Positions 1 through 64,000 of a DNA stretch of 64,000 nt are shown piece by piece. The translations under genes were made by a program, and so were the position numbers. How positions within the stretch are numbered: the stretch's first letter is position 1; every line of letters starts with the position of its first letter. The DNA lies in contig NZ_ML219769.1 of NCBI RefSeq assembly GCF_004765785.1, forward strand, positions 1 to 64,000. Reading direction: 5' to 3'. The DNA comes from Halorussus ruber (lineage in GTDB: Archaea; Halobacteriota; Halobacteria; Halobacteriales; Haladaptataceae). Below the pieces are notes generated by a model. It was not told where the DNA came from. It made no database searches and saw nothing but the letters and a program-made list of their open reading frames with translations.

Positions 1-2
1 GC

Positions 3-2693
3 GTCACCGTCGCGGTTCGAGTCGGTGGGGAGACGCGCCACGTCCTCGACCTCAGCGGCGAAGACGGCGAGCGCGCGTTCGAGAGCGCCTACATCGACGA
101 GACGTTCGAGAATCCGACGGGCGAGACGGTGGAAGTTTGGGTACATCAGCAGAACCTCTCGGGGGCGAGTCTGCCGTATCTCGACGTCGAGACGAAGCGC
201 GACAGCGACGGCGACGGCCTGACGAACGGGCTGGAGAAACTCGGTATCAAGACCGGGACCGGCCGGATTTATACCGACCCCTACGACGCTGATACCGACG
301 GTGACGGGATTTCTGACGGGAAGGAGGTAGCTGGTCACATCGCCCGCTACGTCGATAGCGGGTACTTCGAGTTGGAGAGCGACCCGACCGAAGTCGACTC
401 CGACGCTGATGGACTCGACGACTACGAGGAAACGTACGAACGTCACCCCGTCCAGTACACGAAATCGAAGGAGAAGTCGAAGAAATTCCTCGCCGCGCTC
501 TATAACGACGGCGACCCGGGAAGTCATCTCGCATCGCGGACTGTCAAAACAGATCCCATGCGGAAGGATTCCGACGGCGACGGAATTCCGGACGGGGAAG
601 AACTCGAACTCGGGACTGACCCATCGCGGGCGGACACCGACGGCGATGGGATTTCCGACGGCGACGAATTGGCCTACGATACCGATCCGACGCTCTACGA
701 CTACAAAGGGCCGGAAATCAGCGTGTTCCGGGCGAAATTCGAGAAGAAGGCGTGGAGTGCAAAGACTGTCTACTCTATCGGTTACTCAGCGGATGACCCG
801 AGCGGACTCCAATCGTCAGCACTCGTCAAGAACGGCGAGGTGAAAACTGACGCCTCGTGGGATGGCGACCGGCACGTCAGTCGGTCGGCCCAGTTCGAGA
901 CCGGCGCAAAAGAGACGATTTTCGACGGGCTGACAGGGACCACGGTCGAGGTCCGTGCCCGCGACCGCAACAAAAATAAGCGGACGAAGGTGGCGATGGA
1001 GCGCGCGACCGTCTGGGGGTCGCTGGCGAAGGAACTCGTCGACGAACACGATGGGAACGAAACAGCGGCAGCAAGTAGTGTGGGTCTATTTTCGGGCTTT
1101 ACCGTCGGCGCGGGAAGTACTGCTCGTGCCCTCAACGCGGTGGTCGAGAATCCACTTGGGTTTCTCCGGTCGCTCCAGCAACTCGCCAGACTCGTTAACC
1201 AGTTGGGTCTCGTCAAGAAACTCCTCAAGACGCTTCCCCAGCAACTAATTGAGGGGTTCGAGGAGCAACAACAACAGGCCAATCCGTACGACCCGAACGA
1301 CCCGAGTGAGCGACACGAGTACGAGTCGTTCCGGGCGAGCTACTACCTCGGCTACGTCGCGTTCGAAGTCGTTGCGATCATCGTCGGTGGGCAGGCGAAG
1401 AATGCGGTTAAGAGTACGAATACGTTCTCAAATGTAGTTGACAAACTCGACCGGAATGGTCGGCTGACGCAGGTCCAACGGTACCTCGACGCGGCCAAGG
1501 GCCGGACGACAGGACCCGTCAAACGTGGCAGTTACAAGCTAGGCACTCGCCTCGGGGAAGGAAGTACCTGGCTGGCGAAAGAAAGTGGTCAACGGATCTT
1601 GAGCGGGGCGAAAACGGCCGCTGGACAGACTCGGTTGTACGGGCATCTACGGAAGATTGATGGTAACAAGATTGACGACCTGTCGCCCTCGCAGGAGGCA
1701 CGCCTGCGAACGGTTTTAGCGTACACAGGTGACGACGGAGTTGAGGCAATAAATAAGCTGGATAAAGATTCTGTTGAGGATATATTCGATTTTCGAGCGT
1801 CGTGTTCACGTTCGGGTCTAAGCATTCAGAGCTACACCCAGAGTTGTTTGGATAAGGAGACTAGTAAGCAGGCTGCCCAATCGGTTGTCAAGGCGAGTGA
1901 CGAGGATGAGGTATCTGCAAAGGAAATAGAGGACGCCATTCAACGGATTGACGCGGCAGACGGGGTTGCCCGGGATCGAGCAATCCGTCTGCTCGCCGAT
2001 GCAGATAGCGATGCGGTAAAACTAATCACTCGTCTTGATACTGGGACTCTCAGTAAGCTGGTTAAAAACACGGACCAAATCGATACAGTTCGGGCTGATG
2101 GTGATACTCTGACAATTAACGCAGAGCGAGATGGTATGGACGTGAGCGTAAAGTATCCCAAGGATGGTGAGGAGTACGTGCGAACAAAAGGTGGTGTTGG
2201 CGACAGGGACCTTTCAGAACTCTCTGAGACAGAAAAAGGAGATATTGTTGAGGATGAGATTGCTCCGAAGTTGGCCGACAAACGCGGGTACGACGTTCGT
2301 GACCCCTTCGATACCGGGACTGAGGATACTGGTTTCGACGTGATTGCGAAAGACCCCGATAGTCCCACGTGGGTCATCATCGAAGCAAAATTCAAGAGCA
2401 AAGGCGGTAGTATCTCTAAAAAGACGTGGTTAGATGGTACCGAAACAAAGGGCAAGCAAATGTCTGATGAATGGATTAGAAAGACAATTGATGAGATGAG
2501 GGACAAAGCCACGACAAAAGAGCAGCTAAAAATGGTAAGGGAACTGCAACAAGCCTTCGAGACAGGAAATATCCGAAAAGAACTCGTAACAGCGCAGAAC
2601 GCGAAGCCAGATGGGCAAACGGCTTTAGATAATCTCAACGACCTTCGGATAACGAGGGTGGATGTTATCAAACTCGGAAAAGTCGTAAAATGA
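3..2693 (+). CDS. TSP3-repeat polymorphic toxin with C-terminal nuclease-like domain (5' end outside window)
   Basis: The reading frame is open from the window edge, so the N-terminus is missing. Around bases 200-700 there are at least five Asp-rich calcium-binding repeats of the thrombospondin type 3 kind (DSDGDGLTNG, DTDGDGISDG, DSDADGLDD, DSDGDGIPDG, DTDGDGISDG). A middle region of about 350 residues follows with no recognised domain. The last 150 residues look like a PD-(D/E)XK nuclease: GFDVIAKD, then IIEAKF, then KQMSDEWIRKTI. The layout of a repeat-rich stalk plus a nuclease tip, with a small gene overlapping the stop codon, is that of polymorphic toxins. Base composition drops in G+C from about 1700 onward, so the tip may have been exchanged independently of the stalk. 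Target (DNA or RNA) and export route are not visible here. Confidence 0.75.
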   Translation, partial: VTVAVRVGGETRHVLDLSGEDGERAFESAYIDETFENPTGETVEVWVHQQNLSGASLPYLDVETKRDSDGDGLTNGLEKLGIKTGTGRIYTDPYDADTDGDGISDGKEVAGHIARYVDSGYFELESDPTEVDSDADGLDDYEETYERHPVQYTKSKEKSKKFLAALYNDGDPGSHLASRTVKTDPMRKDSDGDGIPDGEELELGTDPSRADTDGDGISDGDELAYDTDPTLYDYKGPEISVFRAKFEKKAWSAKTVYSIGYSADDPSGLQSSALVKNGEVKTDASWDGDRHVSRSAQFETGAKETIFDGLTGTTVEVRARDRNKNKRTKVAMERATVWGSLAKELVDEHDGNETAAASSVGLFSGFTVGAGSTARALNAVVENPLGFLRSLQQLARLVNQLGLVKKLLKTLPQQLIEGFEEQQQQANPYDPNDPSERHEYESFRASYYLGYVAFEVVAIIVGGQAKNAVKSTNTFSNVVDKLDRNGRLTQVQRYLDAAKGRTTGPVKRGSYKLGTRLGEGSTWLAKESGQRILSGAKTAAGQTRLYGHLRKIDGNKIDDLSPSQEARLRTVLAYTGDDGVEAINKLDKDSVEDIFDFRASCSRSGLSIQSYTQSCLDKETSKQAAQSVVKASDEDEVSAKEIEDAIQRIDAADGVARDRAIRLLADADSDAVKLITRLDTGTLSKLVKNTDQIDTVRADGDTLTINAERDGMDVSVKYPKDGEEYVRTKGGVGDRDLSELSETEKGDIVEDEIAPKLADKRGYDVRDPFDTGTEDTGFDVIAKDPDSPTWVIIEAKFKSKGGSISKKTWLDGTETKGKQMSDEWIRKTIDEMRDKATTKEQLKMVRELQQAFETGNIRKELVTAQNAKPDGQTALDNLNDLRITRVDVIKLGKVVK

Positions 2694-3463
2694 TCTCAAA
2701 AACAGAGGACGAGCTACGGTTGAAACGTGAATTCATCAAGGATATGATTGATGATTCAAAGGAAAATCTAAAACAGGGAGAGGTCCCGCATGATAGGGTT
2801 CACTTAGTCTATAATTCACTAGGTGGTGACTATCGTAGCCTCGGTGTATACTCTTCGCTCTTAGGCGAAGAATCGAAGGCGTGCGAACAGTTCGCCGAAG
2901 CGGTAGACTACTATCTGTCGGGTGTCCGTACGGCACGTGAACGTCAAGACGAGATCACCAAAGGAAATCGTGAAAGTGAACCGAGTTACCTACTTGATGC
3001 TCTGTATACTGCACCTCTCGCATGTGATGAGGAGTTACTGGATGAGGTAGCGAGAACAACGCTCGAAATGGACACCACATACGTTACTGAATTTCCGGAT
3101 ATGGACTTCAAGTACTATGCCGCAAAGGCTCTTGCGTCGGTTATCCTTGACACAGGAGAAGCCAAGGCGAATTTCCAGTCACTCAATAACTCTCTTGACG
3201 GCTTGCGACCAGAAATGAGACAGTTCTTCGGTGCTATCGCTACTTTCGTCGAAGGTATTCTTGCTACTGATGAAGATATGGTAGCAGAAGGAATACAGCA
3301 ATTGCTAGACCACCATTCCTCGACAGTTAAAGGTGAGCCAACGACGACCAAGGAAGCGGTCAGTCTTCCTGCAACGGCTTTGTTGTTGCTTGCGAGGAAA
3401 AAGGAAACCGGCGTAAGTATCGAAAGTGAATATATTCTTCCGATAGCCGAAGGAGATGATTAG
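2690..3463 (+). CDS. probable immunity protein for the upstream toxin
   Basis: A 257-residue, largely alpha-helical, acidic soluble protein whose ATG overlaps the toxin stop codon (ATGA), implying translational coupling. There is no signal peptide or membrane segment, as expected for a cytoplasmic antitoxin that binds the toxin tip. The order of helical segments and the C-terminal ATALLLLARKK stretch remind me of the Imm49 immunity family, which I know from haloarchaeal toxin loci; this is recollection, not a search result. Codon use is A+T-richer than in genes to the right and matches the toxin tip, so tip and immunity gene probably moved together. Confidence 0.6.
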   Translation: MISKTEDELRLKREFIKDMIDDSKENLKQGEVPHDRVHLVYNSLGGDYRSLGVYSSLLGEESKACEQFAEAVDYYLSGVRTARERQDEITKGNRESEPSYLLDALYTAPLACDEELLDEVARTTLEMDTTYVTEFPDMDFKYYAAKALASVILDTGEAKANFQSLNNSLDGLRPEMRQFFGAIATFVEGILATDEDMVAEGIQQLLDHHSSTVKGEPTTTKEAVSLPATALLLLARKKETGVSIESEYILPIAEGDD

Positions 3464-3505
3464 TTCCTTGATCAGAGGAATGTCCGTGAACTCATTTACC
3501 GATCG

Positions 3506-4174
3506 ATGAAAGAAGGCGAGAGATCGTCCCATTGGGAAAATGGAAGTGTTATTTTGAGCCAACTGAGGAGAGTTGCCCAAATTCGGGGATTAGCGGAATG
3601 CGAGTCTCTGTTCTCCCAAATGGAAAAGTCGAAAATGGGTAAAGTGATACAGATGACTGCTGATAGTGTCTCAATTGAACTTCAATACGACTCTGAGTTC
3701 CAGGAATCCGTAACAAAACGCGAACGACCGGATCCGATTGTGAGAACGAGAGTCAAAGTAGGAGACACATATGTGTTTGGTGATGAAAATTACATGAATA
3801 GTGGTTATATGACGACTAATTTAATCGTTCAGTTGGGGGAACTTAGGAAAATACTCGCTGATGAAAAGGTAGTTATTGAGTACGAAAATGGACCAATGTG
3901 GCTTGTATTTGAACCGCATGACGAGGACTCAGTCAAGCTAACTGGATGCGCAACCATTGAGGGTGTACGTAACCCTGACCAACGCCTTTCGGTTGATACA
4001 AGCGCAGTTGTGGCGAAAAAAGAATGGGTTTCTGAACTCATCGAAACAGCGGAGAATTTTTATGAAACAGTCATAGATCTCAATCCTAGTCTTGAAGATA
4101 ACCAAATGATTCAGCGTCTCCAGAAGGAGATTACAGATGCAAAAAGACGGCGTGAAGAGTTAGAATTGGAGTGA
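3506..4174 (+). CDS. hypothetical protein in toxin-immunity locus
   Basis: A 222-residue soluble protein with mixed beta-rich middle and a helical, charged C-terminus (KEITDAKRRREELELE) that may form a short coiled coil. No family recognised. It follows the immunity gene after 42 bases and is in the same reading frame, separated by one TAG and 14 sense codons. The ATG at 3506 is the first in frame; ATGs at 3620, 3635 and 3653 are alternatives and I cannot decide between them. Its A+T-rich codon use matches the preceding two genes, so a second immunity or accessory role is possible, but this is only inferred from position. Confidence 0.5.
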   Translation: MKEGERSSHWENGSVILSQLRRVAQIRGLAECESLFSQMEKSKMGKVIQMTADSVSIELQYDSEFQESVTKRERPDPIVRTRVKVGDTYVFGDENYMNSGYMTTNLIVQLGELRKILADEKVVIEYENGPMWLVFEPHDEDSVKLTGCATIEGVRNPDQRLSVDTSAVVAKKEWVSELIETAENFYETVIDLNPSLEDNQMIQRLQKEITDAKRRREELELE

Positions 4175-4485
4175 AGACTATCTATTCAGAAGACGGTGTC
4201 AATGGTTGTGGCGCGGATGAGCCATTTGGAGAGGCCGCGGGAAAAGGCGGGTTCTTCGTGACCGGCGAGCTGGTCAACGATTCCACCCTCACCCTAAGCG
4301 GTCACATCTCAACGACCGGTAAACCATTTACTGGCTCGGCGCTCTCAACCCCGGAAAGCACAGAAGTGCATCTTACAGTAGCCCCACACGGGGTATTAGA
4401 GCCGGACAAGATGCCTGAGCAGATAGAGACCTTGACTGACCCCGGTCCGAACATCTGGTGGCTCGCGATATTCAGGTACGTCTGA
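4171..4485 (+). CDS. small hypothetical protein, coupled to preceding gene
   Basis: A 104-residue frame starting at a GTG that overlaps the previous stop (GTGA). The protein has alternating beta-type stretches (STLTLSGHIST, STEVHLTVAPHGVLEP) and Gly-rich segments, without signal peptide or membrane helix. No family recognised. The overlap and the continuing frame support a real gene at the end of the toxin-immunity operon, but the GTG start and short length keep the confidence modest. Confidence 0.4.
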   Translation: MKTIYSEDGVNGCGADEPFGEAAGKGGFFVTGELVNDSTLTLSGHISTTGKPFTGSALSTPESTEVHLTVAPHGVLEPDKMPEQIETLTDPGPNIWWLAIFRYV

Positions 4486-4704
4486 ACCGCGAGCAGTAGG
4501 TGACAAATCTGTGCCCTTAAGCGATGATTTTCTTGAACACAGCCTCTATATTCAGCACATCTCTCGGAATACTATACGTAAATAATGGGAAGTCCCATGG
4601 TCAATTCGCACCACAAATTTCGCATGTCCCCTCCTATCAGAGATTAAGGGTTTTAACAGAGCTATTTGAGTCTAAACCCCGTTTGACTCATTTACGTGTT
4701 CGTC

Positions 4705-4974
4705 TCACTCCACCGGTTGAATCTGACGAGCCTCCTCGGCAAGATCACGAATATACGCTCGAAGTGCGTCCATATCGTCACGGGCGTCGTCAAGCGTTTT
4801 CGCTTTGACCTTCGCCTTAATCTGGTCTTCATCCCGCGTCCCAGTCCCTCGCTTGAGTTTCACGGTGAGCGAGACACCGACGTCGCTCCGCTCAACGTAC
4901 TCCGTTGGTGACGATTCGTCATTGGTCGCTTTCGATTCGTTGCTTGCGCGAGACGGCGAGTTGTGTTCTGACAT
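4705..4974 (-). CDS. small haloarchaeal hypothetical protein
   Basis: An 89-residue acidic protein with a disordered Ser/Asn/Glu-rich N-terminus and a C-terminal half with the pattern VGVSLTVKLKRGTGTRDEDQ followed by an amphipathic helix (DDARDDMDALRAYIRDLAEEARQ). I associate this pattern with a small haloarchaeal family of unknown function common in accessory regions (possibly DUF7389). It lies 23 bases downstream of the gene ending at 4998 and is probably co-transcribed with it. Confidence 0.6.
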   Translation of the reverse strand: MSEHNSPSRASNESKATNDESSPTEYVERSDVGVSLTVKLKRGTGTRDEDQIKAKVKAKTLDDARDDMDALRAYIRDLAEEARQIQPVE

Positions 4975-4997
4975 GGTGTAGCTGTATTACTTAGTGT

Positions 4998-5396
4998 TCA
5001 GTTGGACGGTGCGACCACGTCGTCGGACAGTTCACGAAGGGCATTTTCGATGTCGGTGCCGGTGAGTCGCCAGTGCCCTTCAGGATGAGAGCAGTCTAAC
5101 TGGCTCACGACCCGGTTTTTGAACCCAGTGTAGTGGGCTAGTGCGACATCCTCGTCGCCGGTATAGTCCAGCAAGAGTGCTAGCGCAAGTTGCGACGGGC
5201 CACTTCCACCGTATCCCCAGCCGAAACCCGAGGGACTGTGGTTCGCCAGTTCGAGACTCGGCTCTGGCGTCACCTCTTGTCCGGGTTGTTTTTCCACAAC
5301 AGCGCGTCCGCACCGCCGGTAGCCGACGTAGACGATATCCTGATTCTGGTTTGGCCGTGTCTGTTCAAGCGACTGCGAGTCGATTGTTCCACTCAT
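4998..5396 (-). CDS. DUF6166-like protein
   Basis: A 132-residue soluble protein. The segment IVYVGYRRCGRAVVEKQ followed by a Gly-rich loop (GFGWGYGGSGPSQLALALLL) and DWxF-like helix pattern resembles the DUF6166 family, which is frequent on haloarchaeal plasmids and islands and has no known function. It heads a two-gene unit with the gene at 4705-4974. A short hairpin lies 35 bases before its start codon (5431-5446) and may be an operator. Confidence 0.55.
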   Translation of the reverse strand: MSGTIDSQSLEQTRPNQNQDIVYVGYRRCGRAVVEKQPGQEVTPEPSLELANHSPSGFGWGYGGSGPSQLALALLLDYTGDEDVALAHYTGFKNRVVSQLDCSHPEGHWRLTGTDIENALRELSDDVVAPSN

Positions 5397-5430
5397 GGTT
5401 CAATTCGAGGGACTACTTCAAGTTCCCCCG

Positions 5431-5446
5431 CACCCCTTAGGGGGTG
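5431..5446. promoter_or_regulatory. short hairpin upstream of the DUF6166-like gene
   Basis: CACCCC, loop TTAG, then GGGGTG: a perfect 6-bp stem located 35-50 bases upstream of the start at 5396, in the position of a promoter or operator. Function is inferred from position only. Confidence 0.35.
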
Positions 5447-5461
5447 AAAAACTTACGCGGT

Positions 5462-5690
5462 CACTCCGTCATGTTTCCTGGCTCGCTCGGGCGCTCAGTA
5501 GTGAACGTCTGCTGGCACAATCCAGAACGTATTACTCTTCGTGATACGGTCGGGATTCTTGACGCGTGCCGGGCAAGCCAGTCGTCATATCTATCGTTAC
5601 TGCAATTGGAGGGTCGTCCCAGCAGGCTTTGCTAGCGACTGGTGTGCCAGACTCGTCGAATGTCACTTCGGCGGTGATGAAACTAGTTGA
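5462..5690 (-). pseudogene. decayed second copy of the gene at 6793-7284
   Basis: Bases 5462-5530 match the 3' end and downstream flank of the intact gene: both read gctcagtagtgaacgtctg then an acaatccaga block. Bases 5570-5590 and 5620-5680 match internal parts of it (the gccgggc..gtccgtcat block, and the gcgactg.cgtgcc..actcgtcgaa block). Large internal stretches are deleted and no reading frame survives. The copy sits just downstream of the gene at 5693-6136, while the intact copy sits just upstream of the regulator at 6142-6666, so the duplication brackets the two-gene unit. Confidence 0.6.
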
Positions 5691-5692
5691 TG

Positions 5693-6136
5693 TCAGCCTT
5701 CATCCGATAGTGTCGGGATTTTCTCCTCAAACAGTCGATCGAGTGCGGTCCAGAGAACCTCTGTTGGAAGTGTCTTCTCGAATTCGGCAGGCTTGTGGTC
5801 ACGTTTGCCCGCAACGGGGTGTTCGTACTGGAAGTGAACTGGCCCGAGGTCCTGATGGTCGTGGTCGCGATGCCAGCCACAATTGAACCCTGTATTCGAA
5901 TCAGCGTAGTGGATGCGATAGTACGGTTCATCCTCAACGAACCGCCACTCAACGTCGAGTGCTGGTGGCTCTGGTCCCGTTGGTGGGACGACACGGCTTG
6001 GGTCGATTTCTGCCTGTAGGAACTGCCTGACGATACTATCCGGTTTGTAGGCAACCGTCGTGGTGGTTGGGTGTCGTTGCAGGACGTCCTTCAGCCCCTC
6101 GTAGACTGAACTGCTTGTCGTTCCTGGTAGCCTCAT
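5693..6136 (-). CDS. haloarchaeal hypothetical protein, partner of the wHTH regulator
   Basis: A 147-residue soluble protein with an aromatic and His-rich centre: YYRIHYADSNTGFNCGWHRDHDHQDLG, of which the conserved core seems to be DPNTGFxxGWHxD (also present in the decayed copy near 18.9 kb), then HFQYEH. I associate it with a haloarchaeal family of unknown function (DUF7718 in my recollection). The start is 5 bases after the regulator's stop, so the two are an operon. The same pair recurs at 18711-19660, which suggests a functional two-gene unit, possibly toxin-antitoxin-like; no activity can be assigned. Confidence 0.6.
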   Translation of the reverse strand: MRLPGTTSSSVYEGLKDVLQRHPTTTTVAYKPDSIVRQFLQAEIDPSRVVPPTGPEPPALDVEWRFVEDEPYYRIHYADSNTGFNCGWHRDHDHQDLGPVHFQYEHPVAGKRDHKPAEFEKTLPTEVLWTALDRLFEEKIPTLSDEG

Positions 6137-6141
6137 CTGTA

Positions 6142-6666
6142 TTAGGCAGGGAGGGCGTCACGCTCGTTTGCCCAGTCGTATTCGTTGAGTGCTGCCCGGA
6201 CGACCGGGATGCGCTCTTTGAGCTGCTCCCACTCGCTGGCAACCTCCCGTCGTTCTTCGATCTCCTCGGAGTTGTCGAGGTCGGCGATACTCGCCCGGAG
6301 TTCACCCGGTGTCTCGACGTCGTAGGTAGCTTTCCAGTCCCTGATTTTGGTGCGCATGGATTCGAGTGAGGTCGTGAGTGCTTCGCGGTCGTGTTCGCGC
6401 TGAAGCGCAGCGACTTCACGGTAGGTCGCCATGAGTTGGTCGACGCAGTAGAGCGTCTGGTCGCCCTGCTCGATCTTCCGGAGCACGTTGTCCTCGACGA
6501 GTTGGTTGAGATATTTCTGGGCTGTTTTCACCGACGCGTCTGTCTCATCGGCGATCCACGAGGCAGTACGCGGTGTCTGGAGCGTCCGCGCAGCCGCGCG
6601 GATTCGTTCACCACGCGTCATCGACGCTTGATTCTGGTTATCGTTTTGGGTGGGGTCGTCGGACAT
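6142..6666 (-). CDS. winged-helix regulator (DUF7342-like)
   Basis: The N-terminal 80 residues form a winged helix-turn-helix: RTASWIADETDASVKTAQKY is the HTH and DNVLRKIEQGDQTLYCVD the wing. The C-terminal half is a long charged helical region (SMRTKIRDWKATYDVETPGEL). I recognise this as the haloarchaeal DUF7342-type family, typically found with the partner gene downstream. I choose the ATG at 6666 over upstream in-frame ATGs because an A+T-rich TATA-like box lies 25 bases before it (6691-6700), giving a leaderless transcript. A second copy is at 19154-19660 and an N-terminal scrap at 10311-10431. Confidence 0.7.
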   Translation of the reverse strand: MSDDPTQNDNQNQASMTRGERIRAAARTLQTPRTASWIADETDASVKTAQKYLNQLVEDNVLRKIEQGDQTLYCVDQLMATYREVAALQREHDREALTTSLESMRTKIRDWKATYDVETPGELRASIADLDNSEEIEERREVASEWEQLKERIPVVRAALNEYDWANERDALPA

Positions 6667-6690
6667 ACTCGTATCTACGCTCTGCTCGAA

Positions 6691-6700
6691 CATATATCTA
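6691..6700 (-). promoter_or_regulatory. TATA-like element for the regulator-partner operon
   Basis: On the minus strand TAGATATATG lies 25 bases upstream of the ATG at 6666, the distance expected for a leaderless haloarchaeal transcript. It fixes the start choice of the regulator. Confidence 0.5.
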
Positions 6701-6792
6701 CTGTACTGGAAATATATTATTCTCGGTCTACTCGTCCAATTCCAGCCTAAAATCTCGTCCACTCCGTCACATTCCTTGGCTACTTCAGGTGC

Positions 6793-7284
6793 TCAGTAGT
6801 GAACGTCTGTTGGGACAATCCAGAGGTTTTCGCTCTCGTCAAGGATGCTGTCGAGCTGGTCTCGGTGCCGAATACCACTGCCGTGTTCGTCATACAGGAA
6901 GATGGTGGGGCCGTCGTACGCGCCGACTTGGTGGAACGCATGCCGGGCGAGTCCGTCATCGCGCATAATCTCCTCGCCGCTCAATTCCTCAAGCGCGTCC
7001 CGGACGCGGTCAAGATTCCGCTCGAACTCGCTCTTCGTCGCCTCCCACCCACGTTCTAGCAGTTCCTGACCATCGTCGGATTCCACAGGAACTGCTACTG
7101 GCAGGTCGCCCCACCGGGCCTTCCCAGCGACTGACGTGCCCGACTCATCGAACGTCACGTAGTAATCGAACACAGCATCTGCGTGTGGGTTAGCCCCGAC
7201 GAGTTGGTCAAATACTGTCTTTCCAGTTGTGAGTGCGTCGTCTCGTGTCGATGCCTCTACCAGCGAGTAAATCACCATATGCAT
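6793..7284 (-). CDS. haloarchaeal hypothetical protein
   Basis: A 163-residue acidic protein, starting MHMVIYSLVEASTRDDAL; the third codon is also ATG, so the start could be 7278. It contains a beta-rich first half (AVFDYYVTFDESG, SVAGKARWGDLP), a helical middle with a possible coiled coil (GWEATKSEFERNLDRVRDALEEL) and a C-terminus FLYDEHGSGIRH. Such proteins occur in haloarchaeal accessory regions beside the DUF7342-type regulators (I recall DUF7995 for this type, unsure). No function known. A deletion-riddled second copy lies at 5462-5690. Confidence 0.6.
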   Translation of the reverse strand: MHMVIYSLVEASTRDDALTTGKTVFDQLVGANPHADAVFDYYVTFDESGTSVAGKARWGDLPVAVPVESDDGQELLERGWEATKSEFERNLDRVRDALEELSGEEIMRDDGLARHAFHQVGAYDGPTIFLYDEHGSGIRHRDQLDSILDESENLWIVPTDVHY

Positions 7285-7613
7285 TGGTTTTCACTTCGAT
7301 CTGCCGACGCACGCGACTACATGCCGCGCTACTGTTTGTTGCGCCAGCATTCATCGTCGGCGCAGAAAAACACGGACTGACATCGTCCAACTGGGAAGGA
7401 GTTGTGAGTTGGACTGTAGTTAACCAACAATGCCGAAATACGCGCTCGTCTGTTGGTTAACAGTAGAGGGTAGCACGATTTCTTCATTCAGAATCACCGA
7501 TGCAACTGACGTCCGATTTAAGGAAGCGACGTATGACACGACTGGTTTGTCTATAGGATTTGCTACAAACGGCGTGCAAGATTTAGAGGATAAGTACAGC
7601 ACAACGTCTGTTC
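7285..7613. other. intergenic stretch with an 11-bp inverted repeat
   Basis: No convincing coding frame in 329 bases between two minus-strand genes. Its one clear structure is GTTAACCAACA at 7419-7429 and its exact reverse complement TGTTGGTTAAC at 7451-7461, separated by 21 bases. It could be a terminator-like hairpin, a recombination site or a mobile-element relic. Confidence 0.55.
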
Positions 7614-8231
7614 TCATCGACTCTCAGGTTCGACTAGTGGGAAGCAGTAGCCGATGGCTATCATTGTTGTCGCCACTGAGGCGACGAGAAGAGGAGAAAG
7701 CCACCCTGGATACACTCCTGATAGTCCCACGACGACCAGCGGGAGGCTCCAGGCCGATCCAAACATCAGTAACGCCCCTCCGAGCAGTCGGGTTCGGTCG
7801 TACCGAAGCAAAGAGAGTCCAAATGTCGCAATGCCACCCGCGAACACGGCCAAGAGCGTGAAAAAGACAGTATCGATCTTGACCGGCAGGACGGTTACGT
7901 CGGGGACGATACTACTGGCGTCAGCCGCGACAGCCCACGCTACTATGACGACGGCCCCAACCGGAAGCGCCGCCACGAGGGCAACCCCGACGATAGCCGA
8001 TGTCGGTGTACGGTCCGAGAGGTACTGATACGACCTAAGCAGCACGAGCGGGAGTAAGACAAAGCCGATTCCGAACGGAATTGACGTGAGAAGCCATGCA
8101 AACGGAATCCCACGTAGACTCTCACTGATGGCACCGCTGGCAGCTTCAATGAGTATCAGGACGCCAGCAATCGCCAAGAGTCTCCCCGTCCAGTGTTCAA
8201 TCTCGTCTACTTGACTGCTAGTGAGGGACAT
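7614..8231 (-). CDS. multi-pass membrane protein
   Basis: A 205-residue protein with about six hydrophobic segments (first LLAIAGVLILIEAASGAI, then WLLTSIPFGIGFVLLPLVLL, VGVALVAALPVGAVVIVAWA, TVFFTLLAVFAGGIATFG, then two more near the C-terminus). The N-terminus is cytosolic-looking (MSLTSSQVDEIEHWTGR). No catalytic motif or family recognised. It is isolated from neighbours by A+T-rich gaps and probably has its own promoter. Confidence 0.6.
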   Translation of the reverse strand: MSLTSSQVDEIEHWTGRLLAIAGVLILIEAASGAISESLRGIPFAWLLTSIPFGIGFVLLPLVLLRSYQYLSDRTPTSAIVGVALVAALPVGAVVIVAWAVAADASSIVPDVTVLPVKIDTVFFTLLAVFAGGIATFGLSLLRYDRTRLLGGALLMFGSAWSLPLVVVGLSGVYPGWLSPLLVASVATTMIAIGYCFPLVEPESR

Positions 8232-8375
8232 ATCCGCACTATATGCCCCTCAAAAATATAATTGGCGAAACACTAACTATTCACCATGTATTGAGCAAAA
8301 CTACTGAGACAGTTACGGACTACAAAGTGAACAAAGAAACCGTACTACTAACTACTGCTAAGATTACCATCTCGC

Positions 8376-8615
8376 CTACTTGCCCACTTTGGGTTCTGGC
8401 CCGTATCGAGGCATTCCGCAGACGTGGCACTCCCACATCGGGTGACCACTCCACTCGTCGTCTGGAACGGTCTCGAAGTCGAGGAGTCGGTGCCCCGTAC
8501 CACGGTCGCACTCACGACACTCGAGGTGCCTCCTGGTTGGTCGCTCGCGTTGGTGGCTGTCAGTTGTGGTCTCTTCGACAGATCGCTGGAGTGCAATTGC
8601 GGGGACTAGCCACAC
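8376..8615 (-). CDS. small zinc-ribbon protein
   Basis: A 79-residue frame with two Cys pairs spaced as a zinc ribbon: LECRECDRGTGHRLLDF, then MWECHVCGMPRYGPEPK at the C-terminus. No ATG is in frame near the expected start; the GTG at 8615 gives a gap of 13 bases to the upstream propeller gene (stop at 8629), consistent with co-transcription. The start is uncertain. Likely a haloarchaeal zinc-finger protein of unknown role. Confidence 0.5.
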   Translation of the reverse strand: MWLVPAIALQRSVEETTTDSHQRERPTRRHLECRECDRGTGHRLLDFETVPDDEWSGHPMWECHVCGMPRYGPEPKVGK

Positions 8616-8628
8616 GTCGTCTACGTCC

Positions 8629-9831
8629 CTAGGCGGACTCGAAGGCGACGAGTCGCTGTCGAAATGGATCAACCAGAAAGAGACGTCCTGCACCGACAGC
8701 AGGTGCAGCGGTCTGGGCCGGATCGAATTCTGTCTCCCAGAGCTTCCGCCCGGAGAGTTTCGTCTTGAGACCGTTCCCACGTCGGATTGCGACCGCGCGA
8801 TGGCTCGGTGCGATGATGGCGTTCTCGAGTATCGGCGATGGAGACGACATGACGGTCGTCCGAAGGTCGAACGACCAGCGGGTCTCACCACTCTTGGGGT
8901 CAAGTTCTCGGACTGTATCGCCATCTTTGGCGTATACTGCATCGCCGGATAGCGTCGGTGCAGAGGTCCCGCCGATGTCGTCGCGCGTCCAGCGACCTGA
9001 GCCGTCGAGAGTGAACGCTCGAAGCTGTTTGTAGCCCTGCGCGTAGACACCGCGCTCGCCGACTGAGACGCCCAGCGCGTACTTCACGTCGTCTTGCCAG
9101 CGCTGTTTGCCCGTCTTGCGGTCGAGTGCGAGGACGCCATGCTGTACAGGGACGTAGACCCGATCTCCGGTTACCGCGGGCGCGACGTTCCCTGTGACGT
9201 CGAGCGAGTCCGAGATATTATACTCGGGATATTCGAGCGGTTCGAGACCGTTGTATCGCCACAACTCCTCGCCGTTCGAGAGTGCGACGACGGCGTTGCT
9301 GGTCCGAGCGTAAACTGTGCCCTTCCGAAGAGTGGGTGCATATACTGCGTCGTCGCCGACTTTCCGTGCCCACTTTCTATTGCCGCCCGTGGCGTCGAAG
9401 GCGTAGACGAATGCACCTTCCTCATCGGTCGTTCGGTCGTAGGCCAGCACGTAGACTGTCGAACTATCGGAATCGTAGGCAGGTGTCCCACCGGGTTCGT
9501 GCGGGAGGTCGGATTCGAAGGTGCGCTTGCCGCTCGTGGCTCTAATTCCGGTGAGCGTGTTCTGCGTAGCGATGAACACTCGACCATCACCGACGATGGG
9601 AGAGGTGTAGGGCCAGCCGCCAATATGAGCGTCCCACGCTTCGGTGACCTTCGAGGGCACGGTCGCATTCGGATAGAAGGCGGTATTCGTCGGAGTACGG
9701 GCTACCTGCGGCCAGTCGCCTAACGGGAGCGACCCAGACTCTTCGAAGGTAGCACAGCCAGCGAGACCAGTTGTGAGTCCACTGGCCGCGGTGAGGAGGG
9801 CTCGCCGCGAGAACGTTGGGGAGGGCATCAT
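8629..9831 (-). CDS. PQQ-repeat beta-propeller Tat lipoprotein
   Basis: The mature start is clear: two Met codons (9831, 9828) then SPTFSRRALLTAASGL and lipobox LAGC, a twin-arginine signal with a lipid-attachment Cys, so the protein is folded before export and anchored outside the membrane. The remaining 370 residues are PQQ/pyrrolo-quinoline-type beta-propeller repeats, each with a GxVYA or GRVFIAT strand and an AxDxxTGKxxW turn (ALDRKTGKQRW, AFDATGGNRKW, ELDPKSGETRW). Such proteins bind partners or act as scaffolds; catalytic quinone binding cannot be claimed. Confidence 0.8.
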   Translation of the reverse strand: MMPSPTFSRRALLTAASGLTTGLAGCATFEESGSLPLGDWPQVARTPTNTAFYPNATVPSKVTEAWDAHIGGWPYTSPIVGDGRVFIATQNTLTGIRATSGKRTFESDLPHEPGGTPAYDSDSSTVYVLAYDRTTDEEGAFVYAFDATGGNRKWARKVGDDAVYAPTLRKGTVYARTSNAVVALSNGEELWRYNGLEPLEYPEYNISDSLDVTGNVAPAVTGDRVYVPVQHGVLALDRKTGKQRWQDDVKYALGVSVGERGVYAQGYKQLRAFTLDGSGRWTRDDIGGTSAPTLSGDAVYAKDGDTVRELDPKSGETRWSFDLRTTVMSSPSPILENAIIAPSHRAVAIRRGNGLKTKLSGRKLWETEFDPAQTAAPAVGAGRLFLVDPFRQRLVAFESA

Positions 9832-9993
9832 CGGAGTAGTCCCATTGATACTGGAAAAGTTTTCTGAATGATTATATCTCGGTTCTCGACCAAGAGTCCC
9901 GGAAACCCTGTTACCCACCCTCTGCGTTCGGTTCGCCTGAACGAGAATTTATCGGGCTACAGCGTGAGCAATAGACGATTCGACGGATTCCGC

Positions 9994-10308
9994 ATGCCTT
10001 TCGACGACTCCTCTCAGACCCCCTTCGAACGACGCTACATTCGAATCCAGCCGACCACCGACTCGCTCTCAGTCGGTTCTGTGACTACGCAATTTACCCA
10101 TCTCCATCGCTTGCTCACGAACGACGACGAGCGCTCGTGGTCACGACGACTTAGCTCGAAGACTGACCCGATCCGAGGACACTCGAATGGCTCTTCACTG
10201 CTTCACCCGATGGTCGCCTCGAATACTACGTCGGGCTACCCACATCCGACGACCGAGAACTCGAGTCGCTCGAAGGACTCCTCCAGAGTCTCTTTCCGGA
10301 TAGTCGCG
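9994..10308 (+). pseudogene. 5' remnant of a conjugation-type (VirB4/HerA-like) ATPase gene
   Basis: The first frame from ATG 9994 reads MPFDDSSQTPFERRYIRIQP and continues about 55 residues; homology then moves to another frame (LEWLFTASPDGRLEYYVGLP ... LQSLFPDSR), so there is a frameshift between about 10150 and 10185. This N-terminus is what I recall from haloarchaeal plasmid transfer ATPases with a downstream P-loop domain. The gene stops at a junction near 10308, where minus-strand regulator sequence begins, so the ATPase domain is gone. Confidence 0.5.
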
Positions 10309-10310
10309 TG

Positions 10311-10431
10311 GGACGTCTGCCTCCCCAGCAACCCACTCCGCAGTACGTGGCTCAGTCCGCGTTAGCGTGACATGGCGGACACGCTCTTCTGCATCCGCGT
10401 TCTCGGCCCAACGGGGTTCTTTCTTACTCAT
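10311..10431 (-). pseudogene. N-terminal scrap of a DUF7342-like regulator
   Basis: Minus-strand residues 1-40 (RVRHVTLTRTEPRTAEWVAG is the core) match the start and first HTH helices of the regulators at 6142-6666 and 19154-19660. After EADV the frame runs into antisense of the conjugation-ATPase remnant, so this is a truncated gene joined to unrelated sequence. Its ATG overlaps the stop of the gene at 10428-10775. Confidence 0.55.
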
Positions 10432-10775
10432 ATCTCGTCGGTTTTCAACTCTTCAAGATGCTCCTCGCCATACTGTTCGTCTGCGGTCTGGTGGTGCTGG
10501 TGGAGGCGGTAGGCGGCCCGGAGCCGTTCCTCATCGTCAGTAATCGCCCAGTACGGACGCTTGTGCCGCACGAGACCTCGTTCCTTCAGTCGTGAGAGAA
10601 TCGCACTCACGGCGCCTGTATCCAACTCAAGTTGCTCGGCAATCGTCGCCGCCTTCCACGCACGGTCGTCGTTCTCGTCAAGGAACACCACGATCCGCTC
10701 GGTATCGTTTTGCTCCTCAAACTCGTCGTCGTCGGCGTTCTCGAACTCGTCGATATCGATGGTGCCGCTCGACAT
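10428..10775 (-). CDS. MarR-like winged-helix protein, orphan antitoxin candidate
   Basis: A 115-residue acidic protein: disordered Asp/Glu-rich N-terminus, then a winged helix (KAATIAEQLELDTGAVSAIL, LKERGLVRHKRPYWAITDDE), then AYRLHQHHQTADEQYGEEHL. In haloarchaea I know this type as the first gene of a pair with a PemK/MazF-type toxin. Here no toxin follows: the frame ends and the regulator scrap at 10311-10431 overlaps its stop. It may be an antitoxin left behind after a deletion, or a stand-alone regulator. Confidence 0.6.
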   Translation of the reverse strand: MSSGTIDIDEFENADDDEFEEQNDTERIVVFLDENDDRAWKAATIAEQLELDTGAVSAILSRLKERGLVRHKRPYWAITDDEERLRAAYRLHQHHQTADEQYGEEHLEELKTDEI

Positions 10776-10982
10776 AGAACTAGTGTTGATACCGTTGACC
10801 CATGGCTATTTGGGATGTTTGTTACAACTGTAGTGAGGAGAATTCCGACATCTGAAGACGGGTATGACTCTATCTCTACTGTTGGGCGGGATGACCTAGT
10901 GGTGAGCGATACGAGCGTGGATCAAATACATCGATATCCCTGCTATCGGTGCTTTCTTCTAATTGTCTAACTGTTATCCGAT

Positions 10983-11450
10983 GTGACTGGTTCCCTTCCT
11001 CGGCGGGCTCTCCTCCGACGTAGTGGTGTAGCAGTCCTCCCGTCTCTTGCAGGGTGTGCAACCCTCAAGGCGGAACTAGGGTTGAAAACACAGCGACTCG
11101 GTCAGGTAGTGCTTGCAAACAGTACCGACGAGTCGTTTGAAGTAGCCGTCGAGGTCATCCGCGATGGAACGACCGTCCTCAACTCGTCATACCAGCTCGC
11201 CCCCGGTTCGCCGAAAGAACGGCCCCAGATTGTTCTTAACGAGTGGAAAGACAATGCTGACGCCCAGCGGTGGGTAGTCCGAGCAAAAACAAAGGATAGT
11301 GAATGGAGAGACGCTGAACTGACCGCTGCGGCGGGTGAACGCAACGACTGTCACAAAGTCAATATCGTTACGGGCAATTTCCCTGAGGCATCCCTCCTTG
11401 TCGTACCAACAGACTGTGAAGAGACTCCCGTAGAGGCCGGGACTCAGTAG
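10983..11450 (+). CDS. Tat lipoprotein, unknown function
   Basis: A 155-residue protein from a GTG start: TGSLPRRALLRRSGVAVLPS then lipobox LAGC, so a twin-arginine-exported, lipid-anchored protein. The mature part has beta strands of an immunoglobulin-like kind (VVLANSTDESFEVAVEVIRD, TVLNSSYQLAPGS) and two Cys (NDCHKVN, TDCEET) that could form a disulfide. The GTG start is needed to keep the RR motif. It faces the minus-strand gene at 11534 and has no operon partner. Confidence 0.6.
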   Translation: MTGSLPRRALLRRSGVAVLPSLAGCATLKAELGLKTQRLGQVVLANSTDESFEVAVEVIRDGTTVLNSSYQLAPGSPKERPQIVLNEWKDNADAQRWVVRAKTKDSEWRDAELTAAAGERNDCHKVNIVTGNFPEASLLVVPTDCEETPVEAGTQ

Positions 11451-11533
11451 ATTCGTAGTACGAATTGCTTAGTTCCTTCGATAGGGTATCAGAATGTGCT
11501 TGTTATAACCAGTAAGTCGTATCGCGTCTCATC

Positions 11534-12898
11534 TCAATCGTCCCTGAATACGTGCTGGAGTGCTGTGACTGTACCAGCGCCGACCACCGCACCGAATGCG
11601 ATATCGTCAGCATTCGACGGAGTCTGGTCGATGAACTTTCCGATCGAAATAGAGACGTCGGAGGTGTTTTTCGGTTCAGGGCCACCAGCGTTCATCAGCC
11701 ATCCGACTCTGTTCCCATTGGCTCCTGTCTGTCCAGCAATGAGAAACGCATCGGTATCGAGGACGTGAACTGCATCGCCAGTACTGTGCTGGCCGTCGAA
11801 ATAGGTTGTCTCCCACTGTACTTGTCCAGTCGGTCCCGTTCGCAGAACCCACGCACCGCGAGGCCCATTTTCACGCGACTTATCTGGCGTGCGTTCCCGA
11901 GTACCTACGAGCAGATAACCATCGTCGAGAACTGCAACCTCCGCAAGCCAATTCCAGGGTCCAGTTGAATGAGAGTGTCGCCACTCGACGTCTCCAGCTA
12001 CAGTTAGACGGAAGTGCCAGCCTTGCCCATCATCGTCGTAGGAGAACCCACGATTACCGACGGCGACGATACCTCGCGCATCCGGACTGAGATCCGCAAT
12101 TCGAGCGCCTTTCGGTTCATCGGCGGTGTACGTCCACTGCACGCTACCGTCGGCGGTAAGTGAACTCACGAAGGGGACTTCGCTTCTGCCATAGTCGTCA
12201 CTTGTAGCAGGCTTCGTGGACCCCCCGGCATACAACGCATTATCGGAGGCAGCGACCGCGTTTACTCCACCCTGTCGATCCGGACTGGCGAGTGGTTTCG
12301 CCCAGCGTTGATGGCCGCTCGTCGAGACGGACGCAACCCACGGCCGGGACGTTTCGTCTCTGTCGACACGACGTTCACCACCGACGAGAAAGCCGTCCGC
12401 CATCGGCGCGATGCTACTGATGCCGCCACTGCCAGCGGTCGGCTGGAGCGTTCGACGCCACACTATGTCTCCGTCTTCGTCGAAGCGAACAAGCCATGGG
12501 TCACTAGAGAGCGGTGCCTCGTCATTGATGTGAACTTGTTCGTTAACGTTGGTTGTCCCCGCCAGAACGACACCGCCATTCGGATGTCGAGCCCCTGCAG
12601 TGAAGAGACTTGGAGAACCGCTAACTGCCCGTTGCCATTGGACCCGGCCTGCCGTATCCGTTCGAACCACCAGTCCTTGGTAAGTCTGCGTTTCGACGTT
12701 TCCAGCGAGAACATACCCATCACCGACGGGAACAATTGTCTGTATTCCCGCGTATCGACCCTTGGTAGCATAGGTTCGACTCCACGTCGTTTCCGGGACC
12801 GAAGGCGGAGCTCCTCGGCCAGTACCGGAATAGCTCAGTAGTGACGTGCTAGCGACGCCAAGAGCTGAGAGGAGTTTTCGTCTGGAGGGCGTCATCAA
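11534..12898 (-). CDS. Tat-exported beta-propeller protein
   Basis: A 454-residue protein. The N-terminus MTPSRRKLLSALGVASTSLL is a twin-arginine signal without a lipobox Cys, so the protein is probably secreted or held by its C-terminus, where a hydrophobic stretch (IAFGAVVGAGTVTALQHVF) occurs. The body consists of seven or so repeats with GDGYVLAG, NGGVVLAGTT, ADGFLVGG, DDGYLLVGT and W(V/L)xRxDxxGxxxW motifs, a blade type common in haloarchaeal secreted propellers. Met-1 and Met-2 are both possible starts. Ligand unknown. Confidence 0.7.
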   Translation of the reverse strand: MMTPSRRKLLSALGVASTSLLSYSGTGRGAPPSVPETTWSRTYATKGRYAGIQTIVPVGDGYVLAGNVETQTYQGLVVRTDTAGRVQWQRAVSGSPSLFTAGARHPNGGVVLAGTTNVNEQVHINDEAPLSSDPWLVRFDEDGDIVWRRTLQPTAGSGGISSIAPMADGFLVGGERRVDRDETSRPWVASVSTSGHQRWAKPLASPDRQGGVNAVAASDNALYAGGSTKPATSDDYGRSEVPFVSSLTADGSVQWTYTADEPKGARIADLSPDARGIVAVGNRGFSYDDDGQGWHFRLTVAGDVEWRHSHSTGPWNWLAEVAVLDDGYLLVGTRERTPDKSRENGPRGAWVLRTGPTGQVQWETTYFDGQHSTGDAVHVLDTDAFLIAGQTGANGNRVGWLMNAGGPEPKNTSDVSISIGKFIDQTPSNADDIAFGAVVGAGTVTALQHVFRDD

Positions 12899-12962
12899 TA
12901 TAGCTGTTCGCCACCGTACAAATAGTTCTTCGTGATACGCGACCGAACAACATGAACTCGGT

Positions 12963-13124
12963 GTATTTTCGATTCGAGACAGTCGAGCTATTTGCTCAGT
13001 TCTTCCCGACGTTGCCGTTTGACGTTAGTCGCGTCGAATACCGGCGTGGCGTACGCCGCACCGATCGCAAACTCTGTCGTCACGCCCAGGTCGATTGACC
13101 GTTACTCCCGTCAAGCGTGTACAC
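12963..13124 (-). pseudogene. 3' remnant of an SRPBCC-family gene (paralogue of 48346-48762)
   Basis: Minus-strand translation gives VYTLDGSNGQST, a frameshift, then VTTEFAIGAAYATPVFDATN and VKRQRREELSK, an internal TAG, and LDCLES. This matches the last 50 residues of the intact SRPBCC protein at 48346-48762 (VYTLDGNDGQST, TTEFAIGVAYAGPAFDAT, VKRQRRAELTKQFDYLES). It is a dead fragment wedged between two Tat-protein genes, immediately after the stop of the gene at 13138. Confidence 0.7.
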
Positions 13125-13137
13125 CGGCACCAACGAG

Positions 13138-13989
13138 CTAACCGCCGTCAGAACCATTGGTCACGACAGCGACTGTCTCGCTGGTGTGGCCGAGACCCCA
13201 CGAGGCGCTCACGCTGAGGTCGCCAGCTTCACCACCGACGTAGGTGACTGAAACGGTCTCTGTTACGCGTTCACCGGGAGCGGCATTGACGTCAAAGTCC
13301 CAGAACTTGTCGTAGATACGGTCGTGGGTGACCGCACCGACAAGCGTCCCTTCGCTCGCCCCCGTGTTCTCGGCGGTGACAGTAATATCGAGTTCACCGT
13401 CGCTCCGGACGCGGTCTGGAAACGAGACGTCGACGTTCCACGCGGGCGGTTCCCGAATTTGCTTCTGGAGCACCCCCGGCAGAGGGTATCGATATGTAGT
13501 TTCACCCCCGTCGAGGAGGACCGCGAACTCTTTGCCCGACCCAGTAGGCACAGAGACTCCGACGCGAACGCTCGGCCGATTCAGCGAGTGGACCGGAGCT
13601 TCACTGCCCGCAGGGTTGCGCTCGCCATCGACCTCGATGCCGAGGGGAAGTCGGTGTACATCTTGGTCGTACTCCGCAACGTCGAGGTCGAGGACGACGA
13701 GCAGTTCGCCGCGCCGACCGACGATTTCCCACGCGAGGTTGACTTGCCGGTGGAACGACGACTGGACGGCGAGCGGGCCGAGTTCGACCGTACCCGCGGG
13801 GAGTGAGACGACATCGCCTGCGCTCACCGATTCGACCGCGTCGGTTCCCGGCGTCGTCGTTGCCGACGTAGGGCGGTCGGTCGTCGTTCGGGAATTCGTC
13901 GGCTTCGAGTTCGAACCGGCCGAGGAGCATCCGGCCAAGGCGGATGTCGCGGTCGAGCCGAGCGAGGCGAGGAGGGCGCGGCGGTCCAT
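13138..13989 (-). CDS. Tat lipoprotein with Ig-like domain
   Basis: A 283-residue protein: MDRRALLASLGSTATSALAG followed by Cys is a twin-arginine signal with lipobox. A Ser/Thr-rich linker (TNSRTTTDRPTSATTT) leads to a beta-rich body; the last 100 residues (VDVSFPDRVRSDGELDITVT, then AENTGASEGTLVGAV) look like a CARDB/NEW3-type immunoglobulin-like fold. The function is unknown. A palindrome TATCCGGATA lies 17 bases upstream of its ATG, as it does before the lipoprotein fragment at 44233. Confidence 0.65.
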   Translation of the reverse strand: MDRRALLASLGSTATSALAGCSSAGSNSKPTNSRTTTDRPTSATTTPGTDAVESVSAGDVVSLPAGTVELGPLAVQSSFHRQVNLAWEIVGRRGELLVVLDLDVAEYDQDVHRLPLGIEVDGERNPAGSEAPVHSLNRPSVRVGVSVPTGSGKEFAVLLDGGETTYRYPLPGVLQKQIREPPAWNVDVSFPDRVRSDGELDITVTAENTGASEGTLVGAVTHDRIYDKFWDFDVNAAPGERVTETVSVTYVGGEAGDLSVSASWGLGHTSETVAVVTNGSDGG

Positions 13990-14006
13990 ACCGTGGCGTA
14001 CTGACC

Positions 14007-14016
14007 TATCCGGATA
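14007..14016. promoter_or_regulatory. TATCCGGATA palindrome before a Tat lipoprotein gene
   Basis: A perfect 10-bp palindrome, 17 bases from the ATG at 13989. The identical palindrome with identical spacing precedes the lipoprotein N-terminus at 44233. It may be an operator or an unusual core promoter. Confidence 0.4.
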
Positions 14017-14136
14017 AATGTCTTCTGTGGTGAATTGTTCAGGGTACTACGGGACACATCCCGTCGTAGTCTCGGTCGCACCCGTCTCCGAGTTGAAAAC
14101 GGAGGCCGTCGGTGTAGTACTGGACACGCTATCTCT

Positions 14137-15465
14137 CTATGGTTCGCGTACTACCTTCGCGGTGTCGGACGCGACTGCGGGAAGGACGCGACAGGTCTCG
14201 GCCGCGACGATGTAGTCGGCGACATCCCGCTCGACGGAGCGAACCGAAATCGCCCCCGATTGGTTCGCAAACTCCTCGTCGGTCCAGCGAACGTACCGGG
14301 CGAACTGGGGCAGAAGCTCTCGGACCAATCCCGAAGCCAGTTCGTTCGTCCGAGCGGCCTCGATTGCTTCGAGGGCGTTTTCGCGGAGAGCGACGACGGC
14401 TTCTGCAGACTCGACACTCATTTCGTCGCCGTTTTCGATGCGACTGCGAAGGCGGTCGAACGCGCGGACGGTCACGAGTACGGCGGTCGCTTCGAGGATT
14501 CTCCGAGCGAGCGCCGGTTCGGGGTCGTCCGCGTTGCGGAGGACGAGAGCGTTACGCTCCGACTCCTGATAGAGCCTCGCGAGCGCCCACACCCCTGCCG
14601 TGTCGCCGACGTTTCTGTCCAGTAGTGCGCTCGGCGACTCGTGGAGGTCGGCGTCCACGTCGGGAAGCGACTCGATTCGCCGTTGGACACGGCCGTAGAG
14701 TGTTCGGCGGGCCGTCTCCAGTCGCGGCTTGAGGTCGGACGTCGTTTCGAGACTGTGCTGGAAGCGGTCGAACATGTGGTTCATCACGTCGTTGTCCACG
14801 CGAGCGCGTTCAAGCCTACTCGCCGCTTCGCCGACTCCGAACGGGCCGTCCCCGAACTGTCGGTGATCCCGACCATCGGACGCCGCCCAGTTGCGGGCAC
14901 CGACGAGGTCGCTCTCGATTTCGGCGTGGACGCGGAGCGCTCGAACCGGGTCGTCGCCGATGTACGACCACCGTGACGCGAACTCCTCGGTGGTCGCACG
15001 AATCTCGGGGGTCTCCTCGCGGACTTCCTTGCGAGTCAAATCCGAGTCGATCGCCCGCCACGTCGCTCGGACCTCGCGAGCGTCCGGCCGAGCGCGACTG
15101 GCTTGCCACAATCGTTCGAGGGTCGTCGGGGCGTCCTCGATCTCTCGGACCTGTTCTCTGGCAGAATCGTTCAGGTAGTTCAGTCGCTTGCGAATCGCGC
15201 CGTTGGGAACGAGGTCGCTGTCGAAGGTGCGCGGAACGTCGTCGAGCAACTGGCGTGCGGCCTCGGCTTGGGCGGCGGCGAACGACGGTTCGACTGTGAC
15301 CGGGAGCGTCTCCGAAACTGACGGTGCGGGCTTGCTCGCCATCTCGCTGAGACGACTGGCGTCGATAGTGGGCGGGCCCCTCCACGGCAGGCGACTACTG
15401 CAACCTGCGAGTGCCGTGGTCGCTGTCAGCGCGAGGACGCGCCGACGGCCGAGCGACGACCTCAC
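14137..15465 (-). CDS. Tat lipoprotein, all-helical, unknown function
   Basis: A 442-residue protein with MRSSLGRRRVLALTATTALA and lipobox LAGC. The rest is almost entirely alpha-helical and rich in Arg, Glu and Ala (for example SFAAAQAEAARQLLDDVP, RARVDNDVMNHMFDRFQHSL, RTNELASGLVRELLPQFARY), with no catalytic motif that I recognise. Its start overlaps the stop of the upstream lipoprotein gene by 4 bases (15462-15465), so the two form an operon and probably a two-component surface assembly. Confidence 0.65.
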   Translation of the reverse strand: MRSSLGRRRVLALTATTALAGCSSRLPWRGPPTIDASRLSEMASKPAPSVSETLPVTVEPSFAAAQAEAARQLLDDVPRTFDSDLVPNGAIRKRLNYLNDSAREQVREIEDAPTTLERLWQASRARPDAREVRATWRAIDSDLTRKEVREETPEIRATTEEFASRWSYIGDDPVRALRVHAEIESDLVGARNWAASDGRDHRQFGDGPFGVGEAASRLERARVDNDVMNHMFDRFQHSLETTSDLKPRLETARRTLYGRVQRRIESLPDVDADLHESPSALLDRNVGDTAGVWALARLYQESERNALVLRNADDPEPALARRILEATAVLVTVRAFDRLRSRIENGDEMSVESAEAVVALRENALEAIEAARTNELASGLVRELLPQFARYVRWTDEEFANQSGAISVRSVERDVADYIVAAETCRVLPAVASDTAKVVREP

Positions 15466-16076
15466 GCTGTTTCCTCCTCGCTAGTGTGGGTCCGGCATCC
15501 GCCGCTTCCGCTGTTGGAACTGAAGCGGCGAATCTGGTCCGAGTCGAGTGCGACCGGGAGTCGGACGAGGAGCGCCACGACGTCATCTTCTCCGGTGTCG
15601 CAGGCGACGTCGGCGTCGCGATAGCCGTCGCGGTACGACGTCTCTATTGCGGACTCGGTCCAGCGGACCCAGCAGAGTTCTCGGGCGTAACATTCACCGA
15701 GTTCAGTCTGTTCGACGTACACCGTCTCGGTGCCGAAGTCAGTATCGACGAGAAACTGGCGGGCGCGCTCGACGCCTTCAACGTCGGCGAAGACGAGTTC
15801 GTCGGCCGACTCCTCGTCGGCGACGAGGGTGTGTCGCCACAGGTGGTCGTCGGACTCGGTGTCGTCCTCAGTCGTCTCGTCACTGTTCATAACGACGGCG
15901 GAGCCGTCTGGATTCCGGAGGTTAACTGTCGGTGGGTCAGTAACCGCGTCGTTCGGCGGACTCCTCGCGGTCGGCGTGGGCGTGGTCGAGGAGTCGGGGC
16001 GACTGTTACACCCGGCGAGCAGACTGATATAGCCGGCAGCTACCTGGAGGGCGCGCCGTCGGGAGCGGGAGGGCAT
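15462..16076 (-). CDS. Tat lipoprotein, first gene of a two-gene operon
   Basis: A 204-residue protein: MPSRSRRRALQVAAGYISLL then AGC lipobox, a Thr/Pro-rich linker, and a domain with several Cys residues (GECYARELCWVRW, ADVACDTGEDD, GGCRTHTSEEE) that may form disulfides outside the cell. No family recognised. Translationally coupled to the helical lipoprotein downstream through a 4-base overlap. An A+T-rich stretch at about 16100-16115 is the likely promoter. Confidence 0.6.
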   Translation of the reverse strand: MPSRSRRRALQVAAGYISLLAGCNSRPDSSTTPTPTARSPPNDAVTDPPTVNLRNPDGSAVVMNSDETTEDDTESDDHLWRHTLVADEESADELVFADVEGVERARQFLVDTDFGTETVYVEQTELGECYARELCWVRWTESAIETSYRDGYRDADVACDTGEDDVVALLVRLPVALDSDQIRRFSSNSGSGGCRTHTSEEETA

Positions 16077-16309
16077 TCGTTGTCGCGTTTCTCTCGTGCC
16101 AGTAAATAATTTCAGGGTATTAAGGCGACCTATCGTTTCGTACCGACTGTCCGAGAATCATATAGACCAACAGAAGCGGCTACAGCATGGTCTGAGTCTC
16201 CTTGTCACCGAAGTCTCGAAAGGAACAACGTGTGATTTCAGACACTCGCCTTTCACGTCCAAATCTGCCTCGTCACCGGGTTGTTTCCGGGTGATCCCAC
16301 CGACTTGTC

Positions 16310-17776
16310 TTAGAACGGGTATTTGTCCTTGAGCGACTGGAAGGCAAGCCGCCCGAGCAACTGGGCAGGGCCGCGCTTCGGCAGGTCGCGAGCGACATCT
16401 ACCCTACCCGGCGGCTCACTTCCACCGATTCCGAGTTCCCAGTCGGTCTCCGACGCGAAGCGGTCGACCGCGATTTCGACACGTTCACGCACAGCGTCGG
16501 CGTCCATCGTCTCGATCTCGCCGTCCTTCATCAGCACGTCGCCATCGACGATGACCGTCTCCACATCGGCTGGCGCTGCGTTATTGGCGACCTGCGCTGG
16601 AATATTGGTCAGGGGTGTGAACTTGGGCTTCTCGACGTCAAGCAAGATGACGTCGGCCCGCTTGTCAGACTCGAGGCTCCCGATCTCGTCGCCGACGCCG
16701 AGGGCTTCTGCCCCCTCGATGGTGAGCATCCGCACTAACTCCATCGAGTGGTACTGACCGGTCGACCGCTTGAGATTGGCCGCGAGCCTTGCCTGTCGCG
16801 CCTCCCCGAACAGGTTGTAAGAGTCGTGCCAGTAATGGTCGTCGATACCCAATCCGACGTCGATGCCCGCCGCGCGGAGTTCCGGCACCGGCGTCCACTG
16901 CACATCGCCGTCCGTGTTCCAGTAGCAGAAGATGGACGGACAATGCGCGACCGACGCGCCCGATTCGGCAGTCCGCCGGATATCCTCGTCGTCGGCGAGG
17001 CGGAAGTGGGCGGCCACCAGCCGATCGTCAAGGAGGCCGACGTCGTCAAGGAGAGTGAGCGAGTCCTCGGCGCCGTTCGCCCGCGCCATCGTATTGCTCT
17101 CCTCAAGTTCGAGCAGGTGGGTGTGGACGAGTAGGTCGGGGTACTCTGCGGCGAGGTCAGCGGTACGCTCCCACAGCTCGCGGGTACACGACCAGTCGTC
17201 GTGGGGGTTGATTGTCGCTCGGATTCGTCCGTCGTAGGTGTCGTGGTACTCGTCGATGAATTCGCGGGCACGGGCGAACTGCTCATCGACAGAGACGTCC
17301 CAGAAGAGGTCGGAGAGCGCTATCCCAAAGAACCCGCGGAGACCCGCCTCGCCGAACGTCTCGGCGCCCGCGCACGGGCGGACGTCCATCGAGTTGACGG
17401 TGGTGACGCCACCGGCGAGAAAGTTGAGTGCGGCGAGTTCGTACCCCGCCTCGGTGAGGTAGTCGTACTCGCCTTCGGCTATGTCGCCGTAGATGGCGGT
17501 CATCCCGCTCATCATCTCCATCAGGTCGAGGTCGCTGAACGCGCCGATGAGCGGCGTCAGTTCGAGGTGGGTGTGGGCGTTGACCAGCCCCGGCATCACG
17601 AGCTTGCCCTCGCCGTCGATGACGTGGGCGGCCGCGATGTCCGCATCGTCGTCCCGCGAGGCTCGCACCTCGGTGATGCGACCATTTTCGATGAGTACCG
17701 TGCCTCGTTCGTAGAGGCGATTCCGTTCGTCGACCGTGAGGACGTACGCGTCGTGAATCGCGATGTCGACGTCCAT
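16310..17776 (-). CDS. TrzA/ATZ-type amidohydrolase
   Basis: A 488-residue cytoplasmic metal-dependent hydrolase of the amidohydrolase superfamily. Visible motifs in order: LVMPGLVNAHTHLEL (metal-binding HxH near residues 67-69), VHTHLLELEES (metal His), LVAAHFRLADDEDI (His of the active site), and GLGIDDHYWHDSYNLF (metal Asp), then the C-terminal composite beta domain with GSLESDKRADVILLDVEKP. Length fits the family (440-490). Members deaminate or dechlorinate guanine, adenosine derivatives or triazines; the actual substrate cannot be read from the sequence. It is monocistronic here. Confidence 0.8.
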   Translation of the reverse strand: MDVDIAIHDAYVLTVDERNRLYERGTVLIENGRITEVRASRDDDADIAAAHVIDGEGKLVMPGLVNAHTHLELTPLIGAFSDLDLMEMMSGMTAIYGDIAEGEYDYLTEAGYELAALNFLAGGVTTVNSMDVRPCAGAETFGEAGLRGFFGIALSDLFWDVSVDEQFARAREFIDEYHDTYDGRIRATINPHDDWSCTRELWERTADLAAEYPDLLVHTHLLELEESNTMARANGAEDSLTLLDDVGLLDDRLVAAHFRLADDEDIRRTAESGASVAHCPSIFCYWNTDGDVQWTPVPELRAAGIDVGLGIDDHYWHDSYNLFGEARQARLAANLKRSTGQYHSMELVRMLTIEGAEALGVGDEIGSLESDKRADVILLDVEKPKFTPLTNIPAQVANNAAPADVETVIVDGDVLMKDGEIETMDADAVRERVEIAVDRFASETDWELGIGGSEPPGRVDVARDLPKRGPAQLLGRLAFQSLKDKYPF

Positions 17777-18004
17777 TTTTGTTCAGTTATTAGATGATTT
17801 CTTATGAGGATTGCCGTTGCTTGTCGTCACCCAGTCGAGGGCACGGGTACGATCCGACGGCTCATAGTAGTACACCTCGTCCGAGGCGACCGGCCAGACG
17901 GGGTGATGGCCCGCCACTGGTGGTAGAAGAGCTTCGCCAAGCGGGAATCACCGTCCACCACGCTCGTGGCGGTTCAGTAATAGCGGTTACTGACCGCTCC
18001 GGCG

Positions 18005-18454
18005 CTATTCGCTGACTTCAGTTTTTACGACGGTCGCTGGCCGGGTCGTCAATCGGAGGACCCGGTCGGTGACACTCCCGAGCAGAGCGCGATATTCGTC
18101 CGGCCGTCGTTTCGTTCCGAGCACAAGCAAGTCCGCGTCAGTCTCGTCTCCATACTCCACGATAGTCTCAGCAGGCCGACCGTGTTGTATCGCCGTCTCG
18201 ATGTCGACGCTGGCTTCTGATGCTCGGCTTCGGAGTTCTGAGAGCGTCTCCTCACCGTGTTCTTCGAGACCGTGTTCAGGGCCTTCGGCTTCGTCGACGT
18301 ACTCGTCGCCGCTGTACGCAGTCACGACGTTCTCATCGACGACGTAGAGAACGTGAAGAACAGCATCGTGCGCGGCTGCGAGATCAAGTGCGTGAGTTTC
18401 AGCCTCTTCAGACGCGACTGTACCGTCCGTCGAAAGCAGGATCCGATCGTACAT
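18005..18454 (-). CDS. universal stress protein (UspA family)
   Basis: A 149-residue UspA-fold protein: MYDRILLSTDGTVASEEAE is the first strand and helix, VLHVLYVVDENVV the second strand, and DADLLVLGTKRRPDEYRALL with GSVTDRVLRLTTRPATVVK the nucleotide-loop end. The usual G-2x-G-9x-G(S/T) ATP motif is altered: the second Gly is Arg, which may weaken nucleotide binding. Haloarchaea carry many such genes; role is in stress response, details unknown. Confidence 0.85.
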   Translation of the reverse strand: MYDRILLSTDGTVASEEAETHALDLAAAHDAVLHVLYVVDENVVTAYSGDEYVDEAEGPEHGLEEHGEETLSELRSRASEASVDIETAIQHGRPAETIVEYGDETDADLLVLGTKRRPDEYRALLGSVTDRVLRLTTRPATVVKTEVSE

Positions 18455-18710
18455 TCAGTTAGATTTCAAAGTGGACCTCAATAAAACCGCCCCTCATTTC
18501 CGTCGCTCCGAGAGGGAGTACACGCATCCGATGTACCTCCTGTCGGTTCTGCTGGCCACTCCACCCGCTGGCTTGGAATGCCTCTCCTACATGCACGTCG
18601 CTCGTCGATTGTATCTAACGTTCTCCTCGGTCGGCTAGCTCGTCCTGTACGAGCATTGCGAGCGTCACACTACTCAAGCGTCGAGAATCCTCGCTCCTCA
18701 GGCAGGGGCG

Positions 18711-19141
18711 TCAATGGTATGTCGGATGGATATCCTCAAGGAGTTGGTCGATGATTTCCCAGAGAATCAAGGACGGAGTCTCATGTTCGAACGAGATACT
18801 CCGTCGGTCTTCCTCGTCGTCAGTCGTATACTAGAAATGCGTCCGACCGAGATCAGGATGAACCTCGTCTTGGTGCCAACCAGCGTGAAACCCCGTATTC
18901 GGGTCGGTGTAGTTCACGCGGAACCAATCGTGTGGCTCCTGGCGATACCACGCTACGAGGAGTTCTGGTGATTCCGGTCCAGTTGGTGGGTCAAGGGGGT
19001 CGGGTCAAACGTCGCTCGCAACTGCTTGGCTTCGATAGCATCTGGAACGTATTCGACCGTCGTAATCTGGGGAACACGCTCAAGGACGCCCTGCTTCAGT
19101 TGCGCGTACAGGTTCGCGTTCGGATCACCCTCGGGGTGTGG
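18711..19141 (-). pseudogene. decayed copy of the regulator's partner gene (DUF7718-like)
   Basis: Minus-strand translation follows the protein at 5693-6136 through its whole length: NLYAQLKQGVLERVPQITTV, EYVPDAIEAKQLRATFDP, a frameshift near 18990-19005, then PTGPESPELLVAWYRQEPHD, VNYTDPNTGFHAGWHQDE, an in-frame TAG where the intact copy has Gln, and ILWEIIDQLLEDI. No ATG or GTG is visible at the expected start after the regulator stop. At least three inactivating changes are therefore present while its regulator neighbour is intact. Confidence 0.8.
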
Positions 19142-19153
19142 AACAGACCTCCG

Positions 19154-19660
19154 TTAGCTGCTGGCCTCGGCTGGCTCAGTTGTCGGAGCCAGAAAGTCCC
19201 ATTCTCGGATGACGAACCCGACGATCTGGATGCGGCGCTGGAGATGTTCCCACTCACGCGCGATTTCGCGGCGGCGGTCTTCGTCTTCAGCATCAAGAGC
19301 CTCGTCGGCGATTGTTCCGCGAAGCTGATTCGGTGACTCAACCTCGAACTCGTCCTCCCAGTCCCGGGTTTGTGCCTTTATGTCGGCGAGACGGTCCGTG
19401 AGCTCTTCGACCGTATGCCCGCTGTCTCGAAGGCGCGTTGCTTCCTGCATCGCTTGGCGGCGGTAATCCGGCGAGTACGTGGTGTGTGTACCGCTGTCGT
19501 CACGACGGAGAATACCATCGTCGACCAGCCGTTCGAGGACGCGCTTGGTCGGTTCGTGCGACCAGTCTGCTTCGGAGGCAATCCAGTTTGCGGTCCGTGG
19601 CTCTGACAACTGACGCGCGACCATCCGAACTCGATCCTCACCGGTTGTCTGCCGTTCCAT
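19154..19660 (-). CDS. winged-helix regulator (DUF7342-like), second copy
   Basis: A 168-residue protein beginning MERQTTGEDRVRMVARQLSE. HTH: RTANWIASEADWSHEPTKRV; wing: DDGILRRDDSGTHTTYSPDY; C-terminal helical region RLADIKAQTRDWEDEFEVES similar to the copy at 6142-6666. The ATG at 19660 is the start that fits the family; a longer frame into IS sequence is spurious. Its natural upstream region is missing because an IS6-type terminal repeat begins 15 bases before the ATG, so it is either silent or driven from the IS. Its partner gene downstream is dead. Confidence 0.7.
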   Translation of the reverse strand: MERQTTGEDRVRMVARQLSEPRTANWIASEADWSHEPTKRVLERLVDDGILRRDDSGTHTTYSPDYRRQAMQEATRLRDSGHTVEELTDRLADIKAQTRDWEDEFEVESPNQLRGTIADEALDAEDEDRRREIAREWEHLQRRIQIVGFVIREWDFLAPTTEPAEASS

Positions 19661-19674
19661 GAGTCCGTTGTCGG

Positions 19675-19867
19675 GGCACTGTCTAGTTACGCACCTTCTG
19701 AATCGGGGTGCGTCCATCGAGTGCTTGATGCGGTCGTTGTGCGTTATAATAGTGTGTAAACTGTACAAGCCACTCGCGGGCGCTTTGCTGACTGCCCACC
19801 CACGAGGTATGGAACCGGTCGATGCGCATCGTGAGGGTCTGAAACCATTTTTCGATTTGGTTTCGGT
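19675..19867 (-). mobile_element. 3'-end fragment of an IS6-type element
   Basis: Starts with GGCACTGTCTAG, the same terminal sequence as the neighbouring element, and matches its first 190 bases with differences (the transposase C-terminus in antisense). It is cut at 19867 by the second element, so this is an older insertion interrupted by a later one. Confidence 0.7.
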
Positions 19868-20595
19868 GGCACTGTCTAGTTTACCTCCTCAACCGGTGTG
19901 CGTTCATCGAGTGCTTGGTGCGGTCGCTGAAAATTATAGTAATGGACGAACGACGCAAGCCACTGGCGGACGCTCGGCCGACTGCCCACCCACGACGAAT
20001 GGAAGCGGTCAGCTCACACCTCAAGGGTATGAAACCACTTTTCGATGTGGGTTCGGTCGACATACTCAAGTTGACCGCTCGATCCTAATCGGGAGAGAGC
20101 AATCAGATAGCCTGCACCATCGACCAGAAACACGGTTTCTGAACACTCGCGTTTCTGAGTGAGGCCGTGGCGGAATGCAGCTGCTGGATCAGTGCCACGC
20201 CGTCCAAACACGGCGACAGCAAGCAGTACCTTCGTTTCGAGGTCGATCGCAGCGTACACCCAAGACCACTCGCCGTTGATTCGGACAGCGGTCTCGTCGA
20301 CCGCGACCCGCGTCGAGGGGTCGCCCACGCTGTCAGCCAGTCGATGTACCCAACTCCAGACCGCTCCACGTGTCCGTTCAACGCCTACTAACTCGAGAAT
20401 CGCTGCTGTCTCTCTGAGCGAACACCCGGCAGCGTGGGCGGACGGCGAACGCCCTGACGGGCGTCGCCGTCCGCTCCCGCCGCCAACATTCGAGAGTCGC
20501 GGTGTCTAACGTCTCTCTGAGCAGGTCTGCGAGTTGCATGGACACCGATCGCTACGGCCTGCTCGCTTCTCAAACTGGCCGAGCTAGACAGTGCC
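19868..20595 (-). mobile_element. IS6-family insertion sequence, inactive
   Basis: Terminal inverted repeats: GGCACTGTCTAG at 19868-19879 and its reverse complement CTAGACAGTGCC at 20584-20595, giving 728 bp, a normal size for haloarchaeal IS6 elements. The single transposase gene is broken. No 8-bp target duplication is seen (flanks differ), so the element arose here with rearrangement or deletion of one flank. Confidence 0.75.
19876..20539 (-). pseudogene. IS6-type transposase, frameshift and internal stop
   Basis: From ATG 20539 the protein begins MQLADLLRET; a small deletion in the region of 20430 shifts the frame. The DDE core is then readable: RVAVDETAVRINGEWSWVYA, AIDLETKVLLAVAVFGRRGT, FLVDGAGYLIALSRLG, and IEKWFHTLEV followed by an in-frame TGA where active copies have Arg. 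After it DRFHSSWVGSRPSVRQWL and HYYNFQRPHQALDERTPVEE end the protein. The element cannot transpose by itself. Confidence 0.8.
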
Positions 20596-20630
20596 GTCCA
20601 CTTGGGCGTCCCGCGAACACTACATCGGGA

Positions 20631-20637
20631 TTTAAGC
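20631..20637 (+). promoter_or_regulatory. TATA box of the mcrBC-like operon
   Basis: TTTAAGC in an A+T-rich patch 31 bases upstream of the ATG at 20662, 35 bases inside the IS6 right end. It supports 20662 rather than 20602 as the start. Confidence 0.5.
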
Positions 20638-20661
20638 AACGGGGTTGATTTACTCCTCGCA

Positions 20662-21876
20662 ATGACCAACAACATTTCTCTATCGCAAGCCCGCGACGAA
20701 ATTGATGTTCTCCGCCGGAACGAATCGGAGACGAAAAACGCGATCGAAAATGCCGCCAGCGTCGACGTAATTCGGTACCTCATCGAAGAGGAGGAGTTGG
20801 ACAAAACGCACGATGGACAGCGGGGGCTCGGGAAGATTCGAAAGGCAGTACTCAACTCCAATATAGCTCCTCGGGACGTCAAGCGTCTCGTGAGCTACCG
20901 AGGAGACGATACCCCCGAGGAGATTCTGGTTCCGGAGGAGGCTGTTCGGAATGCGACGGTGGCGCTCGAGACGGGGAAACCGGTGGTGTTGTATGGGCCG
21001 ACTGGGACGGGGAAGACGACGTTTGCGAAGCAGCTCGCGCAACGGACGTGCATCGGGTACACGTTGAATACGGCGACGCCGTCCTGGACGCCGTCGGATA
21101 TCATCGGCGGGATTTCTCCGGATACCTCCGGACGCGGAATCCAGTATCATCGTGAACTCGGATGTGTCTCGAAGGCGGTGCAACGCGCTCGGAAGTTCAA
21201 CGTGGATTACGGCGTCATCCTCGACGAAATCACGCGAGCGGATATCTCGAAGATTTTCGGTCCCCTCTACACGGCCATCGAGAATCCGCACCAGACGATC
21301 TTTGAGACGGACGATGGTGAGACGATCGAGTTGGACGAGCGAGTGAACATCATTTGTACGATGAACATGTCGGATCGGACGGTGAACGAGCTCGATGACG
21401 CGATTACGCGTCGGTTTGCGATGGTGGAACTCGACGAGTACCCCAAAGAGAACCGCCGACAACTACTGGAAGGCTGGCTCGACGACCTCGTCGAGAACGC
21501 CATCGATATCGACACGACGCGCTTGTACGAACTATTCGAGGCGGACTATCGAGGAATCAATCGCGGCCGTGAAGATACCTCGCAGGGGTCGATTATGCGG
21601 TTCGGGCCGATGCATTACCGAGACGTCGCTGCATTCATCGGGGCGGCGTGTGCTGAAGACGGCCAGTACGAAGACGACCTCGAACGGGCGGTCGGCCAAG
21701 CGTACAAAACCTTCCTCGTGCCGCGGCTCTTGAACACGGCGGCCTTCCCGCAGATCGAACGAATCGCCGAACACTATCGCCTCCTCGACGACGAGTTTAC
21801 GGCGTTCGATCTCGAGCCAGCTGTTGAAGTAGCTGAGCGACGGTTAGCTGAAGAGCGCCGTCAGCTCGGGACATAA
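20662..21876 (+). CDS. McrB-like AAA+ ATPase/GTPase
   Basis: A 404-residue AAA+ motor. N-terminal 100 residues are helical and acidic with no McrB DNA-binding domain. Walker A: LYGPTGTGKTTFAKQLAQ (about residues 111-128); Walker B: YGVILDEITRADISKIFG; sensor I and signature: IICTMNMSDRTVNELDDAIT followed by RRFAMVEL, close to the McrB pattern MNTADRS...ALRRRF. McrB oligomers hydrolyse GTP to move DNA towards the McrC nuclease. The mcrC-like gene starts 6 bases later, so they form one operon. Modified-DNA recognition must come from the short N-terminus or the partner. Confidence 0.8.
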   Translation: MTNNISLSQARDEIDVLRRNESETKNAIENAASVDVIRYLIEEEELDKTHDGQRGLGKIRKAVLNSNIAPRDVKRLVSYRGDDTPEEILVPEEAVRNATVALETGKPVVLYGPTGTGKTTFAKQLAQRTCIGYTLNTATPSWTPSDIIGGISPDTSGRGIQYHRELGCVSKAVQRARKFNVDYGVILDEITRADISKIFGPLYTAIENPHQTIFETDDGETIELDERVNIICTMNMSDRTVNELDDAITRRFAMVELDEYPKENRRQLLEGWLDDLVENAIDIDTTRLYELFEADYRGINRGREDTSQGSIMRFGPMHYRDVAAFIGAACAEDGQYEDDLERAVGQAYKTFLVPRLLNTAAFPQIERIAEHYRLLDDEFTAFDLEPAVEVAERRLAEERRQLGT

Positions 21877-21882
21877 TCCTCG

Positions 21883-23754
21883 ATGAGTTCCATGGACGAA
21901 CGGATTGCAACTTCGGTCGGGCGAGGAGAGCCTGCGAGTAGTGTCGACGCCGTCTACGAATACGACCCGGAGATTCGGACGTATCCGATTCCGGAGCGGG
22001 GGACGATAGAGATTCGGGACTGTCCCGAGAGTATCGACCGTCAGATAGAACGGGCATCGTTTACTGTGGAGGCCCAGGGGCTGTATCGGAAGAGTCAGCA
22101 GGCTATCGGGCCAGCAGAGGAGGGTCGGGAGTACGAGGTCCTCACGATTCGGCTTCACGACGGTGGGTCGACCCTTCGGATAGACGCGACCGACCTAGTT
22201 GGCACAGTCAGTATCACTCCGAACGCGACTGTGCGGATCGACCCGAAGGTCGATTGGGAACACATCTTCGATATGCTGTTGGCGGTCTACGAGCAGAAGC
22301 GGTCCGCGGAGTACCGAGGAGTTCCGACGGATCAAGTTCTCGAAGACGGGACGGACCTCAAAGACGTCCTCGTTATACTCGCAATCAACTTCCTCGATGG
22401 GCTGTCGACAATCCGGCGGCGCGGATTCATTCGGGACCTCAACGTTTGCCGCGTCAACGACATGGACGGGCGTGGCCAGATTGACCTCGAGCAGACGCTG
22501 TTGAATCAAGCCCACGGGAAGCTACAGCCCCAATGGATTCAGAACGAAGTCGACTACGACAACGCGGCCAACTCGCTCCTGCAGTACGCTGGCAGAACGC
22601 TGCTACGGTTGTTTCAAGACGGCGCTCGGGACGACTGGTCCCGACAGCACCAACGGATATATTCGGAGTTAGACCGCGAGGTGGCTCGTCTCGAAGAGAT
22701 GGGTGTAACGAGCGATGCACAGCGCGTCGGAGACTACCACGAACTCTCGGTAGAAGATTTACCTCGGCAACGCCGCTACTACGCTGACGCCCTCTACGTC
22801 TCGAAGACGATCCTCTCGTCGTCGCTTGGCCACCAATTTAGCGACGGTCGATACGAGCTGTCCGTCGACTACGTGATGAACATGGAGTCGCTGTTCGAGG
22901 AGTACTCGCAGGTGGTCCTCGAAAACCAGCTTGACGAGATCAGCGGCTACGATTATTTGGGGGCGACGTCGGAGGTAGCGATGCGTGGGTCGCCGACGGT
23001 TACGCCGTTCGAGGGCGAGGGGGACGTGTTCCACCAACCGGATCACGAATTGATCGAGGGTGACGAGACGCTCGCAGTACTCGACTCGAAGTACTACGCC
23101 GAGGGGAAAGACCCCGTCAAACGGTCACCGTCCCGGTCGCGGCTGTTCAGCTACGCGTATCTGCTTGAGGCTGACGAGCTTGGGTTCCTGTGTCCGTTGA
23201 TGGAGCCGAAAGAGCGAACGGTCGTGCAGTCGGATGCTCGTCTCCGCGTGGTTGCGCCGCAGACAGACGCGGGGTTTTCGCCGAGTGCGTACGAGGCTGC
23301 GATTCACGATTACCTCTTTGCTGTTCTCGTGGAAGAGGAGCCAGCGCTCGAAATCATGCGGGAAGTCGAGGGGCCGACCCCGGACGGTATCGAGACCGCT
23401 ATCTGTCTGGAGGGGGTCGATGCTACCGCGCTCCCGGAAGTCAAGTCGATGAGCGGCCCGTTCGCGTATCGGAACAAGCGCCAGTTCTCTTGGAGTATCC
23501 TCCAGATGGCGGGGCGACTCTCGTGGTTAGCGGGGAACATCACCGAATTCGAGGACGAGGGGAATTGGGCGCGCGACCAAATCGAACTCGAACTCGACGA
23601 CCGGTCACCGTACGCCTACACGTGCGTCCCCGTGTTTTGCTCGGACCGAACGCGGAGCGAGGAGTGGATTGACCTGTACTTCATCAATACCGGCGACGAC
23701 GGCTCCGTCGAATCGGTCCGGGTCGACCTTCGGACGGAGCCGAGTCCGCCCTAG
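21883..23754 (+). CDS. McrC-like PD-(D/E)XK endonuclease subunit
   Basis: A 623-residue protein, longer than E. coli McrC. The N-terminal half has the McrC-type beta domain (ATVRIDPKVDWEHIFDMLLA). The nuclease core is at about residues 385-410: VFHQPDHELIEGDETLAVLD followed by SKYY, i.e. PD...D-x-K. The C-terminal 150 residues (FAYRNKRQFSWSILQMAG and beyond) have no recognised fold. With the preceding ATPase it should cut DNA carrying foreign modifications. Its last 4 bases overlap the convergent gene at 23751. Confidence 0.8.
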   Translation: MSSMDERIATSVGRGEPASSVDAVYEYDPEIRTYPIPERGTIEIRDCPESIDRQIERASFTVEAQGLYRKSQQAIGPAEEGREYEVLTIRLHDGGSTLRIDATDLVGTVSITPNATVRIDPKVDWEHIFDMLLAVYEQKRSAEYRGVPTDQVLEDGTDLKDVLVILAINFLDGLSTIRRRGFIRDLNVCRVNDMDGRGQIDLEQTLLNQAHGKLQPQWIQNEVDYDNAANSLLQYAGRTLLRLFQDGARDDWSRQHQRIYSELDREVARLEEMGVTSDAQRVGDYHELSVEDLPRQRRYYADALYVSKTILSSSLGHQFSDGRYELSVDYVMNMESLFEEYSQVVLENQLDEISGYDYLGATSEVAMRGSPTVTPFEGEGDVFHQPDHELIEGDETLAVLDSKYYAEGKDPVKRSPSRSRLFSYAYLLEADELGFLCPLMEPKERTVVQSDARLRVVAPQTDAGFSPSAYEAAIHDYLFAVLVEEEPALEIMREVEGPTPDGIETAICLEGVDATALPEVKSMSGPFAYRNKRQFSWSILQMAGRLSWLAGNITEFEDEGNWARDQIELELDDRSPYAYTCVPVFCSDRTRSEEWIDLYFINTGDDGSVESVRVDLRTEPSPP

Positions 23755-24143
23755 AACGGCGTGGTGTACCAACTACCGGTTTGGTCTTTCGGCTTGATTT
23801 GACGGCCGAACACCTCGTGGAGCGGATAGATTTCGCCCTCGTGGAAGATGTCGAACGCGACTTGGCCACGGTGGATGTCGGCGTCGATCTCGAACTGAAC
23901 CATCGGCGTCGGGTCGGCGTTCTCCAAATCGTCGGCTTTCCGGTCCATCGCCCGCGAAAGTTCGTCGATGAAGGACTCGTCGTCGTAGGCGTCCTCGAGT
24001 CCCACGACAGTAACCTCCTCGGGTACGTCGTCGTCTTCGAGGCGTTCGAGGAACTCGTCAACTGGAATCTGGTAATCGACCGTCTCGTAGTCCCCCGCGG
24101 TAACGATGTTGTAGACCCCACGAAGTCGGCCTGCTTCAGGCAT
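23751..24143 (-). CDS. small defence-island protein of unknown function
   Basis: A 130-residue, very acidic soluble protein starting MPEAGRLRGVYNIVTAGDYE. The ATG at 24143 is chosen because upstream sequence is not coding-like and TACATACTTACC-type sequence lies about 40 bases before it. It contains VDEFLERLEDDDVPEEVTVV, a helical middle with SFIDELSRAMDRKADDLENA and a C-terminal part rich in aromatics (DIFHEGEIYPLHEVFGR). No family recognised. It lies tail to tail with the McrC gene (4-base overlap) and may be an accessory or inhibitor in the island. Confidence 0.55.
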   Translation of the reverse strand: MPEAGRLRGVYNIVTAGDYETVDYQIPVDEFLERLEDDDVPEEVTVVGLEDAYDDESFIDELSRAMDRKADDLENADPTPMVQFEIDADIHRGQVAFDIFHEGEIYPLHEVFGRQIKPKDQTGSWYTTPF

Positions 24144-24661
24144 TGGTTGTTCGGTTGAGTTTCGAATCGTAGTGGTAAGTATGTAACGAGAATCACCGCA
24201 CGGAGTTGACCAGATAGTTCGACAGGTATCGAGGAGGGCGCGTTTCGCTCCTCGGCGGTGCGGAGCGCCTCCACGGCACTCAAACAAGGGATACATTTCT
24301 TTAAGGATTATATAGAATGTCGAAAGACTCCTCTGGATTGCTCGAAGTTGTCTGTTCTGCCTGTATTCGCTGGTGGACGAGGAGCGGCAGGTCAACGCGG
24401 GCGCAGAACCGCGAGTCGGACGGCGTGGGCGAAATGCCGACTCAGTCGAGGGACGCGCCGCTCCAGCGACGGGGCCACCGCCAGCCGACCCACGGGCTCG
24501 CGCTCGGACTGCGATTGTTCGCGGGGACTCCCCCAGTCGGTCAACGCCGAGGACAGTCGGTCAGCGCCGGGGACAGTCAGTCAGCGCCGGGAGCAGTCGG
24601 ACGGGACCGACGCGTCGGTCCCGCGAAAACAGCCACCGAGGGCGGAGACGGACGGCCCTCG
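24144..24661. other. 518-base gap with short tandem repeats
   Basis: No supported gene. Bases 24531-24600 hold 3.5 copies of a 20-base unit (ggacagtcggtcagcgccgg and variants), about 60 bases downstream of the stop of methyltransferase A. The rest is unremarkable G+C-rich sequence with one A+T patch near 24300-24320. Confidence 0.6.
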
Positions 24662-27340
24662 TCAGTAGTTCGTCAGGTCCCGGTTCCCGAGGACGCGCTC
24701 GTAGGTGTCGTCGTCGGTCGCCGCGGCGAGTCGGGACGCGAGGTCGCGGATGTCCTGCCCGGTGGTCCACTTCTCGACGTAGTTGCCCACGGTCTTGCCC
24801 TCCTGATAGCGGTAGCGCAGGAACTGGAGTTTGTCGAGGTTGGTGAGGTGGTCGCCACCCTCGCCGTTGACCCGCTCCTGAATGTAGGCCTTCCGCGCGT
24901 CGTTGTCCCACGTCCCGAGTTCGAAGCCGTCGTCTTGGGTGTAGAGGCGCATCTCCTCTAGCTCCTCGGGCGTGGCGCTGGTCCCCCGGCAGAGCTTGTT
25001 CACGTCGTCGTAGGAGGGGTCCGGCGTCTTGAGGAGGTCCACGAACACGTCTTCGATGCCCTCGTCGCTGGCCTCTTGGATGATGCCGTAAATCTTCTCC
25101 ACCACGTCCTTGGCGTCCAGAATCTCGCCGTCGTGCTGGACCTTGCCGTGGTGCTTGGAGTACTCGCGGAAACACTCGCCCATCTCGATGACGCCGATGT
25201 CGCCCAGCGAGAGGTCGCGGTTCTCCTCTAACTTCTTGCGCGTCTCGCGGGCGGTGTCGTAGATGTTCCGTCTGAGGTCGTTCCACGAAATTGCGGTGCG
25301 ATTCTCTGCGGGCCGAGCGACCACGACGATGTCGAACGAGACGGATTCACCTTCGAGGAATTTAGTGAGGTCCGCCGAGACGGGATACGTCGCGGTGACG
25401 GTGAAACCAACCTCACAGAGTGCTTCCAGCAGTTCACCCCACGACTCAGAGTCGCTATGGTGGTAAGTGAAGGTGAGTGCCCCGTCGTCCTTCAGCGCAC
25501 GCCGAACTGTGGAGAACGCCTGTTTCAACTCGGATTCGAAGTCATCTATTTCCTTATCTGAGGCGGGATTGACCACGATGCTCTCCGCCCGAGGAGTATG
25601 TTCTGTCTCAAAGCAGTCGTAGTCATCTTCAAGTACCTCCTTTAGCCAGACATAGAAGAAATCGGATAGTTCGGAATAGAGAACGTTATTGTAGTACGGC
25701 GGGTCGGTGATGACCAAATCGTACTCGTTTTCGGCGTCGATGAGTCGAGAATCTCCTTGGGTAACTGTCGCGTTTTCTCCGACTGGCTGGCGAAACGGGG
25801 CTGTTTCCCTCGTTTCTCCGTCTTCAACGACCCGTTCTGTGGGGTTTCGTCCGTACTCAACACCAGCTTTAACCATATCGAACGACGCCGTGAAGGTACC
25901 CCGACCGTATTTTGTCCCCCAGATGTTGTTCTCTGCGGGATATAGCGGTGGCTCAAACGAGTTGCTTCGGAAAATGTGGTCAACGCCGTTTCTGGTGGAG
26001 TCGTAAGAAGTCATCATGCAGTTCGTCCGCAGGGAGTCCGAAATTGCCAGATAAAGATACTCCTTAACATCGTCCTGAGCGGCGTTTTCTGATGCTCTAA
26101 GGAGTTTAGACAAGCAAAGTAACTGCCGCTCATTGTACATATCGGTCCATTTCTCGTACCCGTGGCTAGGCAGATTACCGTTGCCTCCCATCGACCCATC
26201 GAACTGGGTCGCGTCGGTCTTCCATCCGGGTCGAATCGGCTTGTCAGGGACGTACTGTCGGAGTTCGTCGGACTCCTCCCACTCCTGTTTGGCCTCTTCG
26301 AACAGTTCTTTGTCGGCCTCCTCGGCCGTCTTGTAGCCTTTCACCTCACTCCTCTCGCACCCCTGTTCGTCGCAATGTGGGCAGTAGTATTCGACCGCGT
26401 AGAGTCGAATGTCGAAGCCACCCTGCTCTTCAATCGTGTCGGTGACGGGGTACTTCTGGCCGCAGTCGGGACAGATGTAGTCTCCGTAGTCGATGTGACC
26501 CTCTTTCGGAGTAAACTCGTGACCACACTCCGAGCAATCGCACTCACTCTGCCAGTCGTCAACCAGCACGACCTCCTCGCAGGCCGGGCAAAGGACGTTG
26601 TACTTGTCGTCGTTGTCGTACCGACCCGCCGCGACTCGGAAGTCTCGGTACAGCGGAACGGTAGCATCGCAGGAAACACAGTCCAACTCCTTGACCCAGA
26701 AGTTGTACATCACGTCGGCGTCGTGGTCCCCGTTCGGGCACGGCGTCTTGTAGTACTGGGTAATCTCGTCGGCCACGTCGTCGCGGACCTCCTCGAAGGC
26801 CGATTCGAGTTCGTCGAGGTCCGTCTGGCCCGCTTCGAGTTCCTTCTTGGTGACGAACCACGCCACCGGATTGAGGTCGTTGCCGACGACTTCCGCGCCG
26901 AAGCGCGAGGCCTCGACCAGCGAGGTGCCGCCGCCCATGAAGGGGTCCAGCACCTTCTTCTCCTCGACGGTCACGTCCTTGGGGTAGAGTTCCCAGAGGC
27001 TCTCGGGGTCGGTCATATCGACCTGCCCGAGGAGGTCCGCTACGTCTGTCTCGCCGTAGTCGAAGTCCGCGAGCGTCTCGTTCTCCTGTCCGGGGTCGTT
27101 CACCGAGACCTTCTCAGGGTCGTCCAGCAGGGTGTACAGCGAGATTGCCCGGAACACGCATCCGAGACGGCGCGCCCACCACTTGTGCATGGTGTAGATG
27201 GGCCGGTAGTACATCTTGGCGCGACTCTCCTTCTCGGCGATCTCGTTGATGCGCTCGATTGGAAACCCGCGCTCGATTGGCAGTTCGGTCCGCTCGCGGT
27301 CCGACTGTTCGGTCTCGCTCTCTGAATCTCGGCTAGGCAT
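24662..27340 (-). CDS. DUF1156-type adenine methyltransferase A
   Basis: An 892-residue DNA N6-adenine methyltransferase of the DUF1156 kind. The N-terminus ELPIERGFPIERINEIAEKE with MHKWWARR is the DUF1156 signature; DPFMGGGTSLVEASRFGAE (about residues 132-150) is SAM-binding motif I; a zinc-ribbon region with five CxxC pairs follows at 195-320; the catalytic DPPYYNN is near residue 545, and TFTYHHSDSESWGELL lies beyond it. The C-terminus (YGIIQEAS, DDVNKLCRG, LDKLQFLRYRY) is conserved in all three paralogues here. It starts 5 bases after the DUF499 gene, so the two form an operon. The centre (about 25550-26140) is A+T-richer than both ends. Confidence 0.85.
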   Translation of the reverse strand: MPSRDSESETEQSDRERTELPIERGFPIERINEIAEKESRAKMYYRPIYTMHKWWARRLGCVFRAISLYTLLDDPEKVSVNDPGQENETLADFDYGETDVADLLGQVDMTDPESLWELYPKDVTVEEKKVLDPFMGGGTSLVEASRFGAEVVGNDLNPVAWFVTKKELEAGQTDLDELESAFEEVRDDVADEITQYYKTPCPNGDHDADVMYNFWVKELDCVSCDATVPLYRDFRVAAGRYDNDDKYNVLCPACEEVVLVDDWQSECDCSECGHEFTPKEGHIDYGDYICPDCGQKYPVTDTIEEQGGFDIRLYAVEYYCPHCDEQGCERSEVKGYKTAEEADKELFEEAKQEWEESDELRQYVPDKPIRPGWKTDATQFDGSMGGNGNLPSHGYEKWTDMYNERQLLCLSKLLRASENAAQDDVKEYLYLAISDSLRTNCMMTSYDSTRNGVDHIFRSNSFEPPLYPAENNIWGTKYGRGTFTASFDMVKAGVEYGRNPTERVVEDGETRETAPFRQPVGENATVTQGDSRLIDAENEYDLVITDPPYYNNVLYSELSDFFYVWLKEVLEDDYDCFETEHTPRAESIVVNPASDKEIDDFESELKQAFSTVRRALKDDGALTFTYHHSDSESWGELLEALCEVGFTVTATYPVSADLTKFLEGESVSFDIVVVARPAENRTAISWNDLRRNIYDTARETRKKLEENRDLSLGDIGVIEMGECFREYSKHHGKVQHDGEILDAKDVVEKIYGIIQEASDEGIEDVFVDLLKTPDPSYDDVNKLCRGTSATPEELEEMRLYTQDDGFELGTWDNDARKAYIQERVNGEGGDHLTNLDKLQFLRYRYQEGKTVGNYVEKWTTGQDIRDLASRLAAATDDDTYERVLGNRDLTNY

Positions 27341-27345
27341 CTCGG

Positions 27346-30300
27346 TTACTCCTTCCGGAACTCCATCTCGATTTGAATGTCTGTCGCGTTCTCCGGAACC
27401 TTGTCGAACAGCCGCGAGAACACCGTGTACTCTTGGTCGGACTCCAGCGTCATGTCCACGTGCGTCCGTTCGATTGCGGCGATATCCCGCATCTCCTCGG
27501 GGACGCCATCCGACTCGGGAAGGACGAATCGAATCGAACCGTAGTTGAGCAGTCCCTCTTGGTGTTCTTGCCGCCACCGCTTGCGCATCTTCGTCGGACT
27601 ATCGAACTCGTGATCGAAGTCCCACGTATCCTCGCCATCACCCGGCGTCTTGAACGGGTAGCCGTTCATCCAGTCGCTCGGGTCTGTCGAGCCGTTCGTC
27701 CCGATCTTGTACTTGGGCTCCGTATCCTCCCCTAGATTCTGGAGGAGGAACGTCTGGACGGCGGCCTCGGAGACGGAGCTGCCGAACCGTTCGCGGACGT
27801 CCGTCACCGTGAACTTCGTTTTCGGGTCCAAGTTGTCGATGTATTCGAGGATCTCCTCGCCGACGCGGTTCGAGACCGTGGGTACCAGCGTGACGCTGGT
27901 CGGGTCACGACTACCGAGGTCGGAGAGGTATCGACGGCCCGCCTCAAGAACGTAATTCTCGGTGAGGCAGTCGTTCACGACTTTCAGGACCGCCGTGTTG
28001 GTTTGGTCCGGCGGCAGGAACACGTCCGAATCGCCCCGGATGTCGCGGAGAATCCGGTCCATGCTCGCTCGGCCATCGGCGGTGATAGTCTCGTCGACCC
28101 GCGCTCGAATCTCTGACGGCCCGATGATGTCCGCCTCGGAAACGTCCCGAATCGCCGCATCGAGCTTCGGTTTGTCGAGGACGGTCGTTCCCCGGACGAC
28201 GATGTAGGCGTCGTCGTTCGTGAGGCGGCCGACCGCCATCATGAGCTTGTCTTTCTCGTCGCCCTCGATTCGGACCTCCGTCTGCGTGAGGAGGTCCTCG
28301 TAGTACTCGGCAATGTCGATCTCGTTCGTATCACCGCTAAACTGGGTTCGGAGGTCCTCCTCGATGTCGTCGATGTCCCACGTCTCGACCGGGCCGGAGT
28401 GGATGATGGTCGTCTTGGGCGTGAGGTCTTCGAGAGTTTCCGCGAACCCGCCGTCTTTGGTGTGGATGAGGACGGGTTTCTCTTCGAGCGCCGCCTCCGC
28501 CGCGTCGATGACGTCACCGACGCTTCCGGGGATGGGATAGCTCGGTCGGCGGAGGAACTCCTCGTACGCGTCTTCGGGCGTGATTTTGCCTTTCCGGTCG
28601 AGGAGGTCCTCCACGATGGTCCAAGTCGGCTCCTCCAAGTCGAACGGGTCGGCGGAAGCTTCCGAAGCGATGTTGCGGGCGCTGTACTCGTCGCCCTCGA
28701 AGACGAAGACGTCGAGCGCCATCGGTTTCGCGTCGTCGAACCCGTTGAGGAGGTCGTCGCCGTCGATGACTTCGCCGTACGCTCGGCGGAGCTCTTTCCG
28801 GAGTTCCTCTGCTTCTTGGCTTTTCATCGCCTCGATGGTGGTCCGGATGTTCTCGTCGAGGGCGTCGTCGGCGAGGACTTGGCGTGCGCCTTCGACGTAG
28901 CGGGCTTTGTCGATGTAGCGAGTGCCGGATTCGATGGCTTCGTCTTCGACCGGCTGGACGAACACGAAGGTGTTTCGCCAGTTCCGACCGCGGCCGTCGT
29001 CCGTGATGACGCGCTTGACTTCGTCTTTCGTCCATTCGCTGTCTTTGACGACGACTTTGATGTCCCGAGAGTCGGGGATGTCTCGGATGTCGTCGGTGCG
29101 GAAGCCGACAGTATGTGTGCCGGGTCCGAAGAGTTCGCCGACGATTTCCGCGATTTCCCCTTTTGCAGACCGTTCGGAGACGTCGCTGGCGGCGTTCCGG
29201 ATGAGCGCGTTGGGGTTGCGCTTCTCTCGGATGGCGAATTTGCCGTTGAGTTTGTGGAGGTGCCACGCGACGCCGTGGAGCTGTTCGAGGTTGATGTAGA
29301 TGTCCGAGATGCGGTCGTTGGTCTGGTACGCCCCCATGACGATTTGGGAGACCTCGGCTCCTTCGCCGTGGCTGTCGTTCAGCGAGTAGAGCAGAATCGT
29401 GTTGAGAATGCGGCGTCCGTATTCGACTTCGTCTCCAACGCGGCTTTTGATGTCGGAGATGCACGCGGACGGTCGCTCGAAGTTGATTTTCGAGAGTTCG
29501 TCTTCGAACCGTTCGGCATCGACGTTGCCGTGCGTAATCAAGTCCGTCTCGTCACGGAGTTCCAGGAGGAGGGTGGAGAAGAGATATATCATCCCGCGCG
29601 TGTTCTGGTTGTCTTCGTTCTCGTAGTAGCGGGATTCGAGTGCTTCGATGAGTTCGGGGTGTAACGGGTAGGTCTCCCGCATGTCCTCTCGGAGGCTGGG
29701 TTCGACCTCGACGTAGTCCGAGGTCTCGTAGGCATCGACGTATCCATTGACGATTTCACGAGCGCGCTCGGTCTCGACGTCGTCGATGAGTCGGTGGAGC
29801 AGGACGTCGCGCTTGCTCACTTTACTGCTCATGTTCACTTCGACGGCGTCCTCGCGGTCGAGGATGTTGTGAACCTTCGAGCCCTTCCGGAGAACGGAGA
29901 CGATAGTATAGAGTTCGAGGTCAGGAAGTGCCGTGGCTTCGAGGAGCGCTTGGAGGAAGGCCCGGTTTGCGCTTTCGTGTTCGTCGTCGAGGGTGTCGTA
30001 CCAGTCTTCGAGTTCGTCGGCGATGAACGCGACTGTCTGGTCGCCGACGGCTTCTTCGATGGTCTGGACGTCGGGATAGCCGCCGGTCTCGAACGAACCG
30101 ACGTCGTAGTCGAGTTCCTCGAAGAATGGCTCCCAGAGATAGTCGTAGTCGTTGTTTTCGTACTGCATTGCGACGGTAATCGGGACTGCGTCTTCGGGGA
30201 GCGCATCGCCGAGTCCGTCGATGTTTCCGTCCGCCCATTCGGAGGCGGCGTCGGGGTTGTTGAAGCAGTGATAGAGAGCCACCATCTGGTGGGACTTCCC

Positions 30301-30561
30301 GGAACCATATGGCCCGTAGAGAATGTGAGTCTGGCGCGGGTCCTCTCCGTTGAGAGAGTCTCGGAGGATAGTCAGCGTCTCGTGCAGGCCCTGAGTCGGG
30401 ACTGTTCGCTCGAAGAACGTCGCGGCGTCTGATTCGAATTCGCTACTCTTGTCGATATTGTAGAGTTTGACTTGGCCGTCGATCCGGCCTTCTTCGCGTA
30501 ACTCCTCGCTTAGAGTAACGGTGTCCGCAATCGTATAGGGAAGAGACCCGGTGGATGTCAT
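27346..30561 (-). CDS. DUF499-type P-loop ATPase
   Basis: A 1071-residue STAND/AAA-like ATPase. Walker A: HILYGPYGSGKSHQMVALYH (about residues 79-98); a likely Walker B is VAFIADELEDWYDTL. The long helical body and the C-terminal beta region match the DUF499 proteins that accompany DUF1156 methyltransferases in defence loci and are related in design to BrxC/PglY of BREX. I take ATG 30561 as the start: a TATA-like ACTTATGC lies about 37 bases upstream, while the longer frame has no signal. Likely a DNA- or partner-driven motor coordinating methylation and interference. Confidence 0.8.
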   Translation of the reverse strand: MTSTGSLPYTIADTVTLSEELREEGRIDGQVKLYNIDKSSEFESDAATFFERTVPTQGLHETLTILRDSLNGEDPRQTHILYGPYGSGKSHQMVALYHCFNNPDAASEWADGNIDGLGDALPEDAVPITVAMQYENNDYDYLWEPFFEELDYDVGSFETGGYPDVQTIEEAVGDQTVAFIADELEDWYDTLDDEHESANRAFLQALLEATALPDLELYTIVSVLRKGSKVHNILDREDAVEVNMSSKVSKRDVLLHRLIDDVETERAREIVNGYVDAYETSDYVEVEPSLREDMRETYPLHPELIEALESRYYENEDNQNTRGMIYLFSTLLLELRDETDLITHGNVDAERFEDELSKINFERPSACISDIKSRVGDEVEYGRRILNTILLYSLNDSHGEGAEVSQIVMGAYQTNDRISDIYINLEQLHGVAWHLHKLNGKFAIREKRNPNALIRNAASDVSERSAKGEIAEIVGELFGPGTHTVGFRTDDIRDIPDSRDIKVVVKDSEWTKDEVKRVITDDGRGRNWRNTFVFVQPVEDEAIESGTRYIDKARYVEGARQVLADDALDENIRTTIEAMKSQEAEELRKELRRAYGEVIDGDDLLNGFDDAKPMALDVFVFEGDEYSARNIASEASADPFDLEEPTWTIVEDLLDRKGKITPEDAYEEFLRRPSYPIPGSVGDVIDAAEAALEEKPVLIHTKDGGFAETLEDLTPKTTIIHSGPVETWDIDDIEEDLRTQFSGDTNEIDIAEYYEDLLTQTEVRIEGDEKDKLMMAVGRLTNDDAYIVVRGTTVLDKPKLDAAIRDVSEADIIGPSEIRARVDETITADGRASMDRILRDIRGDSDVFLPPDQTNTAVLKVVNDCLTENYVLEAGRRYLSDLGSRDPTSVTLVPTVSNRVGEEILEYIDNLDPKTKFTVTDVRERFGSSVSEAAVQTFLLQNLGEDTEPKYKIGTNGSTDPSDWMNGYPFKTPGDGEDTWDFDHEFDSPTKMRKRWRQEHQEGLLNYGSIRFVLPESDGVPEEMRDIAAIERTHVDMTLESDQEYTVFSRLFDKVPENATDIQIEMEFRKE

Positions 30562-30671
30562 GTGAATGTTCGGATGATGAAGTAGGTACTGCATAAGTAC
30601 TGCGGTGCACGAATCCAAATTCACAACACCGGCCAGCTAGAACAAAAGCGGGGAGAAAACGGGGGCTGGTG

Positions 30672-33347
30672 TTAGAAGCTGGAGATATCGCGGTCGCCGA
30701 GGACACGCCGGTACGTGTCGTCGCCAGTTACATCGGCGAGGCGAGCAGCGAGGTCTCGGAGGTCATCATCGACACCCCATTTACTCACGTAGTTCTGGAT
30801 CGTCTTCCCCGTCTCATACCGATGCCGGAGGAACTGCAGTTTATCAAGCGTCGTGAGCGCCCCGTCACTATTCACTCGATCTTGGATGTAGGCCTGGCGC
30901 TTCTCGTTGTCCCAGGTGCCGAGCTCAAACCCGTCCTCCATCGAGAACAACCGCAGCTCTTTCAAGTCGTCGGGGTCCGCGTTCGTCCCTCGGCAGAGCT
31001 TATTCACGTTGTCGAACGTCGGGTTCGGTTCTCGGAGAAGATCGACGAACACGTCGATAACCCCAATCTCACTTGCCTCCTGAATGATGCCGTAGATTTC
31101 GTCAACAACTTCCTTCGCCTCCATGATTTCGCCGTCACGCCGTACCTTCCCGTGATGCTTCGAGTACTCGTGGAAACAGACGCCCATCTCCATGACACCG
31201 ATATCACCACGGGAAAGGTCACGGCCCTCAGCGAACTGTTGCCGCGTTTCTATAGCGGCCTGATAGATGCGGCCTCGCAGTTTCCGCCAGCTAATAGGCG
31301 TTCGTTTGTGTTCCTCGATCGGCCGAGCAACGACAACGATGTCAAAGGAAACTGCTTCGCCCGTGATGAACTTCTTGACGTCCGCCGAAATCGGGTACGT
31401 CGCGGTCACCTCGAACCCGACATCACAGAGCGACGCGAGGAGTTCACCCCAGGAGTCGGAGTCGCTGTGATGGTAGGTGAATGCGAGGACGCCGTCGTCG
31501 GTGAGGGCTTGTTTGATGACGGCGAACGCTTCGTGGAGTTCGGACTCGAAGTCTTCCGTCGTTTTGTCCAGGAAAGGGTTCGTGACGATGCTTTCGGCGC
31601 GTGGGGTTACGTCTCGGTCGAAGCCTTCGTACTCGTCTTCGAGGAGGAGTTTCTGCCAGACGTAGAAGTAGTCGGCGACCTCGGAGTAGATGATGTTGTC
31701 GTAGTACGGCGGGTCGGTGATGACGGCGTCGAATTCGTCTTCGAATCCGAGCGTCCGCATGTCGCCTTGATGGAGTGTAGCGTTTTCACCGATGGGAGTC
31801 TCGAATGGCTCGGTTTCGACTGGGTCGCCGTCCTCGATGTAGCGTTCGGTGGGTGCGTTCGCGTACTCGACGCCTTCCCGGATCATCTCCCAGTTCTTCC
31901 GGAAGTTCCCCATGCCGTACTCGGTCCCCCACACGTTGACTTCAGCGGGCCGCTGTTGCGGGTCGAAGGAGTTTGTCTGGAAGAGGTCGTTGATGTGGTT
32001 GCGGGAGGCCTGATACCCGACCATCATGTTGTTGAACCGCAGCATGTCGCTGAACGCCAACAGGAGGTACTCACGAGCGTTTTGCTCCTCGACGGAATCG
32101 ATCGCCCGGAGGAGTTTCGAGAGCGCGAGCAACTGGCGTTTGTTGAACATATCCGTCCAGTCCTCGTAGCCGTGCTGGAAGACGTCGTTCCCACTAATCG
32201 AGGACGCGGCAGTAATCGCACCCTCCGGAATCGGCTCGTCAGGAACGTACTCGCGCAACTCCGGCGACTCCTCCCACTCCGCGACAGCCTCCTCGTACTG
32301 CTGTCTGTCGTACTCAGTCGGTGCTTTGTACCCCTTCGTCGCGGACTTCTCCCGGCCGAGTTCCTCACACTCCCCACAGTAGTACTCGACCGCGTACAAC
32401 TTCTGACGATAATCGCCTAACTCTTCGATTGCGTCAGTAATACCGTACTTCTGGCCGCAGTCCGGACACGAGTACTCTCCTCGGTGGACCGTTCCATCTT
32501 CGGGGATGAACTCGTTGAAGCAGTTGTCGCAGGCGGATTCGCTCCGCCAGTCGTCAACGTACGTCAGGCCCTCGCAATCCGGACAGTAGACGATGTACTG
32601 CCCATCGTTCTCGTACCGGCCCTTCGCAACGCGATAGTCGGAGAACAGCGGCACACCATTTCCACAGGAGACACAATCGAGTTCCTTCACCCACAGATGA
32701 TGCATCACATCAGCGAAATGCCCCTCGTCCCCCTCGTGGTCAGCGTTCGGACACGGCGTCCGATAATACGAGGCAAGCTCCTCACCCACCGCGTCTCGGA
32801 CCTCCTCGAAGGCCTCGTCAAGCGTTTCGAGGTCGGTCGTCCCGGCTTCCATCTCCTTTTTCACGACGAACCACGCAACCGGATTGAGGTCGTTCCCGAC
32901 GACTTCAGCGCCGAATCGAGACGCTTCGACGAGTGACGTCCCACCACCCATGAAGGGGTCGAGAACGCGCTTGTCCTCGACAGTCACGTCCTTCGGATAG
33001 AGATTCCAGAGGCTCTCGGGACCCGCCGCATCTACCTCGTCCACCCACTTTTCGAGGTCGTCTGTTCCGAGACCGAAGTCGCTCAGCTTCGTCGTCTCCT
33101 CGCCGGGTTCGGAAGCGTGAATCTCAGTTTCGTCATCGAGAAGAGAGTAGAGACTGATTGATCGGAAAACACACCCGAGACGCCGCGCCCACCACTTGTG
33201 CATCGTGTAAATCGGCCGATAGTGCTGTTTCGCTCGGCCCTCTTTCTCGGCGATTTCGTTGATGCGTTCGATAGGGAAGCCACGCTCAATCGGAAGCGAA
33301 GTGCGAGAGTCCTCTCGTCCGCCCTCCTGTTCGTCCTGATGGGCCAT
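30672..33347 (-). CDS. DUF1156-type adenine methyltransferase B
   Basis: A 891-residue paralogue with the same order of motifs: SLPIERGFPIERINEIAEKE, MHKWWARR, DPFMGGGTSLVEASRFGAE, CxxC zinc ribbons (ELDCVSCGNGVPLF, YCPDCEGLTYVDDW, CDNCFNEF, CPDCGQKYG, YYCGECEELG), DPPYYDNIIYSE near residue 545, AFTYHHSDSDSWGELL, and the C-terminal LDKLQFLRHRY. Zinc-ribbon and central parts differ from A and C more than A and C differ from each other. TATA box TTTATGA is 27 bases before ATG 33347; a start at 33377 would overlap that box. It ends in front of a T-rich terminator-like run and is transcribed alone. Confidence 0.85.
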   Translation of the reverse strand: MAHQDEQEGGREDSRTSLPIERGFPIERINEIAEKEGRAKQHYRPIYTMHKWWARRLGCVFRSISLYSLLDDETEIHASEPGEETTKLSDFGLGTDDLEKWVDEVDAAGPESLWNLYPKDVTVEDKRVLDPFMGGGTSLVEASRFGAEVVGNDLNPVAWFVVKKEMEAGTTDLETLDEAFEEVRDAVGEELASYYRTPCPNADHEGDEGHFADVMHHLWVKELDCVSCGNGVPLFSDYRVAKGRYENDGQYIVYCPDCEGLTYVDDWRSESACDNCFNEFIPEDGTVHRGEYSCPDCGQKYGITDAIEELGDYRQKLYAVEYYCGECEELGREKSATKGYKAPTEYDRQQYEEAVAEWEESPELREYVPDEPIPEGAITAASSISGNDVFQHGYEDWTDMFNKRQLLALSKLLRAIDSVEEQNAREYLLLAFSDMLRFNNMMVGYQASRNHINDLFQTNSFDPQQRPAEVNVWGTEYGMGNFRKNWEMIREGVEYANAPTERYIEDGDPVETEPFETPIGENATLHQGDMRTLGFEDEFDAVITDPPYYDNIIYSEVADYFYVWQKLLLEDEYEGFDRDVTPRAESIVTNPFLDKTTEDFESELHEAFAVIKQALTDDGVLAFTYHHSDSDSWGELLASLCDVGFEVTATYPISADVKKFITGEAVSFDIVVVARPIEEHKRTPISWRKLRGRIYQAAIETRQQFAEGRDLSRGDIGVMEMGVCFHEYSKHHGKVRRDGEIMEAKEVVDEIYGIIQEASEIGVIDVFVDLLREPNPTFDNVNKLCRGTNADPDDLKELRLFSMEDGFELGTWDNEKRQAYIQDRVNSDGALTTLDKLQFLRHRYETGKTIQNYVSKWGVDDDLRDLAARLADVTGDDTYRRVLGDRDISSF

Positions 33348-33373
33348 GTTAGTGCAACCTGTGGCGGCACCGT

Positions 33374-33380
33374 TCATAAA
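33374..33380 (-). promoter_or_regulatory. TATA box of methyltransferase B
   Basis: TTTATGA on the minus strand, 27 bases upstream of ATG 33347, implying a leaderless message and excluding the upstream in-frame ATG. Confidence 0.6.
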
Positions 33381-33485
33381 CCTTCGTCAGTCCTCCTTCG
33401 CCACCGCCAAATGCGCGACAGATTAGGGGTGAGAGTATATGAGCTATCTTCGAAGGTTAGTATCGAGACTGCAGTTTGATAAAGG

Positions 33486-35324
33486 ATGAACGAGACAGAA
33501 AGACGCATGCCCGATTCAGCGGACCTTACTGAGGACACCGACGCTTTCATCTCAGTAGAAGTAACATCGGACACGTCCGACGCTATCGAGAAATCCGTCT
33601 CGGAAAACTCATCTACTGGTCGAAATGGAAACCACCATCGATCACTTCACGCTCGTCGGTTACTAGCTGGTCAGCCAGACACATCACTGCAATCCCTCTC
33701 GGCGCTTGATTCGGAGGACGTCAAACTCCTCGAACACCAAGTCGATGCGGCGTATCGCGCGCTATTCGAGATGAACGGGAAGGCATTACTCGCCGATGAA
33801 GTTGGTCTCGGGAAGACTATCGAGGTGGGGATGATTCTGAAGGAAATGCAGTATCGAGACACGACGGATTCCGTGCTTATCCTAACTCCCGCCCAGTTAG
33901 CGAAGCAGTGGCAGGGCGAGATGCGGGAGAAATTCGGCCTCGAGTATATCTGCAACTACGACGACGAGTTCGAGGGTTTCGACAGTCACGACCAGATCAT
34001 CGCAAGTATTGATACGGCAAAGAGCGACCGCTACCGCTCGACTGTCCTCGCACGTGACTGGGACGTCCTCGTCCTCGACGAAGCCCACTACGTCAAAAAC
34101 GAACAAACGGAACGCTATGATTTGATCGACCGCCTCACGTATCGGTACGCGTTCTTCCTTACTGCGACCCCGATTCAGAACGACGTCACCGACCTCTACA
34201 ACATCGTCTCACTCCTCCGGCCCGGCCTGTTCGGCACCCGCGAGACGTTCAAACACTACTTCATCAACAGCAGTCAAGAAACGCTCATCAACACGACCGA
34301 ACTCAAAGACCGCCTCGCAGAGGTCATGATCCGGAACCGGCGCGCAGAAACAGACATCGACTTCACCGACCGCCACATCGACACCCGGACCTTCGACCCG
34401 ACCCCGAACGAGGAGGAACTCTATCGACTCGTCTCCGACTACGTCACGGGCGCGTACAGCCGAGACGGCGGGCAAAAACTCGTCCTGATGCTCCTCCAGA
34501 AAGAAGTGGTAAGCAGTCCGGCCGCCCTCCGCCACACCATCGAAAAACGCCTGCACGAGCAAAACGAACTCACCCACCGCGACGAACTCCGGACTATCGT
34601 CGACCAAATCGACAGCATCGACACCGTCACCAAACAGGACCGACTCCGCGACATCGTCGAGGAGGCCCGCTCACACGTCGAAAAGGGCCGGGTCATCGTC
34701 TTCACCCAGTTCCGGGCCACCCAGCAAGAACTCCTCTCCTCGCTTGCGGAGGACGGTTACACCGTCCATGCATTCCACGGCGGGCATTCAAGCGAGGAGA
34801 AGGAAGCGATTGTCGAGGATTTCCGTCGTGAGGGCGGGATTCTCGTTTCGACAGATGCGATGAACGAAGGCCGGAACCTCCAGTTCTGCAACATCATGGT
34901 GAACTACGACTTGCCGTGGAACCCGATGAAGGTCGAGCAACGCATCGGCCGCGTCCACCGCATCGGCCAAGACCGCGACGTCTTCATTTTCAACATGGCC
35001 CTCAACGACACCATCGAGGAGTACGTCTTAGAGAAGCTCTACCACAAGATCGACCTCTTCCAACAGACGGTCGGAGAGCTGAGTACCATCCTCTCGCGGC
35101 TCGAGGAGTCCGGGTCGAGTTTCGAGGACGAAATCTTCGAGCGGCTCGTCAATGCAGACTCCGAAGTCGACCTCGAGAACGACTTTGATGCGATGGCAGT
35201 CGATCTCACCGAACAACAAGCACTTGCCGACAAAATGGAGGAGTTCAACGACGACGTCTTCTCGGGATTCGACCTCGGAACGGATCAGGCCGTCGACCTC
35301 GGGGATGGACAGCGAGGTGAGTAG
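33486..35324 (+). CDS. Snf2-type DEAH helicase/translocase
   Basis: A 612-residue superfamily 2 motor. Disordered acidic first 60 residues, then Q-like EHQVDAAYRALFE, Walker A LADEVGLGKTIEVGMILKEM (about 102-121), motif Ia LILTPAQLAKQWQ, DEAH box VLVLDEAHYVKNE (about 197-209), motif III FFLTATPIQNDVTDLYN, motif V GRNLQFCNIMVNYDLPWNP and motif VI QRIGRVHRIGQDRDVF. This is the RapA/Snf2 class seen in BREX- and DISARM-type loci. It is divergent from methyltransferase B and co-transcribed with the coiled-coil zinc protein that starts 2 bases after its stop. Met-8 (33507) is an alternative start. Confidence 0.85.
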   Translation: MNETERRMPDSADLTEDTDAFISVEVTSDTSDAIEKSVSENSSTGRNGNHHRSLHARRLLAGQPDTSLQSLSALDSEDVKLLEHQVDAAYRALFEMNGKALLADEVGLGKTIEVGMILKEMQYRDTTDSVLILTPAQLAKQWQGEMREKFGLEYICNYDDEFEGFDSHDQIIASIDTAKSDRYRSTVLARDWDVLVLDEAHYVKNEQTERYDLIDRLTYRYAFFLTATPIQNDVTDLYNIVSLLRPGLFGTRETFKHYFINSSQETLINTTELKDRLAEVMIRNRRAETDIDFTDRHIDTRTFDPTPNEEELYRLVSDYVTGAYSRDGGQKLVLMLLQKEVVSSPAALRHTIEKRLHEQNELTHRDELRTIVDQIDSIDTVTKQDRLRDIVEEARSHVEKGRVIVFTQFRATQQELLSSLAEDGYTVHAFHGGHSSEEKEAIVEDFRREGGILVSTDAMNEGRNLQFCNIMVNYDLPWNPMKVEQRIGRVHRIGQDRDVFIFNMALNDTIEEYVLEKLYHKIDLFQQTVGELSTILSRLEESGSSFEDEIFERLVNADSEVDLENDFDAMAVDLTEQQALADKMEEFNDDVFSGFDLGTDQAVDLGDGQRGE

Positions 35325-35326
35325 CG

Positions 35327-36580
35327 ATGCCAGAAAGCGAAGTCAGGAGCGATTTTGCGCTCGACCGGACGCAGGAGCGCCTCGAAGAGTATCTTACTAC
35401 GGTCTTCGCCGCAAGCGAGGTAACCGTTGACCAGCAGGAGGGCGCGTGGCGTATCACCAGCCAATCGGATACCCCGACGGGAATCGGGCCGTTGGATAGC
35501 GCACTTGCGAGGGCGGACGACGGGAGGATTCGGTTAGTGCCCGCGGCCGAAATAGCGGAATCAGGTGAGACTGACGTCGAACTCGGTCCGGACGAGTACG
35601 TTCGCGCTCCGGACGGGGAACTCGTGGAGGCGATTCTCGAGGAGGATGCGGACTCCAGTCCGGTCGGTCGTTGGCGCGTCGGAGACGGTATCAGCGATAT
35701 TCCGGACCCGGATTGGCTCGCCGAGTCGCCAATCGAAGTTACTAATCGGTCCTTCCGACCGTACTACGACCGAACGGCCGTTTGTATCGTCTTCGAGGCC
35801 TCAGTCGAGACGGTCAGCGAGTTCGAGCAAACGATTGTGGTCCCGATTGCAGTCGACGCGGAGACCGGCGAACGACTCCCGAAACTAGCGGCGTGGTTCG
35901 ACTCGGTAACTGCTGAACCGCAACCCGGCGACGGACGGGTCGAAGTGGTAGAAGAGTCGGTCTCCGCTGACGCACTCGATGGTGTTCGGTCTGCCGCGCA
36001 GTCGCACGCGGAATCGGTTTTGTCTCCGAAGTTGGAGTCGATTCGTGACCGGTCGCTGCGCGCCGCGAACGTCGAGCTAGAGGAGTACGCCGGGCTTCAA
36101 GACGACAGAATCGAGGAGCTACGAGCGGAGCGAGAGCGAGTCGCCGAGAAGCTAGAGGCGGTCGGGCGCGAACTGGAGGACGCCGCCGACAGGGCGGAGC
36201 GACTCGCGGCGATGGAAGAGCGGTCGGAGCTGCGCGAGGAGCGCGAGGAAATCGAGTCCGAACTCGAAGCGCTGGAGTCGAAGCGGGAGCGAGACTATCC
36301 GGAGAAGCGGCGCGAGGTTCGGGAGCGACACGCAGTCGAGGTCGCGCTCGAAGCGGTGACGGTGACGGTCGTCGAGTACGAGAAGGGCGACCTCGTCGTC
36401 GGTCTCGCGGAAGGCGGTCGGAGTCGTTCGGTTACGCTCCCGTACGGTCGAGGAGTCGGAGTGACCGACGCGGTCACCTGCAACCGGTGTGGTTGCAGTC
36501 TCGACGCCCAGACTTCGGCCCGCATCGGGGAAGCGGGCGTCGTCTGTCGTTCCTGTCGAAGCGAGCGATCGGGTCGCTAA
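35327..36580 (+). CDS. coiled-coil zinc-ribbon protein, helicase partner
   Basis: A 417-residue acidic protein. Residues 1-210 are mixed alpha/beta (PDPDWLAESPIEVTNRSFRP looks like a conserved core). Residues about 245-345 form a long coiled coil rich in Glu and Arg (RIEELRAERERVAEKLEAVG, LREEREEIESELEALESKRE). The C-terminus carries a zinc ribbon: VTCNRCGCSL and VVCRSCRSE. The gene starts 2 bases after the helicase stop and is probably a dedicated partner that couples the Snf2 motor to DNA or to the other island proteins. Confidence 0.65.
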   Translation: MPESEVRSDFALDRTQERLEEYLTTVFAASEVTVDQQEGAWRITSQSDTPTGIGPLDSALARADDGRIRLVPAAEIAESGETDVELGPDEYVRAPDGELVEAILEEDADSSPVGRWRVGDGISDIPDPDWLAESPIEVTNRSFRPYYDRTAVCIVFEASVETVSEFEQTIVVPIAVDAETGERLPKLAAWFDSVTAEPQPGDGRVEVVEESVSADALDGVRSAAQSHAESVLSPKLESIRDRSLRAANVELEEYAGLQDDRIEELRAERERVAEKLEAVGRELEDAADRAERLAAMEERSELREEREEIESELEALESKRERDYPEKRREVRERHAVEVALEAVTVTVVEYEKGDLVVGLAEGGRSRSVTLPYGRGVGVTDAVTCNRCGCSLDAQTSARIGEAGVVCRSCRSERSGR

Positions 36581-37037
36581 GTTGCTGGTTCGCTGGTTCG
36601 GTTTGGCTTCGTTCGCGCGGGTACCGGGCCGCGTCGGGAGTGCCTCCTCGGGTGGCGTTTCCGGAGAGTGCAGGCGTTCACCCGTTCGGCCGCGAGTGCG
36701 ACAGCCTCGTCTGGAGGAGTCTCCTCGCGCTCCGATTCTAGCGAGTCCTGCCCGGTTGACAGTCGGGCGCGGGTCACCCATTCGCAACCCGACGCCGCCG
36801 TCTCTCCTCCTCCGTCAGAAGCCTCGCCGTGAGCGTCGGCGAGGTGATTCGGAGCCGCGAAACGGACGGGACGGGTTCCACGAACGGACTCACGAGCGGC
36901 GACCGGGTGTGGAAAGAAATGAAATTAATCGTTTAACAATTCAAAAACATGCTTGAATCGGGGTGTGCGGTGCCGTAACCGGCGCGGGTGATTCGACAGG
37001 AATCGCCGCATTCGGCGGGATTCATCATTCATGCATC
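36581..37037. other. non-coding gap before methyltransferase C
   Basis: About 450 bases with no convincing gene. A perfect 8-bp hairpin (CCTCGCCG, 7-base loop, CGGCGAGG) lies at 36822-36844 and could be a terminator for the helicase operon. An A+T-rich segment at 36915-36960 precedes the next promoter. Confidence 0.5.
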
Positions 37038-37044
37038 TTTATGA
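37038..37044 (+). promoter_or_regulatory. TATA box of methyltransferase C
   Basis: TTTATGA 32 bases upstream of ATG 37076; the in-frame ATG at 37031 lies before this box and cannot be the start. Confidence 0.6.
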
Positions 37045-37075
37045 AGGGACTGTTCGACTACACGGGTACCTAGCT

Positions 37076-39757
37076 ATGACGGACGATTCTGGCCGGACTG
37101 AACTCCCAATCGAACGCGGGTTCCCTATCGAGCGCATCAACGAAATCGCCGAGAAGGAGAGCCGAGCGAAGCAGTACTATCGGCCGATTTACACCATGCA
37201 CAAGTGGTGGGCGCGACGCCCCGGCAGCGTCTTCCGCGCCATCTGTCTCTACACCCTCCTCGACGACCCGGACGACGTGTCCGTCTACGAGCCGGGCGAG
37301 AACCAGTCGCTCGCCGACTTCGGCGAAGGCTCCGACGAGATTCAGGAACTCATCGAGAACGTAGACCAAGCCGACCCCGAGAGCCTCTGGAAGCTCTACC
37401 CCAAGGACGTTCGCGTCGAGGAGAAGAAAATCCTCGACCCCTTCATGGGCGGCGGTACCTCGCTGGTCGAGGCCTCGCGCTTCGGCGCGGAGTCCGTCGG
37501 CTACGACTTGAATCCCGTCGCGTGGTTCGTCACCAAGAAGGAACTCGAAGCGGGCCGGACGGACGTAGAGGAGCTACAGGCCGCGTTCGAGCAGGTGAAA
37601 GACGACGTGGCCGACGAGATTACCCAGTACTACCGGACGCCCTGCCCCAACGCCGACGTGGACGAGGAGGCCGCCGACAACGACGACCGCCTCGACCACG
37701 GTCACGACCACGAGGCCGACGTGATGTACAACTTCTGGGTGAAGGAACTAGACTGTACGGCGTGCGGGCACACGGTCCCGCTGTTCAAGGACTACCGCGT
37801 GGCGAAGGGTCGGTACGACAACGACGACAAGTACAACGTCCTCTGTCCCGACTGCGGCGACATCGTGCTGGTGGACGACTGGCAGAGCGAGTGCAGTTGC
37901 TCGTCGTGTGCCCACGAGTTCGTTCCCAAGGAGGGCAATACCTCCGGAAGCAAGTACACCTGTCCTGACTGCGGCCAGAAGTACGGCATCACCGACGCGA
38001 TTCAGGAACAGGGTGGCTTCGACTTGCGACTCTACGCAGTAGAGTACTACTGTCCCACATGCGACGAACATGGTTCTCGAAGTGACGCAAAGGGATATAA
38101 GCCAGTAGGTGAATTTGACGAAGCATTGTTCTCCGAGGCCGCATTCGAGTGGGAAGAGAACGAGGAATTACACGAGTACGTTCCTGACGAAGAGATACCC
38201 AAAGGGCACCTGACTTCGGACCGGAATCCTGTCTTCGACCACGGCTACAAAGACTGGACAGATATGTACACAGAGAGACAGCTTCTCGCGCTCTCAAAAC
38301 TTATGCGGTCCATCGAGGAGATTGATTCCCAGAATGCGAAGGAGTACGTTCTTCTCGCCCTATCTGACTCGATTATGTTCCAGAATCTCTTCACGATGTA
38401 CAACTATACCGGGAATAAGATTGAGTCTGCACTTCATCGGATGAAGGCGTTCCCGCCTCAGAATGACATGATTGAGGCGAACGTCTGGGGAACGAAGTAC
38501 GGCAGGGGGACATTCGAAAAAACATGGGACATGGTAATCTCTGGTGTTGAGTATGCTCACGCTCCTACTGAGCGTCACGTTGAAAATGGCGAGAACAGAG
38601 AGACCGACTCCTACAAACAACCGATTGGGAAAAACACGGACATATACCGTGGGGATATGCGGCTTATCGAGGACGAAAACGAGTATGACGCCGTCATCAC
38701 CGACCCACCGTACTACGACAACGTCATCTACTCGGAGGTGGCCGATTACTTCTACATCTGGCAAAAGATACTCCTCGAAGGCGAATATGAGGGCTTCGAT
38801 GCTGAGAAAACTCCTCGCGCAGAATCTATCGTCACAAATCCCTACCTCGACAAAACTGCCGAAGACTTCGAACACGAGATGGGACAGGCACTTGAAGTCA
38901 TCAACAACGCGCTGGTAGATGATGGTGTTCTAACATTCACGTACCACCATGCTGGGTCTGAATCGTGGGGTGAATTGCTAGAATCGCTCTGCGATAACGG
39001 ATTTGAAGTGACTGCAACGTACCCGATTTCTTCGGACCTTGCTAAGTTTATCGAGGGCGAAGCAGTCGCGTTCGACATTGCAGTCGTCGCTCGTCCCATC
39101 GAAGAACGAGAACCGATTACGTGGCGGAATCTCCGGCGCAACATCATCAAAACCGCCCAAGAGACCCGCGAACAACTCGAAGAAAATCGAGACCTCAAGT
39201 CCGGCGACATCGGCGTCATCGAGATGGGCGAGTGCTATCACGAGTACTCGAAACACCACGGCGAGGTCCGGCGATTCGGCGACATCATGTCCGCGAAGGA
39301 CGTGGTGGACGAGATTTACGGCATCATCCAAGAGAACAGCGAACTGGGCGAAGTCGAGGTGTTCCTGAGCCTCCTCGATACGCACAACCCGACTTACGAC
39401 GATGTGAATCTGGAGTGTCGGTCGGCGAACGTCACCCCCGAGGAGTTGAAGGACAAGAAGTTGTTCTCCACGCGGGACGGATTCAGCCTCGGGACGTGGG
39501 ACGACGACGACCGCCGGGCGTACATCGAGAGTCGGGTCAACGGCACCATCGACGAGTCGCTGTCGGCGCTCGACAAGGCCCAGTTCCTGCGGTACCGCTA
39601 CGAACACGGCAAGACCGTGGGCAACTACCTGAAGAAGTGGAGTGACGACGACGACCTCCGAGAGACGTGTGAGTCGCTCGCCGAGGTGACCGACGACGAC
39701 GGATACGAGCGCATGCTCGGCGGGGACCGCTCGCTCGGAAGCTTCGACGAGGAGTGA
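37076..39757 (+). CDS. DUF1156-type adenine methyltransferase C
   Basis: An 893-residue paralogue of A and B: ELPIERGFPIERINEIAEKE, MHKWWARR, DPFMGGGTSLVEASRFGAE, zinc ribbons with five CxxC pairs (a His-rich insertion, DRLDHGHDHEADVMY, precedes them), DPPYYDNVIYSE at residue 543, TFTYHHAGSESWGELL, and C-terminal LDKAQFLRYRYEHGKTVGNY. The DNA of the zinc-ribbon region is nearly identical to A over blocks of 30 bases or more, while 38060-39110 is A+T-richer and divergent. It has its own promoter and no operon partner. It should methylate adenine in its own target site, possibly different from those of A and B. Confidence 0.85.
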   Translation: MTDDSGRTELPIERGFPIERINEIAEKESRAKQYYRPIYTMHKWWARRPGSVFRAICLYTLLDDPDDVSVYEPGENQSLADFGEGSDEIQELIENVDQADPESLWKLYPKDVRVEEKKILDPFMGGGTSLVEASRFGAESVGYDLNPVAWFVTKKELEAGRTDVEELQAAFEQVKDDVADEITQYYRTPCPNADVDEEAADNDDRLDHGHDHEADVMYNFWVKELDCTACGHTVPLFKDYRVAKGRYDNDDKYNVLCPDCGDIVLVDDWQSECSCSSCAHEFVPKEGNTSGSKYTCPDCGQKYGITDAIQEQGGFDLRLYAVEYYCPTCDEHGSRSDAKGYKPVGEFDEALFSEAAFEWEENEELHEYVPDEEIPKGHLTSDRNPVFDHGYKDWTDMYTERQLLALSKLMRSIEEIDSQNAKEYVLLALSDSIMFQNLFTMYNYTGNKIESALHRMKAFPPQNDMIEANVWGTKYGRGTFEKTWDMVISGVEYAHAPTERHVENGENRETDSYKQPIGKNTDIYRGDMRLIEDENEYDAVITDPPYYDNVIYSEVADYFYIWQKILLEGEYEGFDAEKTPRAESIVTNPYLDKTAEDFEHEMGQALEVINNALVDDGVLTFTYHHAGSESWGELLESLCDNGFEVTATYPISSDLAKFIEGEAVAFDIAVVARPIEEREPITWRNLRRNIIKTAQETREQLEENRDLKSGDIGVIEMGECYHEYSKHHGEVRRFGDIMSAKDVVDEIYGIIQENSELGEVEVFLSLLDTHNPTYDDVNLECRSANVTPEELKDKKLFSTRDGFSLGTWDDDDRRAYIESRVNGTIDESLSALDKAQFLRYRYEHGKTVGNYLKKWSDDDDLRETCESLAEVTDDDGYERMLGGDRSLGSFDEE

Positions 39758-39789
39758 CCGGCGTCCGAATCTCGTCCCTCGCGGGGGAG

Positions 39790-41193
39790 CTACGAGGGGG
39801 CCTCCTCGGAGGAATCGGCGTACAGGCGTTCGAGCTGCGTCCGGAGTGACTCGGCGAGCGACCCGGCTTGGGTAATGCGGATTGGATGGTGGTCAACGCG
39901 CGTGTTGATGCGGCGGTCGTCGTCGGTGACGAGCAGTCCGTTCTCCTCTCCTCGCCAGTCGTCTGCGGCTGGATTACCGAAGACGAGTTCCTCGTCGTGA
40001 CGCATGTAGGCGAGGTACTCGAGGAGTTCTCGAACGCCGCGCTCGACGGTATCCTTGCCCGACCGCCCCGAGCCGTGATACTTCGCCTCGACCACTAACG
40101 ACCGCTGCGGGTCGATGGAGCCGTCGCGTTCGTAGACGACGAGCACGTCCGGGCGTTTCGTCCTGACTTGCGACCCGGCGTCGAAGAGGTCACCGGCTAT
40201 CTCTTTGGTTCGTGTTCGTATCGCTTCCCGTCGCGTCACCGACGCGGCGTCTACGTCGGCCGTATCACCGAGGAACGAGAACTGTTTCGACCGGGCCGCC
40301 TGTTCGTAAAATACGGAGATGTGGTCGCCGTTGTCGAGTTCGAAGGAACCGACGGCGTCACGGTTAGTCTGAATCGGTGCGAGCTCACCGTCAGTTCCGA
40401 GTATCTCCTCTAACGTCTCGATGACGGCGAAGAGCACGTAGAGTTCGAAGAGCGTGCTGTACTGCTGGTCGGGTGAGTGGCCGCTGTCGGTTGGAACGAT
40501 GAGCGTATTCGACAGAAGATCTGTCAGAAGCTCTCGGTCAACTTCGGTCGAGAGGAGTTCTTCGTAGCGGAGGTAGCGTTCGGCAGCGTCTCGGTAGAGT
40601 GCGTGCCGTGACCGAGACGCGGTTTCGAGCATCGCGTTCGTCGGTTCGCCGGTATCCGGGTCGCGGATTCGGTCGAGATTGACGTTCCCCTCGATTGTCT
40701 GGCGCGTCCGACCGAGGAGCTGTTCGCCCCATCTGCTCCCCCAATCGTACGTGGCTAATTCGTCCGCCCACGTTTCCAGGCCCGCGTCGAGTCGTTGGAG
40801 CAGCGCGCGCAGGACGATGTTCTCGTCGAGGTCGTACTCTTCGTATCGGGACTGGGTGACGAACACCGTTTGGTCATCGGGGTCCCGGCTATACCGCTCC
40901 CGAATCGTCTTGCTCCAATCAACCCGGCTTGAGACTTCTGAATGGGTGATGTTCTCCTCGGTTGACGTTCCCGTCCGGAGTTCACGAACCCGCGGGCGCA
41001 ACTCTTCGGCGAACGCGACGGTGTCTGCTTCCAGCAAGTAATGGAGGATGAGTAAATCGTCAAACCCGGCGATGCGTTCACCGAACGCAGCCTCAGCTAA
41101 CGCACCACCGATGACGTCACTATTGAGCTCCCCCGAGAGGACGTACAGCTCCAGATTCTCGGCCACCGCGTCGATCAATTCCTCGGGCTTCAT
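39790..41193 (-). CDS. PD-(D/E)XK nuclease partner of the EVE-McrB protein
   Basis: A 467-residue protein. The N-terminal 300 residues are helical; the C-terminal part has a restriction-endonuclease core: TKRPDVLVVYERDG, then RSLVVEAKYHGSG (D...E-A-K, about residues 360-390). Its start lies 15 bases after the stop of the McrB-like gene, so it takes the position of McrC in this second two-gene unit though its sequence is unlike the McrC at 21883-23754. It would cleave DNA on activation by the ATPase. Confidence 0.7.
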   Translation of the reverse strand: MKPEELIDAVAENLELYVLSGELNSDVIGGALAEAAFGERIAGFDDLLILHYLLEADTVAFAEELRPRVRELRTGTSTEENITHSEVSSRVDWSKTIRERYSRDPDDQTVFVTQSRYEEYDLDENIVLRALLQRLDAGLETWADELATYDWGSRWGEQLLGRTRQTIEGNVNLDRIRDPDTGEPTNAMLETASRSRHALYRDAAERYLRYEELLSTEVDRELLTDLLSNTLIVPTDSGHSPDQQYSTLFELYVLFAVIETLEEILGTDGELAPIQTNRDAVGSFELDNGDHISVFYEQAARSKQFSFLGDTADVDAASVTRREAIRTRTKEIAGDLFDAGSQVRTKRPDVLVVYERDGSIDPQRSLVVEAKYHGSGRSGKDTVERGVRELLEYLAYMRHDEELVFGNPAADDWRGEENGLLVTDDDRRINTRVDHHPIRITQAGSLAESLRTQLERLYADSSEEAPS

Positions 41194-41208
41194 GCGATAG
41201 CTCCTCGT

Positions 41209-43842
41209 CTATCCGCGGAATTGTTCCTTCGCTGCGGTCTCGATTCGCTCGGTACTCACTCGGGACAGCGACGCTAGCTTCTCGATTACGTCGTCGCGTC
41301 GTCGGTCGAGCATCCCCTCCATCTGCGGGAACGCGTACGCCACAACCGCATCTGCAACTGCACGATTACGTTGTTCCTTCGTCGCACGTGGGAGTCCTGC
41401 GACGTACCCTAGCATGTCTTCCGCGATGGCAGGCCCGAGACTCCGGGCATGCTCGTCTTCGTTCATAATTCGCCACGCCGAGAGCACGCCAGCCACCACG
41501 GGACTTTGCGGTTCAAGGTCGATATCCTCCCACTCGGCCAGATACCCCGCGATGAACTCCTCCGGCGTCGGGGCTGCGTCTTCGGCGTCAGGAATCTCGG
41601 GAGCGCCGACCCGGATGAACGTGAACCGACGCATGAACGCGTAGCTCATGTCGTACAGCGACGTTTTGTCGTAGCTGTTCATCGTGGCGAGCAACCGCCA
41701 CGAGTCAGGCACGATAAACTCTTCGAGCGGGAGGTCCGTTCCGCCCGATTCGCTACTGTCGTCGTCTTCGTCACCGTCAGTAGGAGCATCTTCCGCTTGT
41801 GCTGGCCGGACGAGAATCTCGTTCTCCTGCTTTGTCTCGTAGGGAAGTTGGACGTGTTGGCCGGAGAGAACAGTAAACAACTGGCCGAACGCCTTGTCGA
41901 TATCCGACCGATTGATCTCGTCGATGACGGTCACGTCGTTTCGTTGCCGACCGTCCTGCTTGAACCGGCGGAGGAGCTGGCCCGGCTGGAATTTGAGTTC
42001 GCGGTCACCCTCGCGCGACGGCATGTAGCCGCCAATCGTCTCGAATGTCGACCAGTCGGCAGTTGCAGTAGTGAGATGCGTACCAGTATAGACGTCGTAT
42101 TCGTCGGCGAGATGGGTTGCGACTTGTTCCGCGAGTTCCGTTTTCCCGGTTCCGGGTGGGCCGGTGAAGACGATGTGGTTCCCTGCGTTGAGTGCAGCCT
42201 CGATTTGCTGGAGGAGTCCATCGAGGCTGATCGCCATCGTCTCAGGGAAGTGCAAGCCGTCGATCGTTTCCGGTGAGACGTCTATCTCGGGGGTAGCGGT
42301 GACGTCTAGCTTCGTGTCCTCGTCTTCACGTTCTCCTGGACCGAACTCGTTGAGACGGTCGAATTTCGGCTTGACCAATTCCAGTTTGGTTTCGACGCGG
42401 TCCCATCGGAGGACTTCGTTTGGTCGGTCGACACGGGTGAGATCGCGGATGGATCGCCAGTCGCTGGTGCGGAGATCTTTCCCGATGTTGAGACCGTACT
42501 GGACGTAGTTGTGGTTGATGCCGAGATAGAGTTGGTAGTGGTCCTTGTGGGATTCGCCTTCTTCGGGTTTCGGGTAGACACAACACCATCCGAAGTTCCC
42601 GAGTTTCTGCATCGACCCCATGTAATCGACGACATGCGTCTCTAAGTTCTCACCGTCAGCAAGGGTCAGGAGCTCCTCACAGAGAGAGTCGAAATGATGT
42701 CGCAGACGCGGCTTGAGGAGGTCATAGTACACACCGCCGAGGATTGCGTATGGACGCCATCCGTTTGTGATGTTACGGTCGTACTGCTGGTTGACCTCTT
42801 GTTCGTCTTTCTCGTATGCACGCTTGGTAAGTCGATTGCTCGCGTGCCGGTCAAGCGCCTTGACCCGGATTTCGTTAATCGGACTCTCCTCGGTGTCTTT
42901 GTTCCGCCAATACGCACAGAAATCCGCCGGCAGCTCGTCGTACAAATCATCGTAGACTGAAACGACGTCTCGTGGCCCTTCTTCGTGATCAGGGTCAATG
43001 GCGTGGAGGTGCGCAGACACGTCCCAGAGATGGTTCAGCAAGTAATCGGCGGTAAGATCCGGAAACGTCCCGAGTCCAAGTTCTCGCCCGAGGGCGGCGA
43101 TGGTGTCTGGGGCGACATCGACGCCACACCGCTCCTCGAGCGCGATGGAGATTTCACTACTCCAAGTGTCAACTAAGTCCTCGGCTTCGTCGGTGGTGAA
43201 GTCCATCGAGGTGCCATGGTCGTTGTGCGTCGTCCCGCGATATGGCCCCCAATTACAGAAGTACTCAACTAGCCCCTCTGCGGCAAGAACAGCCTCCTCG
43301 GGAGTTGGGTCCGCTTTCAGCTCACCGAACAACCAGAGCGCGGACTGAATCGCGGGAAGGTCAAAATAATACCCTTCAGATTCCACGTGAGGGCGAGACT
43401 GGTCGGGTGTTGGTCGATCAATCGTCCGAGCCCGTGCCCGAATCTCCTCGACTAGCGCTTTCGGAGTTCCCGAATCGATCTTCCGGTACGTGCTATCGAA
43501 TGACGGACCGTCGTAACCGAGTTTCTCTGCTGCCGTGGCGCTACTAATCGCGTTGTCCGAGTCGAGGAGGTAATGCCACGCGACGGGGAGGTGATATTCC
43601 GTGTGTTCGCGTTCGTAGACTCGGCTATCTGGGTCAGTCGCAGTCGTGTACTCGCCGGTTCGGATAGTTCCGTACCCGATAATGCCAGCCCCGTTGAGGA
43701 ACGAAAATACCTTGTCGCCTTCTGTTGCGCGTTGCGGAAACCGGTCTTTATCACCGTACGTCGATACGAATCCCTCGTGAAGCGGTTTCCGGCCATCATC
43801 CGGGAGGTGTCTTTTATTGGTGTTCACCCACCAGTACGTCAT
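41209..43842 (-). CDS. McrB-like AAA+ ATPase with EVE-like N-terminal domain
   Basis: An 877-residue protein. Residues 1-90 (MTYWWVNTNKRH, GDKVFSFLNGAGIIGYGTI) have the pattern of an EVE/PUA-like domain, which in defence proteins reads modified bases. A 450-residue helical middle follows. The AAA+ domain has Walker A FTGPPGTGKTELAEQVATHL (about residues 570-590), Walker B VTVIDEINRSDIDKAFGQL, sensor WRLLATMNSYDKTSLYDMSY and FMRRFTFIRV. This is a McrB-like motor with its own modification reader, upstream of a nuclease gene. Likely a type IV, modification-dependent restriction system. Confidence 0.75.
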   Translation of the reverse strand: MTYWWVNTNKRHLPDDGRKPLHEGFVSTYGDKDRFPQRATEGDKVFSFLNGAGIIGYGTIRTGEYTTATDPDSRVYEREHTEYHLPVAWHYLLDSDNAISSATAAEKLGYDGPSFDSTYRKIDSGTPKALVEEIRARARTIDRPTPDQSRPHVESEGYYFDLPAIQSALWLFGELKADPTPEEAVLAAEGLVEYFCNWGPYRGTTHNDHGTSMDFTTDEAEDLVDTWSSEISIALEERCGVDVAPDTIAALGRELGLGTFPDLTADYLLNHLWDVSAHLHAIDPDHEEGPRDVVSVYDDLYDELPADFCAYWRNKDTEESPINEIRVKALDRHASNRLTKRAYEKDEQEVNQQYDRNITNGWRPYAILGGVYYDLLKPRLRHHFDSLCEELLTLADGENLETHVVDYMGSMQKLGNFGWCCVYPKPEEGESHKDHYQLYLGINHNYVQYGLNIGKDLRTSDWRSIRDLTRVDRPNEVLRWDRVETKLELVKPKFDRLNEFGPGEREDEDTKLDVTATPEIDVSPETIDGLHFPETMAISLDGLLQQIEAALNAGNHIVFTGPPGTGKTELAEQVATHLADEYDVYTGTHLTTATADWSTFETIGGYMPSREGDRELKFQPGQLLRRFKQDGRQRNDVTVIDEINRSDIDKAFGQLFTVLSGQHVQLPYETKQENEILVRPAQAEDAPTDGDEDDDSSESGGTDLPLEEFIVPDSWRLLATMNSYDKTSLYDMSYAFMRRFTFIRVGAPEIPDAEDAAPTPEEFIAGYLAEWEDIDLEPQSPVVAGVLSAWRIMNEDEHARSLGPAIAEDMLGYVAGLPRATKEQRNRAVADAVVAYAFPQMEGMLDRRRDDVIEKLASLSRVSTERIETAAKEQFRG

Positions 43843-43942
43843 GTGTTATTTCGATACAGTTTCGCCGGATAATAGTTTCTACTTCCCTGACTCCCCGTCG
43901 CCGTTAGTACCACCAAACTAACCAACTAACTGGGCCACCTAG

Positions 43943-44163
43943 ATAGAGAAAGGCGCGCACCTCTTGTACGACAGCGTTGAGGCGAACGTCACGAACGAAC
44001 TCCTCGGCGTAGATGGCGACCGCGTCGAACGAATCACCAAAGACGACGGGGAGCACTACGCCCGCTTGCCCGGCGAGGAGGCGCTCGGTACCGTCGTCGC
44101 CGAGGGTCGTCTTGAGAGTGTTTCGGCTGGGTTCCCTGCCCTGTTTGGACTGTCCGCTCGACA
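43943..44163 (+). other. open fragment, unknown origin
   Basis: A frame without start codon reading LLYDSVEANVTNELLGVDGD then RVERITKDDGEHYARLPGEE looks coding-like (acidic, ordered) but is preceded by TAG and runs on into unrelated sequence. It is probably a piece of a lost gene at the island boundary. I cannot name the parent. Confidence 0.35.
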
Positions 44164-44205
44164 CTCCATTTCGGGTTTCGATGTCGCTTCAGGGGAAAAA
44201 AGACC

Positions 44206-44215
44206 TATCCGGATA
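44206..44215. promoter_or_regulatory. TATCCGGATA palindrome before a lipoprotein fragment
   Basis: Perfect 10-bp palindrome, 17 bases upstream of ATG 44233, the same site and spacing as at 14007-14016. Confidence 0.4.
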
Positions 44216-44232
44216 GTAAAGAATCGTCTGGT

Positions 44233-44335
44233 ATGCCAGCGCGAGCGACGAGACGTCGGTTTCTCACGGCGAGTGCAGGTGGCGCACTTACGACCCTTGC
44301 AGGGTGTACCGAGCTGGAAGAATCGCTCATCGAAA
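44233..44335 (+). pseudogene. N-terminal stub of a Tat lipoprotein
   Basis: MPARATRRRFLTASAGGALT then LAGC is a complete twin-arginine lipoprotein signal, followed by ELEESLIEI. The frame then runs into sequence that codes in another frame for a different protein, so only the first 30-35 codons of the original gene remain. Confidence 0.55.
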
Positions 44336-44338
44336 TCA

Positions 44339-44644
44339 CGCAACCGACTGACGAGACTCGACCGCCTCGATTCGGAGTCGAGCAGGCAGACCGGCGACGG
44401 AATCTGGGGGTCGGACAGCTACGGCATCGCCCACGCCAGCGCCGCCGACGACGAGGACGTCCCGCAGGTCGTCTGCACGTACCACCCGCAGATACCAGAG
44501 GCCGGGGACGGCGGCCTGACGGGCGTGGACGACGACGTGCGGGACCGACTCAACGACGCGCTCTGGGGCTACTGCGAGCGGGTGGCCGAGCGCATCCAGC
44601 AGAAGGTAGACGAGTGCTACGCGGCCGCCAGCGACGAGCGGTAG
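44339..44644 (+). pseudogene. 3' fragment of a haloarchaeal DUF7539-like gene
   Basis: The frame reads LTRLDRLDSESSRQTGDGIW, GSDSYGIAHASAADDEDVPQ, VVCTYHPQIPEAG and ends LNDALWGYCERVAERIQQKV plus a short tail. I recognise this C-terminus from a widespread haloarchaeal protein (DUF7539 type in my recollection). The first half of the gene is missing and is replaced by the lipoprotein stub in a different frame. Confidence 0.6.
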
Positions 44645-44889
44645 TCGGCGATTCGAGAGGCGGCTCTCCGGTGGTCGGCGCTCCAGAAAGTCCGTGGTCG
44701 TCGCTCGGGAAAGGGTCGATTTCCGCGCGCGTCTCGCCGTCTCGACAGTTGGACGGTAGCAACCGTTTTTCCGACGCGCGACGTATCGGGGCTATTCCGT
44801 CGGGTCGTCGGTCGCGCCTCGGCCGGTCGAAGCGACTCTCTGCCGGTCCGGTCGAGTACGACCGACCCCTCGGAACGGAGCAGTCGAGC

Positions 44890-45558
44890 ATGAGCCAGCA
44901 ACTACCTGAAGAGTGGTTTATCGCGGATTCACGAGTCAACGCGGCCATCGCGTGGTTCTTCGTCGGCGTCCTCGTCGCCGTGGCGATAACCGCGTTTCTG
45001 GAGTTCCTCCTCGTCAGGATGGCGCTCGCGGTCGTCGCGGCGTTCGTCGCCGTCGCGCCGGCACTCGCCAGCGAGTCGTGGACGCGGACCGCGCCGTGGC
45101 CGCTCCTGTTGGTCTGTACGATTCCCCTCTCGGTGGGCGCGCTCGGGCTGAGTTTCTTCGCGGACTTCGTCACCGGCCTCAGCATCGCCGCGCTGGGGAT
45201 GCTCGCGGTCGTCGCGCTCCAGACGACGAGTTCGGTGCGCACGACCCCGAACTTCGCGGTGTTCTTCGTCGTCCTCACGACGATGGCGACCGCTGGCTTC
45301 TGGGCGGTCGGGTCGGCGGCCTCCGCGAGGTACCTCGGGACGGAGTTCGTCGAGACCAACGACGACCTCATGATGATTTTCACCGCCGCCACCCTCGCCG
45401 GGTTCGTGGCCGGTGGCCTCTTCCGGGCGTACTTCCGGCGGCGACTCCGCGCGAACCGCGACCGAGTCGGCGGTGAAGAGGTGGAACTCGGCGCGGAGGG
45501 GCCAGATGGAGCGACGGGGCCAGAAGAAGCGGTGGGAACGGAGGCGCGGTCCCGGTGA
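44890..45558 (+). CDS. multi-pass membrane protein
   Basis: A 222-residue protein starting MSQQLPEEWFIADSRVNAAI, with about six transmembrane segments (IAWFFVGVLVAVAITAFLEF, MALAVVAAFVAVAPALA, PLLLVCTIPLSVGALGLSF and others) and a charged, Gly/Glu-rich C-terminal tail. The stop overlaps the GTG start of the next membrane-protein gene (GTGA), so the two are an operon. Unknown function. Confidence 0.65.
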   Translation: MSQQLPEEWFIADSRVNAAIAWFFVGVLVAVAITAFLEFLLVRMALAVVAAFVAVAPALASESWTRTAPWPLLLVCTIPLSVGALGLSFFADFVTGLSIAALGMLAVVALQTTSSVRTTPNFAVFFVVLTTMATAGFWAVGSAASARYLGTEFVETNDDLMMIFTAATLAGFVAGGLFRAYFRRRLRANRDRVGGEEVELGAEGPDGATGPEEAVGTEARSR

Positions 45559-46220
45559 GCGTCCGCAACCGGCTTCATGTCTCCGAGCGAGCGCAGGCCG
45601 GACTCGTCCGACTGCTGCAGGTCGTGATGGTCGCCATTTTTGTCGTCGGACTCTCGCTCGGCAACGCGGGAATCGCGGTCAACGCCGCGGTCGGACTGCT
45701 GGTCACGCAACTCCCGGCTCTGCTAGAGAAGCGATACCAAATCACGATGGACGTGGCGCTCGTCCTCTGGATTACGCTTGCGATGTTCCTCCACGCGTTC
45801 GGGACGCTCCCGCTCCCCGGCCTCGACTTTGCGAGCCTCTACGGTTCGACGTGGTGGTGGGACCACATGACCCACGCGCTCTCGTCGTCGCTGGTCGTCG
45901 GGTCGGCCTACGCCGTGACGCGGGCCGTGCAGGAACACACCGAGTACATCCACCTCGGGCCGAAGTTCACCTTCGCGTACCTGCTGGTGTTCGTGATGGC
46001 GTTCGGGGTCTTCTGGGAACTGCTGGAGTTCTACATCGCCGTCGCGGCACGACTGCTCGGTATCCCGAAAATCCTCACCCAGTACGGACTCGGCGACACG
46101 ATTCTGGACCTCTCGTACAACACGCTGGGCGGACTGCTGGTCGCCGTCTTCGGCACGGCGTACCTGACCGGCGTCTCCGACCAACTGCTGGCCCGACTCG
46201 AATCCCGGTCTCCTCGGTGA
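45555..46220 (+). CDS. DUF2238/YjdF-like membrane protein
   Basis: A 221-residue membrane protein from a GTG overlapping the previous stop. About six hydrophobic helices; the segments STWWWDHMTHALSSSLVVG and FWELLEFYIAVAARLLG with the downstream DTILDLSYNTLGGLL are the conserved polar patches (WDxxxH...E...D...N) of the DUF2238/YjdF-like family, which may bind a metal. Its function is unknown. Confidence 0.65.
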   Translation: MSVRNRLHVSERAQAGLVRLLQVVMVAIFVVGLSLGNAGIAVNAAVGLLVTQLPALLEKRYQITMDVALVLWITLAMFLHAFGTLPLPGLDFASLYGSTWWWDHMTHALSSSLVVGSAYAVTRAVQEHTEYIHLGPKFTFAYLLVFVMAFGVFWELLEFYIAVAARLLGIPKILTQYGLGDTILDLSYNTLGGLLVAVFGTAYLTGVSDQLLARLESRSPR

Positions 46221-46248
46221 CGGCTATCGCCCGGTCTCCTCGGTGACG
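46204..46248. repeat. 26-base direct repeat spanning a stop codon
   Basis: The sequence cccggtctcctcggtgacg occurs at 46204-46222 and again at 46230-46248. The first copy contains the TGA stop of the preceding gene. Confidence 0.6.
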
Positions 46249-46385
46249 ACCGTCGTCGTTGTGAAATGGTACTGATGAATTGACGGGGCAAAATCAGACC
46301 GTGAAGCGGAGTACGTTCCATTACGCGTCTGAACGGTCGTACTCGTTTATTCTATTTCTCGCCCCGTATTGAGACGTGATACCAA

Positions 46386-47402
46386 ATGACTCGTTTCGGT
46401 AGAGCAACGCTCGTCGTCGCCACGGCAGTCGCGTTGGTACTCGCAGGCGGGACCGCCACGACGCTCGCAGGGACGCCAGCAGACGGAGGAGCGAACACCG
46501 TCGGCGCACAGGAGACGACCACAGTCGAACAGAACGAAACCACCCGGAGCGAGACAGCGACGGCGACCGAAACCGGGACCGAAACGGCGGAGGCGTCGTA
46601 CACCCAGACACCGCACATGGGCTGTCAGCCGGGAGCAATCGAGAAAAACGGAACGTGCCAGCCCGTCACGTCCGGCTCGAACGCGGACATCTTCAGCGCC
46701 GAAAACCTCGCGCCGATTACGGCGAAGAACACGACGATTAACGGGACGCCGGGCTACTTGGCCCGACCGGCCGACGACGGAGAGTACCCGTCCGTCGTCA
46801 TGATTCACGAGTGGTGGGGACTCAACCAGAACATCCGCCACATGGCCGACATCCTCGCCGGTCACGGCTACGTCGTCTTCGCCGTGGACCTCTACGACGG
46901 ACGTGTGGCGACCAACTCCTCGACCGCGTCCGAACTGGCGACCGAGGTCCGGAACAACCCCGACGAAGCGGTAGCGAAGATGGGCCGCGCGACGGAAGGG
47001 ATTCGTGACCTCCCGTACACGACCGAGAAAGTCGCTAGCTTGGGGTGGTGCTTCGGCGGCGGCCAGAGCCTCCAACTCAGCCTGAGCGAGACTGAACTAA
47101 ACGCGACGGTCATCTACTACGGCACGCTGACGACGAACGAGTCCGTCCTCCGCGACATCGACGCCCCGGTGCTGGGCATCTTCGGGGCCGAGGACCAAGT
47201 CGTCGGCATCGAGAGCGTCCGCGAGTTCAACCGAACGCTCGCCGACCTCGGCGTCCAGAAGGAGATTCACGTCTACGAGGGGGCCGCCCACGCCTTCGCC
47301 AACCCGAGCGGCGAGAGCTTCCACCCGGAGGCGACCAAAGACGCGTGGGAGAAGACGCTGCGCTTCCTCGACGAGACTCTCCGCGAAGACGGACAGTCCT
47401 GA
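46386..47402 (+). CDS. secreted dienelactone hydrolase-family protein
   Basis: A 338-residue alpha/beta-hydrolase. The N-terminus MTRFGRATLVVATAVALVLA is a Sec-type signal followed by a Thr/Glu-rich linker. The dienelactone-hydrolase core starts near residue 110: MIHEWWGLNQNIRHMADILA, nucleophile SLGWCFGGGQSLQL (Cys), acid FGAEDQVVGI (Asp), base YEGAAHAFANPSGE (His). Two Cys near residues 78-92 (MGCQPGAIEKNGTC) may pair outside the cell. It would hydrolyse a lactone or ester; substrate unknown. Confidence 0.8.
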   Translation: MTRFGRATLVVATAVALVLAGGTATTLAGTPADGGANTVGAQETTTVEQNETTRSETATATETGTETAEASYTQTPHMGCQPGAIEKNGTCQPVTSGSNADIFSAENLAPITAKNTTINGTPGYLARPADDGEYPSVVMIHEWWGLNQNIRHMADILAGHGYVVFAVDLYDGRVATNSSTASELATEVRNNPDEAVAKMGRATEGIRDLPYTTEKVASLGWCFGGGQSLQLSLSETELNATVIYYGTLTTNESVLRDIDAPVLGIFGAEDQVVGIESVREFNRTLADLGVQKEIHVYEGAAHAFANPSGESFHPEATKDAWEKTLRFLDETLREDGQS

Positions 47403-47429
47403 GAGAAAATCGAGATGGGAGCCGCGAGT

Positions 47430-48029
47430 CTACGCTTCTCGGCCTCGCTGGCCCATCGGCGTGTCTTCGGCTTCGTCAGCCTCCTCTGCACTGCGGCGAC
47501 TCGTCACGCCGAGCGCGACCAGCGTGACGCCGGTGCTCAGCAGGTTCACGCCGAAGAGGACGCCGACAGCCCACAGCGCGGTGGAGGGGAACCCGGCCCA
47601 GAGCAAGACGGCGAGGAGTAGCGACACGACGCCGCTGGCGAGCATCCAGACCCACCCGTCGTTGGGGCGACCGGCGAGCGCCCAGCCGATTTCGACGACG
47701 CCGTCCACGACGAAGAACACGACGACCAGAAGCGTCAACGTCGCCAATCCGACGACGGGATTCGCCACGAGCGTGATGCCAGCGAACCCGTAGAGGGCAC
47801 CGAGGACGACCTGCCAAATGGCGCTCCAGAGGCTCCCCGCCGAGAAGGCGTGGGCGACGTGAACGAGCGCGCCGACCGCGAGGAGCGCGCCGAACAGAAT
47901 CGACAGCGAGAGTCCCGTGACGAACGGGAACAGGGTTGCGAGCGCGCCGAGGACTGCGATGATTGCGCCTGCAAAGACGGCGACGCGGGTTTCTTCGGGC
48001 GTGACTTCGAGGGTTGCTGTTTGGCTCAT
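47430..48029 (-). CDS. HdeD-like membrane protein
   Basis: A 199-residue protein with six transmembrane helices in three pairs (AVFAGAIIAVLGALATLF, LSILFGALLAVGALVHVA, VLGALYGFAGITLVANPVVG, TLTLLVVVFFVVDGVVEIG and two more), the arrangement of the HdeD/DUF308 family. The C-terminus is short and charged. Role in acid or membrane stress is known only for bacterial members. Confidence 0.75.
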   Translation of the reverse strand: MSQTATLEVTPEETRVAVFAGAIIAVLGALATLFPFVTGLSLSILFGALLAVGALVHVAHAFSAGSLWSAIWQVVLGALYGFAGITLVANPVVGLATLTLLVVVFFVVDGVVEIGWALAGRPNDGWVWMLASGVVSLLLAVLLWAGFPSTALWAVGVLFGVNLLSTGVTLVALGVTSRRSAEEADEAEDTPMGQRGREA

Positions 48030-48345
48030 TGGTATCCCCGTACTGTTCGACGGGCGAGAGCAAGAAGCGAGACTTTCGTTCGTCCGGTTCAGGGCGGTCT
48101 CGCCCTCGGAAATTCAAAATTGATAATCGTGAATGACTCGTTGCTCTCGACTCCTCGCGCGTTGTACTTCGTATCGCGCTCGTCATTCCACGTTACAGCG
48201 CGTCAATTGCCGTCCCCCTGTCGGACGGCGTGACGACTGACGGACGACGCGGCCAGTTCGGTCCCCGAGAGTTCGGCCCCCGAGCGGACCACCCCGCGAG
48301 GTCCACGTCGAAGCGCTCATCCCGCTTCCGCCGAGAACTGTAGGC

Positions 48346-48762
48346 ATGGAATCAGTAACGGTGACGCGGGACATCGAGGCGTCCCCCGAACTTCTCCGAG
48401 AGCGCATCAGGGACGTTGGACCGTTCATGCGTGCGGCGGGGTTCGACGGCGTCGAGGTCGAAGGCGAGACGATTCGACTTCGCAACTCGGTCGGACTGTT
48501 CTTCGAAATCGAGTTGACGCTCGAAGTGGTCGAACGCGCGGACGCCGTCCTCGCCTACGAACAGCGCGACGGTATCTTCGAGGAGATGGAGACGGTGTAC
48601 ACCCTCGACGGGAACGACGGCCAATCGACCGTGAGCGCGACGACGGAGTTCGCAATCGGCGTCGCGTACGCCGGACCGGCGTTCGACGCGACCATCGTCA
48701 AGCGCCAGCGCCGCGCGGAACTGACGAAGCAGTTCGACTACCTCGAATCGGAAGCGCGCTGA
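48346..48762 (+). CDS. SRPBCC-family protein
   Basis: A 138-residue START/polyketide-cyclase-like fold: MESVTVTRDIEASPELLRER, central strands VEVEGETIRLRNSVGLFFEI and C-terminal helix FDATIVKRQRRAELTKQFDY. The SRPBCC fold binds hydrophobic ligands in a deep pocket; no catalytic residues can be assigned. A decayed 3' copy of a close relative lies at 12963-13124. Confidence 0.75.
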   Translation: MESVTVTRDIEASPELLRERIRDVGPFMRAAGFDGVEVEGETIRLRNSVGLFFEIELTLEVVERADAVLAYEQRDGIFEEMETVYTLDGNDGQSTVSATTEFAIGVAYAGPAFDATIVKRQRRAELTKQFDYLESEAR

Positions 48763-48904
48763 CCGAGAAGATATAGTTCAAATCGGATGTAGATCGTTCG
48801 AGAAGTGCGGGCGCGAGGTTTGCGTGGTAGTCGGCGAATATTCGCCAGTTAGTTGCTGATATTTTAGATACATTTATCAGTTAGAGAGATGGGAATTTAG
48901 GACG

Positions 48905-49942
48905 ATGCCGATTGGCCGAATCTTTGGGGACCTCTCCGTATTCGATCTTCTGGGGAACTTCGTCCCGGGTATTCTACTCATGGGAAGTGTCATCGTGTTA
49001 CTTCCACCAGACCGCGTGACGCAAATCGGGTCATCCCCACTGGCGACGGTTTTTCTGTTGGGGGTAGTAGCGTTCGCTCTCGGACACTTGATTCAAAGTT
49101 ACGCAGCGCGAGCAGTCGGCAAACGAGAAACCTTTCGAAACTCGATTCTTATCAATCAGAGTCTCGGTCAGTCGGAGGTGTTGGATTTCGAGAGATTTCC
49201 GACAGCACATCCGTGGCTATACGCCGTCTATTCGTTCCTCCACCCGGAGGAACCGGAAGAGTGGGACCTCGACGACTATCTGAATAATAACTCGTCCGAG
49301 GAAGACGCCGACGTATCTATTGGTGAAGGCGTATTAGATAGCGAGACCATACTTAGAAAGATCACCAGAGTACCTGCCCGCTGGTACCGAGCAGTAATCG
49401 AAGCCTCGGCGATGGTTCGAATCAAACGCGACCGGCCACTGTCCGACGTGACGCTCGCCGGAAAAACGTGGGCTATTTGCCGGAAAAAGTACGATTTAAA
49501 TCGTAAGTACGACCAGTACGGGGACTTACTCCACTTGATTTCCAGCGATATAGAATCTAGCGCCGAAAGCTCTAGAGCTCTCCGCTTTCAGGCGATTCGA
49601 AATTTCCATCGAGGAATGTGGATCGCCTGCTACTTTTCGTTATTGCTGATGTTTACCGCAGTTATCGCGCGAGGGTTCTCAAAGGAGATCACCTCTCTCG
49701 CCGAGTTCGTCGGCCTGACGGTTTGGAAACCCGTAGTCGTGGAACTCTGGACTCCTCTCTGGATTCTCTGCCTCGGGTACGCGCTGTTGCTCTACTTCTT
49801 CTGGGAACTGAAAGAGGACTTCGAAGAGGAGTTCATCGAGTATCTGTTGACGGACTTCCTCGCAATCCACGAGACGGCAGACGAAGAAGACAGGGAAGAA
49901 CCGGCGTGGAAGCGCCGAGACGCTCCAAACTGGTACCAGTAG
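48905..49942 (+). CDS. membrane protein, unknown function
   Basis: A 345-residue protein. The first 70 residues hold two membrane segments (LGNFVPGILLMGSVIVLLPP, ATVFLLGVVAFALGHLI), then a 190-residue soluble region, then two more membrane segments near residues 240-300 (IACYFSLLLMFTAVIARGF, LWILCLGYALLLYFFWEL) and a cytosolic acidic tail. A+T-rich promoter with CATTTATCAG about 35 bases before ATG. It resembles the membrane proteins of unknown role that occur in bacterial and archaeal accessory loci. Convergent with the next gene. Confidence 0.6.
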   Translation: MPIGRIFGDLSVFDLLGNFVPGILLMGSVIVLLPPDRVTQIGSSPLATVFLLGVVAFALGHLIQSYAARAVGKRETFRNSILINQSLGQSEVLDFERFPTAHPWLYAVYSFLHPEEPEEWDLDDYLNNNSSEEDADVSIGEGVLDSETILRKITRVPARWYRAVIEASAMVRIKRDRPLSDVTLAGKTWAICRKKYDLNRKYDQYGDLLHLISSDIESSAESSRALRFQAIRNFHRGMWIACYFSLLLMFTAVIARGFSKEITSLAEFVGLTVWKPVVVELWTPLWILCLGYALLLYFFWELKEDFEEEFIEYLLTDFLAIHETADEEDREEPAWKRRDAPNWYQ

Positions 49943-49943
49943 G

Positions 49944-50207
49944 TTAAACGCGCGCTTTGTTACTGCCGACCCGCTTGTGTTCGATGTCTTCGAAGGCCCA
50001 GATAGTTCGTAGTGAATTGCGACTCTCTAGTTCTGCCGCGATCGTATCGCCTTCGGAGAGTCGGTCGATTTTCTTCCGAATATCCCGAGAGTACTCCATC
50101 CCGCTAGCTTCCACGGCGACAGTGAGACCGCGCTCTAAATCTTTGAGCCAGATATCGTTGTTCATGATATCCTCGACTGTGAACTTCGACTCGACGGTCT
50201 CACTCAT
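49944..50207 (-). CDS. small hypothetical protein
   Basis: An 87-residue acidic protein from MSETVESKFTVEDIMNNDIW, with a helical middle (EASGMEYSRDIRKKIDRLSE) and a beta-type C-terminus (RTIWAFEDIEHKRVG). Stop is one base from the stop of the convergent membrane-protein gene. No family recognised. An alternative start three codons upstream (50216) exists. Confidence 0.5.
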   Translation of the reverse strand: MSETVESKFTVEDIMNNDIWLKDLERGLTVAVEASGMEYSRDIRKKIDRLSEGDTIAAELESRNSLRTIWAFEDIEHKRVGSNKARV

Positions 50208-50423
50208 ATGTAACACTTCCTGTGCATCCTACTTCAAGGTTCCTCTACCAAAGCGTTCGGGTTTGTATTATCCGTTGTGCGGACGTATTTTGGTGTGAAA
50301 GATACTACGCTACGAAATTCTCGGCTCGGTAACTGGCCGAACCCATCAACAAATCGAGTCACGAGCCAGCCGACGACCGAGTACCGTGAGAACACTTCTG
50401 GAATTTCCGGAAACGAGCCTCTT

Positions 50424-50433
50424 CTTTTATGTA
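50424..50433 (+). promoter_or_regulatory. TATA box of the first orc gene
   Basis: CTTTTATGTA centred 28 bases before ATG 50457, indicating a leaderless message and fixing the start. Confidence 0.55.
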
Positions 50434-50456
50434 CCAGCGGCCTGATACCGGAAGTA

Positions 50457-51485
50457 ATGATAACCGATGCTCGCGTCCTCCGGACCGGTTTCGTCCCCCG
50501 CGAAGTCGAGCATCGAGACGCCGAGGTGACCCACCTCACCGAGATTCTCGCGCCGCTGACCGACGGCAATCCCGCCGACACGACGCTGCTGCTCGGTCCC
50601 TCGGGCGTCGGCAAGACGTGTCTGGCCAAGTACACCGCCGAGCAGTTGCGCCAAGAACTCCTCGACGTGGAGTACCAGTACGTCAACTGCTGGCAGAACT
50701 TCTCGGAGTTCCGCACGCTCTACCGGATTCTGGAGGGCCTCGGCAAGACGGTGGACATTCACCGCCAGTCCACGCCGCGCGACGAGTTGTTCGAGCGCCT
50801 GCGAACCTACGACGGCCCTCCCTGCGTCGTGATTCTGGACGAGGCCGACCAGCTCGAAGACAAGAACCTGCTGTATCACCTCCACGAACTACCCCAGTTC
50901 TCGATGCTCCTCATCGCCAACCGCGAGCGCGAGCTGTTTGCGAACGCCGACGAGCGCCTGACGAGTCGGCTGACCGGGTGCGAGCGCGTTCGCTTCGACC
51001 GCTACGACTCCGAGGAGTTAGTCTCCATCATGGATGCTCGCGTCAAGCGCGGTCTGGAGGAGGGCGCTATCGAGCGCGACCAGCTTGCGACCATCGCCGA
51101 CGCCGCGGGCGGCGACGCCCGGGTCGCACTCAGCATCCTCCGGACCGCCGCCCGGCAGGCCCACCAGCACTACGACTCGGAAATCACCGACGAGATTCTG
51201 GAAGCGTCGATTCCGGAGGCCCGCGCCGAGCGCCACGAGAAGGACGTCGAGACGCTGACTCCTCACCAGAAGGCGCTCTACGAGATTATCGAGGAACACG
51301 ACGCCATCTCGCCGAACGAGTTGTACGAGGAGTACCGCGAGCGAATGGACGACCCGAAGACCGACCGGACAGTTCGCAACTACCTCTCGAAGATGGACCA
51401 GTACGACGTGATTCGGGCCGAGGGGACGAGTCGAGACCGGACGTATCGGTCGGTCTCGGAGACGTTCGAGAACCTCCCCGAGTAG
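50457..51485 (+). CDS. Orc1/Cdc6-family AAA+ replication protein
   Basis: A 342-residue Orc1/Cdc6 protein. N-terminal FVPREVEHRDAEVTHLTEIL, Walker A LLLGPSGVGKTCLAKYTAEQ, Walker B CVVILDEADQLED, sensor I LLIANRERELF, then lid ADAAGGDARVALSILRTAAR and C-terminal winged helix ALYEIIEEHDAISPNELYEE. It is shorter than the orc gene at 54010-55200 and no ORB box flanks it, so it may serve another origin or have a regulatory role. Confidence 0.85.
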   Translation: MITDARVLRTGFVPREVEHRDAEVTHLTEILAPLTDGNPADTTLLLGPSGVGKTCLAKYTAEQLRQELLDVEYQYVNCWQNFSEFRTLYRILEGLGKTVDIHRQSTPRDELFERLRTYDGPPCVVILDEADQLEDKNLLYHLHELPQFSMLLIANRERELFANADERLTSRLTGCERVRFDRYDSEELVSIMDARVKRGLEEGAIERDQLATIADAAGGDARVALSILRTAARQAHQHYDSEITDEILEASIPEARAERHEKDVETLTPHQKALYEIIEEHDAISPNELYEEYRERMDDPKTDRTVRNYLSKMDQYDVIRAEGTSRDRTYRSVSETFENLPE

Positions 51486-51561
51486 ATGGCGTCGCGGCTC
51501 CGGCGCGCGGACGGACCACCGAGCGGAAAATTAATATCGCGTTGTCAGAATTGCGTAGGAA

Positions 51562-51972
51562 ATGCCCTTCACTCGCCGTCGCTTTGTAGCCGAGAGTAGC
51601 GTTGCGATGGCACTCCTCGCCGGGTGTGCAGGCTTTCCCGATAGCACGACCACGATTACGGAGTTGGAGGTCGAACTTGCGAATGGAACGGACGACAGCC
51701 ACGCGTTTCACTTCGCCGTCGAAACGAGCGACGGACTGAGCGAGTGGGAGTCCCGCGAGGTAGCCCCGAAAACCAGCGAATCGGTCGTCCGAGAACCGCC
51801 CGAGGAGTTCGACCCCGTCGCGGTTCACGGCGTCGTGGACGACCAGACCGCGCGCGGGGAACTCCGTGGAATCGACAACACGGAAGCGAACGAAATGTGC
51901 CTGCACGTCATCTTCGAGTACGGACTCGGTGACAGGCCGACGTTCCTGCAGGACTCGGACAGCCGTTGCTGA
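51562..51972 (+). CDS. small Tat lipoprotein
   Basis: A 136-residue protein: MPFTRRRFVAESSVAMALLA with lipobox LAGC, then a compact beta domain (TELEVELANGTDDSHAFHFA, PVAVHGVVDDQTARGEL) ending in two Cys (EMCLHVIFEY, DSRC). Function unknown. An A+T-rich AATTAATATCG about 30 bases upstream is the likely promoter. Confidence 0.6.
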   Translation: MPFTRRRFVAESSVAMALLAGCAGFPDSTTTITELEVELANGTDDSHAFHFAVETSDGLSEWESREVAPKTSESVVREPPEEFDPVAVHGVVDDQTARGELRGIDNTEANEMCLHVIFEYGLGDRPTFLQDSDSRC

Positions 51973-52312
51973 CGGGAGCCGGGCCTCGGCCGGGTTGTCT
52001 CTCGACCGACCTTCGCTTTCGTCGCTCTGCTTTCGGCAACATCTGGAAATCGGACAGGACAGCCATTTCAGGGTAGCTATCCAACGAATAGGACGGGCGA
52101 ACTCGCTTCCGGAACTTCCGGAAGGAGCGCGCCGAGGCTTAACCGGATACCGAAAGTATCCGGATGTATGCGAGCAGTACAACGGAACGGTGGGGTACCG
52201 AAACCGGAGTTGTCCGAGTTAGACGCGGGCGTTCGACGCCGAGGAGTCGAGGGTGGCGAGCGAGCGGCGGGACCGCTCCGGTCGCTCGCGCGGAGTCGGG
52301 AGGTGACCGTCG
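51973..52312. other. 340-base gap with a palindrome and a hairpin
   Basis: No gene seen. Bases 52106-52124 form a 19-base palindrome (CTTCCGGAA, one base, TTCCGGAAG). Bases 52143-52163 form a hairpin (CCGGATAC, loop CGAAA, GTATCCGG). They lie between the lipoprotein stop and the gene at 52313. Confidence 0.55.
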
Positions 52313-52630
52313 ATGGCGCGCACTAATCCGAGGTTCCGCGACGTGCTTCGGTCGCTCGAAGACAGTTGGCGGGACTACCGGCGGGCGCTCCGGCGGCCCG
52401 ACCGGGACCGCTTCGACCGGCTCTGGGAGGACGCCCGCCAGTACGCCGACGCTGGCGGCCACCTCGACCACCAGAACCCGATGGTCGTGGTGCTGTTCTC
52501 GATGCTGCTGGCCCAACAGCGCCGCATCGAAGACCTCGAAGCGGAACTCGAAGGCGAGCGGTCCGGGGCGAGTGACGAGGGAGGTGCGGACGAGTCGGAC
52601 AGCAGGAGTGCAGACCGGTCGGCCTCGTAG
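52313..52630 (+). CDS. small haloarchaeal hypothetical protein (DUF8156-like)
   Basis: A 105-residue soluble protein: helical N-terminus NPRFRDVLRSLEDSWRDYRR, ALRRPDRDRFDRLWEDARQY, then HQNPMVVVLFSMLLAQQRRI with a coiled-coil end (EDLEAELEGE) and a disordered acidic tail. The pattern is common in haloarchaea near replication genes; function unknown. Confidence 0.6.
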   Translation: MARTNPRFRDVLRSLEDSWRDYRRALRRPDRDRFDRLWEDARQYADAGGHLDHQNPMVVVLFSMLLAQQRRIEDLEAELEGERSGASDEGGADESDSRSADRSAS

Positions 52631-52782
52631 CGGGATGCCCTACGAAACCGATTTCTTCGACGGCGAGGAGGAGGCGATTCGAGCGGCCGATGGCGAGGAG
52701 CGGGTGGTTCGAGCGGCCGAGAGCGTGCTGTCGCCGCGGATTGGCCCCAAAAGTGAATGGGAGTGCGCTCCGAGACGTAGCC

Positions 52783-52923
52783 ATGCCCGAATGCGAGAAC
52801 TGCGGCGGATTCGTCACGCAGGAGTTCCAACGAGTCTTCGCTGGCCGAGACGGCGAAGTCCACGGGTGCTACGAGTGCGAACAGAAGACCGCCATCAAGA
52901 ACGGCGCGGCGACTCGGACGTGA
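52783..52923 (+). CDS. DUF7563-like small zinc-ribbon protein
   Basis: A 46-residue protein, MPECENCGGFVTQEFQRVFA then VHGCYECEQK: two CxxC pairs forming a zinc ribbon. Haloarchaeal proteins of this size and pattern are abundant, likely DNA-binding or regulatory accessory factors. The ATG at 52783 directly precedes the first Cys pair. Confidence 0.65.
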   Translation: MPECENCGGFVTQEFQRVFAGRDGEVHGCYECEQKTAIKNGAATRT

Positions 52924-53002
52924 CCAAGCGGACGCTGTAGCGAACGACCGCGAGCGCACCGTCGGATTCATCCTGTCCGGATTCTTAGGGTAAGAGAGGA
53001 CC

Positions 53003-53878
53003 ATGAGTGACCCCCACATCGTCGAAGCCGTGGACCCGGACGAGGCGTTCTCGATGCTCTCGGACTCGTCGAGAATCGCTATCCTCCGCGAACTCTCGGA
53101 CGCCGACGGCGAAGCGACCTTCGCACAACTGCGCGAAGCCGTCGGGATGCGGGACTCCGGGCAGTTCAACTACCACCTCGGCAAACTGACCGGGCGGTTC
53201 GTGGCGAAGACCGACGACGGATACAAGCTGAAACCGGCGGGCCAGTACGTCGTCGGTTCGCTCCTCGCCGGGGCGTACACCAAGGAAGGGTCCGTGGACT
53301 CGCTTCCAGTCGAGGAGTCCTGCCCCGGCTGTGACGCTCCGATGACGTTCCGGTACGAGGACGAGCGGGTCACGATAGACTGCGAGGAGTGTCCGCTCGA
53401 GACCCAGTTCGAGGCCCCGCCCGGTATCTTCGCGGGCTACGGACCGGACGCCTTCCCGTCGGTCGCCGGTCGGTACGCGAAAGCGCTCATCGAGCAATCG
53501 AAGCACGGATTCTGCCCGTACTGTCAGGGGCGAATCGAGTCGGCGGTCGTACCGGCGACCGAAGCGGGGTCGGACAGTTCGCCCGAGGAGTTCGAGGACA
53601 TTCCGATGGCTCTGTACGACTGCGGCCGCTGTGGAATGAGCCTCTACGCCGACGTCGGAACGGCGTTCGTGGACCACCCCGCCGTCGTCTCGTTCTATCA
53701 CGACCGGGAAATCGACGTCCGCGAGGCCTCGATTTGGCGGTTCAGCGCGCTCGACGGCGACCGATGTCGGATTCACGAACGAGACCCGATTCGCGCGAGT
53801 GTGACCTATCCCGCCGACGACGACCGACTGACGCTCGCCATCGACGAGTCGCTGAACGTGGTCGAGGTAGCGGATTAG
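53003..53878 (+). CDS. ArsR-type regulator with zinc-ribbon C-terminal domain
   Basis: A 291-residue regulator. Residues 15-100 are a winged helix of the ArsR kind (DEAFSMLSDSSRIAILRELS, REAVGMRDSGQFNYHLGKLT). The C-terminal domain has three Cys pairs: EESCPGCDAPM, IDCEECPLE, FCPYCQGRIE and DCGRCGMSLY, so two zinc ribbons, the architecture of the haloarchaeal HTH plus DUF7351-type proteins. Targets unknown. A TGTCCGGATT half-palindrome lies about 20 bases before the ATG. Confidence 0.75.
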   Translation: MSDPHIVEAVDPDEAFSMLSDSSRIAILRELSDADGEATFAQLREAVGMRDSGQFNYHLGKLTGRFVAKTDDGYKLKPAGQYVVGSLLAGAYTKEGSVDSLPVEESCPGCDAPMTFRYEDERVTIDCEECPLETQFEAPPGIFAGYGPDAFPSVAGRYAKALIEQSKHGFCPYCQGRIESAVVPATEAGSDSSPEEFEDIPMALYDCGRCGMSLYADVGTAFVDHPAVVSFYHDREIDVREASIWRFSALDGDRCRIHERDPIRASVTYPADDDRLTLAIDESLNVVEVAD

Positions 53879-53970
53879 TCGAGGGAGTGGATTAGTCGAG
53901 GGAGTGGATTAGTCGAGGGAGTGGATTAATCGGGGGAGTGGATTAATCGAGGGAGTGGATCAATCGAGGG
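53873..53970. repeat. 17-base tandem repeat starting at a stop codon
   Basis: Five and a half copies of GATTAGTCGAGGGAGTG (later copies GATTAATCG.GGGAGTG). The first copy includes the TAG stop of the ArsR-type gene, so each copy brings a stop codon in frame. Confidence 0.8.
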
Positions 53971-53982
53971 GCGGAGCCAGCC

Positions 53983-54008
53983 AGACACCTCGTTTCCAGT
54001 GAAATCCG
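53983..54008 (-). promoter_or_regulatory. origin recognition box, outlying copy
   Basis: Minus strand reads GGATTTCACTGGAAACG then AGGTGTCT, the same core (TTTCACTGGAAAC, two bases, GGTGT) as the boxes at the origin. It lies just after the orc stop codon, more than 1.2 kb from the main cluster. Confidence 0.6.
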
Positions 54009-54009
54009 G

Positions 54010-55200
54010 CTACTCGTCGCCGAGAACCGCCATCACGACCTCTGGGTCCTCGACCAGGCGGTGTTCGGTGTAGTTCCCGTCCGCGCTTCCGCCGCTCTGG
54101 TCGGCCTGCTCGATGACGTCCAAGAAGGCGTGTTCGCGCAGTAGGTCTCGAACGCGGCGCGCCGACAGCGGGTCGGCACCCGCCTGTTCGCAGATTTTTT
54201 CGTACGCCTGATAGACCCGAGACGTTCGATACGCGTCGCCGTCGTGGTTCATCGAGAGCATCGCCAGCGCGCGGAGCGTCCGCTTCGAATGGGGCGTCGC
54301 ACCGCGGATGAGTTCGCGGAACCGGTCGTTCTCGGCGCGGTCGCGGGCCTGTTCGACGTACTCCTCGCGGACTTTCGCGTCGCCCTCCGACTGGGCAATC
54401 TCGCCAGCGTAGCGCAGAATGTCGATGGCCTTCCGCGCGTCCCCGTGTTCCTGAGCGGCCTGCGCCGCCGCGAGGGGAATCGTCCCCTCCTCGAGGACGC
54501 CCTCTTTGAACGCGTCGTCACGCGCGGCCATGATGTCGCGGAGCTGGTTCGCGTTGTACGGCGGGAAGACGAACTCGCGCTCGCAGAGGCTCGATTTGAC
54601 GCGCTCGTCCATGCGGTCTTTGTACTTGATTTTGTTGCTGATACCGATGGTGCCGAGTTTGCAGGAGTCGAGCTTTCCCGCTTCGCCAGCGCGCGAGAGC
54701 TGCATCAAAATTTCGTCGTTTTCGAGCTTGTCGATTTCGTCGAGGATGATGATGACCACGTCGTACTCGGCGTCGAGGATTCGCCAGAGGCGCTTGTAGT
54801 ACGTCGACGTCGAGATGCCTTTGTCGGGGATGGAGATGTCGGTGCCCGAACGATTGACCTCGCTGGCGATGGTCTGGACCGCCTGCGTTTCGGTGGTGTC
54901 CTGCGCGCAATCGACGTAAGCACGGCCGACGGCCACGCCCTCCGACTCGGCCTCGGCGACGAGTTGGCGGGAGACGTGCTTGGCGCAGAGCGATTTCCCG
55001 GTGCCCGTCTTGCCGTAGAGGAGGACGTTGCTGGGCGATTGTCCGAAGAGCGCGGGGTTGAGCGCGTTGGCGAGCGACTGGATTTCGTCGTCTCGACCGA
55101 CGATGCGGCCGTCGTCGGGGAGGTGGTTGATTTCGAGGAGTTCCTTGTCGGCGAAGATAGGGTCGTCCCGCGAGAAGAGACTGTCGTCGGTATCGCTCAT
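54010..55200 (-). CDS. Orc1/Cdc6 replication initiator at the origin
   Basis: A 396-residue initiator (ATG 55200 gives MSDTDDSLFSRDDPIFADKE). Walker A NVLLYGKTGTGKSLCAKHVS, Walker B DVVIIILDEIDKLENDEILM, sensor I KLGTIGISNKIKYKDRM, sensor II EHGDARKAIDILRYAGEIAQ and a C-terminal winged helix (TSRVYQAYEKICEQAGADPL). It reads away from the cluster of recognition boxes; the nearest box (55202-55224) overlaps its promoter, so the protein probably represses its own gene while marking the origin. Length is typical. Confidence 0.9.
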   Translation of the reverse strand: MSDTDDSLFSRDDPIFADKELLEINHLPDDGRIVGRDDEIQSLANALNPALFGQSPSNVLLYGKTGTGKSLCAKHVSRQLVAEAESEGVAVGRAYVDCAQDTTETQAVQTIASEVNRSGTDISIPDKGISTSTYYKRLWRILDAEYDVVIIILDEIDKLENDEILMQLSRAGEAGKLDSCKLGTIGISNKIKYKDRMDERVKSSLCEREFVFPPYNANQLRDIMAARDDAFKEGVLEEGTIPLAAAQAAQEHGDARKAIDILRYAGEIAQSEGDAKVREEYVEQARDRAENDRFRELIRGATPHSKRTLRALAMLSMNHDGDAYRTSRVYQAYEKICEQAGADPLSARRVRDLLREHAFLDVIEQADQSGGSADGNYTEHRLVEDPEVVMAVLGDE

Positions 55201-55201
55201 T

Positions 55202-55224
55202 GACACCACGTTTCCAGTGAAACC
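55202..55224 (-). promoter_or_regulatory. ORB overlapping the orc promoter
   Basis: Minus strand GGTTTCACTGGAAACGTGGT then GTC: core TTTCACTGGAAAC plus GGTGT. It begins 2 bases upstream of the orc ATG, suggesting autoregulation. Confidence 0.7.
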
Positions 55225-55243
55225 TACTTAGTAGTATCGTCGA

Positions 55244-55270
55244 GAGACACACACCGGGTTTCCAGTGAAA
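55244..55270 (-). promoter_or_regulatory. ORB, left arm of the origin
   Basis: Exact reverse complement of 55860-55886 over 27 bases, including the extended GGTGTGTGTCTC side. Confidence 0.8.
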
Positions 55271-55377
55271 TGGGGTGGAGAGAGGGGAGGGTCCAGAGGA
55301 AACGCCGGTTCGGTGCCACGAGATGTCGAGTGCAATTCAATAGAAATCCGGTGTCTGACGATAGAAGTACGGTATCT

Positions 55378-55482
55378 GACGCAGACGCACTCGAAACTGA
55401 CGCGGACGCACTCGAAACTGACGCAGACGCACTCGAAACTGACACAGACGCACTCGAAACTGACGCGGATACATTCGGAACT
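55378..55482. repeat. five 21-base tandem repeats in the origin
   Basis: Five consecutive units with the pattern gac.c.gacgcactcgaaact. On the minus strand each starts GTTTCGAGTG, similar to the ORB core GTTTCAGTGG of the box that follows at 55488, so they may be degenerate ORB-like iterons. Confidence 0.75.
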
Positions 55483-55487
55483 GACGC

Positions 55488-55513
55488 GGACACCGGATTT
55501 CCACTGAAACGGA
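55488..55513 (-). promoter_or_regulatory. ORB at the end of the 21-base repeats
   Basis: Minus strand CGTTTCAGTGGAAATCCGG then TGTCCG: a slightly altered ORB core directly continuing the repeat array. Confidence 0.65.
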
Positions 55514-55520
55514 GAAGAAA

Positions 55521-55680
55521 GCCGCTAGCGGAGGAGTTGGGAGGCTAGCGCAGAAGTCGGGACGTTAGCGGAGGAGTTGGGACGTTAGTGGAGGAGTTGG
55601 GACGTTAGTGGAGGAGTTGGGAGGCTAGCGCAGAAGTTGGGACGTTAGCGGAGGAGTTGAGACGCCAGCGGAGAAGTTGG
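55521..55680. repeat. eight 20-base tandem repeats in the origin
   Basis: Eight head-to-tail units of 20 bases, consensus gacgttagcggaggagttgg, with few substitutions. They lie between the ORB at 55488 and the A+T-rich core. Confidence 0.85.
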
Positions 55681-55689
55681 CGGGGGTGT

Positions 55690-55800
55690 TTCACGTGGCG
55701 GTTATCGTAGCAAAGCTACGATTTACATTGTAGCGTTAGCTAACTTAATGAACTTTTACGCCATCCACTATAATAAAAGTATGGGAAATTTCGAAGTTTT
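55690..55800. other. A+T-rich unwinding region of the origin
   Basis: Bases 55704-55722 form a hairpin ATCGTAGC, AAA, GCTACGAT; the following 75 bases are the most A+T-rich of the region (taacttaatgaactttta, ctataataaaagtatggg). Position between inverted ORBs fits a duplex unwinding element. Confidence 0.7.
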
Positions 55801-55858
55801 CACCGAGATTCCCGCCGCCTACAGACACCCCGCGAACTAACCCCCACACCGACACCCC

Positions 55859-55886
55859 GTTTCACTGGAAACCCGGTGTGTGTCTC
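55859..55886 (+). promoter_or_regulatory. ORB, right arm of the origin
   Basis: GTTTCACTGGAAACCCGG then TGTGTGTCTC; the mirror image of the box at 55244-55270. Confidence 0.8.
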
Positions 55887-55916
55887 AACGACGACTGGTG
55901 TCCTTCGCCCCTCGAT

Positions 55917-55953
55917 TTTACTGGAAATTCCACTGGAAACGTAGTGTGCGCCA
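55917..55953 (+). promoter_or_regulatory. ORB with a partial second core
   Basis: TTTTACTGGAAAT directly followed by TCCACTGGAAACGTAGTGTG: one degenerate and one better core in the same direction as 55859-55886. Confidence 0.65.
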
Positions 55954-56088
55954 CAAAACGTAGTGTCCGCCGCAGTAGCCGCCACCAAAGCGACTTCTGC
56001 TCGTCAGAGTTTGGATTTTCCTCCCGAGGAGTCGATTGCTCTCCCGCTATTAGACAACGCTTTCAGACGCGCCCCGTCACGTCTTGAT

Positions 56089-56964
56089 ATGCGCTGGTGG
56101 AAGCGAGGAGGACTCCTCGTCGTCGTGCTTCTCGTCGTCGCGCTCGGTGGCGTCACCGTCTACTTCTCGGTCCCCTATCACGGGACCGCGGCGTCGGTCC
56201 AGTCGGTCGAGGACGACCCGCGCGTCTCGGTGACGACCATCGACGGCGTCCGCGTCCTCTCGCCGACGGCCGCGAACTCGACTCCGGGGTCGAACCCGAC
56301 CACGGGGACGAATTCGGCTTCCGAACCGAACTCGACCGTCGGACTCGTCTTCTATCCGGGCGCTCGGGTCGCCCCGGACGCCTACGACAGTTCGCTCGCG
56401 CCGCTGGTCACCCGGGCGAACGTCACGGTTTTCGTCCCGAGGATGCCGCTCAACGTCGCGCTTCTGGACGCCGACGCCGCCGAGCGCATCCGGACGAATC
56501 CGACGATTCGGGCGCGCCACCCGGACATCCGAACGTGGTTCGTCGGCGGACACTCGCTCGGCGGCGTCGCCGCCTGCCGGTACGCCGACTCTCACGACGT
56601 GCGGGGTCTCGTCCTGTTGGCGTCCTACTGCAACGCGAACGTGAGCGACGCGCCGATGGCCGTCCTCAGCGTCACCGGGAGCGCAGACACGGTCCTCGAC
56701 CGCGAGAACTATCGACAGGGCCGGACTCGACTCCCGGCGAACGCGACCGTCCGCGAGATTCGAGGCGTGAACCACACGCAGTTCGGGTCGTATCGAGGCC
56801 AGCGCGGGGACTCGCCCGCACCGCTCTCGTACGACGAGGCGCATCGCCGACTGGCCGACCTCCTCGTGCCGTGGGTGGCGAACCACTCGGCGGTCGAGCG
56901 CGCCTCGCCCGTCAATTCGCTTCCCGTCCGGAACAGGCCTATTCGCTACTGGAACCGAGCCTGA
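56089..56964 (+). CDS. membrane-anchored alpha/beta hydrolase
   Basis: A 291-residue protein. MRWWKRGGLLVVVLLVVALG is an uncleaved membrane anchor; the rest faces outward. The hydrolase core: STVGLVFYPGARVAPDAYDS, nucleophile elbow WFVGGHSLGGVAACRYADSH (Ser in GHSLGG), acid region LSVTGSADTVLDREN and base GVNHTQFGSYRG. This pattern fits a carboxyl-esterase-like hydrolase; substrate unknown. A longer upstream frame overlaps origin sequence and has no anchor signal, so ATG 56089 is preferred. Confidence 0.75.
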   Translation: MRWWKRGGLLVVVLLVVALGGVTVYFSVPYHGTAASVQSVEDDPRVSVTTIDGVRVLSPTAANSTPGSNPTTGTNSASEPNSTVGLVFYPGARVAPDAYDSSLAPLVTRANVTVFVPRMPLNVALLDADAAERIRTNPTIRARHPDIRTWFVGGHSLGGVAACRYADSHDVRGLVLLASYCNANVSDAPMAVLSVTGSADTVLDRENYRQGRTRLPANATVREIRGVNHTQFGSYRGQRGDSPAPLSYDEAHRRLADLLVPWVANHSAVERASPVNSLPVRNRPIRYWNRA

Positions 56965-58031
56965 AGCCAGCACGCCCCTTCGACGGTGTCGCCGACTTGC
57001 GGTTCGTAGTCGCCAGCGACGTGGTCGGCGACGAAAAGCGCCACGTCCACATCTGCGCCATCGCCCGTGTCCGCGCCGTCATTCGCGTCAGCGCCGTCGC
57101 CCACACCAGCGTCGTCGCCCACACCAGCGTCGTCTGTCCGGAACAGCGGCACGCGAAGAAGATACCCGTCGTAACCGCGAGGACCATCGGAGCCGCAAGA
57201 ACCGTCAGAGCTGCGATGAGAGACGCGCTCGACTTCTTCGACGTTCGTGCGGACGACGTAATCGTCCGGTGCGCCTCGCTCCCACGGTCGGAACCCGACG
57301 AAGTCCGAAACGTCGACCTCCTCTCCGCTCTCGTCGACGACGGTATCGTACTCCGATTCGCCGAAATCGTAGGCGAGGAGCGCGAGCGAAATCGTGCAGT
57401 CGCCGCCGAATCGCTCGGGCGAATGCTCGAAGTAGTTCGCGGCGAAGACCGTGATTGCGGCGTCGGCGAGGGTTCCCCCCAACCACGCTTCGATTCCGGT
57501 CTCCCACTCGTTCAGCGACTCCATCTCGACCTCGTGGGAGACCCCCTCCACGACGGGATACGCCGTGGCGATTTCACCGTCGAGCGAGACCGCGACCGTT
57601 CCGACTGGGTCGTCGCCGAGGCGATGGCCGGTCACTTCGCGGCCGTTCCGGTCGAACCCGTCGATTACGGTTCCCTCCTCGACCGCGGACATCGTCAACT
57701 GCTTGATTGCCGCTTCCCGGTTCTCGTCGGGGACGAGCGTGTCCCAATGACTTCCGTGGCTCTGCACACTCGGGCCTGCACTTCCGACCGACGCCGCCGC
57801 CATCGGGTTCGTCGGCGGGTCGCTCGGTCGCTCCTCGCCGTTCGGTTCGCCGGGTTCGTCCTCCGATTCGCCGGGTTCGTCCTCTGATTCGCCGAGTTCG
57901 TCCTCCGATTCGCCGAGTTCGTCCTCCGATTCGGCGAGTCCATCTTTCGCCCCGTCGAGTCCGTCCTTCGGTCGTCCGCTTCCGCCGTCGGTATCCGTCA
58001 GAAGTCCCCGGAGTCTGTCAAATAAACCCAT
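56946..58031 (-). CDS. acidic repeat-containing hypothetical protein
   Basis: A 361-residue protein. The N-terminus MGLFDRLRGLLTDTD leads into five 7-residue repeats (SEDELGE / SEDEPGE), a disordered linker, then a beta-rich domain of about 200 residues (EVEMESLNEWETGIEAWLGG, AAITVFAANYFEHSPERFGG). Near the C-terminus is a second repeat (DDAGVGDDAGVGDGADANDG), then ADHVAGDYEPQVGDTVEGAC. No family recognised. It overlaps the hydrolase gene tail to tail by 19 bases. The repeats in the DNA are 21 bases long and may vary in number between strains. Confidence 0.6.
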   Translation of the reverse strand: MGLFDRLRGLLTDTDGGSGRPKDGLDGAKDGLAESEDELGESEDELGESEDEPGESEDEPGEPNGEERPSDPPTNPMAAASVGSAGPSVQSHGSHWDTLVPDENREAAIKQLTMSAVEEGTVIDGFDRNGREVTGHRLGDDPVGTVAVSLDGEIATAYPVVEGVSHEVEMESLNEWETGIEAWLGGTLADAAITVFAANYFEHSPERFGGDCTISLALLAYDFGESEYDTVVDESGEEVDVSDFVGFRPWERGAPDDYVVRTNVEEVERVSHRSSDGSCGSDGPRGYDGYLLRVPLFRTDDAGVGDDAGVGDGADANDGADTGDGADVDVALFVADHVAGDYEPQVGDTVEGACWLQARFQ

Positions 58032-58538
58032 AAAATCGGAGACTGATTGTTGTAATATGATTCTTTGGATTCATGTATGCCCAGAAACTGCCAGAACGGT
58101 GTCGAGGTGCGACACTCAGGGTCCGATATGCGGGTGTAGCGCGGCAGAGTGTAACACGACAGTCCAGTTTGGGAGTAGTGGTATCGGGATACCAGCCCGG
58201 AATGACAGATACTGATGTGCAAGCAGTATCTGAATAGCAATCTCCAACGAGAACAGGTAATAAGTATGGTGGTCAGACAGGATTTGTCGCTCGCCAAAAC
58301 GAATTCGGGAAATGAGACGAACGCATTTCCCGACAGTAGAACGCATCGTCAGACATATGTGATTATTCCCCTAAGAAATAAATATATATTTTTAGGAAAT
58401 ATGTAGCTATATCCATCGTTCTCGCGGTGGGGACTCGCTCGAAGCCAAACCGCGCCGTCAGTACTCTCTACCGCTGGAGAACCGTCAGCGCTTTACCCTG
58501 CTAGAGAACTGTCAACGCCCTACACCGCTAGAGGACCG
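58032..58538. other. 507-base gap with A+T-rich patch and tandem repeats
   Basis: No supported gene. An A+T-rich stretch lies at 58360-58400. Three copies of a 27-base unit (gct.gagaaccgtcagcgct pattern) occur at 58473-58546 and reach into the 3' end of the gene at 58539. Confidence 0.5.
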
Positions 58539-58724
58539 TCAGCGCTCGACGTCGACGGAGGAGGAGGACTGAATCCAGGCGTCGTCGCGCTGGTCGGATT
58601 CGATGACGTAGACGGGACCGACTTGCGGGTCGTAGTCGCTGTAGCCCGTGTACTCCGCGTCGTCGGTTTCGATGAAGTGGTAGCGAGGGTTCGAGGCCGT
58701 GTCTTTCTTGGTGGGTTCTATCAT
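58539..58724 (-). CDS. small haloarchaeal hypothetical protein
   Basis: A 61-residue acidic protein, MIEPTKKDTASNPRYHFIET, with VYVIESDQRDDAWIQSSSSV near the end. Such small proteins with a C-terminal DxAWIQS segment are common in haloarchaea and probably belong to a DUF7331-like group (recollection). No function known. Confidence 0.5.
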   Translation of the reverse strand: MIEPTKKDTASNPRYHFIETDDAEYTGYSDYDPQVGPVYVIESDQRDDAWIQSSSSVDVER

Positions 58725-58813
58725 GGATGTGATTGAGATTGTAGCGATTACGTCGGGCGGTGGGATACCGATTGCGTCCGGGCGGCGCGAAGCCGTGGGC
58801 GGAACTGGAGCGC

Positions 58814-59110
58814 TTACGTCGGAGTGGCGCGAAGGGACGCGGCGGCCTCCTCGGAGATATCGACTTCCCCGGTCGAGGAGACGGTCACGACGCGTCCGGC
58901 GTATTCGATTGTGACCTCGACGGCGTCCGACTCGCCGCCTATCAGCGACGTCGTCGGTTCGCGGGCGACGATGGTTTCCAGCGCGTCCGTATCGACCACG
59001 TCGTGGAGCGGCGGGAGGGCCTTCGGGTCGCGCCCGGTCTCGTCGGCGACGGCGTTCACTACCTGCACGGTGACCGAGTCGGCGGAGGGTTCGAGTGCGA
59101 GTTCGTTCAT
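58814..59110 (-). CDS. HalOD1-domain protein
   Basis: A 98-residue protein with the HalOD1 output-domain pattern: VQVVNAVADETGRDPKALPP, LHDVVDTDALETIV, then VEVTIEYAGRVVTVSSTGEV. Found in haloarchaea alone or fused to signalling proteins; here it is stand-alone. The output it controls is unknown. Confidence 0.75.
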   Translation of the reverse strand: MNELALEPSADSVTVQVVNAVADETGRDPKALPPLHDVVDTDALETIVAREPTTSLIGGESDAVEVTIEYAGRVVTVSSTGEVDISEEAAASLRATPT

Positions 59111-59318
59111 CGGGTTCTATTTAGATAGACGGGGAGTATCCGCTTATTCCTACGGCGTATGTATATATCCGGCCCTGTCGAGAACATACGTATATATCTA
59201 TATTCGCCTTCTCAGTCCCTCTCAGCCGCTAACGCTCGCTCTTAGCTACTGGTTCCCGCTCTCATCCGTTGACTCCCGCTATCAGCGTCGGGCACTTCCG
59301 CTGTCCGCGTCGGGCTAC

Positions 59319-59349
59319 CGATTCGCGGTCGTCGAACGACCGCGAATCG
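59319..59349. promoter_or_regulatory. 14-bp perfect inverted repeat upstream of fni
   Basis: CGATTCGCGGTCGT, spacer CGA, ACGACCGCGAATCG. It ends just before the fni TATA-like GGTTAATGG (59353-59361), so it could be an operator, or the terminator of transcripts arriving from the left. Confidence 0.55.
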
Positions 59350-59385
59350 GACGGTTAATGGAGCTTGTCTGGTGAACACACAGGT

Positions 59386-60447
59386 ATGGAACCAGAGACG
59401 TCCGGTCGAAAGGACGACCACATCGACATCATTCTCGAGGAGGACGTCGAGACGTCCGGAAGCGGCTTCGCCAACGTCCAGTTAGTCCACGAGGCACTAC
59501 CGGAAATCCATCGGGACGACATCGACACCGCGATTGATTTCTGCGGGCGCGAACTCGCCGCGCCGATAGTCATCGAGAGCATGACCGGCGGGCACCCCAA
59601 CACCACCGAAATCAACCGCTCGCTGGCGACGGCCGCGCAGGAGACCGGCATTGCGATGGGCGTCGGAAGCCAGCGCGCGGGGTTGGAGGAACCCGACGAC
59701 GAGGAGTTGCTCGAATCGTTCACCGTCGTCCGCGACGCCGCCCCCGACGCGTTCATCTACGGCAACATCGGTGCGGCACAGCTCGCGGAGTACGGCGTCG
59801 AGGGCGTCGAGCGCGCGGTCGAGATGATAGACGCCGACGCGATGGCGATTCACCTGAACTTCCTCCAGGAGGCCGCACAACCCGAGGGCGACGTGGACGC
59901 GAGGGACTGTCTGACCAACATCGAACTGGTGGCGAGCGAACTGAGCGTCCCCGTAATCGTCAAGGAGACCGGAAACGGGCTATCTCGTGGCACCGCACGG
60001 AGGCTCACCGACGCGGGAGTGGACGTCCTCGACGTCGCGGGCAAGGGCGGCACGACGTGGTCCGGCGTCGAGGCGTATCGCGCGAGCGCCGTCGGCGCGG
60101 ACCGCCACGCGAAAATCGGAAACCGGTTCCGGAGTTGGGGGATTCCGACCGCCGTCAGCACGCTCCAGACCGCGGAAGTCCATCCTTGCGTGGTCGCCAG
60201 CGGCGGCGTCAGGTCCGGCCTCGACGTCGCCAAGGCCATCGCGCTGGGCGCGCAGGCCGGTGGGCTGGCCAAGCCCTTCTTACAGCCAGCGGGGTCCGGC
60301 CCCGAGGCGGTCATCGACTTGGTGGACGACCTCGTCGCCGAACTGAAGACCGCGATGTTCGTCACCGGGTCGGACTCCGTCGAGGAGTTGCAGGACACCG
60401 ACTACGTCCTCTTGGGACCGACGAAGGAGTTCGCCGAGCAGTGCTAG
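59386..60447 (+). CDS. fni: isopentenyl-diphosphate delta-isomerase, type 2
   Basis: A 353-residue FMN-dependent enzyme that interconverts isopentenyl and dimethylallyl diphosphate, supplying isoprenoids for archaeal ether lipids and carotenoids. Motifs: [20 protein letters not shown] (N-terminal substrate region), [37 protein letters not shown] (FMN/substrate), [17 protein letters not shown] (metal Glu), [40 protein letters not shown] and the phosphate-binding [20 protein letters not shown]. Length is typical. ATG 59386 is 33 bases after a TATA-like box. Confidence 0.95.
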
Positions 60448-60449
60448 CC

Positions 60450-60516
60450 GACTGAACTCCCGACCCGCGGGACTGAACTCCCGGCCCGCGAAAACTGAAT
60501 CCACCACCCGCGAAAA
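60450..60516. repeat. three-copy tandem repeat just after fni
   Basis: Units of 21-23 bases (gactgaactcccgacccgcgg and variants) at 60450-60470, 60471-60493 and 60494-60516, starting 2 bases after the fni stop. Confidence 0.7.
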
Positions 60517-60616
60517 TATTACCGACATCTGCGCCGTCGGACTCGAAACGCGAGATAATCTCGGCCAGACGCGCCTATTTGCGACTGCGTCCGCTAGCTA
60601 CGCCCGTGACCGACCA

Positions 60617-60817
60617 ATGACAGCACGAATCGACTCCGCCTCCCTCGACAGTCCCCTGACGATAGTTGGCGTCGCGCTCGTCCTCATGAGTAGCCTCGCG
60701 GCCGTCTGGATGCTCACACTCGGCGACATCGTCACCGCGCTCGGACTCGGACTGCTCGTCGCCGCGGGACTGTTGCTCTCCTCGATTGGCGTCTCCGGCG
60801 AAGCGGTCGCACACTGA
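60617..60817 (+). CDS. small two-helix membrane protein
   Basis: A 66-residue protein with two transmembrane segments (LTIVGVALVLMSSLAAVWML, LGLGLLVAAGLLLSSIGV) and short polar ends. Unknown function. Tandem with another small membrane-protein gene 48 bases later. Confidence 0.55.
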   Translation: MTARIDSASLDSPLTIVGVALVLMSSLAAVWMLTLGDIVTALGLGLLVAAGLLLSSIGVSGEAVAH

Positions 60818-60865
60818 CGCCGCGGACCCGAACGCGTTTCCGGCCTTCCCCCGAATGCAACGCTC

Positions 60866-61063
60866 ATGACTGATACCGACTCCTTCGACGTGGCGACGTG
60901 GACGCTGATACTGACGGTCTTCGTGGTCGGCTTCCTCGTCGTGACCGGCCTGCTACAGTACGCCGCCAGCGGCGACTTCGGGTCGCTCCTCCGCAACCTC
61001 GCCATCGGCGCGCTGCTGTTGGCCTTCGGCGCTGGCCTCCGGAAGAAGTGGCAAAACGAGTAG
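60866..61063 (+). CDS. small two-helix membrane protein
   Basis: A 65-residue protein with two transmembrane helices (ATWTLILTVFVVGFLVVTGL, LRNLAIGALLLAFGAGL) and a basic C-terminus RKKWQNE. Unknown function; convergent with cydB. Confidence 0.55.
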   Translation: MTDTDSFDVATWTLILTVFVVGFLVVTGLLQYAASGDFGSLLRNLAIGALLLAFGAGLRKKWQNE

Positions 61064-61092
61064 CGAAGAGAAGGAGTTTCGGCGCGTGGTTC

Positions 61093-62097
61093 TCAAGCGT
61101 AGGATTCTTCGTCCTCGACTGGGCCGCTGAACGACGAGTACAGCACGACGAAGTAGGTTGCGACCAGCGGCAGGAGGAGCGACGCGGCGATGGTCGAGAG
61201 GTTGAGCGGGAGCGTCGAAACGATGGCGTCCGCGACTTCGAGGCCGGCCACGGGGTCGATTAGCGGGAACAGGAGCGTCGCAACCAGCGCGACGAGTCCG
61301 TAGGCTTGCCCGGCCACGGCACCGAGCGCGAGGACGTGCCGGTCGCGCCTGCTGGCGACGACGTTCGCCGCGGCCAACAGCACCGTCAGCGCGAGGAGTG
61401 CCAGCGTCGGGAGCGACAGGAGCGAGACGTGCGAGGCGGATTGGCCGCCGACCGCGAGCGCGGCGACCACGAGCAGGAGATAGCCGGCCTGCGCGAGGTG
61501 TCCCATCGGTCGCGTCTCGATTCGGATGTCGCCGCGCGTCTTCAGGCCGAGGTAGGTCGCACCGTCGGTGATGGTGAGCGCGACGACTGCGAGGCCGACG
61601 AGGAGGCTCGCGGCGGACGCGAACTCCTCGACGCCGAACAGCCAGTTGCCGACGAACACGCCGAGGAAGAACGGGGCGGTGACGCTCCCGACGACGAAGG
61701 CCCGGCCCCACCACGTCTGCCACTGGTCGTCGTGGCGCTGTTCGTACATCTCGGGAGCGAGACCGCGGATCAGGAGCGCGGCGAGGATGGCGAACAGAAG
61801 GAGGTAATGGCGACTGAACAGGGCCGCGTAGACCGACGGGAAGACCGCGAACAGCATCCCGCCGAAGACGACCAGCCAGACCTCGTTGCCGTCCCAGAAC
61901 GGGCCGATGGCCGCCAGCAGCGTCTCGCGCTCGGCCTCGGCGTCTCTGGTCGCAAACAGCGCGCCGACGCCGAAGTCGAACCCGTCGAGGAACAGGAAAG
62001 TCCCGAGGACGGCGAAGACGAGCGCGAACCAGAGCGTGTCGAGCGGGAGGCCGAACAGCGGGCCGTCGGCCAGCGAGAGCGCGACGGGGTCAGTCAT
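61093..62097 (-). CDS. cydB: cytochrome bd-type oxidase subunit II
   Basis: A 334-residue membrane protein with about eight helices. The conserved subunit II region is LLAAIGPFWDGNEVWLVVFG, followed by GGMLFAVFPSVYAALFSRHY and ALLIRGLAPEMYEQRHDDQW. It helps form the quinol oxidase, which reduces oxygen to water with high affinity and resists hydrogen peroxide. Its start overlaps the subunit I stop by 8 bases, so the operon is cydAB. Confidence 0.9.
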   Translation of the reverse strand: MTDPVALSLADGPLFGLPLDTLWFALVFAVLGTFLFLDGFDFGVGALFATRDAEAERETLLAAIGPFWDGNEVWLVVFGGMLFAVFPSVYAALFSRHYLLLFAILAALLIRGLAPEMYEQRHDDQWQTWWGRAFVVGSVTAPFFLGVFVGNWLFGVEEFASAASLLVGLAVVALTITDGATYLGLKTRGDIRIETRPMGHLAQAGYLLLVVAALAVGGQSASHVSLLSLPTLALLALTVLLAAANVVASRRDRHVLALGAVAGQAYGLVALVATLLFPLIDPVAGLEVADAIVSTLPLNLSTIAASLLLPLVATYFVVLYSSFSGPVEDEESYA

Positions 62098-63514
62098 CGC
62101 TCGGGACCCCCTCCGCGCTTTCGGGCGTCTCGGCGGCGGGTTTCGGCGGGTCGGCCGGTGCCTGTTTCGGCGGGTCGGTCGGTGCCTCCTCGCGGATGAT
62201 TCGGAGGACGACGTAGGTGTACAGCACGAGCAGGAGGCTGTAGACCACGACGAAGCCGACGAGAGTGGCGAGGGCCTCGGTCCCGGTCAGGTTCGGCGAG
62301 ACGCCCGCGCTGGTCTTCATCACCCCGTCGATGACCCACGGCTGGCGTCCGACCTCGGTGACTATCCAACCGAGTTCGACGGTGAGAATCCCGAGGACCG
62401 ACGAGCCGACGAGTGCTTTTGCGAGGAGATCGTCCTCGAAGAGTTTGCCCTGAAGCCAGCGGACGCCGCCCCAGAACGAAAGCAGGATGAACCACATGCC
62501 GAGGCCGACCATCGCACGGAAGGACCAGAACACGATGGCGACGGGCGGGTCCTCGGTCGGGATGTCGTTCAACCCGGTGATGGTCGCGCCGGGATTACCG
62601 CCGCTGGCGAGGATGGACGCGAGGAAGGGCAACTCGATTACGAATAGCTCCTCGGCGCGCGGGTCCGTGATGTCCGAGACGCTCGTGGGGAAGGCGAGGA
62701 GCTTCAGCCCGACCGACGAGTCGGTGTCGTACTGGGCCTCCATCGCGGCGAACTTCTGGGGCTGGGTATCGGCGACATGGCGGCCGTAGGCGTCACCGTG
62801 GATGGCCTGAAACGGCGCGGTGACGAGCAGGACCGCCAGACTGATTTTCATCGTCTTGCGCCAGAACTGCGTGTCGCGGTCGGTCCAGACGAAGTACGCC
62901 GCGACTCCCGCCATGAACAGCGCGACCGAGAGGACCGCGGCGTTCTGCATGTGGACGAACATCCACGGGAATCGCGGGTTGGCGTAGGCGGCGATGGGGT
63001 CGACCAGCGAGACGATCGGCTGGCCGTTCTTGGTCGCCATCTCGAACCCGCGGGGCGTCTGCATCCACGAGTTGGCGATGAGAATCCAGACCGCCGAGAG
63101 CCACGTGCCGAGGCCGACGAAGATGCTCGACAGCATGTAGAGGCGGTCGGTGACGCGCTCGCGGCCGAAGACGAAGATGCCGAGGAACGTCGCTTCGAGC
63201 ATGAACGCCATCATCCCCTCGACGGCCAGCGGGCCGCCGAAGAGTTCGCCCGCGGCGGTCGAGAACGCCGCGAAGTTGGTGCCGAACTCGAATTCGAGGA
63301 CGATGCCCGTCACGGTTCCGACCACGAACGAGATGGCGAAAATCTGGGTCCAGAACGCTCGGAGTTGTTCGTATACCTGTTCGTCGGTCCGTATCTCTTT
63401 CCACGTGAAATAGATGAGGAAGGGCGCGAGGCCCATGCTCATCACGGGGAAGATGATGTGGACGATGGTCGTCACCGCAAACTGGAGTCTGCTGGCGATG
63501 ACTGGGTCGATCAT
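62090..63514 (-). CDS. cydA: cytochrome bd-type oxidase subunit I
   Basis: A 474-residue haem-binding quinol oxidase subunit. MIDPVIASRLQFAVTTIVHI carries the haem His near residue 19; FGGPLAVEGMMAFMLEATFL holds the conserved Glu pair; VTEVGRQPWVIDGVMKT is the quinol GRQPW motif. It lacks the long Q-loop of E. coli CydA, like the short (CIO-type) enzymes. About nine transmembrane helices. Promoter region 63515-63631 lies between it and the peroxiredoxin gene. Confidence 0.9.
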   Translation of the reverse strand: MIDPVIASRLQFAVTTIVHIIFPVMSMGLAPFLIYFTWKEIRTDEQVYEQLRAFWTQIFAISFVVGTVTGIVLEFEFGTNFAAFSTAAGELFGGPLAVEGMMAFMLEATFLGIFVFGRERVTDRLYMLSSIFVGLGTWLSAVWILIANSWMQTPRGFEMATKNGQPIVSLVDPIAAYANPRFPWMFVHMQNAAVLSVALFMAGVAAYFVWTDRDTQFWRKTMKISLAVLLVTAPFQAIHGDAYGRHVADTQPQKFAAMEAQYDTDSSVGLKLLAFPTSVSDITDPRAEELFVIELPFLASILASGGNPGATITGLNDIPTEDPPVAIVFWSFRAMVGLGMWFILLSFWGGVRWLQGKLFEDDLLAKALVGSSVLGILTVELGWIVTEVGRQPWVIDGVMKTSAGVSPNLTGTEALATLVGFVVVYSLLLVLYTYVVLRIIREEAPTDPPKQAPADPPKPAAETPESAEGVPSDD

Positions 63515-63631
63515 TTGGTGTGAGGTGGTGTCGGGGTGTCAGTTCGGCGGGCGTCACCGCGGTTCGTGCGGTTCGTACCGCAGTTCATACTAGTGTACGG
63601 CGCGCCCGCGAGGCAGGACTCCGCGGTCAGG

Positions 63632-64000
63632 TCATCGGTCGCTCGTGACGAACCACCAGTCGTAGTACTCGTCGCGGTCGGGGTCCAGTTCGTCCTCGCG
63701 CGCTCGGGCCTCGCTCTCGGTGCTCGGCGGCGACAGCAGAACCTTGTCGCCGAACGTCTCGTTGTCGGGCCAGTCGGCGGGCGCGGCGACGCCGTCGTCG
63801 TCGCTCTTCTGGAGCGCGCGGAGCGACCGCAGAATCTCGTCGATGTTCCGGCCGATCTCCATCGGGTAGGTCAGGACCAACCGGACGATTCCCTCGGGGT
63901 CCACGACGAAGACGCTCCGGACGGTGGCGGTGCCCGCGCCGGGGTGGAGCATCCCGAGTCGCTGAGCGACGCTCCCTTGGTCGTCGGCGACGATGGGGAA
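63632..64000 (-). CDS. 1-Cys peroxiredoxin, C-terminal part (5' end outside window)
   Basis: The frame is open to the window edge and reads [20 protein letters not shown], then [40 protein letters not shown] and the C-terminus [11 protein letters not shown]: the second half of a Prx6-type peroxiredoxin. The peroxidatic Cys lies upstream of the window. It reduces peroxides; its place next to cydAB suggests joint oxidative-stress duty. Confidence 0.85.

What the first reader, a model, noticed from the sequence alone, without database searches (positions are those of the whole stretch)
20662..43842. Compound defence island with three DUF1156 methyltransferases, DUF499 ATPase, Snf2 helicase and two McrBC-like pairs
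Seen: an unbroken 23-kb block with no core gene, holding McrB-McrC, DUF499 ATPase plus methyltransferase A, methyltransferase B, Snf2 helicase plus coiled-coil zinc protein, methyltransferase C, and EVE-McrB plus nuclease. Known: DUF499 with DUF1156 enzymes and Snf2 helicases occur in phage-defence loci, and McrBC cuts modified DNA. Inference: this is one composite system or three stacked ones in which host methylation must escape both modification-dependent nucleases. I recall no named system with three parallel DUF1156 enzymes and these partners.
Basis: partly seen in the sequence, partly recalled or inferred. Interest (0 to 1): 0.75.

Follow-up and report, generated by a model that had tools for sequence, protein, structure and literature searches.

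The report
BREX-like archaeal defence with McrBC nuclease
A salt-loving archaeon carries a conserved gene set, probably a virus defence and recurring in many of its relatives, in which a BREX-like methylation system seems to have exchanged its usual nuclease for an McrBC-type one and can hold one, two or three exchangeable DNA methylases.

Summary
Most of the block is one recurrent haloarchaeal system, not three stacked ones. Its core is McrB, McrC, an overlooked ~130-aa protein (23751-24143), one to three DUF1156 methyltransferases, a DUF499 ATPase, a short Snf2 helicase and a coiled-coil/zinc protein. Of 31 full-length DUF499 relatives in 194 Halobacteria genomes (own included), 30 have this helicase and this McrB within 25 kb. 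All 30 loci also have McrC, zinc protein and methyltransferase; 29 have the small protein. Core genes co-vary (Mantel r 0.75-0.98), methyltransferases less so. Nine of 30 loci carry several methyltransferases. The second McrB/nuclease pair is accessory.

The nearest known kind is the DUF499-centred BREX-related (BR) system, Type-3. Each of the 14 weaker DUF499 relatives in the same genomes has a PglZ-like gene beside it; none of the 31 does. The DUF499 tree nests the McrBC type among PglZ types, suggesting that McrBC replaced PglZ as effector. The zinc protein resembles the RapA C-terminus (middling score), so helicase plus zinc protein may be a split BrxHII. Function, methylation motifs and complex formation are untested. 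New variant of a known kind.

The parts
20662..21876 (+). McrB-like AAA+ GTPase (core); ATG start 20662, ORF from TTG 20602
   Evidence: PF07728 6.2e-18; Walker A and NxxD GTPase motif in 30 of 30 loci, own included; 30 of 31 DUF499-clade loci have it
21883..23754 (+). McrC-like nuclease (core)
   Evidence: PF10117 3.5e-14; PD...DSK nuclease motif in all 30 aligned
   Evidence: 29 of 30 loci; homologues in 13 of 13 PglZ-type loci read (hit table); AlphaFold2 pLDDT 90.7 for the best of five models, weak P-loop NTPase-like matches, Z up to 5.2
24662..27340 (-). DUF1156 DNA methyltransferase A
   Evidence: PF06634 2.4e-9; DPPYY motif; start
27346..30624 (-). DUF499 AAA+ ATPase (core)
   Evidence: PF04465 9e-12; Walker A pattern in 29 of 30 loci
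30672..33377 (-). DUF1156 DNA methyltransferase B
   Evidence: PF06634 1.2e-8; DPPYY motif
33486..35324 (+). short Snf2/RapA-like helicase, no nuclease domain found (core)
   Evidence: PF00176 1.8e-33, PF00271 6.8e-26; best PDB sequence match RapA 3.2e-39
35327..36580 (+). coiled-coil/zinc protein, candidate split-off C-terminal part of a BrxHII/RapA-like helicase (core)
   Evidence: 30 of 30 loci; model aligns with E. coli RapA 696-968 over 254 residues, Z 9.6, rmsd 7.9; two CxxC pairs
37031..39757 (+). DUF1156 DNA methyltransferase C
   Evidence: PF06634 1.6e-11; DPPYY motif
39790..41193 (-). accessory protein with a PD-(D/E)XK-like motif (by eye), partner of the next gene
   Evidence: no family hit; recurs beside the second McrB in G097/L114, L117, G124
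41209..43842 (-). accessory McrB-like GTPase with long N-terminal part (EVE not confirmed)
   Evidence: PF07728 3.4e-16 at residues 556-740; no Pfam hit in the first 166 residues

Best explanation
20662-39757 is one restriction-modification-like antiviral system of haloarchaea, related to the DUF499-centred BREX-related (BR) systems, with McrBC in place of PglZ as its nuclease. Proposed working: the DUF1156 methyltransferases each mark a different DNA motif on the host chromosome (probably N6-methyladenine). The DUF499 ATPase and the small iSTAND-like protein assemble a surveillance complex on DNA. When unmarked sites are met, the split BrxHII/RapA-like helicase (Snf2 gene plus coiled-coil/zinc gene) remodels or moves along the DNA, and the McrB GTPase with the McrC nuclease cuts it. 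Several methyltransferases serving one restriction core would widen or change the set of targets. Shown here: recurrence of the gene set, co-variation, conserved catalytic motifs, the either-or pattern of PglZ and this McrBC beside DUF499, and divergence of the three methyltransferases in the stretch before the catalytic motif. Inferred: antiviral function, methylated base and motifs, complex formation, and that McrC is the effector.
For: Recurrence: of 31 full-length DUF499-clade hits in 194 genomes, 30 have this Snf2 clade and this McrB clade within 25 kb; 30 of 30 Snf2-clade hits lie beside such a DUF499; 30 of 36 McrB-clade hits do. All 30 loci have McrC, zinc protein and at least one methyltransferase, 29 the small protein. 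Strands are conserved in 29 of 29 loci tested. Co-variation: Mantel r 0.75-0.98, p 0.0005 for all 15 core pairs over 29 loci; methyltransferase against core 0.46-0.64 in 21 single-methyltransferase loci, and r 0.23 (p 0.09) against DUF499 in the 17-locus subgroup. Either-or: a PglZ-type profile of 11 rows hits 14 places in the 194 genomes, one beside each of the 14 weaker DUF499 hits and none beside the 31; own genome 0 (3 of the 14 were not in the profile). It also hits no ORF of the 30 McrBC-type or the 44 named loci. McrC: no hit in the 13 PglZ-type loci read. The DUF499 tree nests the McrBC type with five PglZ-type loci (1.0) and makes it one clade (0.947). The small protein has homologues in 13 of 13 PglZ-type loci read. 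DPPYY in 44 of 44 methyltransferases; A/B/C identity is lowest at residues 451-500 (0.41-0.45). Zinc protein to RapA C-terminus; Snf2 protein to RapA.
Against: McrBC of this clade also occurs without DUF499 (6 of 36 hits), so it can stand alone; one such pair (G173) branches inside the system's McrBC. Some McrBC exchange is likely: within the 17-locus subgroup McrB is the core gene least correlated with DUF499 (r 0.46), and G023 and G178 carry the other McrBC subtype. One full-length DUF499 relative (G143) has no other core gene in the 20 kb read around it. Three PglZ-type loci (L138, L139, L141) have other McrB-like genes nearby (16-70 bits), so the either-or pattern holds for this McrBC clade, not for any McrB. 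The PglZ call rests on weak family matches (PADLOC 1e-8 to 2e-5 for four; Pfam 0.001-0.03 for five, under cut-off). The Pfam PglZ model gave no hit in the own genome, but at E 0.001 it would have missed the PglZ type seen here. The RapA match is row 50 at Z 9.6 with rmsd 7.9, and long helices give such Z by chance; Foldseek alone found nothing at E 0.001. The P-loop matches of the small protein are weak and the BrxF family model did not hit the own genome. The 13 PglZ-type loci read show no Snf2 helicase within 20 kb, so the helicase may have come with McrBC. No experiment shows defence.
Confidence: 0.64

Rival explanations
1. Two coupled layers: a DUF499/DUF1156/helicase system that blocks unmarked DNA without cutting (as reported for PbeABCD), plus an independent McrBC Type IV enzyme that cuts modified viral DNA, kept together because viruses that evade one by modification fall to the other.
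For: McrBC occurs without DUF499 in 6 of 36 hits. BREX with a Type IV enzyme in one island is known (PMC8565348, title and start of abstract in the listing). PbeABCD of haloarchaea blocks replication without cleavage (PMC6459918, passages).
Against: McrBC is present in 30 of 31 DUF499 loci, with conserved strands, and co-varies with DUF499 at r 0.90 (McrB) and 0.96 (McrC). The PglZ-type gene is absent where this McrBC sits beside DUF499. No reader domain for modified bases was found in the McrB N-terminus by Pfam.
Confidence: 0.25
2. Stacked defence island: independent modules (McrBC, DUF499-methyltransferase, helicase pair, second McrB pair) brought together by chance in a variable region.
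For: The second McrB/nuclease pair and the spacer genes vary between loci. Flanking genes are patchy in the genus (5 of 13 and 2 of 13 genomes, own included).
Against: Six families in 30 of 30 loci; genome-level co-occurrence of DUF499 and McrB hypergeometric p 8e-27, not corrected for relatedness; congruent distances.
Confidence: 0.06
3. The extra methyltransferases are decoys or spare copies (for example against viral methyltransferase inhibitors), not new specificities.
For: The catalytic DPPYY motif is kept in all copies (44 of 44; the SAM-motif pattern in 43 of 44), and A, B and C are 61-63% identical.
Against: The lowest identity (0.41-0.45 at residues 451-500; 0.41-0.64 over 351-550) lies between the SAM motif and the catalytic motif, where a target-recognition insert is expected (PMC12839542 section 29). 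A, B and C sit in three separate places of the tree.
Confidence: 0.2

Closest known systems
Type-3 BREX-related (BR) system (PMC12839542; sections 29, 33, 35 and 40 read, the rest as passages)
   Same: DUF499 ATPase, DUF1156 methyltransferase with zinc-finger Cys pairs, Snf2 helicase without nuclease, small iSTAND-like protein; DUF499 and methyltransferase score nearer to the PglZ-type loci than to the four Type-1-like ones
   Different: No PglZ-type gene; McrB-McrC in all 30 loci; helicase apparently in two genes; one to three methyltransferases; all 44 named loci bear haloarchaeal names (patterns made from haloarchaeal proteins, so distant relatives elsewhere could be missed). The paper's main text has no word beginning 'Mcr'
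Hma system (PADLOC, PMC8565338, passages)
   Same: Helicase, methyltransferase and ATPase; PADLOC HmaA 3e-60, HmaB 2.8e-36, HmaC 1.7e-13
   Different: Not a three-gene operon; helicase half the profile's length; McrBC, small protein and zinc protein added
McrBC Type IV restriction
   Same: McrB GTPase and McrC nuclease motifs conserved
   Different: Tied to a methyltransferase system; no recognised reader domain in McrB (Pfam). PMC11090510 (section 6 read; other passages) reports McrBC branches linked to DNA methyltransferases and to a DISARM-like system, announced for a separate paper; whether this locus is among them I could not see
DISARM / ARMADA (PMC12458937, passages)
   Same: DrmD/BrxHII-like Snf2 helicase (PADLOC DrmD 1e-82) and a methyltransferase
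   Different: No YprA-like or DUF1998 (DrmA/DrmB) domain among the ten proteins scanned with Pfam

Membership tests
BR systems (PMC12839542) | DUF499 AAA+ ATPase | tested here: met
   PF04465 9e-12; Walker A in 29 of 30
BR systems (PMC12839542) | N6-methyltransferase with DUF1156 | tested here: met
   three proteins over the Pfam cut-off for DUF1156; the methylated base was not tested
BR systems (PMC12839542) | Swi2/Snf2 helicase with BrxHII-like domains | tested here: inconclusive
   Snf2 core met; the C-terminal part seems to be the separate zinc protein (middling Z)
Type-3 BR | near-universal PglZ | tested here: not met
   PglZ-type profile: 0 in the own genome and 0 beside the 31 DUF499-clade hits, against 14 of 14 weaker DUF499 hits; 0 in the ORFs of the 30 McrBC-type and 44 named loci; Pfam PF08665 0 in the own genome, a less sensitive test
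Type-3 BR | iSTAND component (82% of taxa) | tested here: inconclusive
   homologue of the small protein of PglZ-type loci and P-loop-like model (weak); BrxF model NF033453 gave no hit in the own genome
Type-1 BR | helicase fused to PD-(D/E)XK nuclease, or a nuclease nearby | tested here: inconclusive
   no fused nuclease found in the 612-aa helicase; McrC is a nearby PD-(D/E)XK nuclease; the four Type-1-like loci have methyltransferases far from these (179-206 bits, against 487-799 in PglZ-type loci)
Hma (PADLOC) | three-gene operon HmaA-HmaB-HmaC | tested here: not met
   genes lie on both strands, with McrBC and two more core genes
McrBC Type IV restriction | McrB GTPase (NxxD) and McrC PD-(D/E)XK nuclease | tested here: met
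   30 of 30 for McrB motifs; nuclease motif in all 30 aligned McrC
McrBC Type IV restriction | cleavage of modified DNA | not testable with these tools
   needs biochemistry; no reader domain by Pfam
DISARM | DrmA/DrmB (YprA-like helicase, DUF1998) | tested here: not met
   none among the ten block proteins by Pfam

The most novel reading that the evidence does not exclude
A haloarchaeal type of BREX-related system in which McrBC, otherwise a cutter of modified DNA, has replaced PglZ and become the effector that the system's own methylation holds back, with one restriction core shared by up to three exchangeable methyltransferases of different specificity.
Probability: 0.55. Interest if true: 0.76.

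Novelty: new variant of a known kind. Interest (0 to 1): 0.62.

Why it matters
What does the cutting in BREX-type immunity has been a puzzle (PMC12839542, section 40). That paper takes PglZ as the primary nuclease partly because other nucleases stand in its place in BR Types 1 and 2. A natural lineage in which PglZ is gone and a GTP-driven nuclease of well-studied kind stands in its place would be an independent test of that view. It would also show McrBC working for a system that spares its own methylated DNA, and a restriction core that accepts several methyltransferases. Carriers include cultured haloarchaea such as Haloferax sulfurifontis, Haloferax elongans and Haloarcula vallismortis, so it can be tested.

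Tried and rejected
Three stacked independent systems: rejected for the core by co-occurrence and co-variation.

Second McrB/nuclease pair as part of the core: rejected. Relatives of this McrB at 150 bits or more appear beside the system only in G097 (= L114), G124, L117 and L127 besides the window; weaker ones (38-71 bits) in G110, G135, L116 and L119 (my count).

Zinc protein as a PbeC relative: PADLOC gives PbeC 1.6e-4, but the matches cover the coiled coil only and vary among relatives (DndD, LmuB, JetC), so I take them as coiled-coil noise; the DrmD match in the same call is of the same sort. A sequence profile of the zinc protein lists no RapA in the PDB at E up to 10.

BrxF model (NF033453) in 97 class genomes: 3 weak hits, none over the cut-off, none in the own genome.

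Pfam PglZ (PF08665) in the own genome: none, but this model scores the haloarchaeal PglZ-type proteins only 0.001-0.03, so I repeated the search with a profile of those proteins.

Foldseek of both models against the PDB: nothing at E 0.001. Families absent from the VIA lists are not excluded.

Viral copies of methyltransferase C: no match in viral contigs by exact peptide patterns; a weak negative.

Empty insertion site in the genus: flanking genes too patchy; not followed.

Papers: in searches I saw no paper joining DUF499 with McrBC as one system. One search lists three papers with both words: PMC7641849, PMC3710099 and PMC8713573, of which I saw passages; none joins them. Most subscription papers are not held and no supplementary file was read.
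Full report
What is there. The genome (4.3 Mb, 31 contigs) has no other DUF1156 hit at E 0.001. A further gene of about 130 aa lies at 23751-24143 on the minus strand, its stop overlapping that of McrC.

Is it one system? I searched 194 genomes of the class (own included) separately with the window's helicase, DUF499 protein and McrB. Full-length DUF499 relatives occur 31 times; 30 have both this helicase clade and this McrB clade within 25 kb. All 30 helicase-clade hits lie beside such a DUF499, as do 30 of 36 McrB hits. These 30 loci, in 28 genomes, were read: all have McrC, the zinc protein and at least one methyltransferase, and 29 the small protein (G124 lacks it). The profiles used were first built from 12 of these loci, 11 of them chosen by DUF1156 hits, plus the window; the 31 DUF499 hits themselves were found with the window's protein alone. 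In 29 of 29 loci McrB and McrC share a strand opposite to DUF499, the small protein lies on the DUF499 strand, and helicase and zinc protein share a strand. A scan of one genome per species for DUF499 relatives gave 44 confirmed loci, all with haloarchaeal names (patterns from haloarchaeal proteins). Within the DNA held (flanks up to 10 kb, often cut by contig ends) 41 have a methyltransferase hit, 35 the helicase, 33 the zinc protein, 36 the small protein, 30 McrC and 27 McrB. Several of the 44 are the same records as G loci.

Co-variation. Pairwise distances of the six core proteins over 29 loci correlate at r 0.75 to 0.98 (15 pairs, each p 0.0005 by permutation; shared ancestry contributes). 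Methyltransferases of the 21 single-methyltransferase loci follow the core less well (r 0.46-0.64), and within the 17 closest loci their correlation with DUF499 is 0.23 (p 0.09), against 0.46-0.86 for core genes. So the core travels together and the methyltransferase is exchanged more freely.

Several methyltransferases. Of 30 loci, 21 have one, three have two (G036, G081, G097) and six have three, if the broken one of G135 is counted. The 13 PglZ-type loci read show one each. The window's A, B and C are 61-63% identical and sit in three separate places of a 44-row tree (A beside the methyltransferase of G016; B and C each on their own branch, B's place at 82/68 support), so they are not a recent tandem duplication. 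Identity among them is lowest at residues 451-500 (0.41-0.45) and low over 351-550 (0.41-0.64), between the SAM motif and DPPYY; other inner windows run from 0.52 to 0.84. A target-recognition insert is expected in that stretch from PMC12839542. All 44 have DPPYY; 43 have the SAM-motif pattern. Different specificities are likely but not shown. A and C are closer to each other in the first 350 residues, B and C at 551-700: a mosaic.

What is it related to? The weaker DUF499 relatives in the same class (28-32% identity, 14 hits) lie in compact cassettes: DUF499, a protein of about 300 aa, a methyltransferase, and a homologue of the small protein. I read 13 of the 14. The 300-aa protein of four loci is best matched by PADLOC PglZ models (1e-8 to 2e-5); Pfam PglZ lies under its cut-off (0.001-0.03, five loci). 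A profile of 11 of these proteins, searched over all 194 genomes, hits 14 places: one beside each of the 14 weaker DUF499 genes (three of which, G104, G124 and G174, were not in the profile), none beside the 31 full-length ones, none in the own genome. Five genomes (G024, G036, G065, G083, G124) hold both types. These cassettes fit the Type-3 BREX-related systems of PMC12839542 (standalone PglZ and iSTAND; section 33), except that I saw no Snf2 helicase within the 20 kb read; three of them have another McrB-like gene nearby. In a DUF499 tree rooted on four Type-1-like loci, the McrBC type is one clade (0.947) joined with five PglZ-type loci (1.0), eight other PglZ-type loci branching outside. 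The simplest reading is a PglZ-bearing ancestor in which McrBC took PglZ's place; it depends on the root. The methyltransferase tree also has the McrBC type as one clade (0.96); its PglZ-type node is unresolved (0.265).

The unknown parts. The small protein's best model (pLDDT 90.7; the other four scored 61-72) has strands in an order that, by my reading, fits a P-loop fold with three extra strands after the fourth, as described for iSTAND. The rows of its VIA list are, by their names, P-loop NTPases, but at Z 3.6-5.2, which is weak. The zinc protein's model (pLDDT 83.2, pTM 0.59) aligns with E. coli RapA 696-968 over 254 residues, by far the longest alignment in the list, at Z 9.6 and rmsd 7.9. 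The helicase's best PDB match by sequence is RapA. PMC12839542 describes the C-terminal part of BrxHII as RapA-like with a coiled-coil insert (passage). Helicase plus zinc protein therefore look like a BrxHII-type helicase split in two; moderately supported.

How it most likely works. Methyltransferases mark self; the DUF499 ATPase and small protein form the scanning complex; the split helicase and McrBC act on unmarked DNA. McrB (Walker A, NxxD) and McrC (nuclease motif) keep their motifs in 30 of 30. McrB has only about 110 residues before its Walker motif and no Pfam domain there, so I think it is directed by partners rather than by modified bases. This step is inference. Rivals: McrBC as an independent second layer, and extra methyltransferases as spares.

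Accessory pair. The second McrB and its partner at 39790-43842 recur beside a methyltransferase of the system in G097 (= L114), G124 and L117. They look like cargo that joins a methyltransferase gene.

What is known. Hma (PMC8565338, passages) and BR systems (PMC12839542) cover the DUF499-DUF1156-Snf2 core. PMC7641849 (passages) noted DUF499, a methyltransferase and an Snf2 helicase-nuclease with EVE proteins; PMC3710099 (passages) a DUF499-type ATPase fused to HEPN. PMC11090510 (section 6) reports McrBC branches associated with DNA methyltransferases and a DISARM-like cassette, left for another paper. I saw no text that joins McrBC with DUF499 as one system (searches named under Tried and rejected), but supplements and subscription papers are out of reach. 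Hence a new variant of a known kind.

Noticed in passing
L075, L076, L077, L078, L079, L086: A sister helicase (52-57% identical) is followed by a protein whose first ~400 aa are a zinc-protein homologue fused to ~700 aa of cysteine-rich sequence, in a six-gene cassette conserved in 6 of 7 loci compared; in the one locus tested (L075) its ~980-aa gene matches PADLOC PbeA (2.3e-42). None of 9 such helicases lies near the full-length DUF499.
   Followed up: partly
window 39790-43842; L114, L117; G097, G124: A second McrB-like GTPase plus PD-(D/E)XK-like partner recurs next to a DUF1156 methyltransferase of the system, as if carried with it.
   Followed up: partly
window 24662-39757 (methyltransferases A, B, C): The three methyltransferase genes are a mosaic: A and C are most alike in residues 1-350, B and C in 551-700, and C is inverted relative to A and B.
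   Followed up: no
L134-L146: Haloarchaeal PglZ-type cassettes (DUF499, PglZ-like, methyltransferase, small protein) show no Snf2 helicase within the 20 kb read, unlike the Type-3 BR description; three (L138, L139, L141) have another McrB-like gene nearby.
   Followed up: no
L039 11015-14368 (G135): One methyltransferase of a three-gene locus is in two pieces (347 and 512 aa), with a 210-aa ORF between them.
   Followed up: no
L125: Halocatena pleomorpha has the DUF499 protein followed directly by a zinc-protein relative, with no other core gene found in the 23 kb held.
   Followed up: no
window 19693-20057: A 175-nt direct repeat (76%) just left of the block, origin unknown.
   Followed up: no
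window 2001-4000: GC falls to 46%, against 53-67% from 4 kb on.
   Followed up: no
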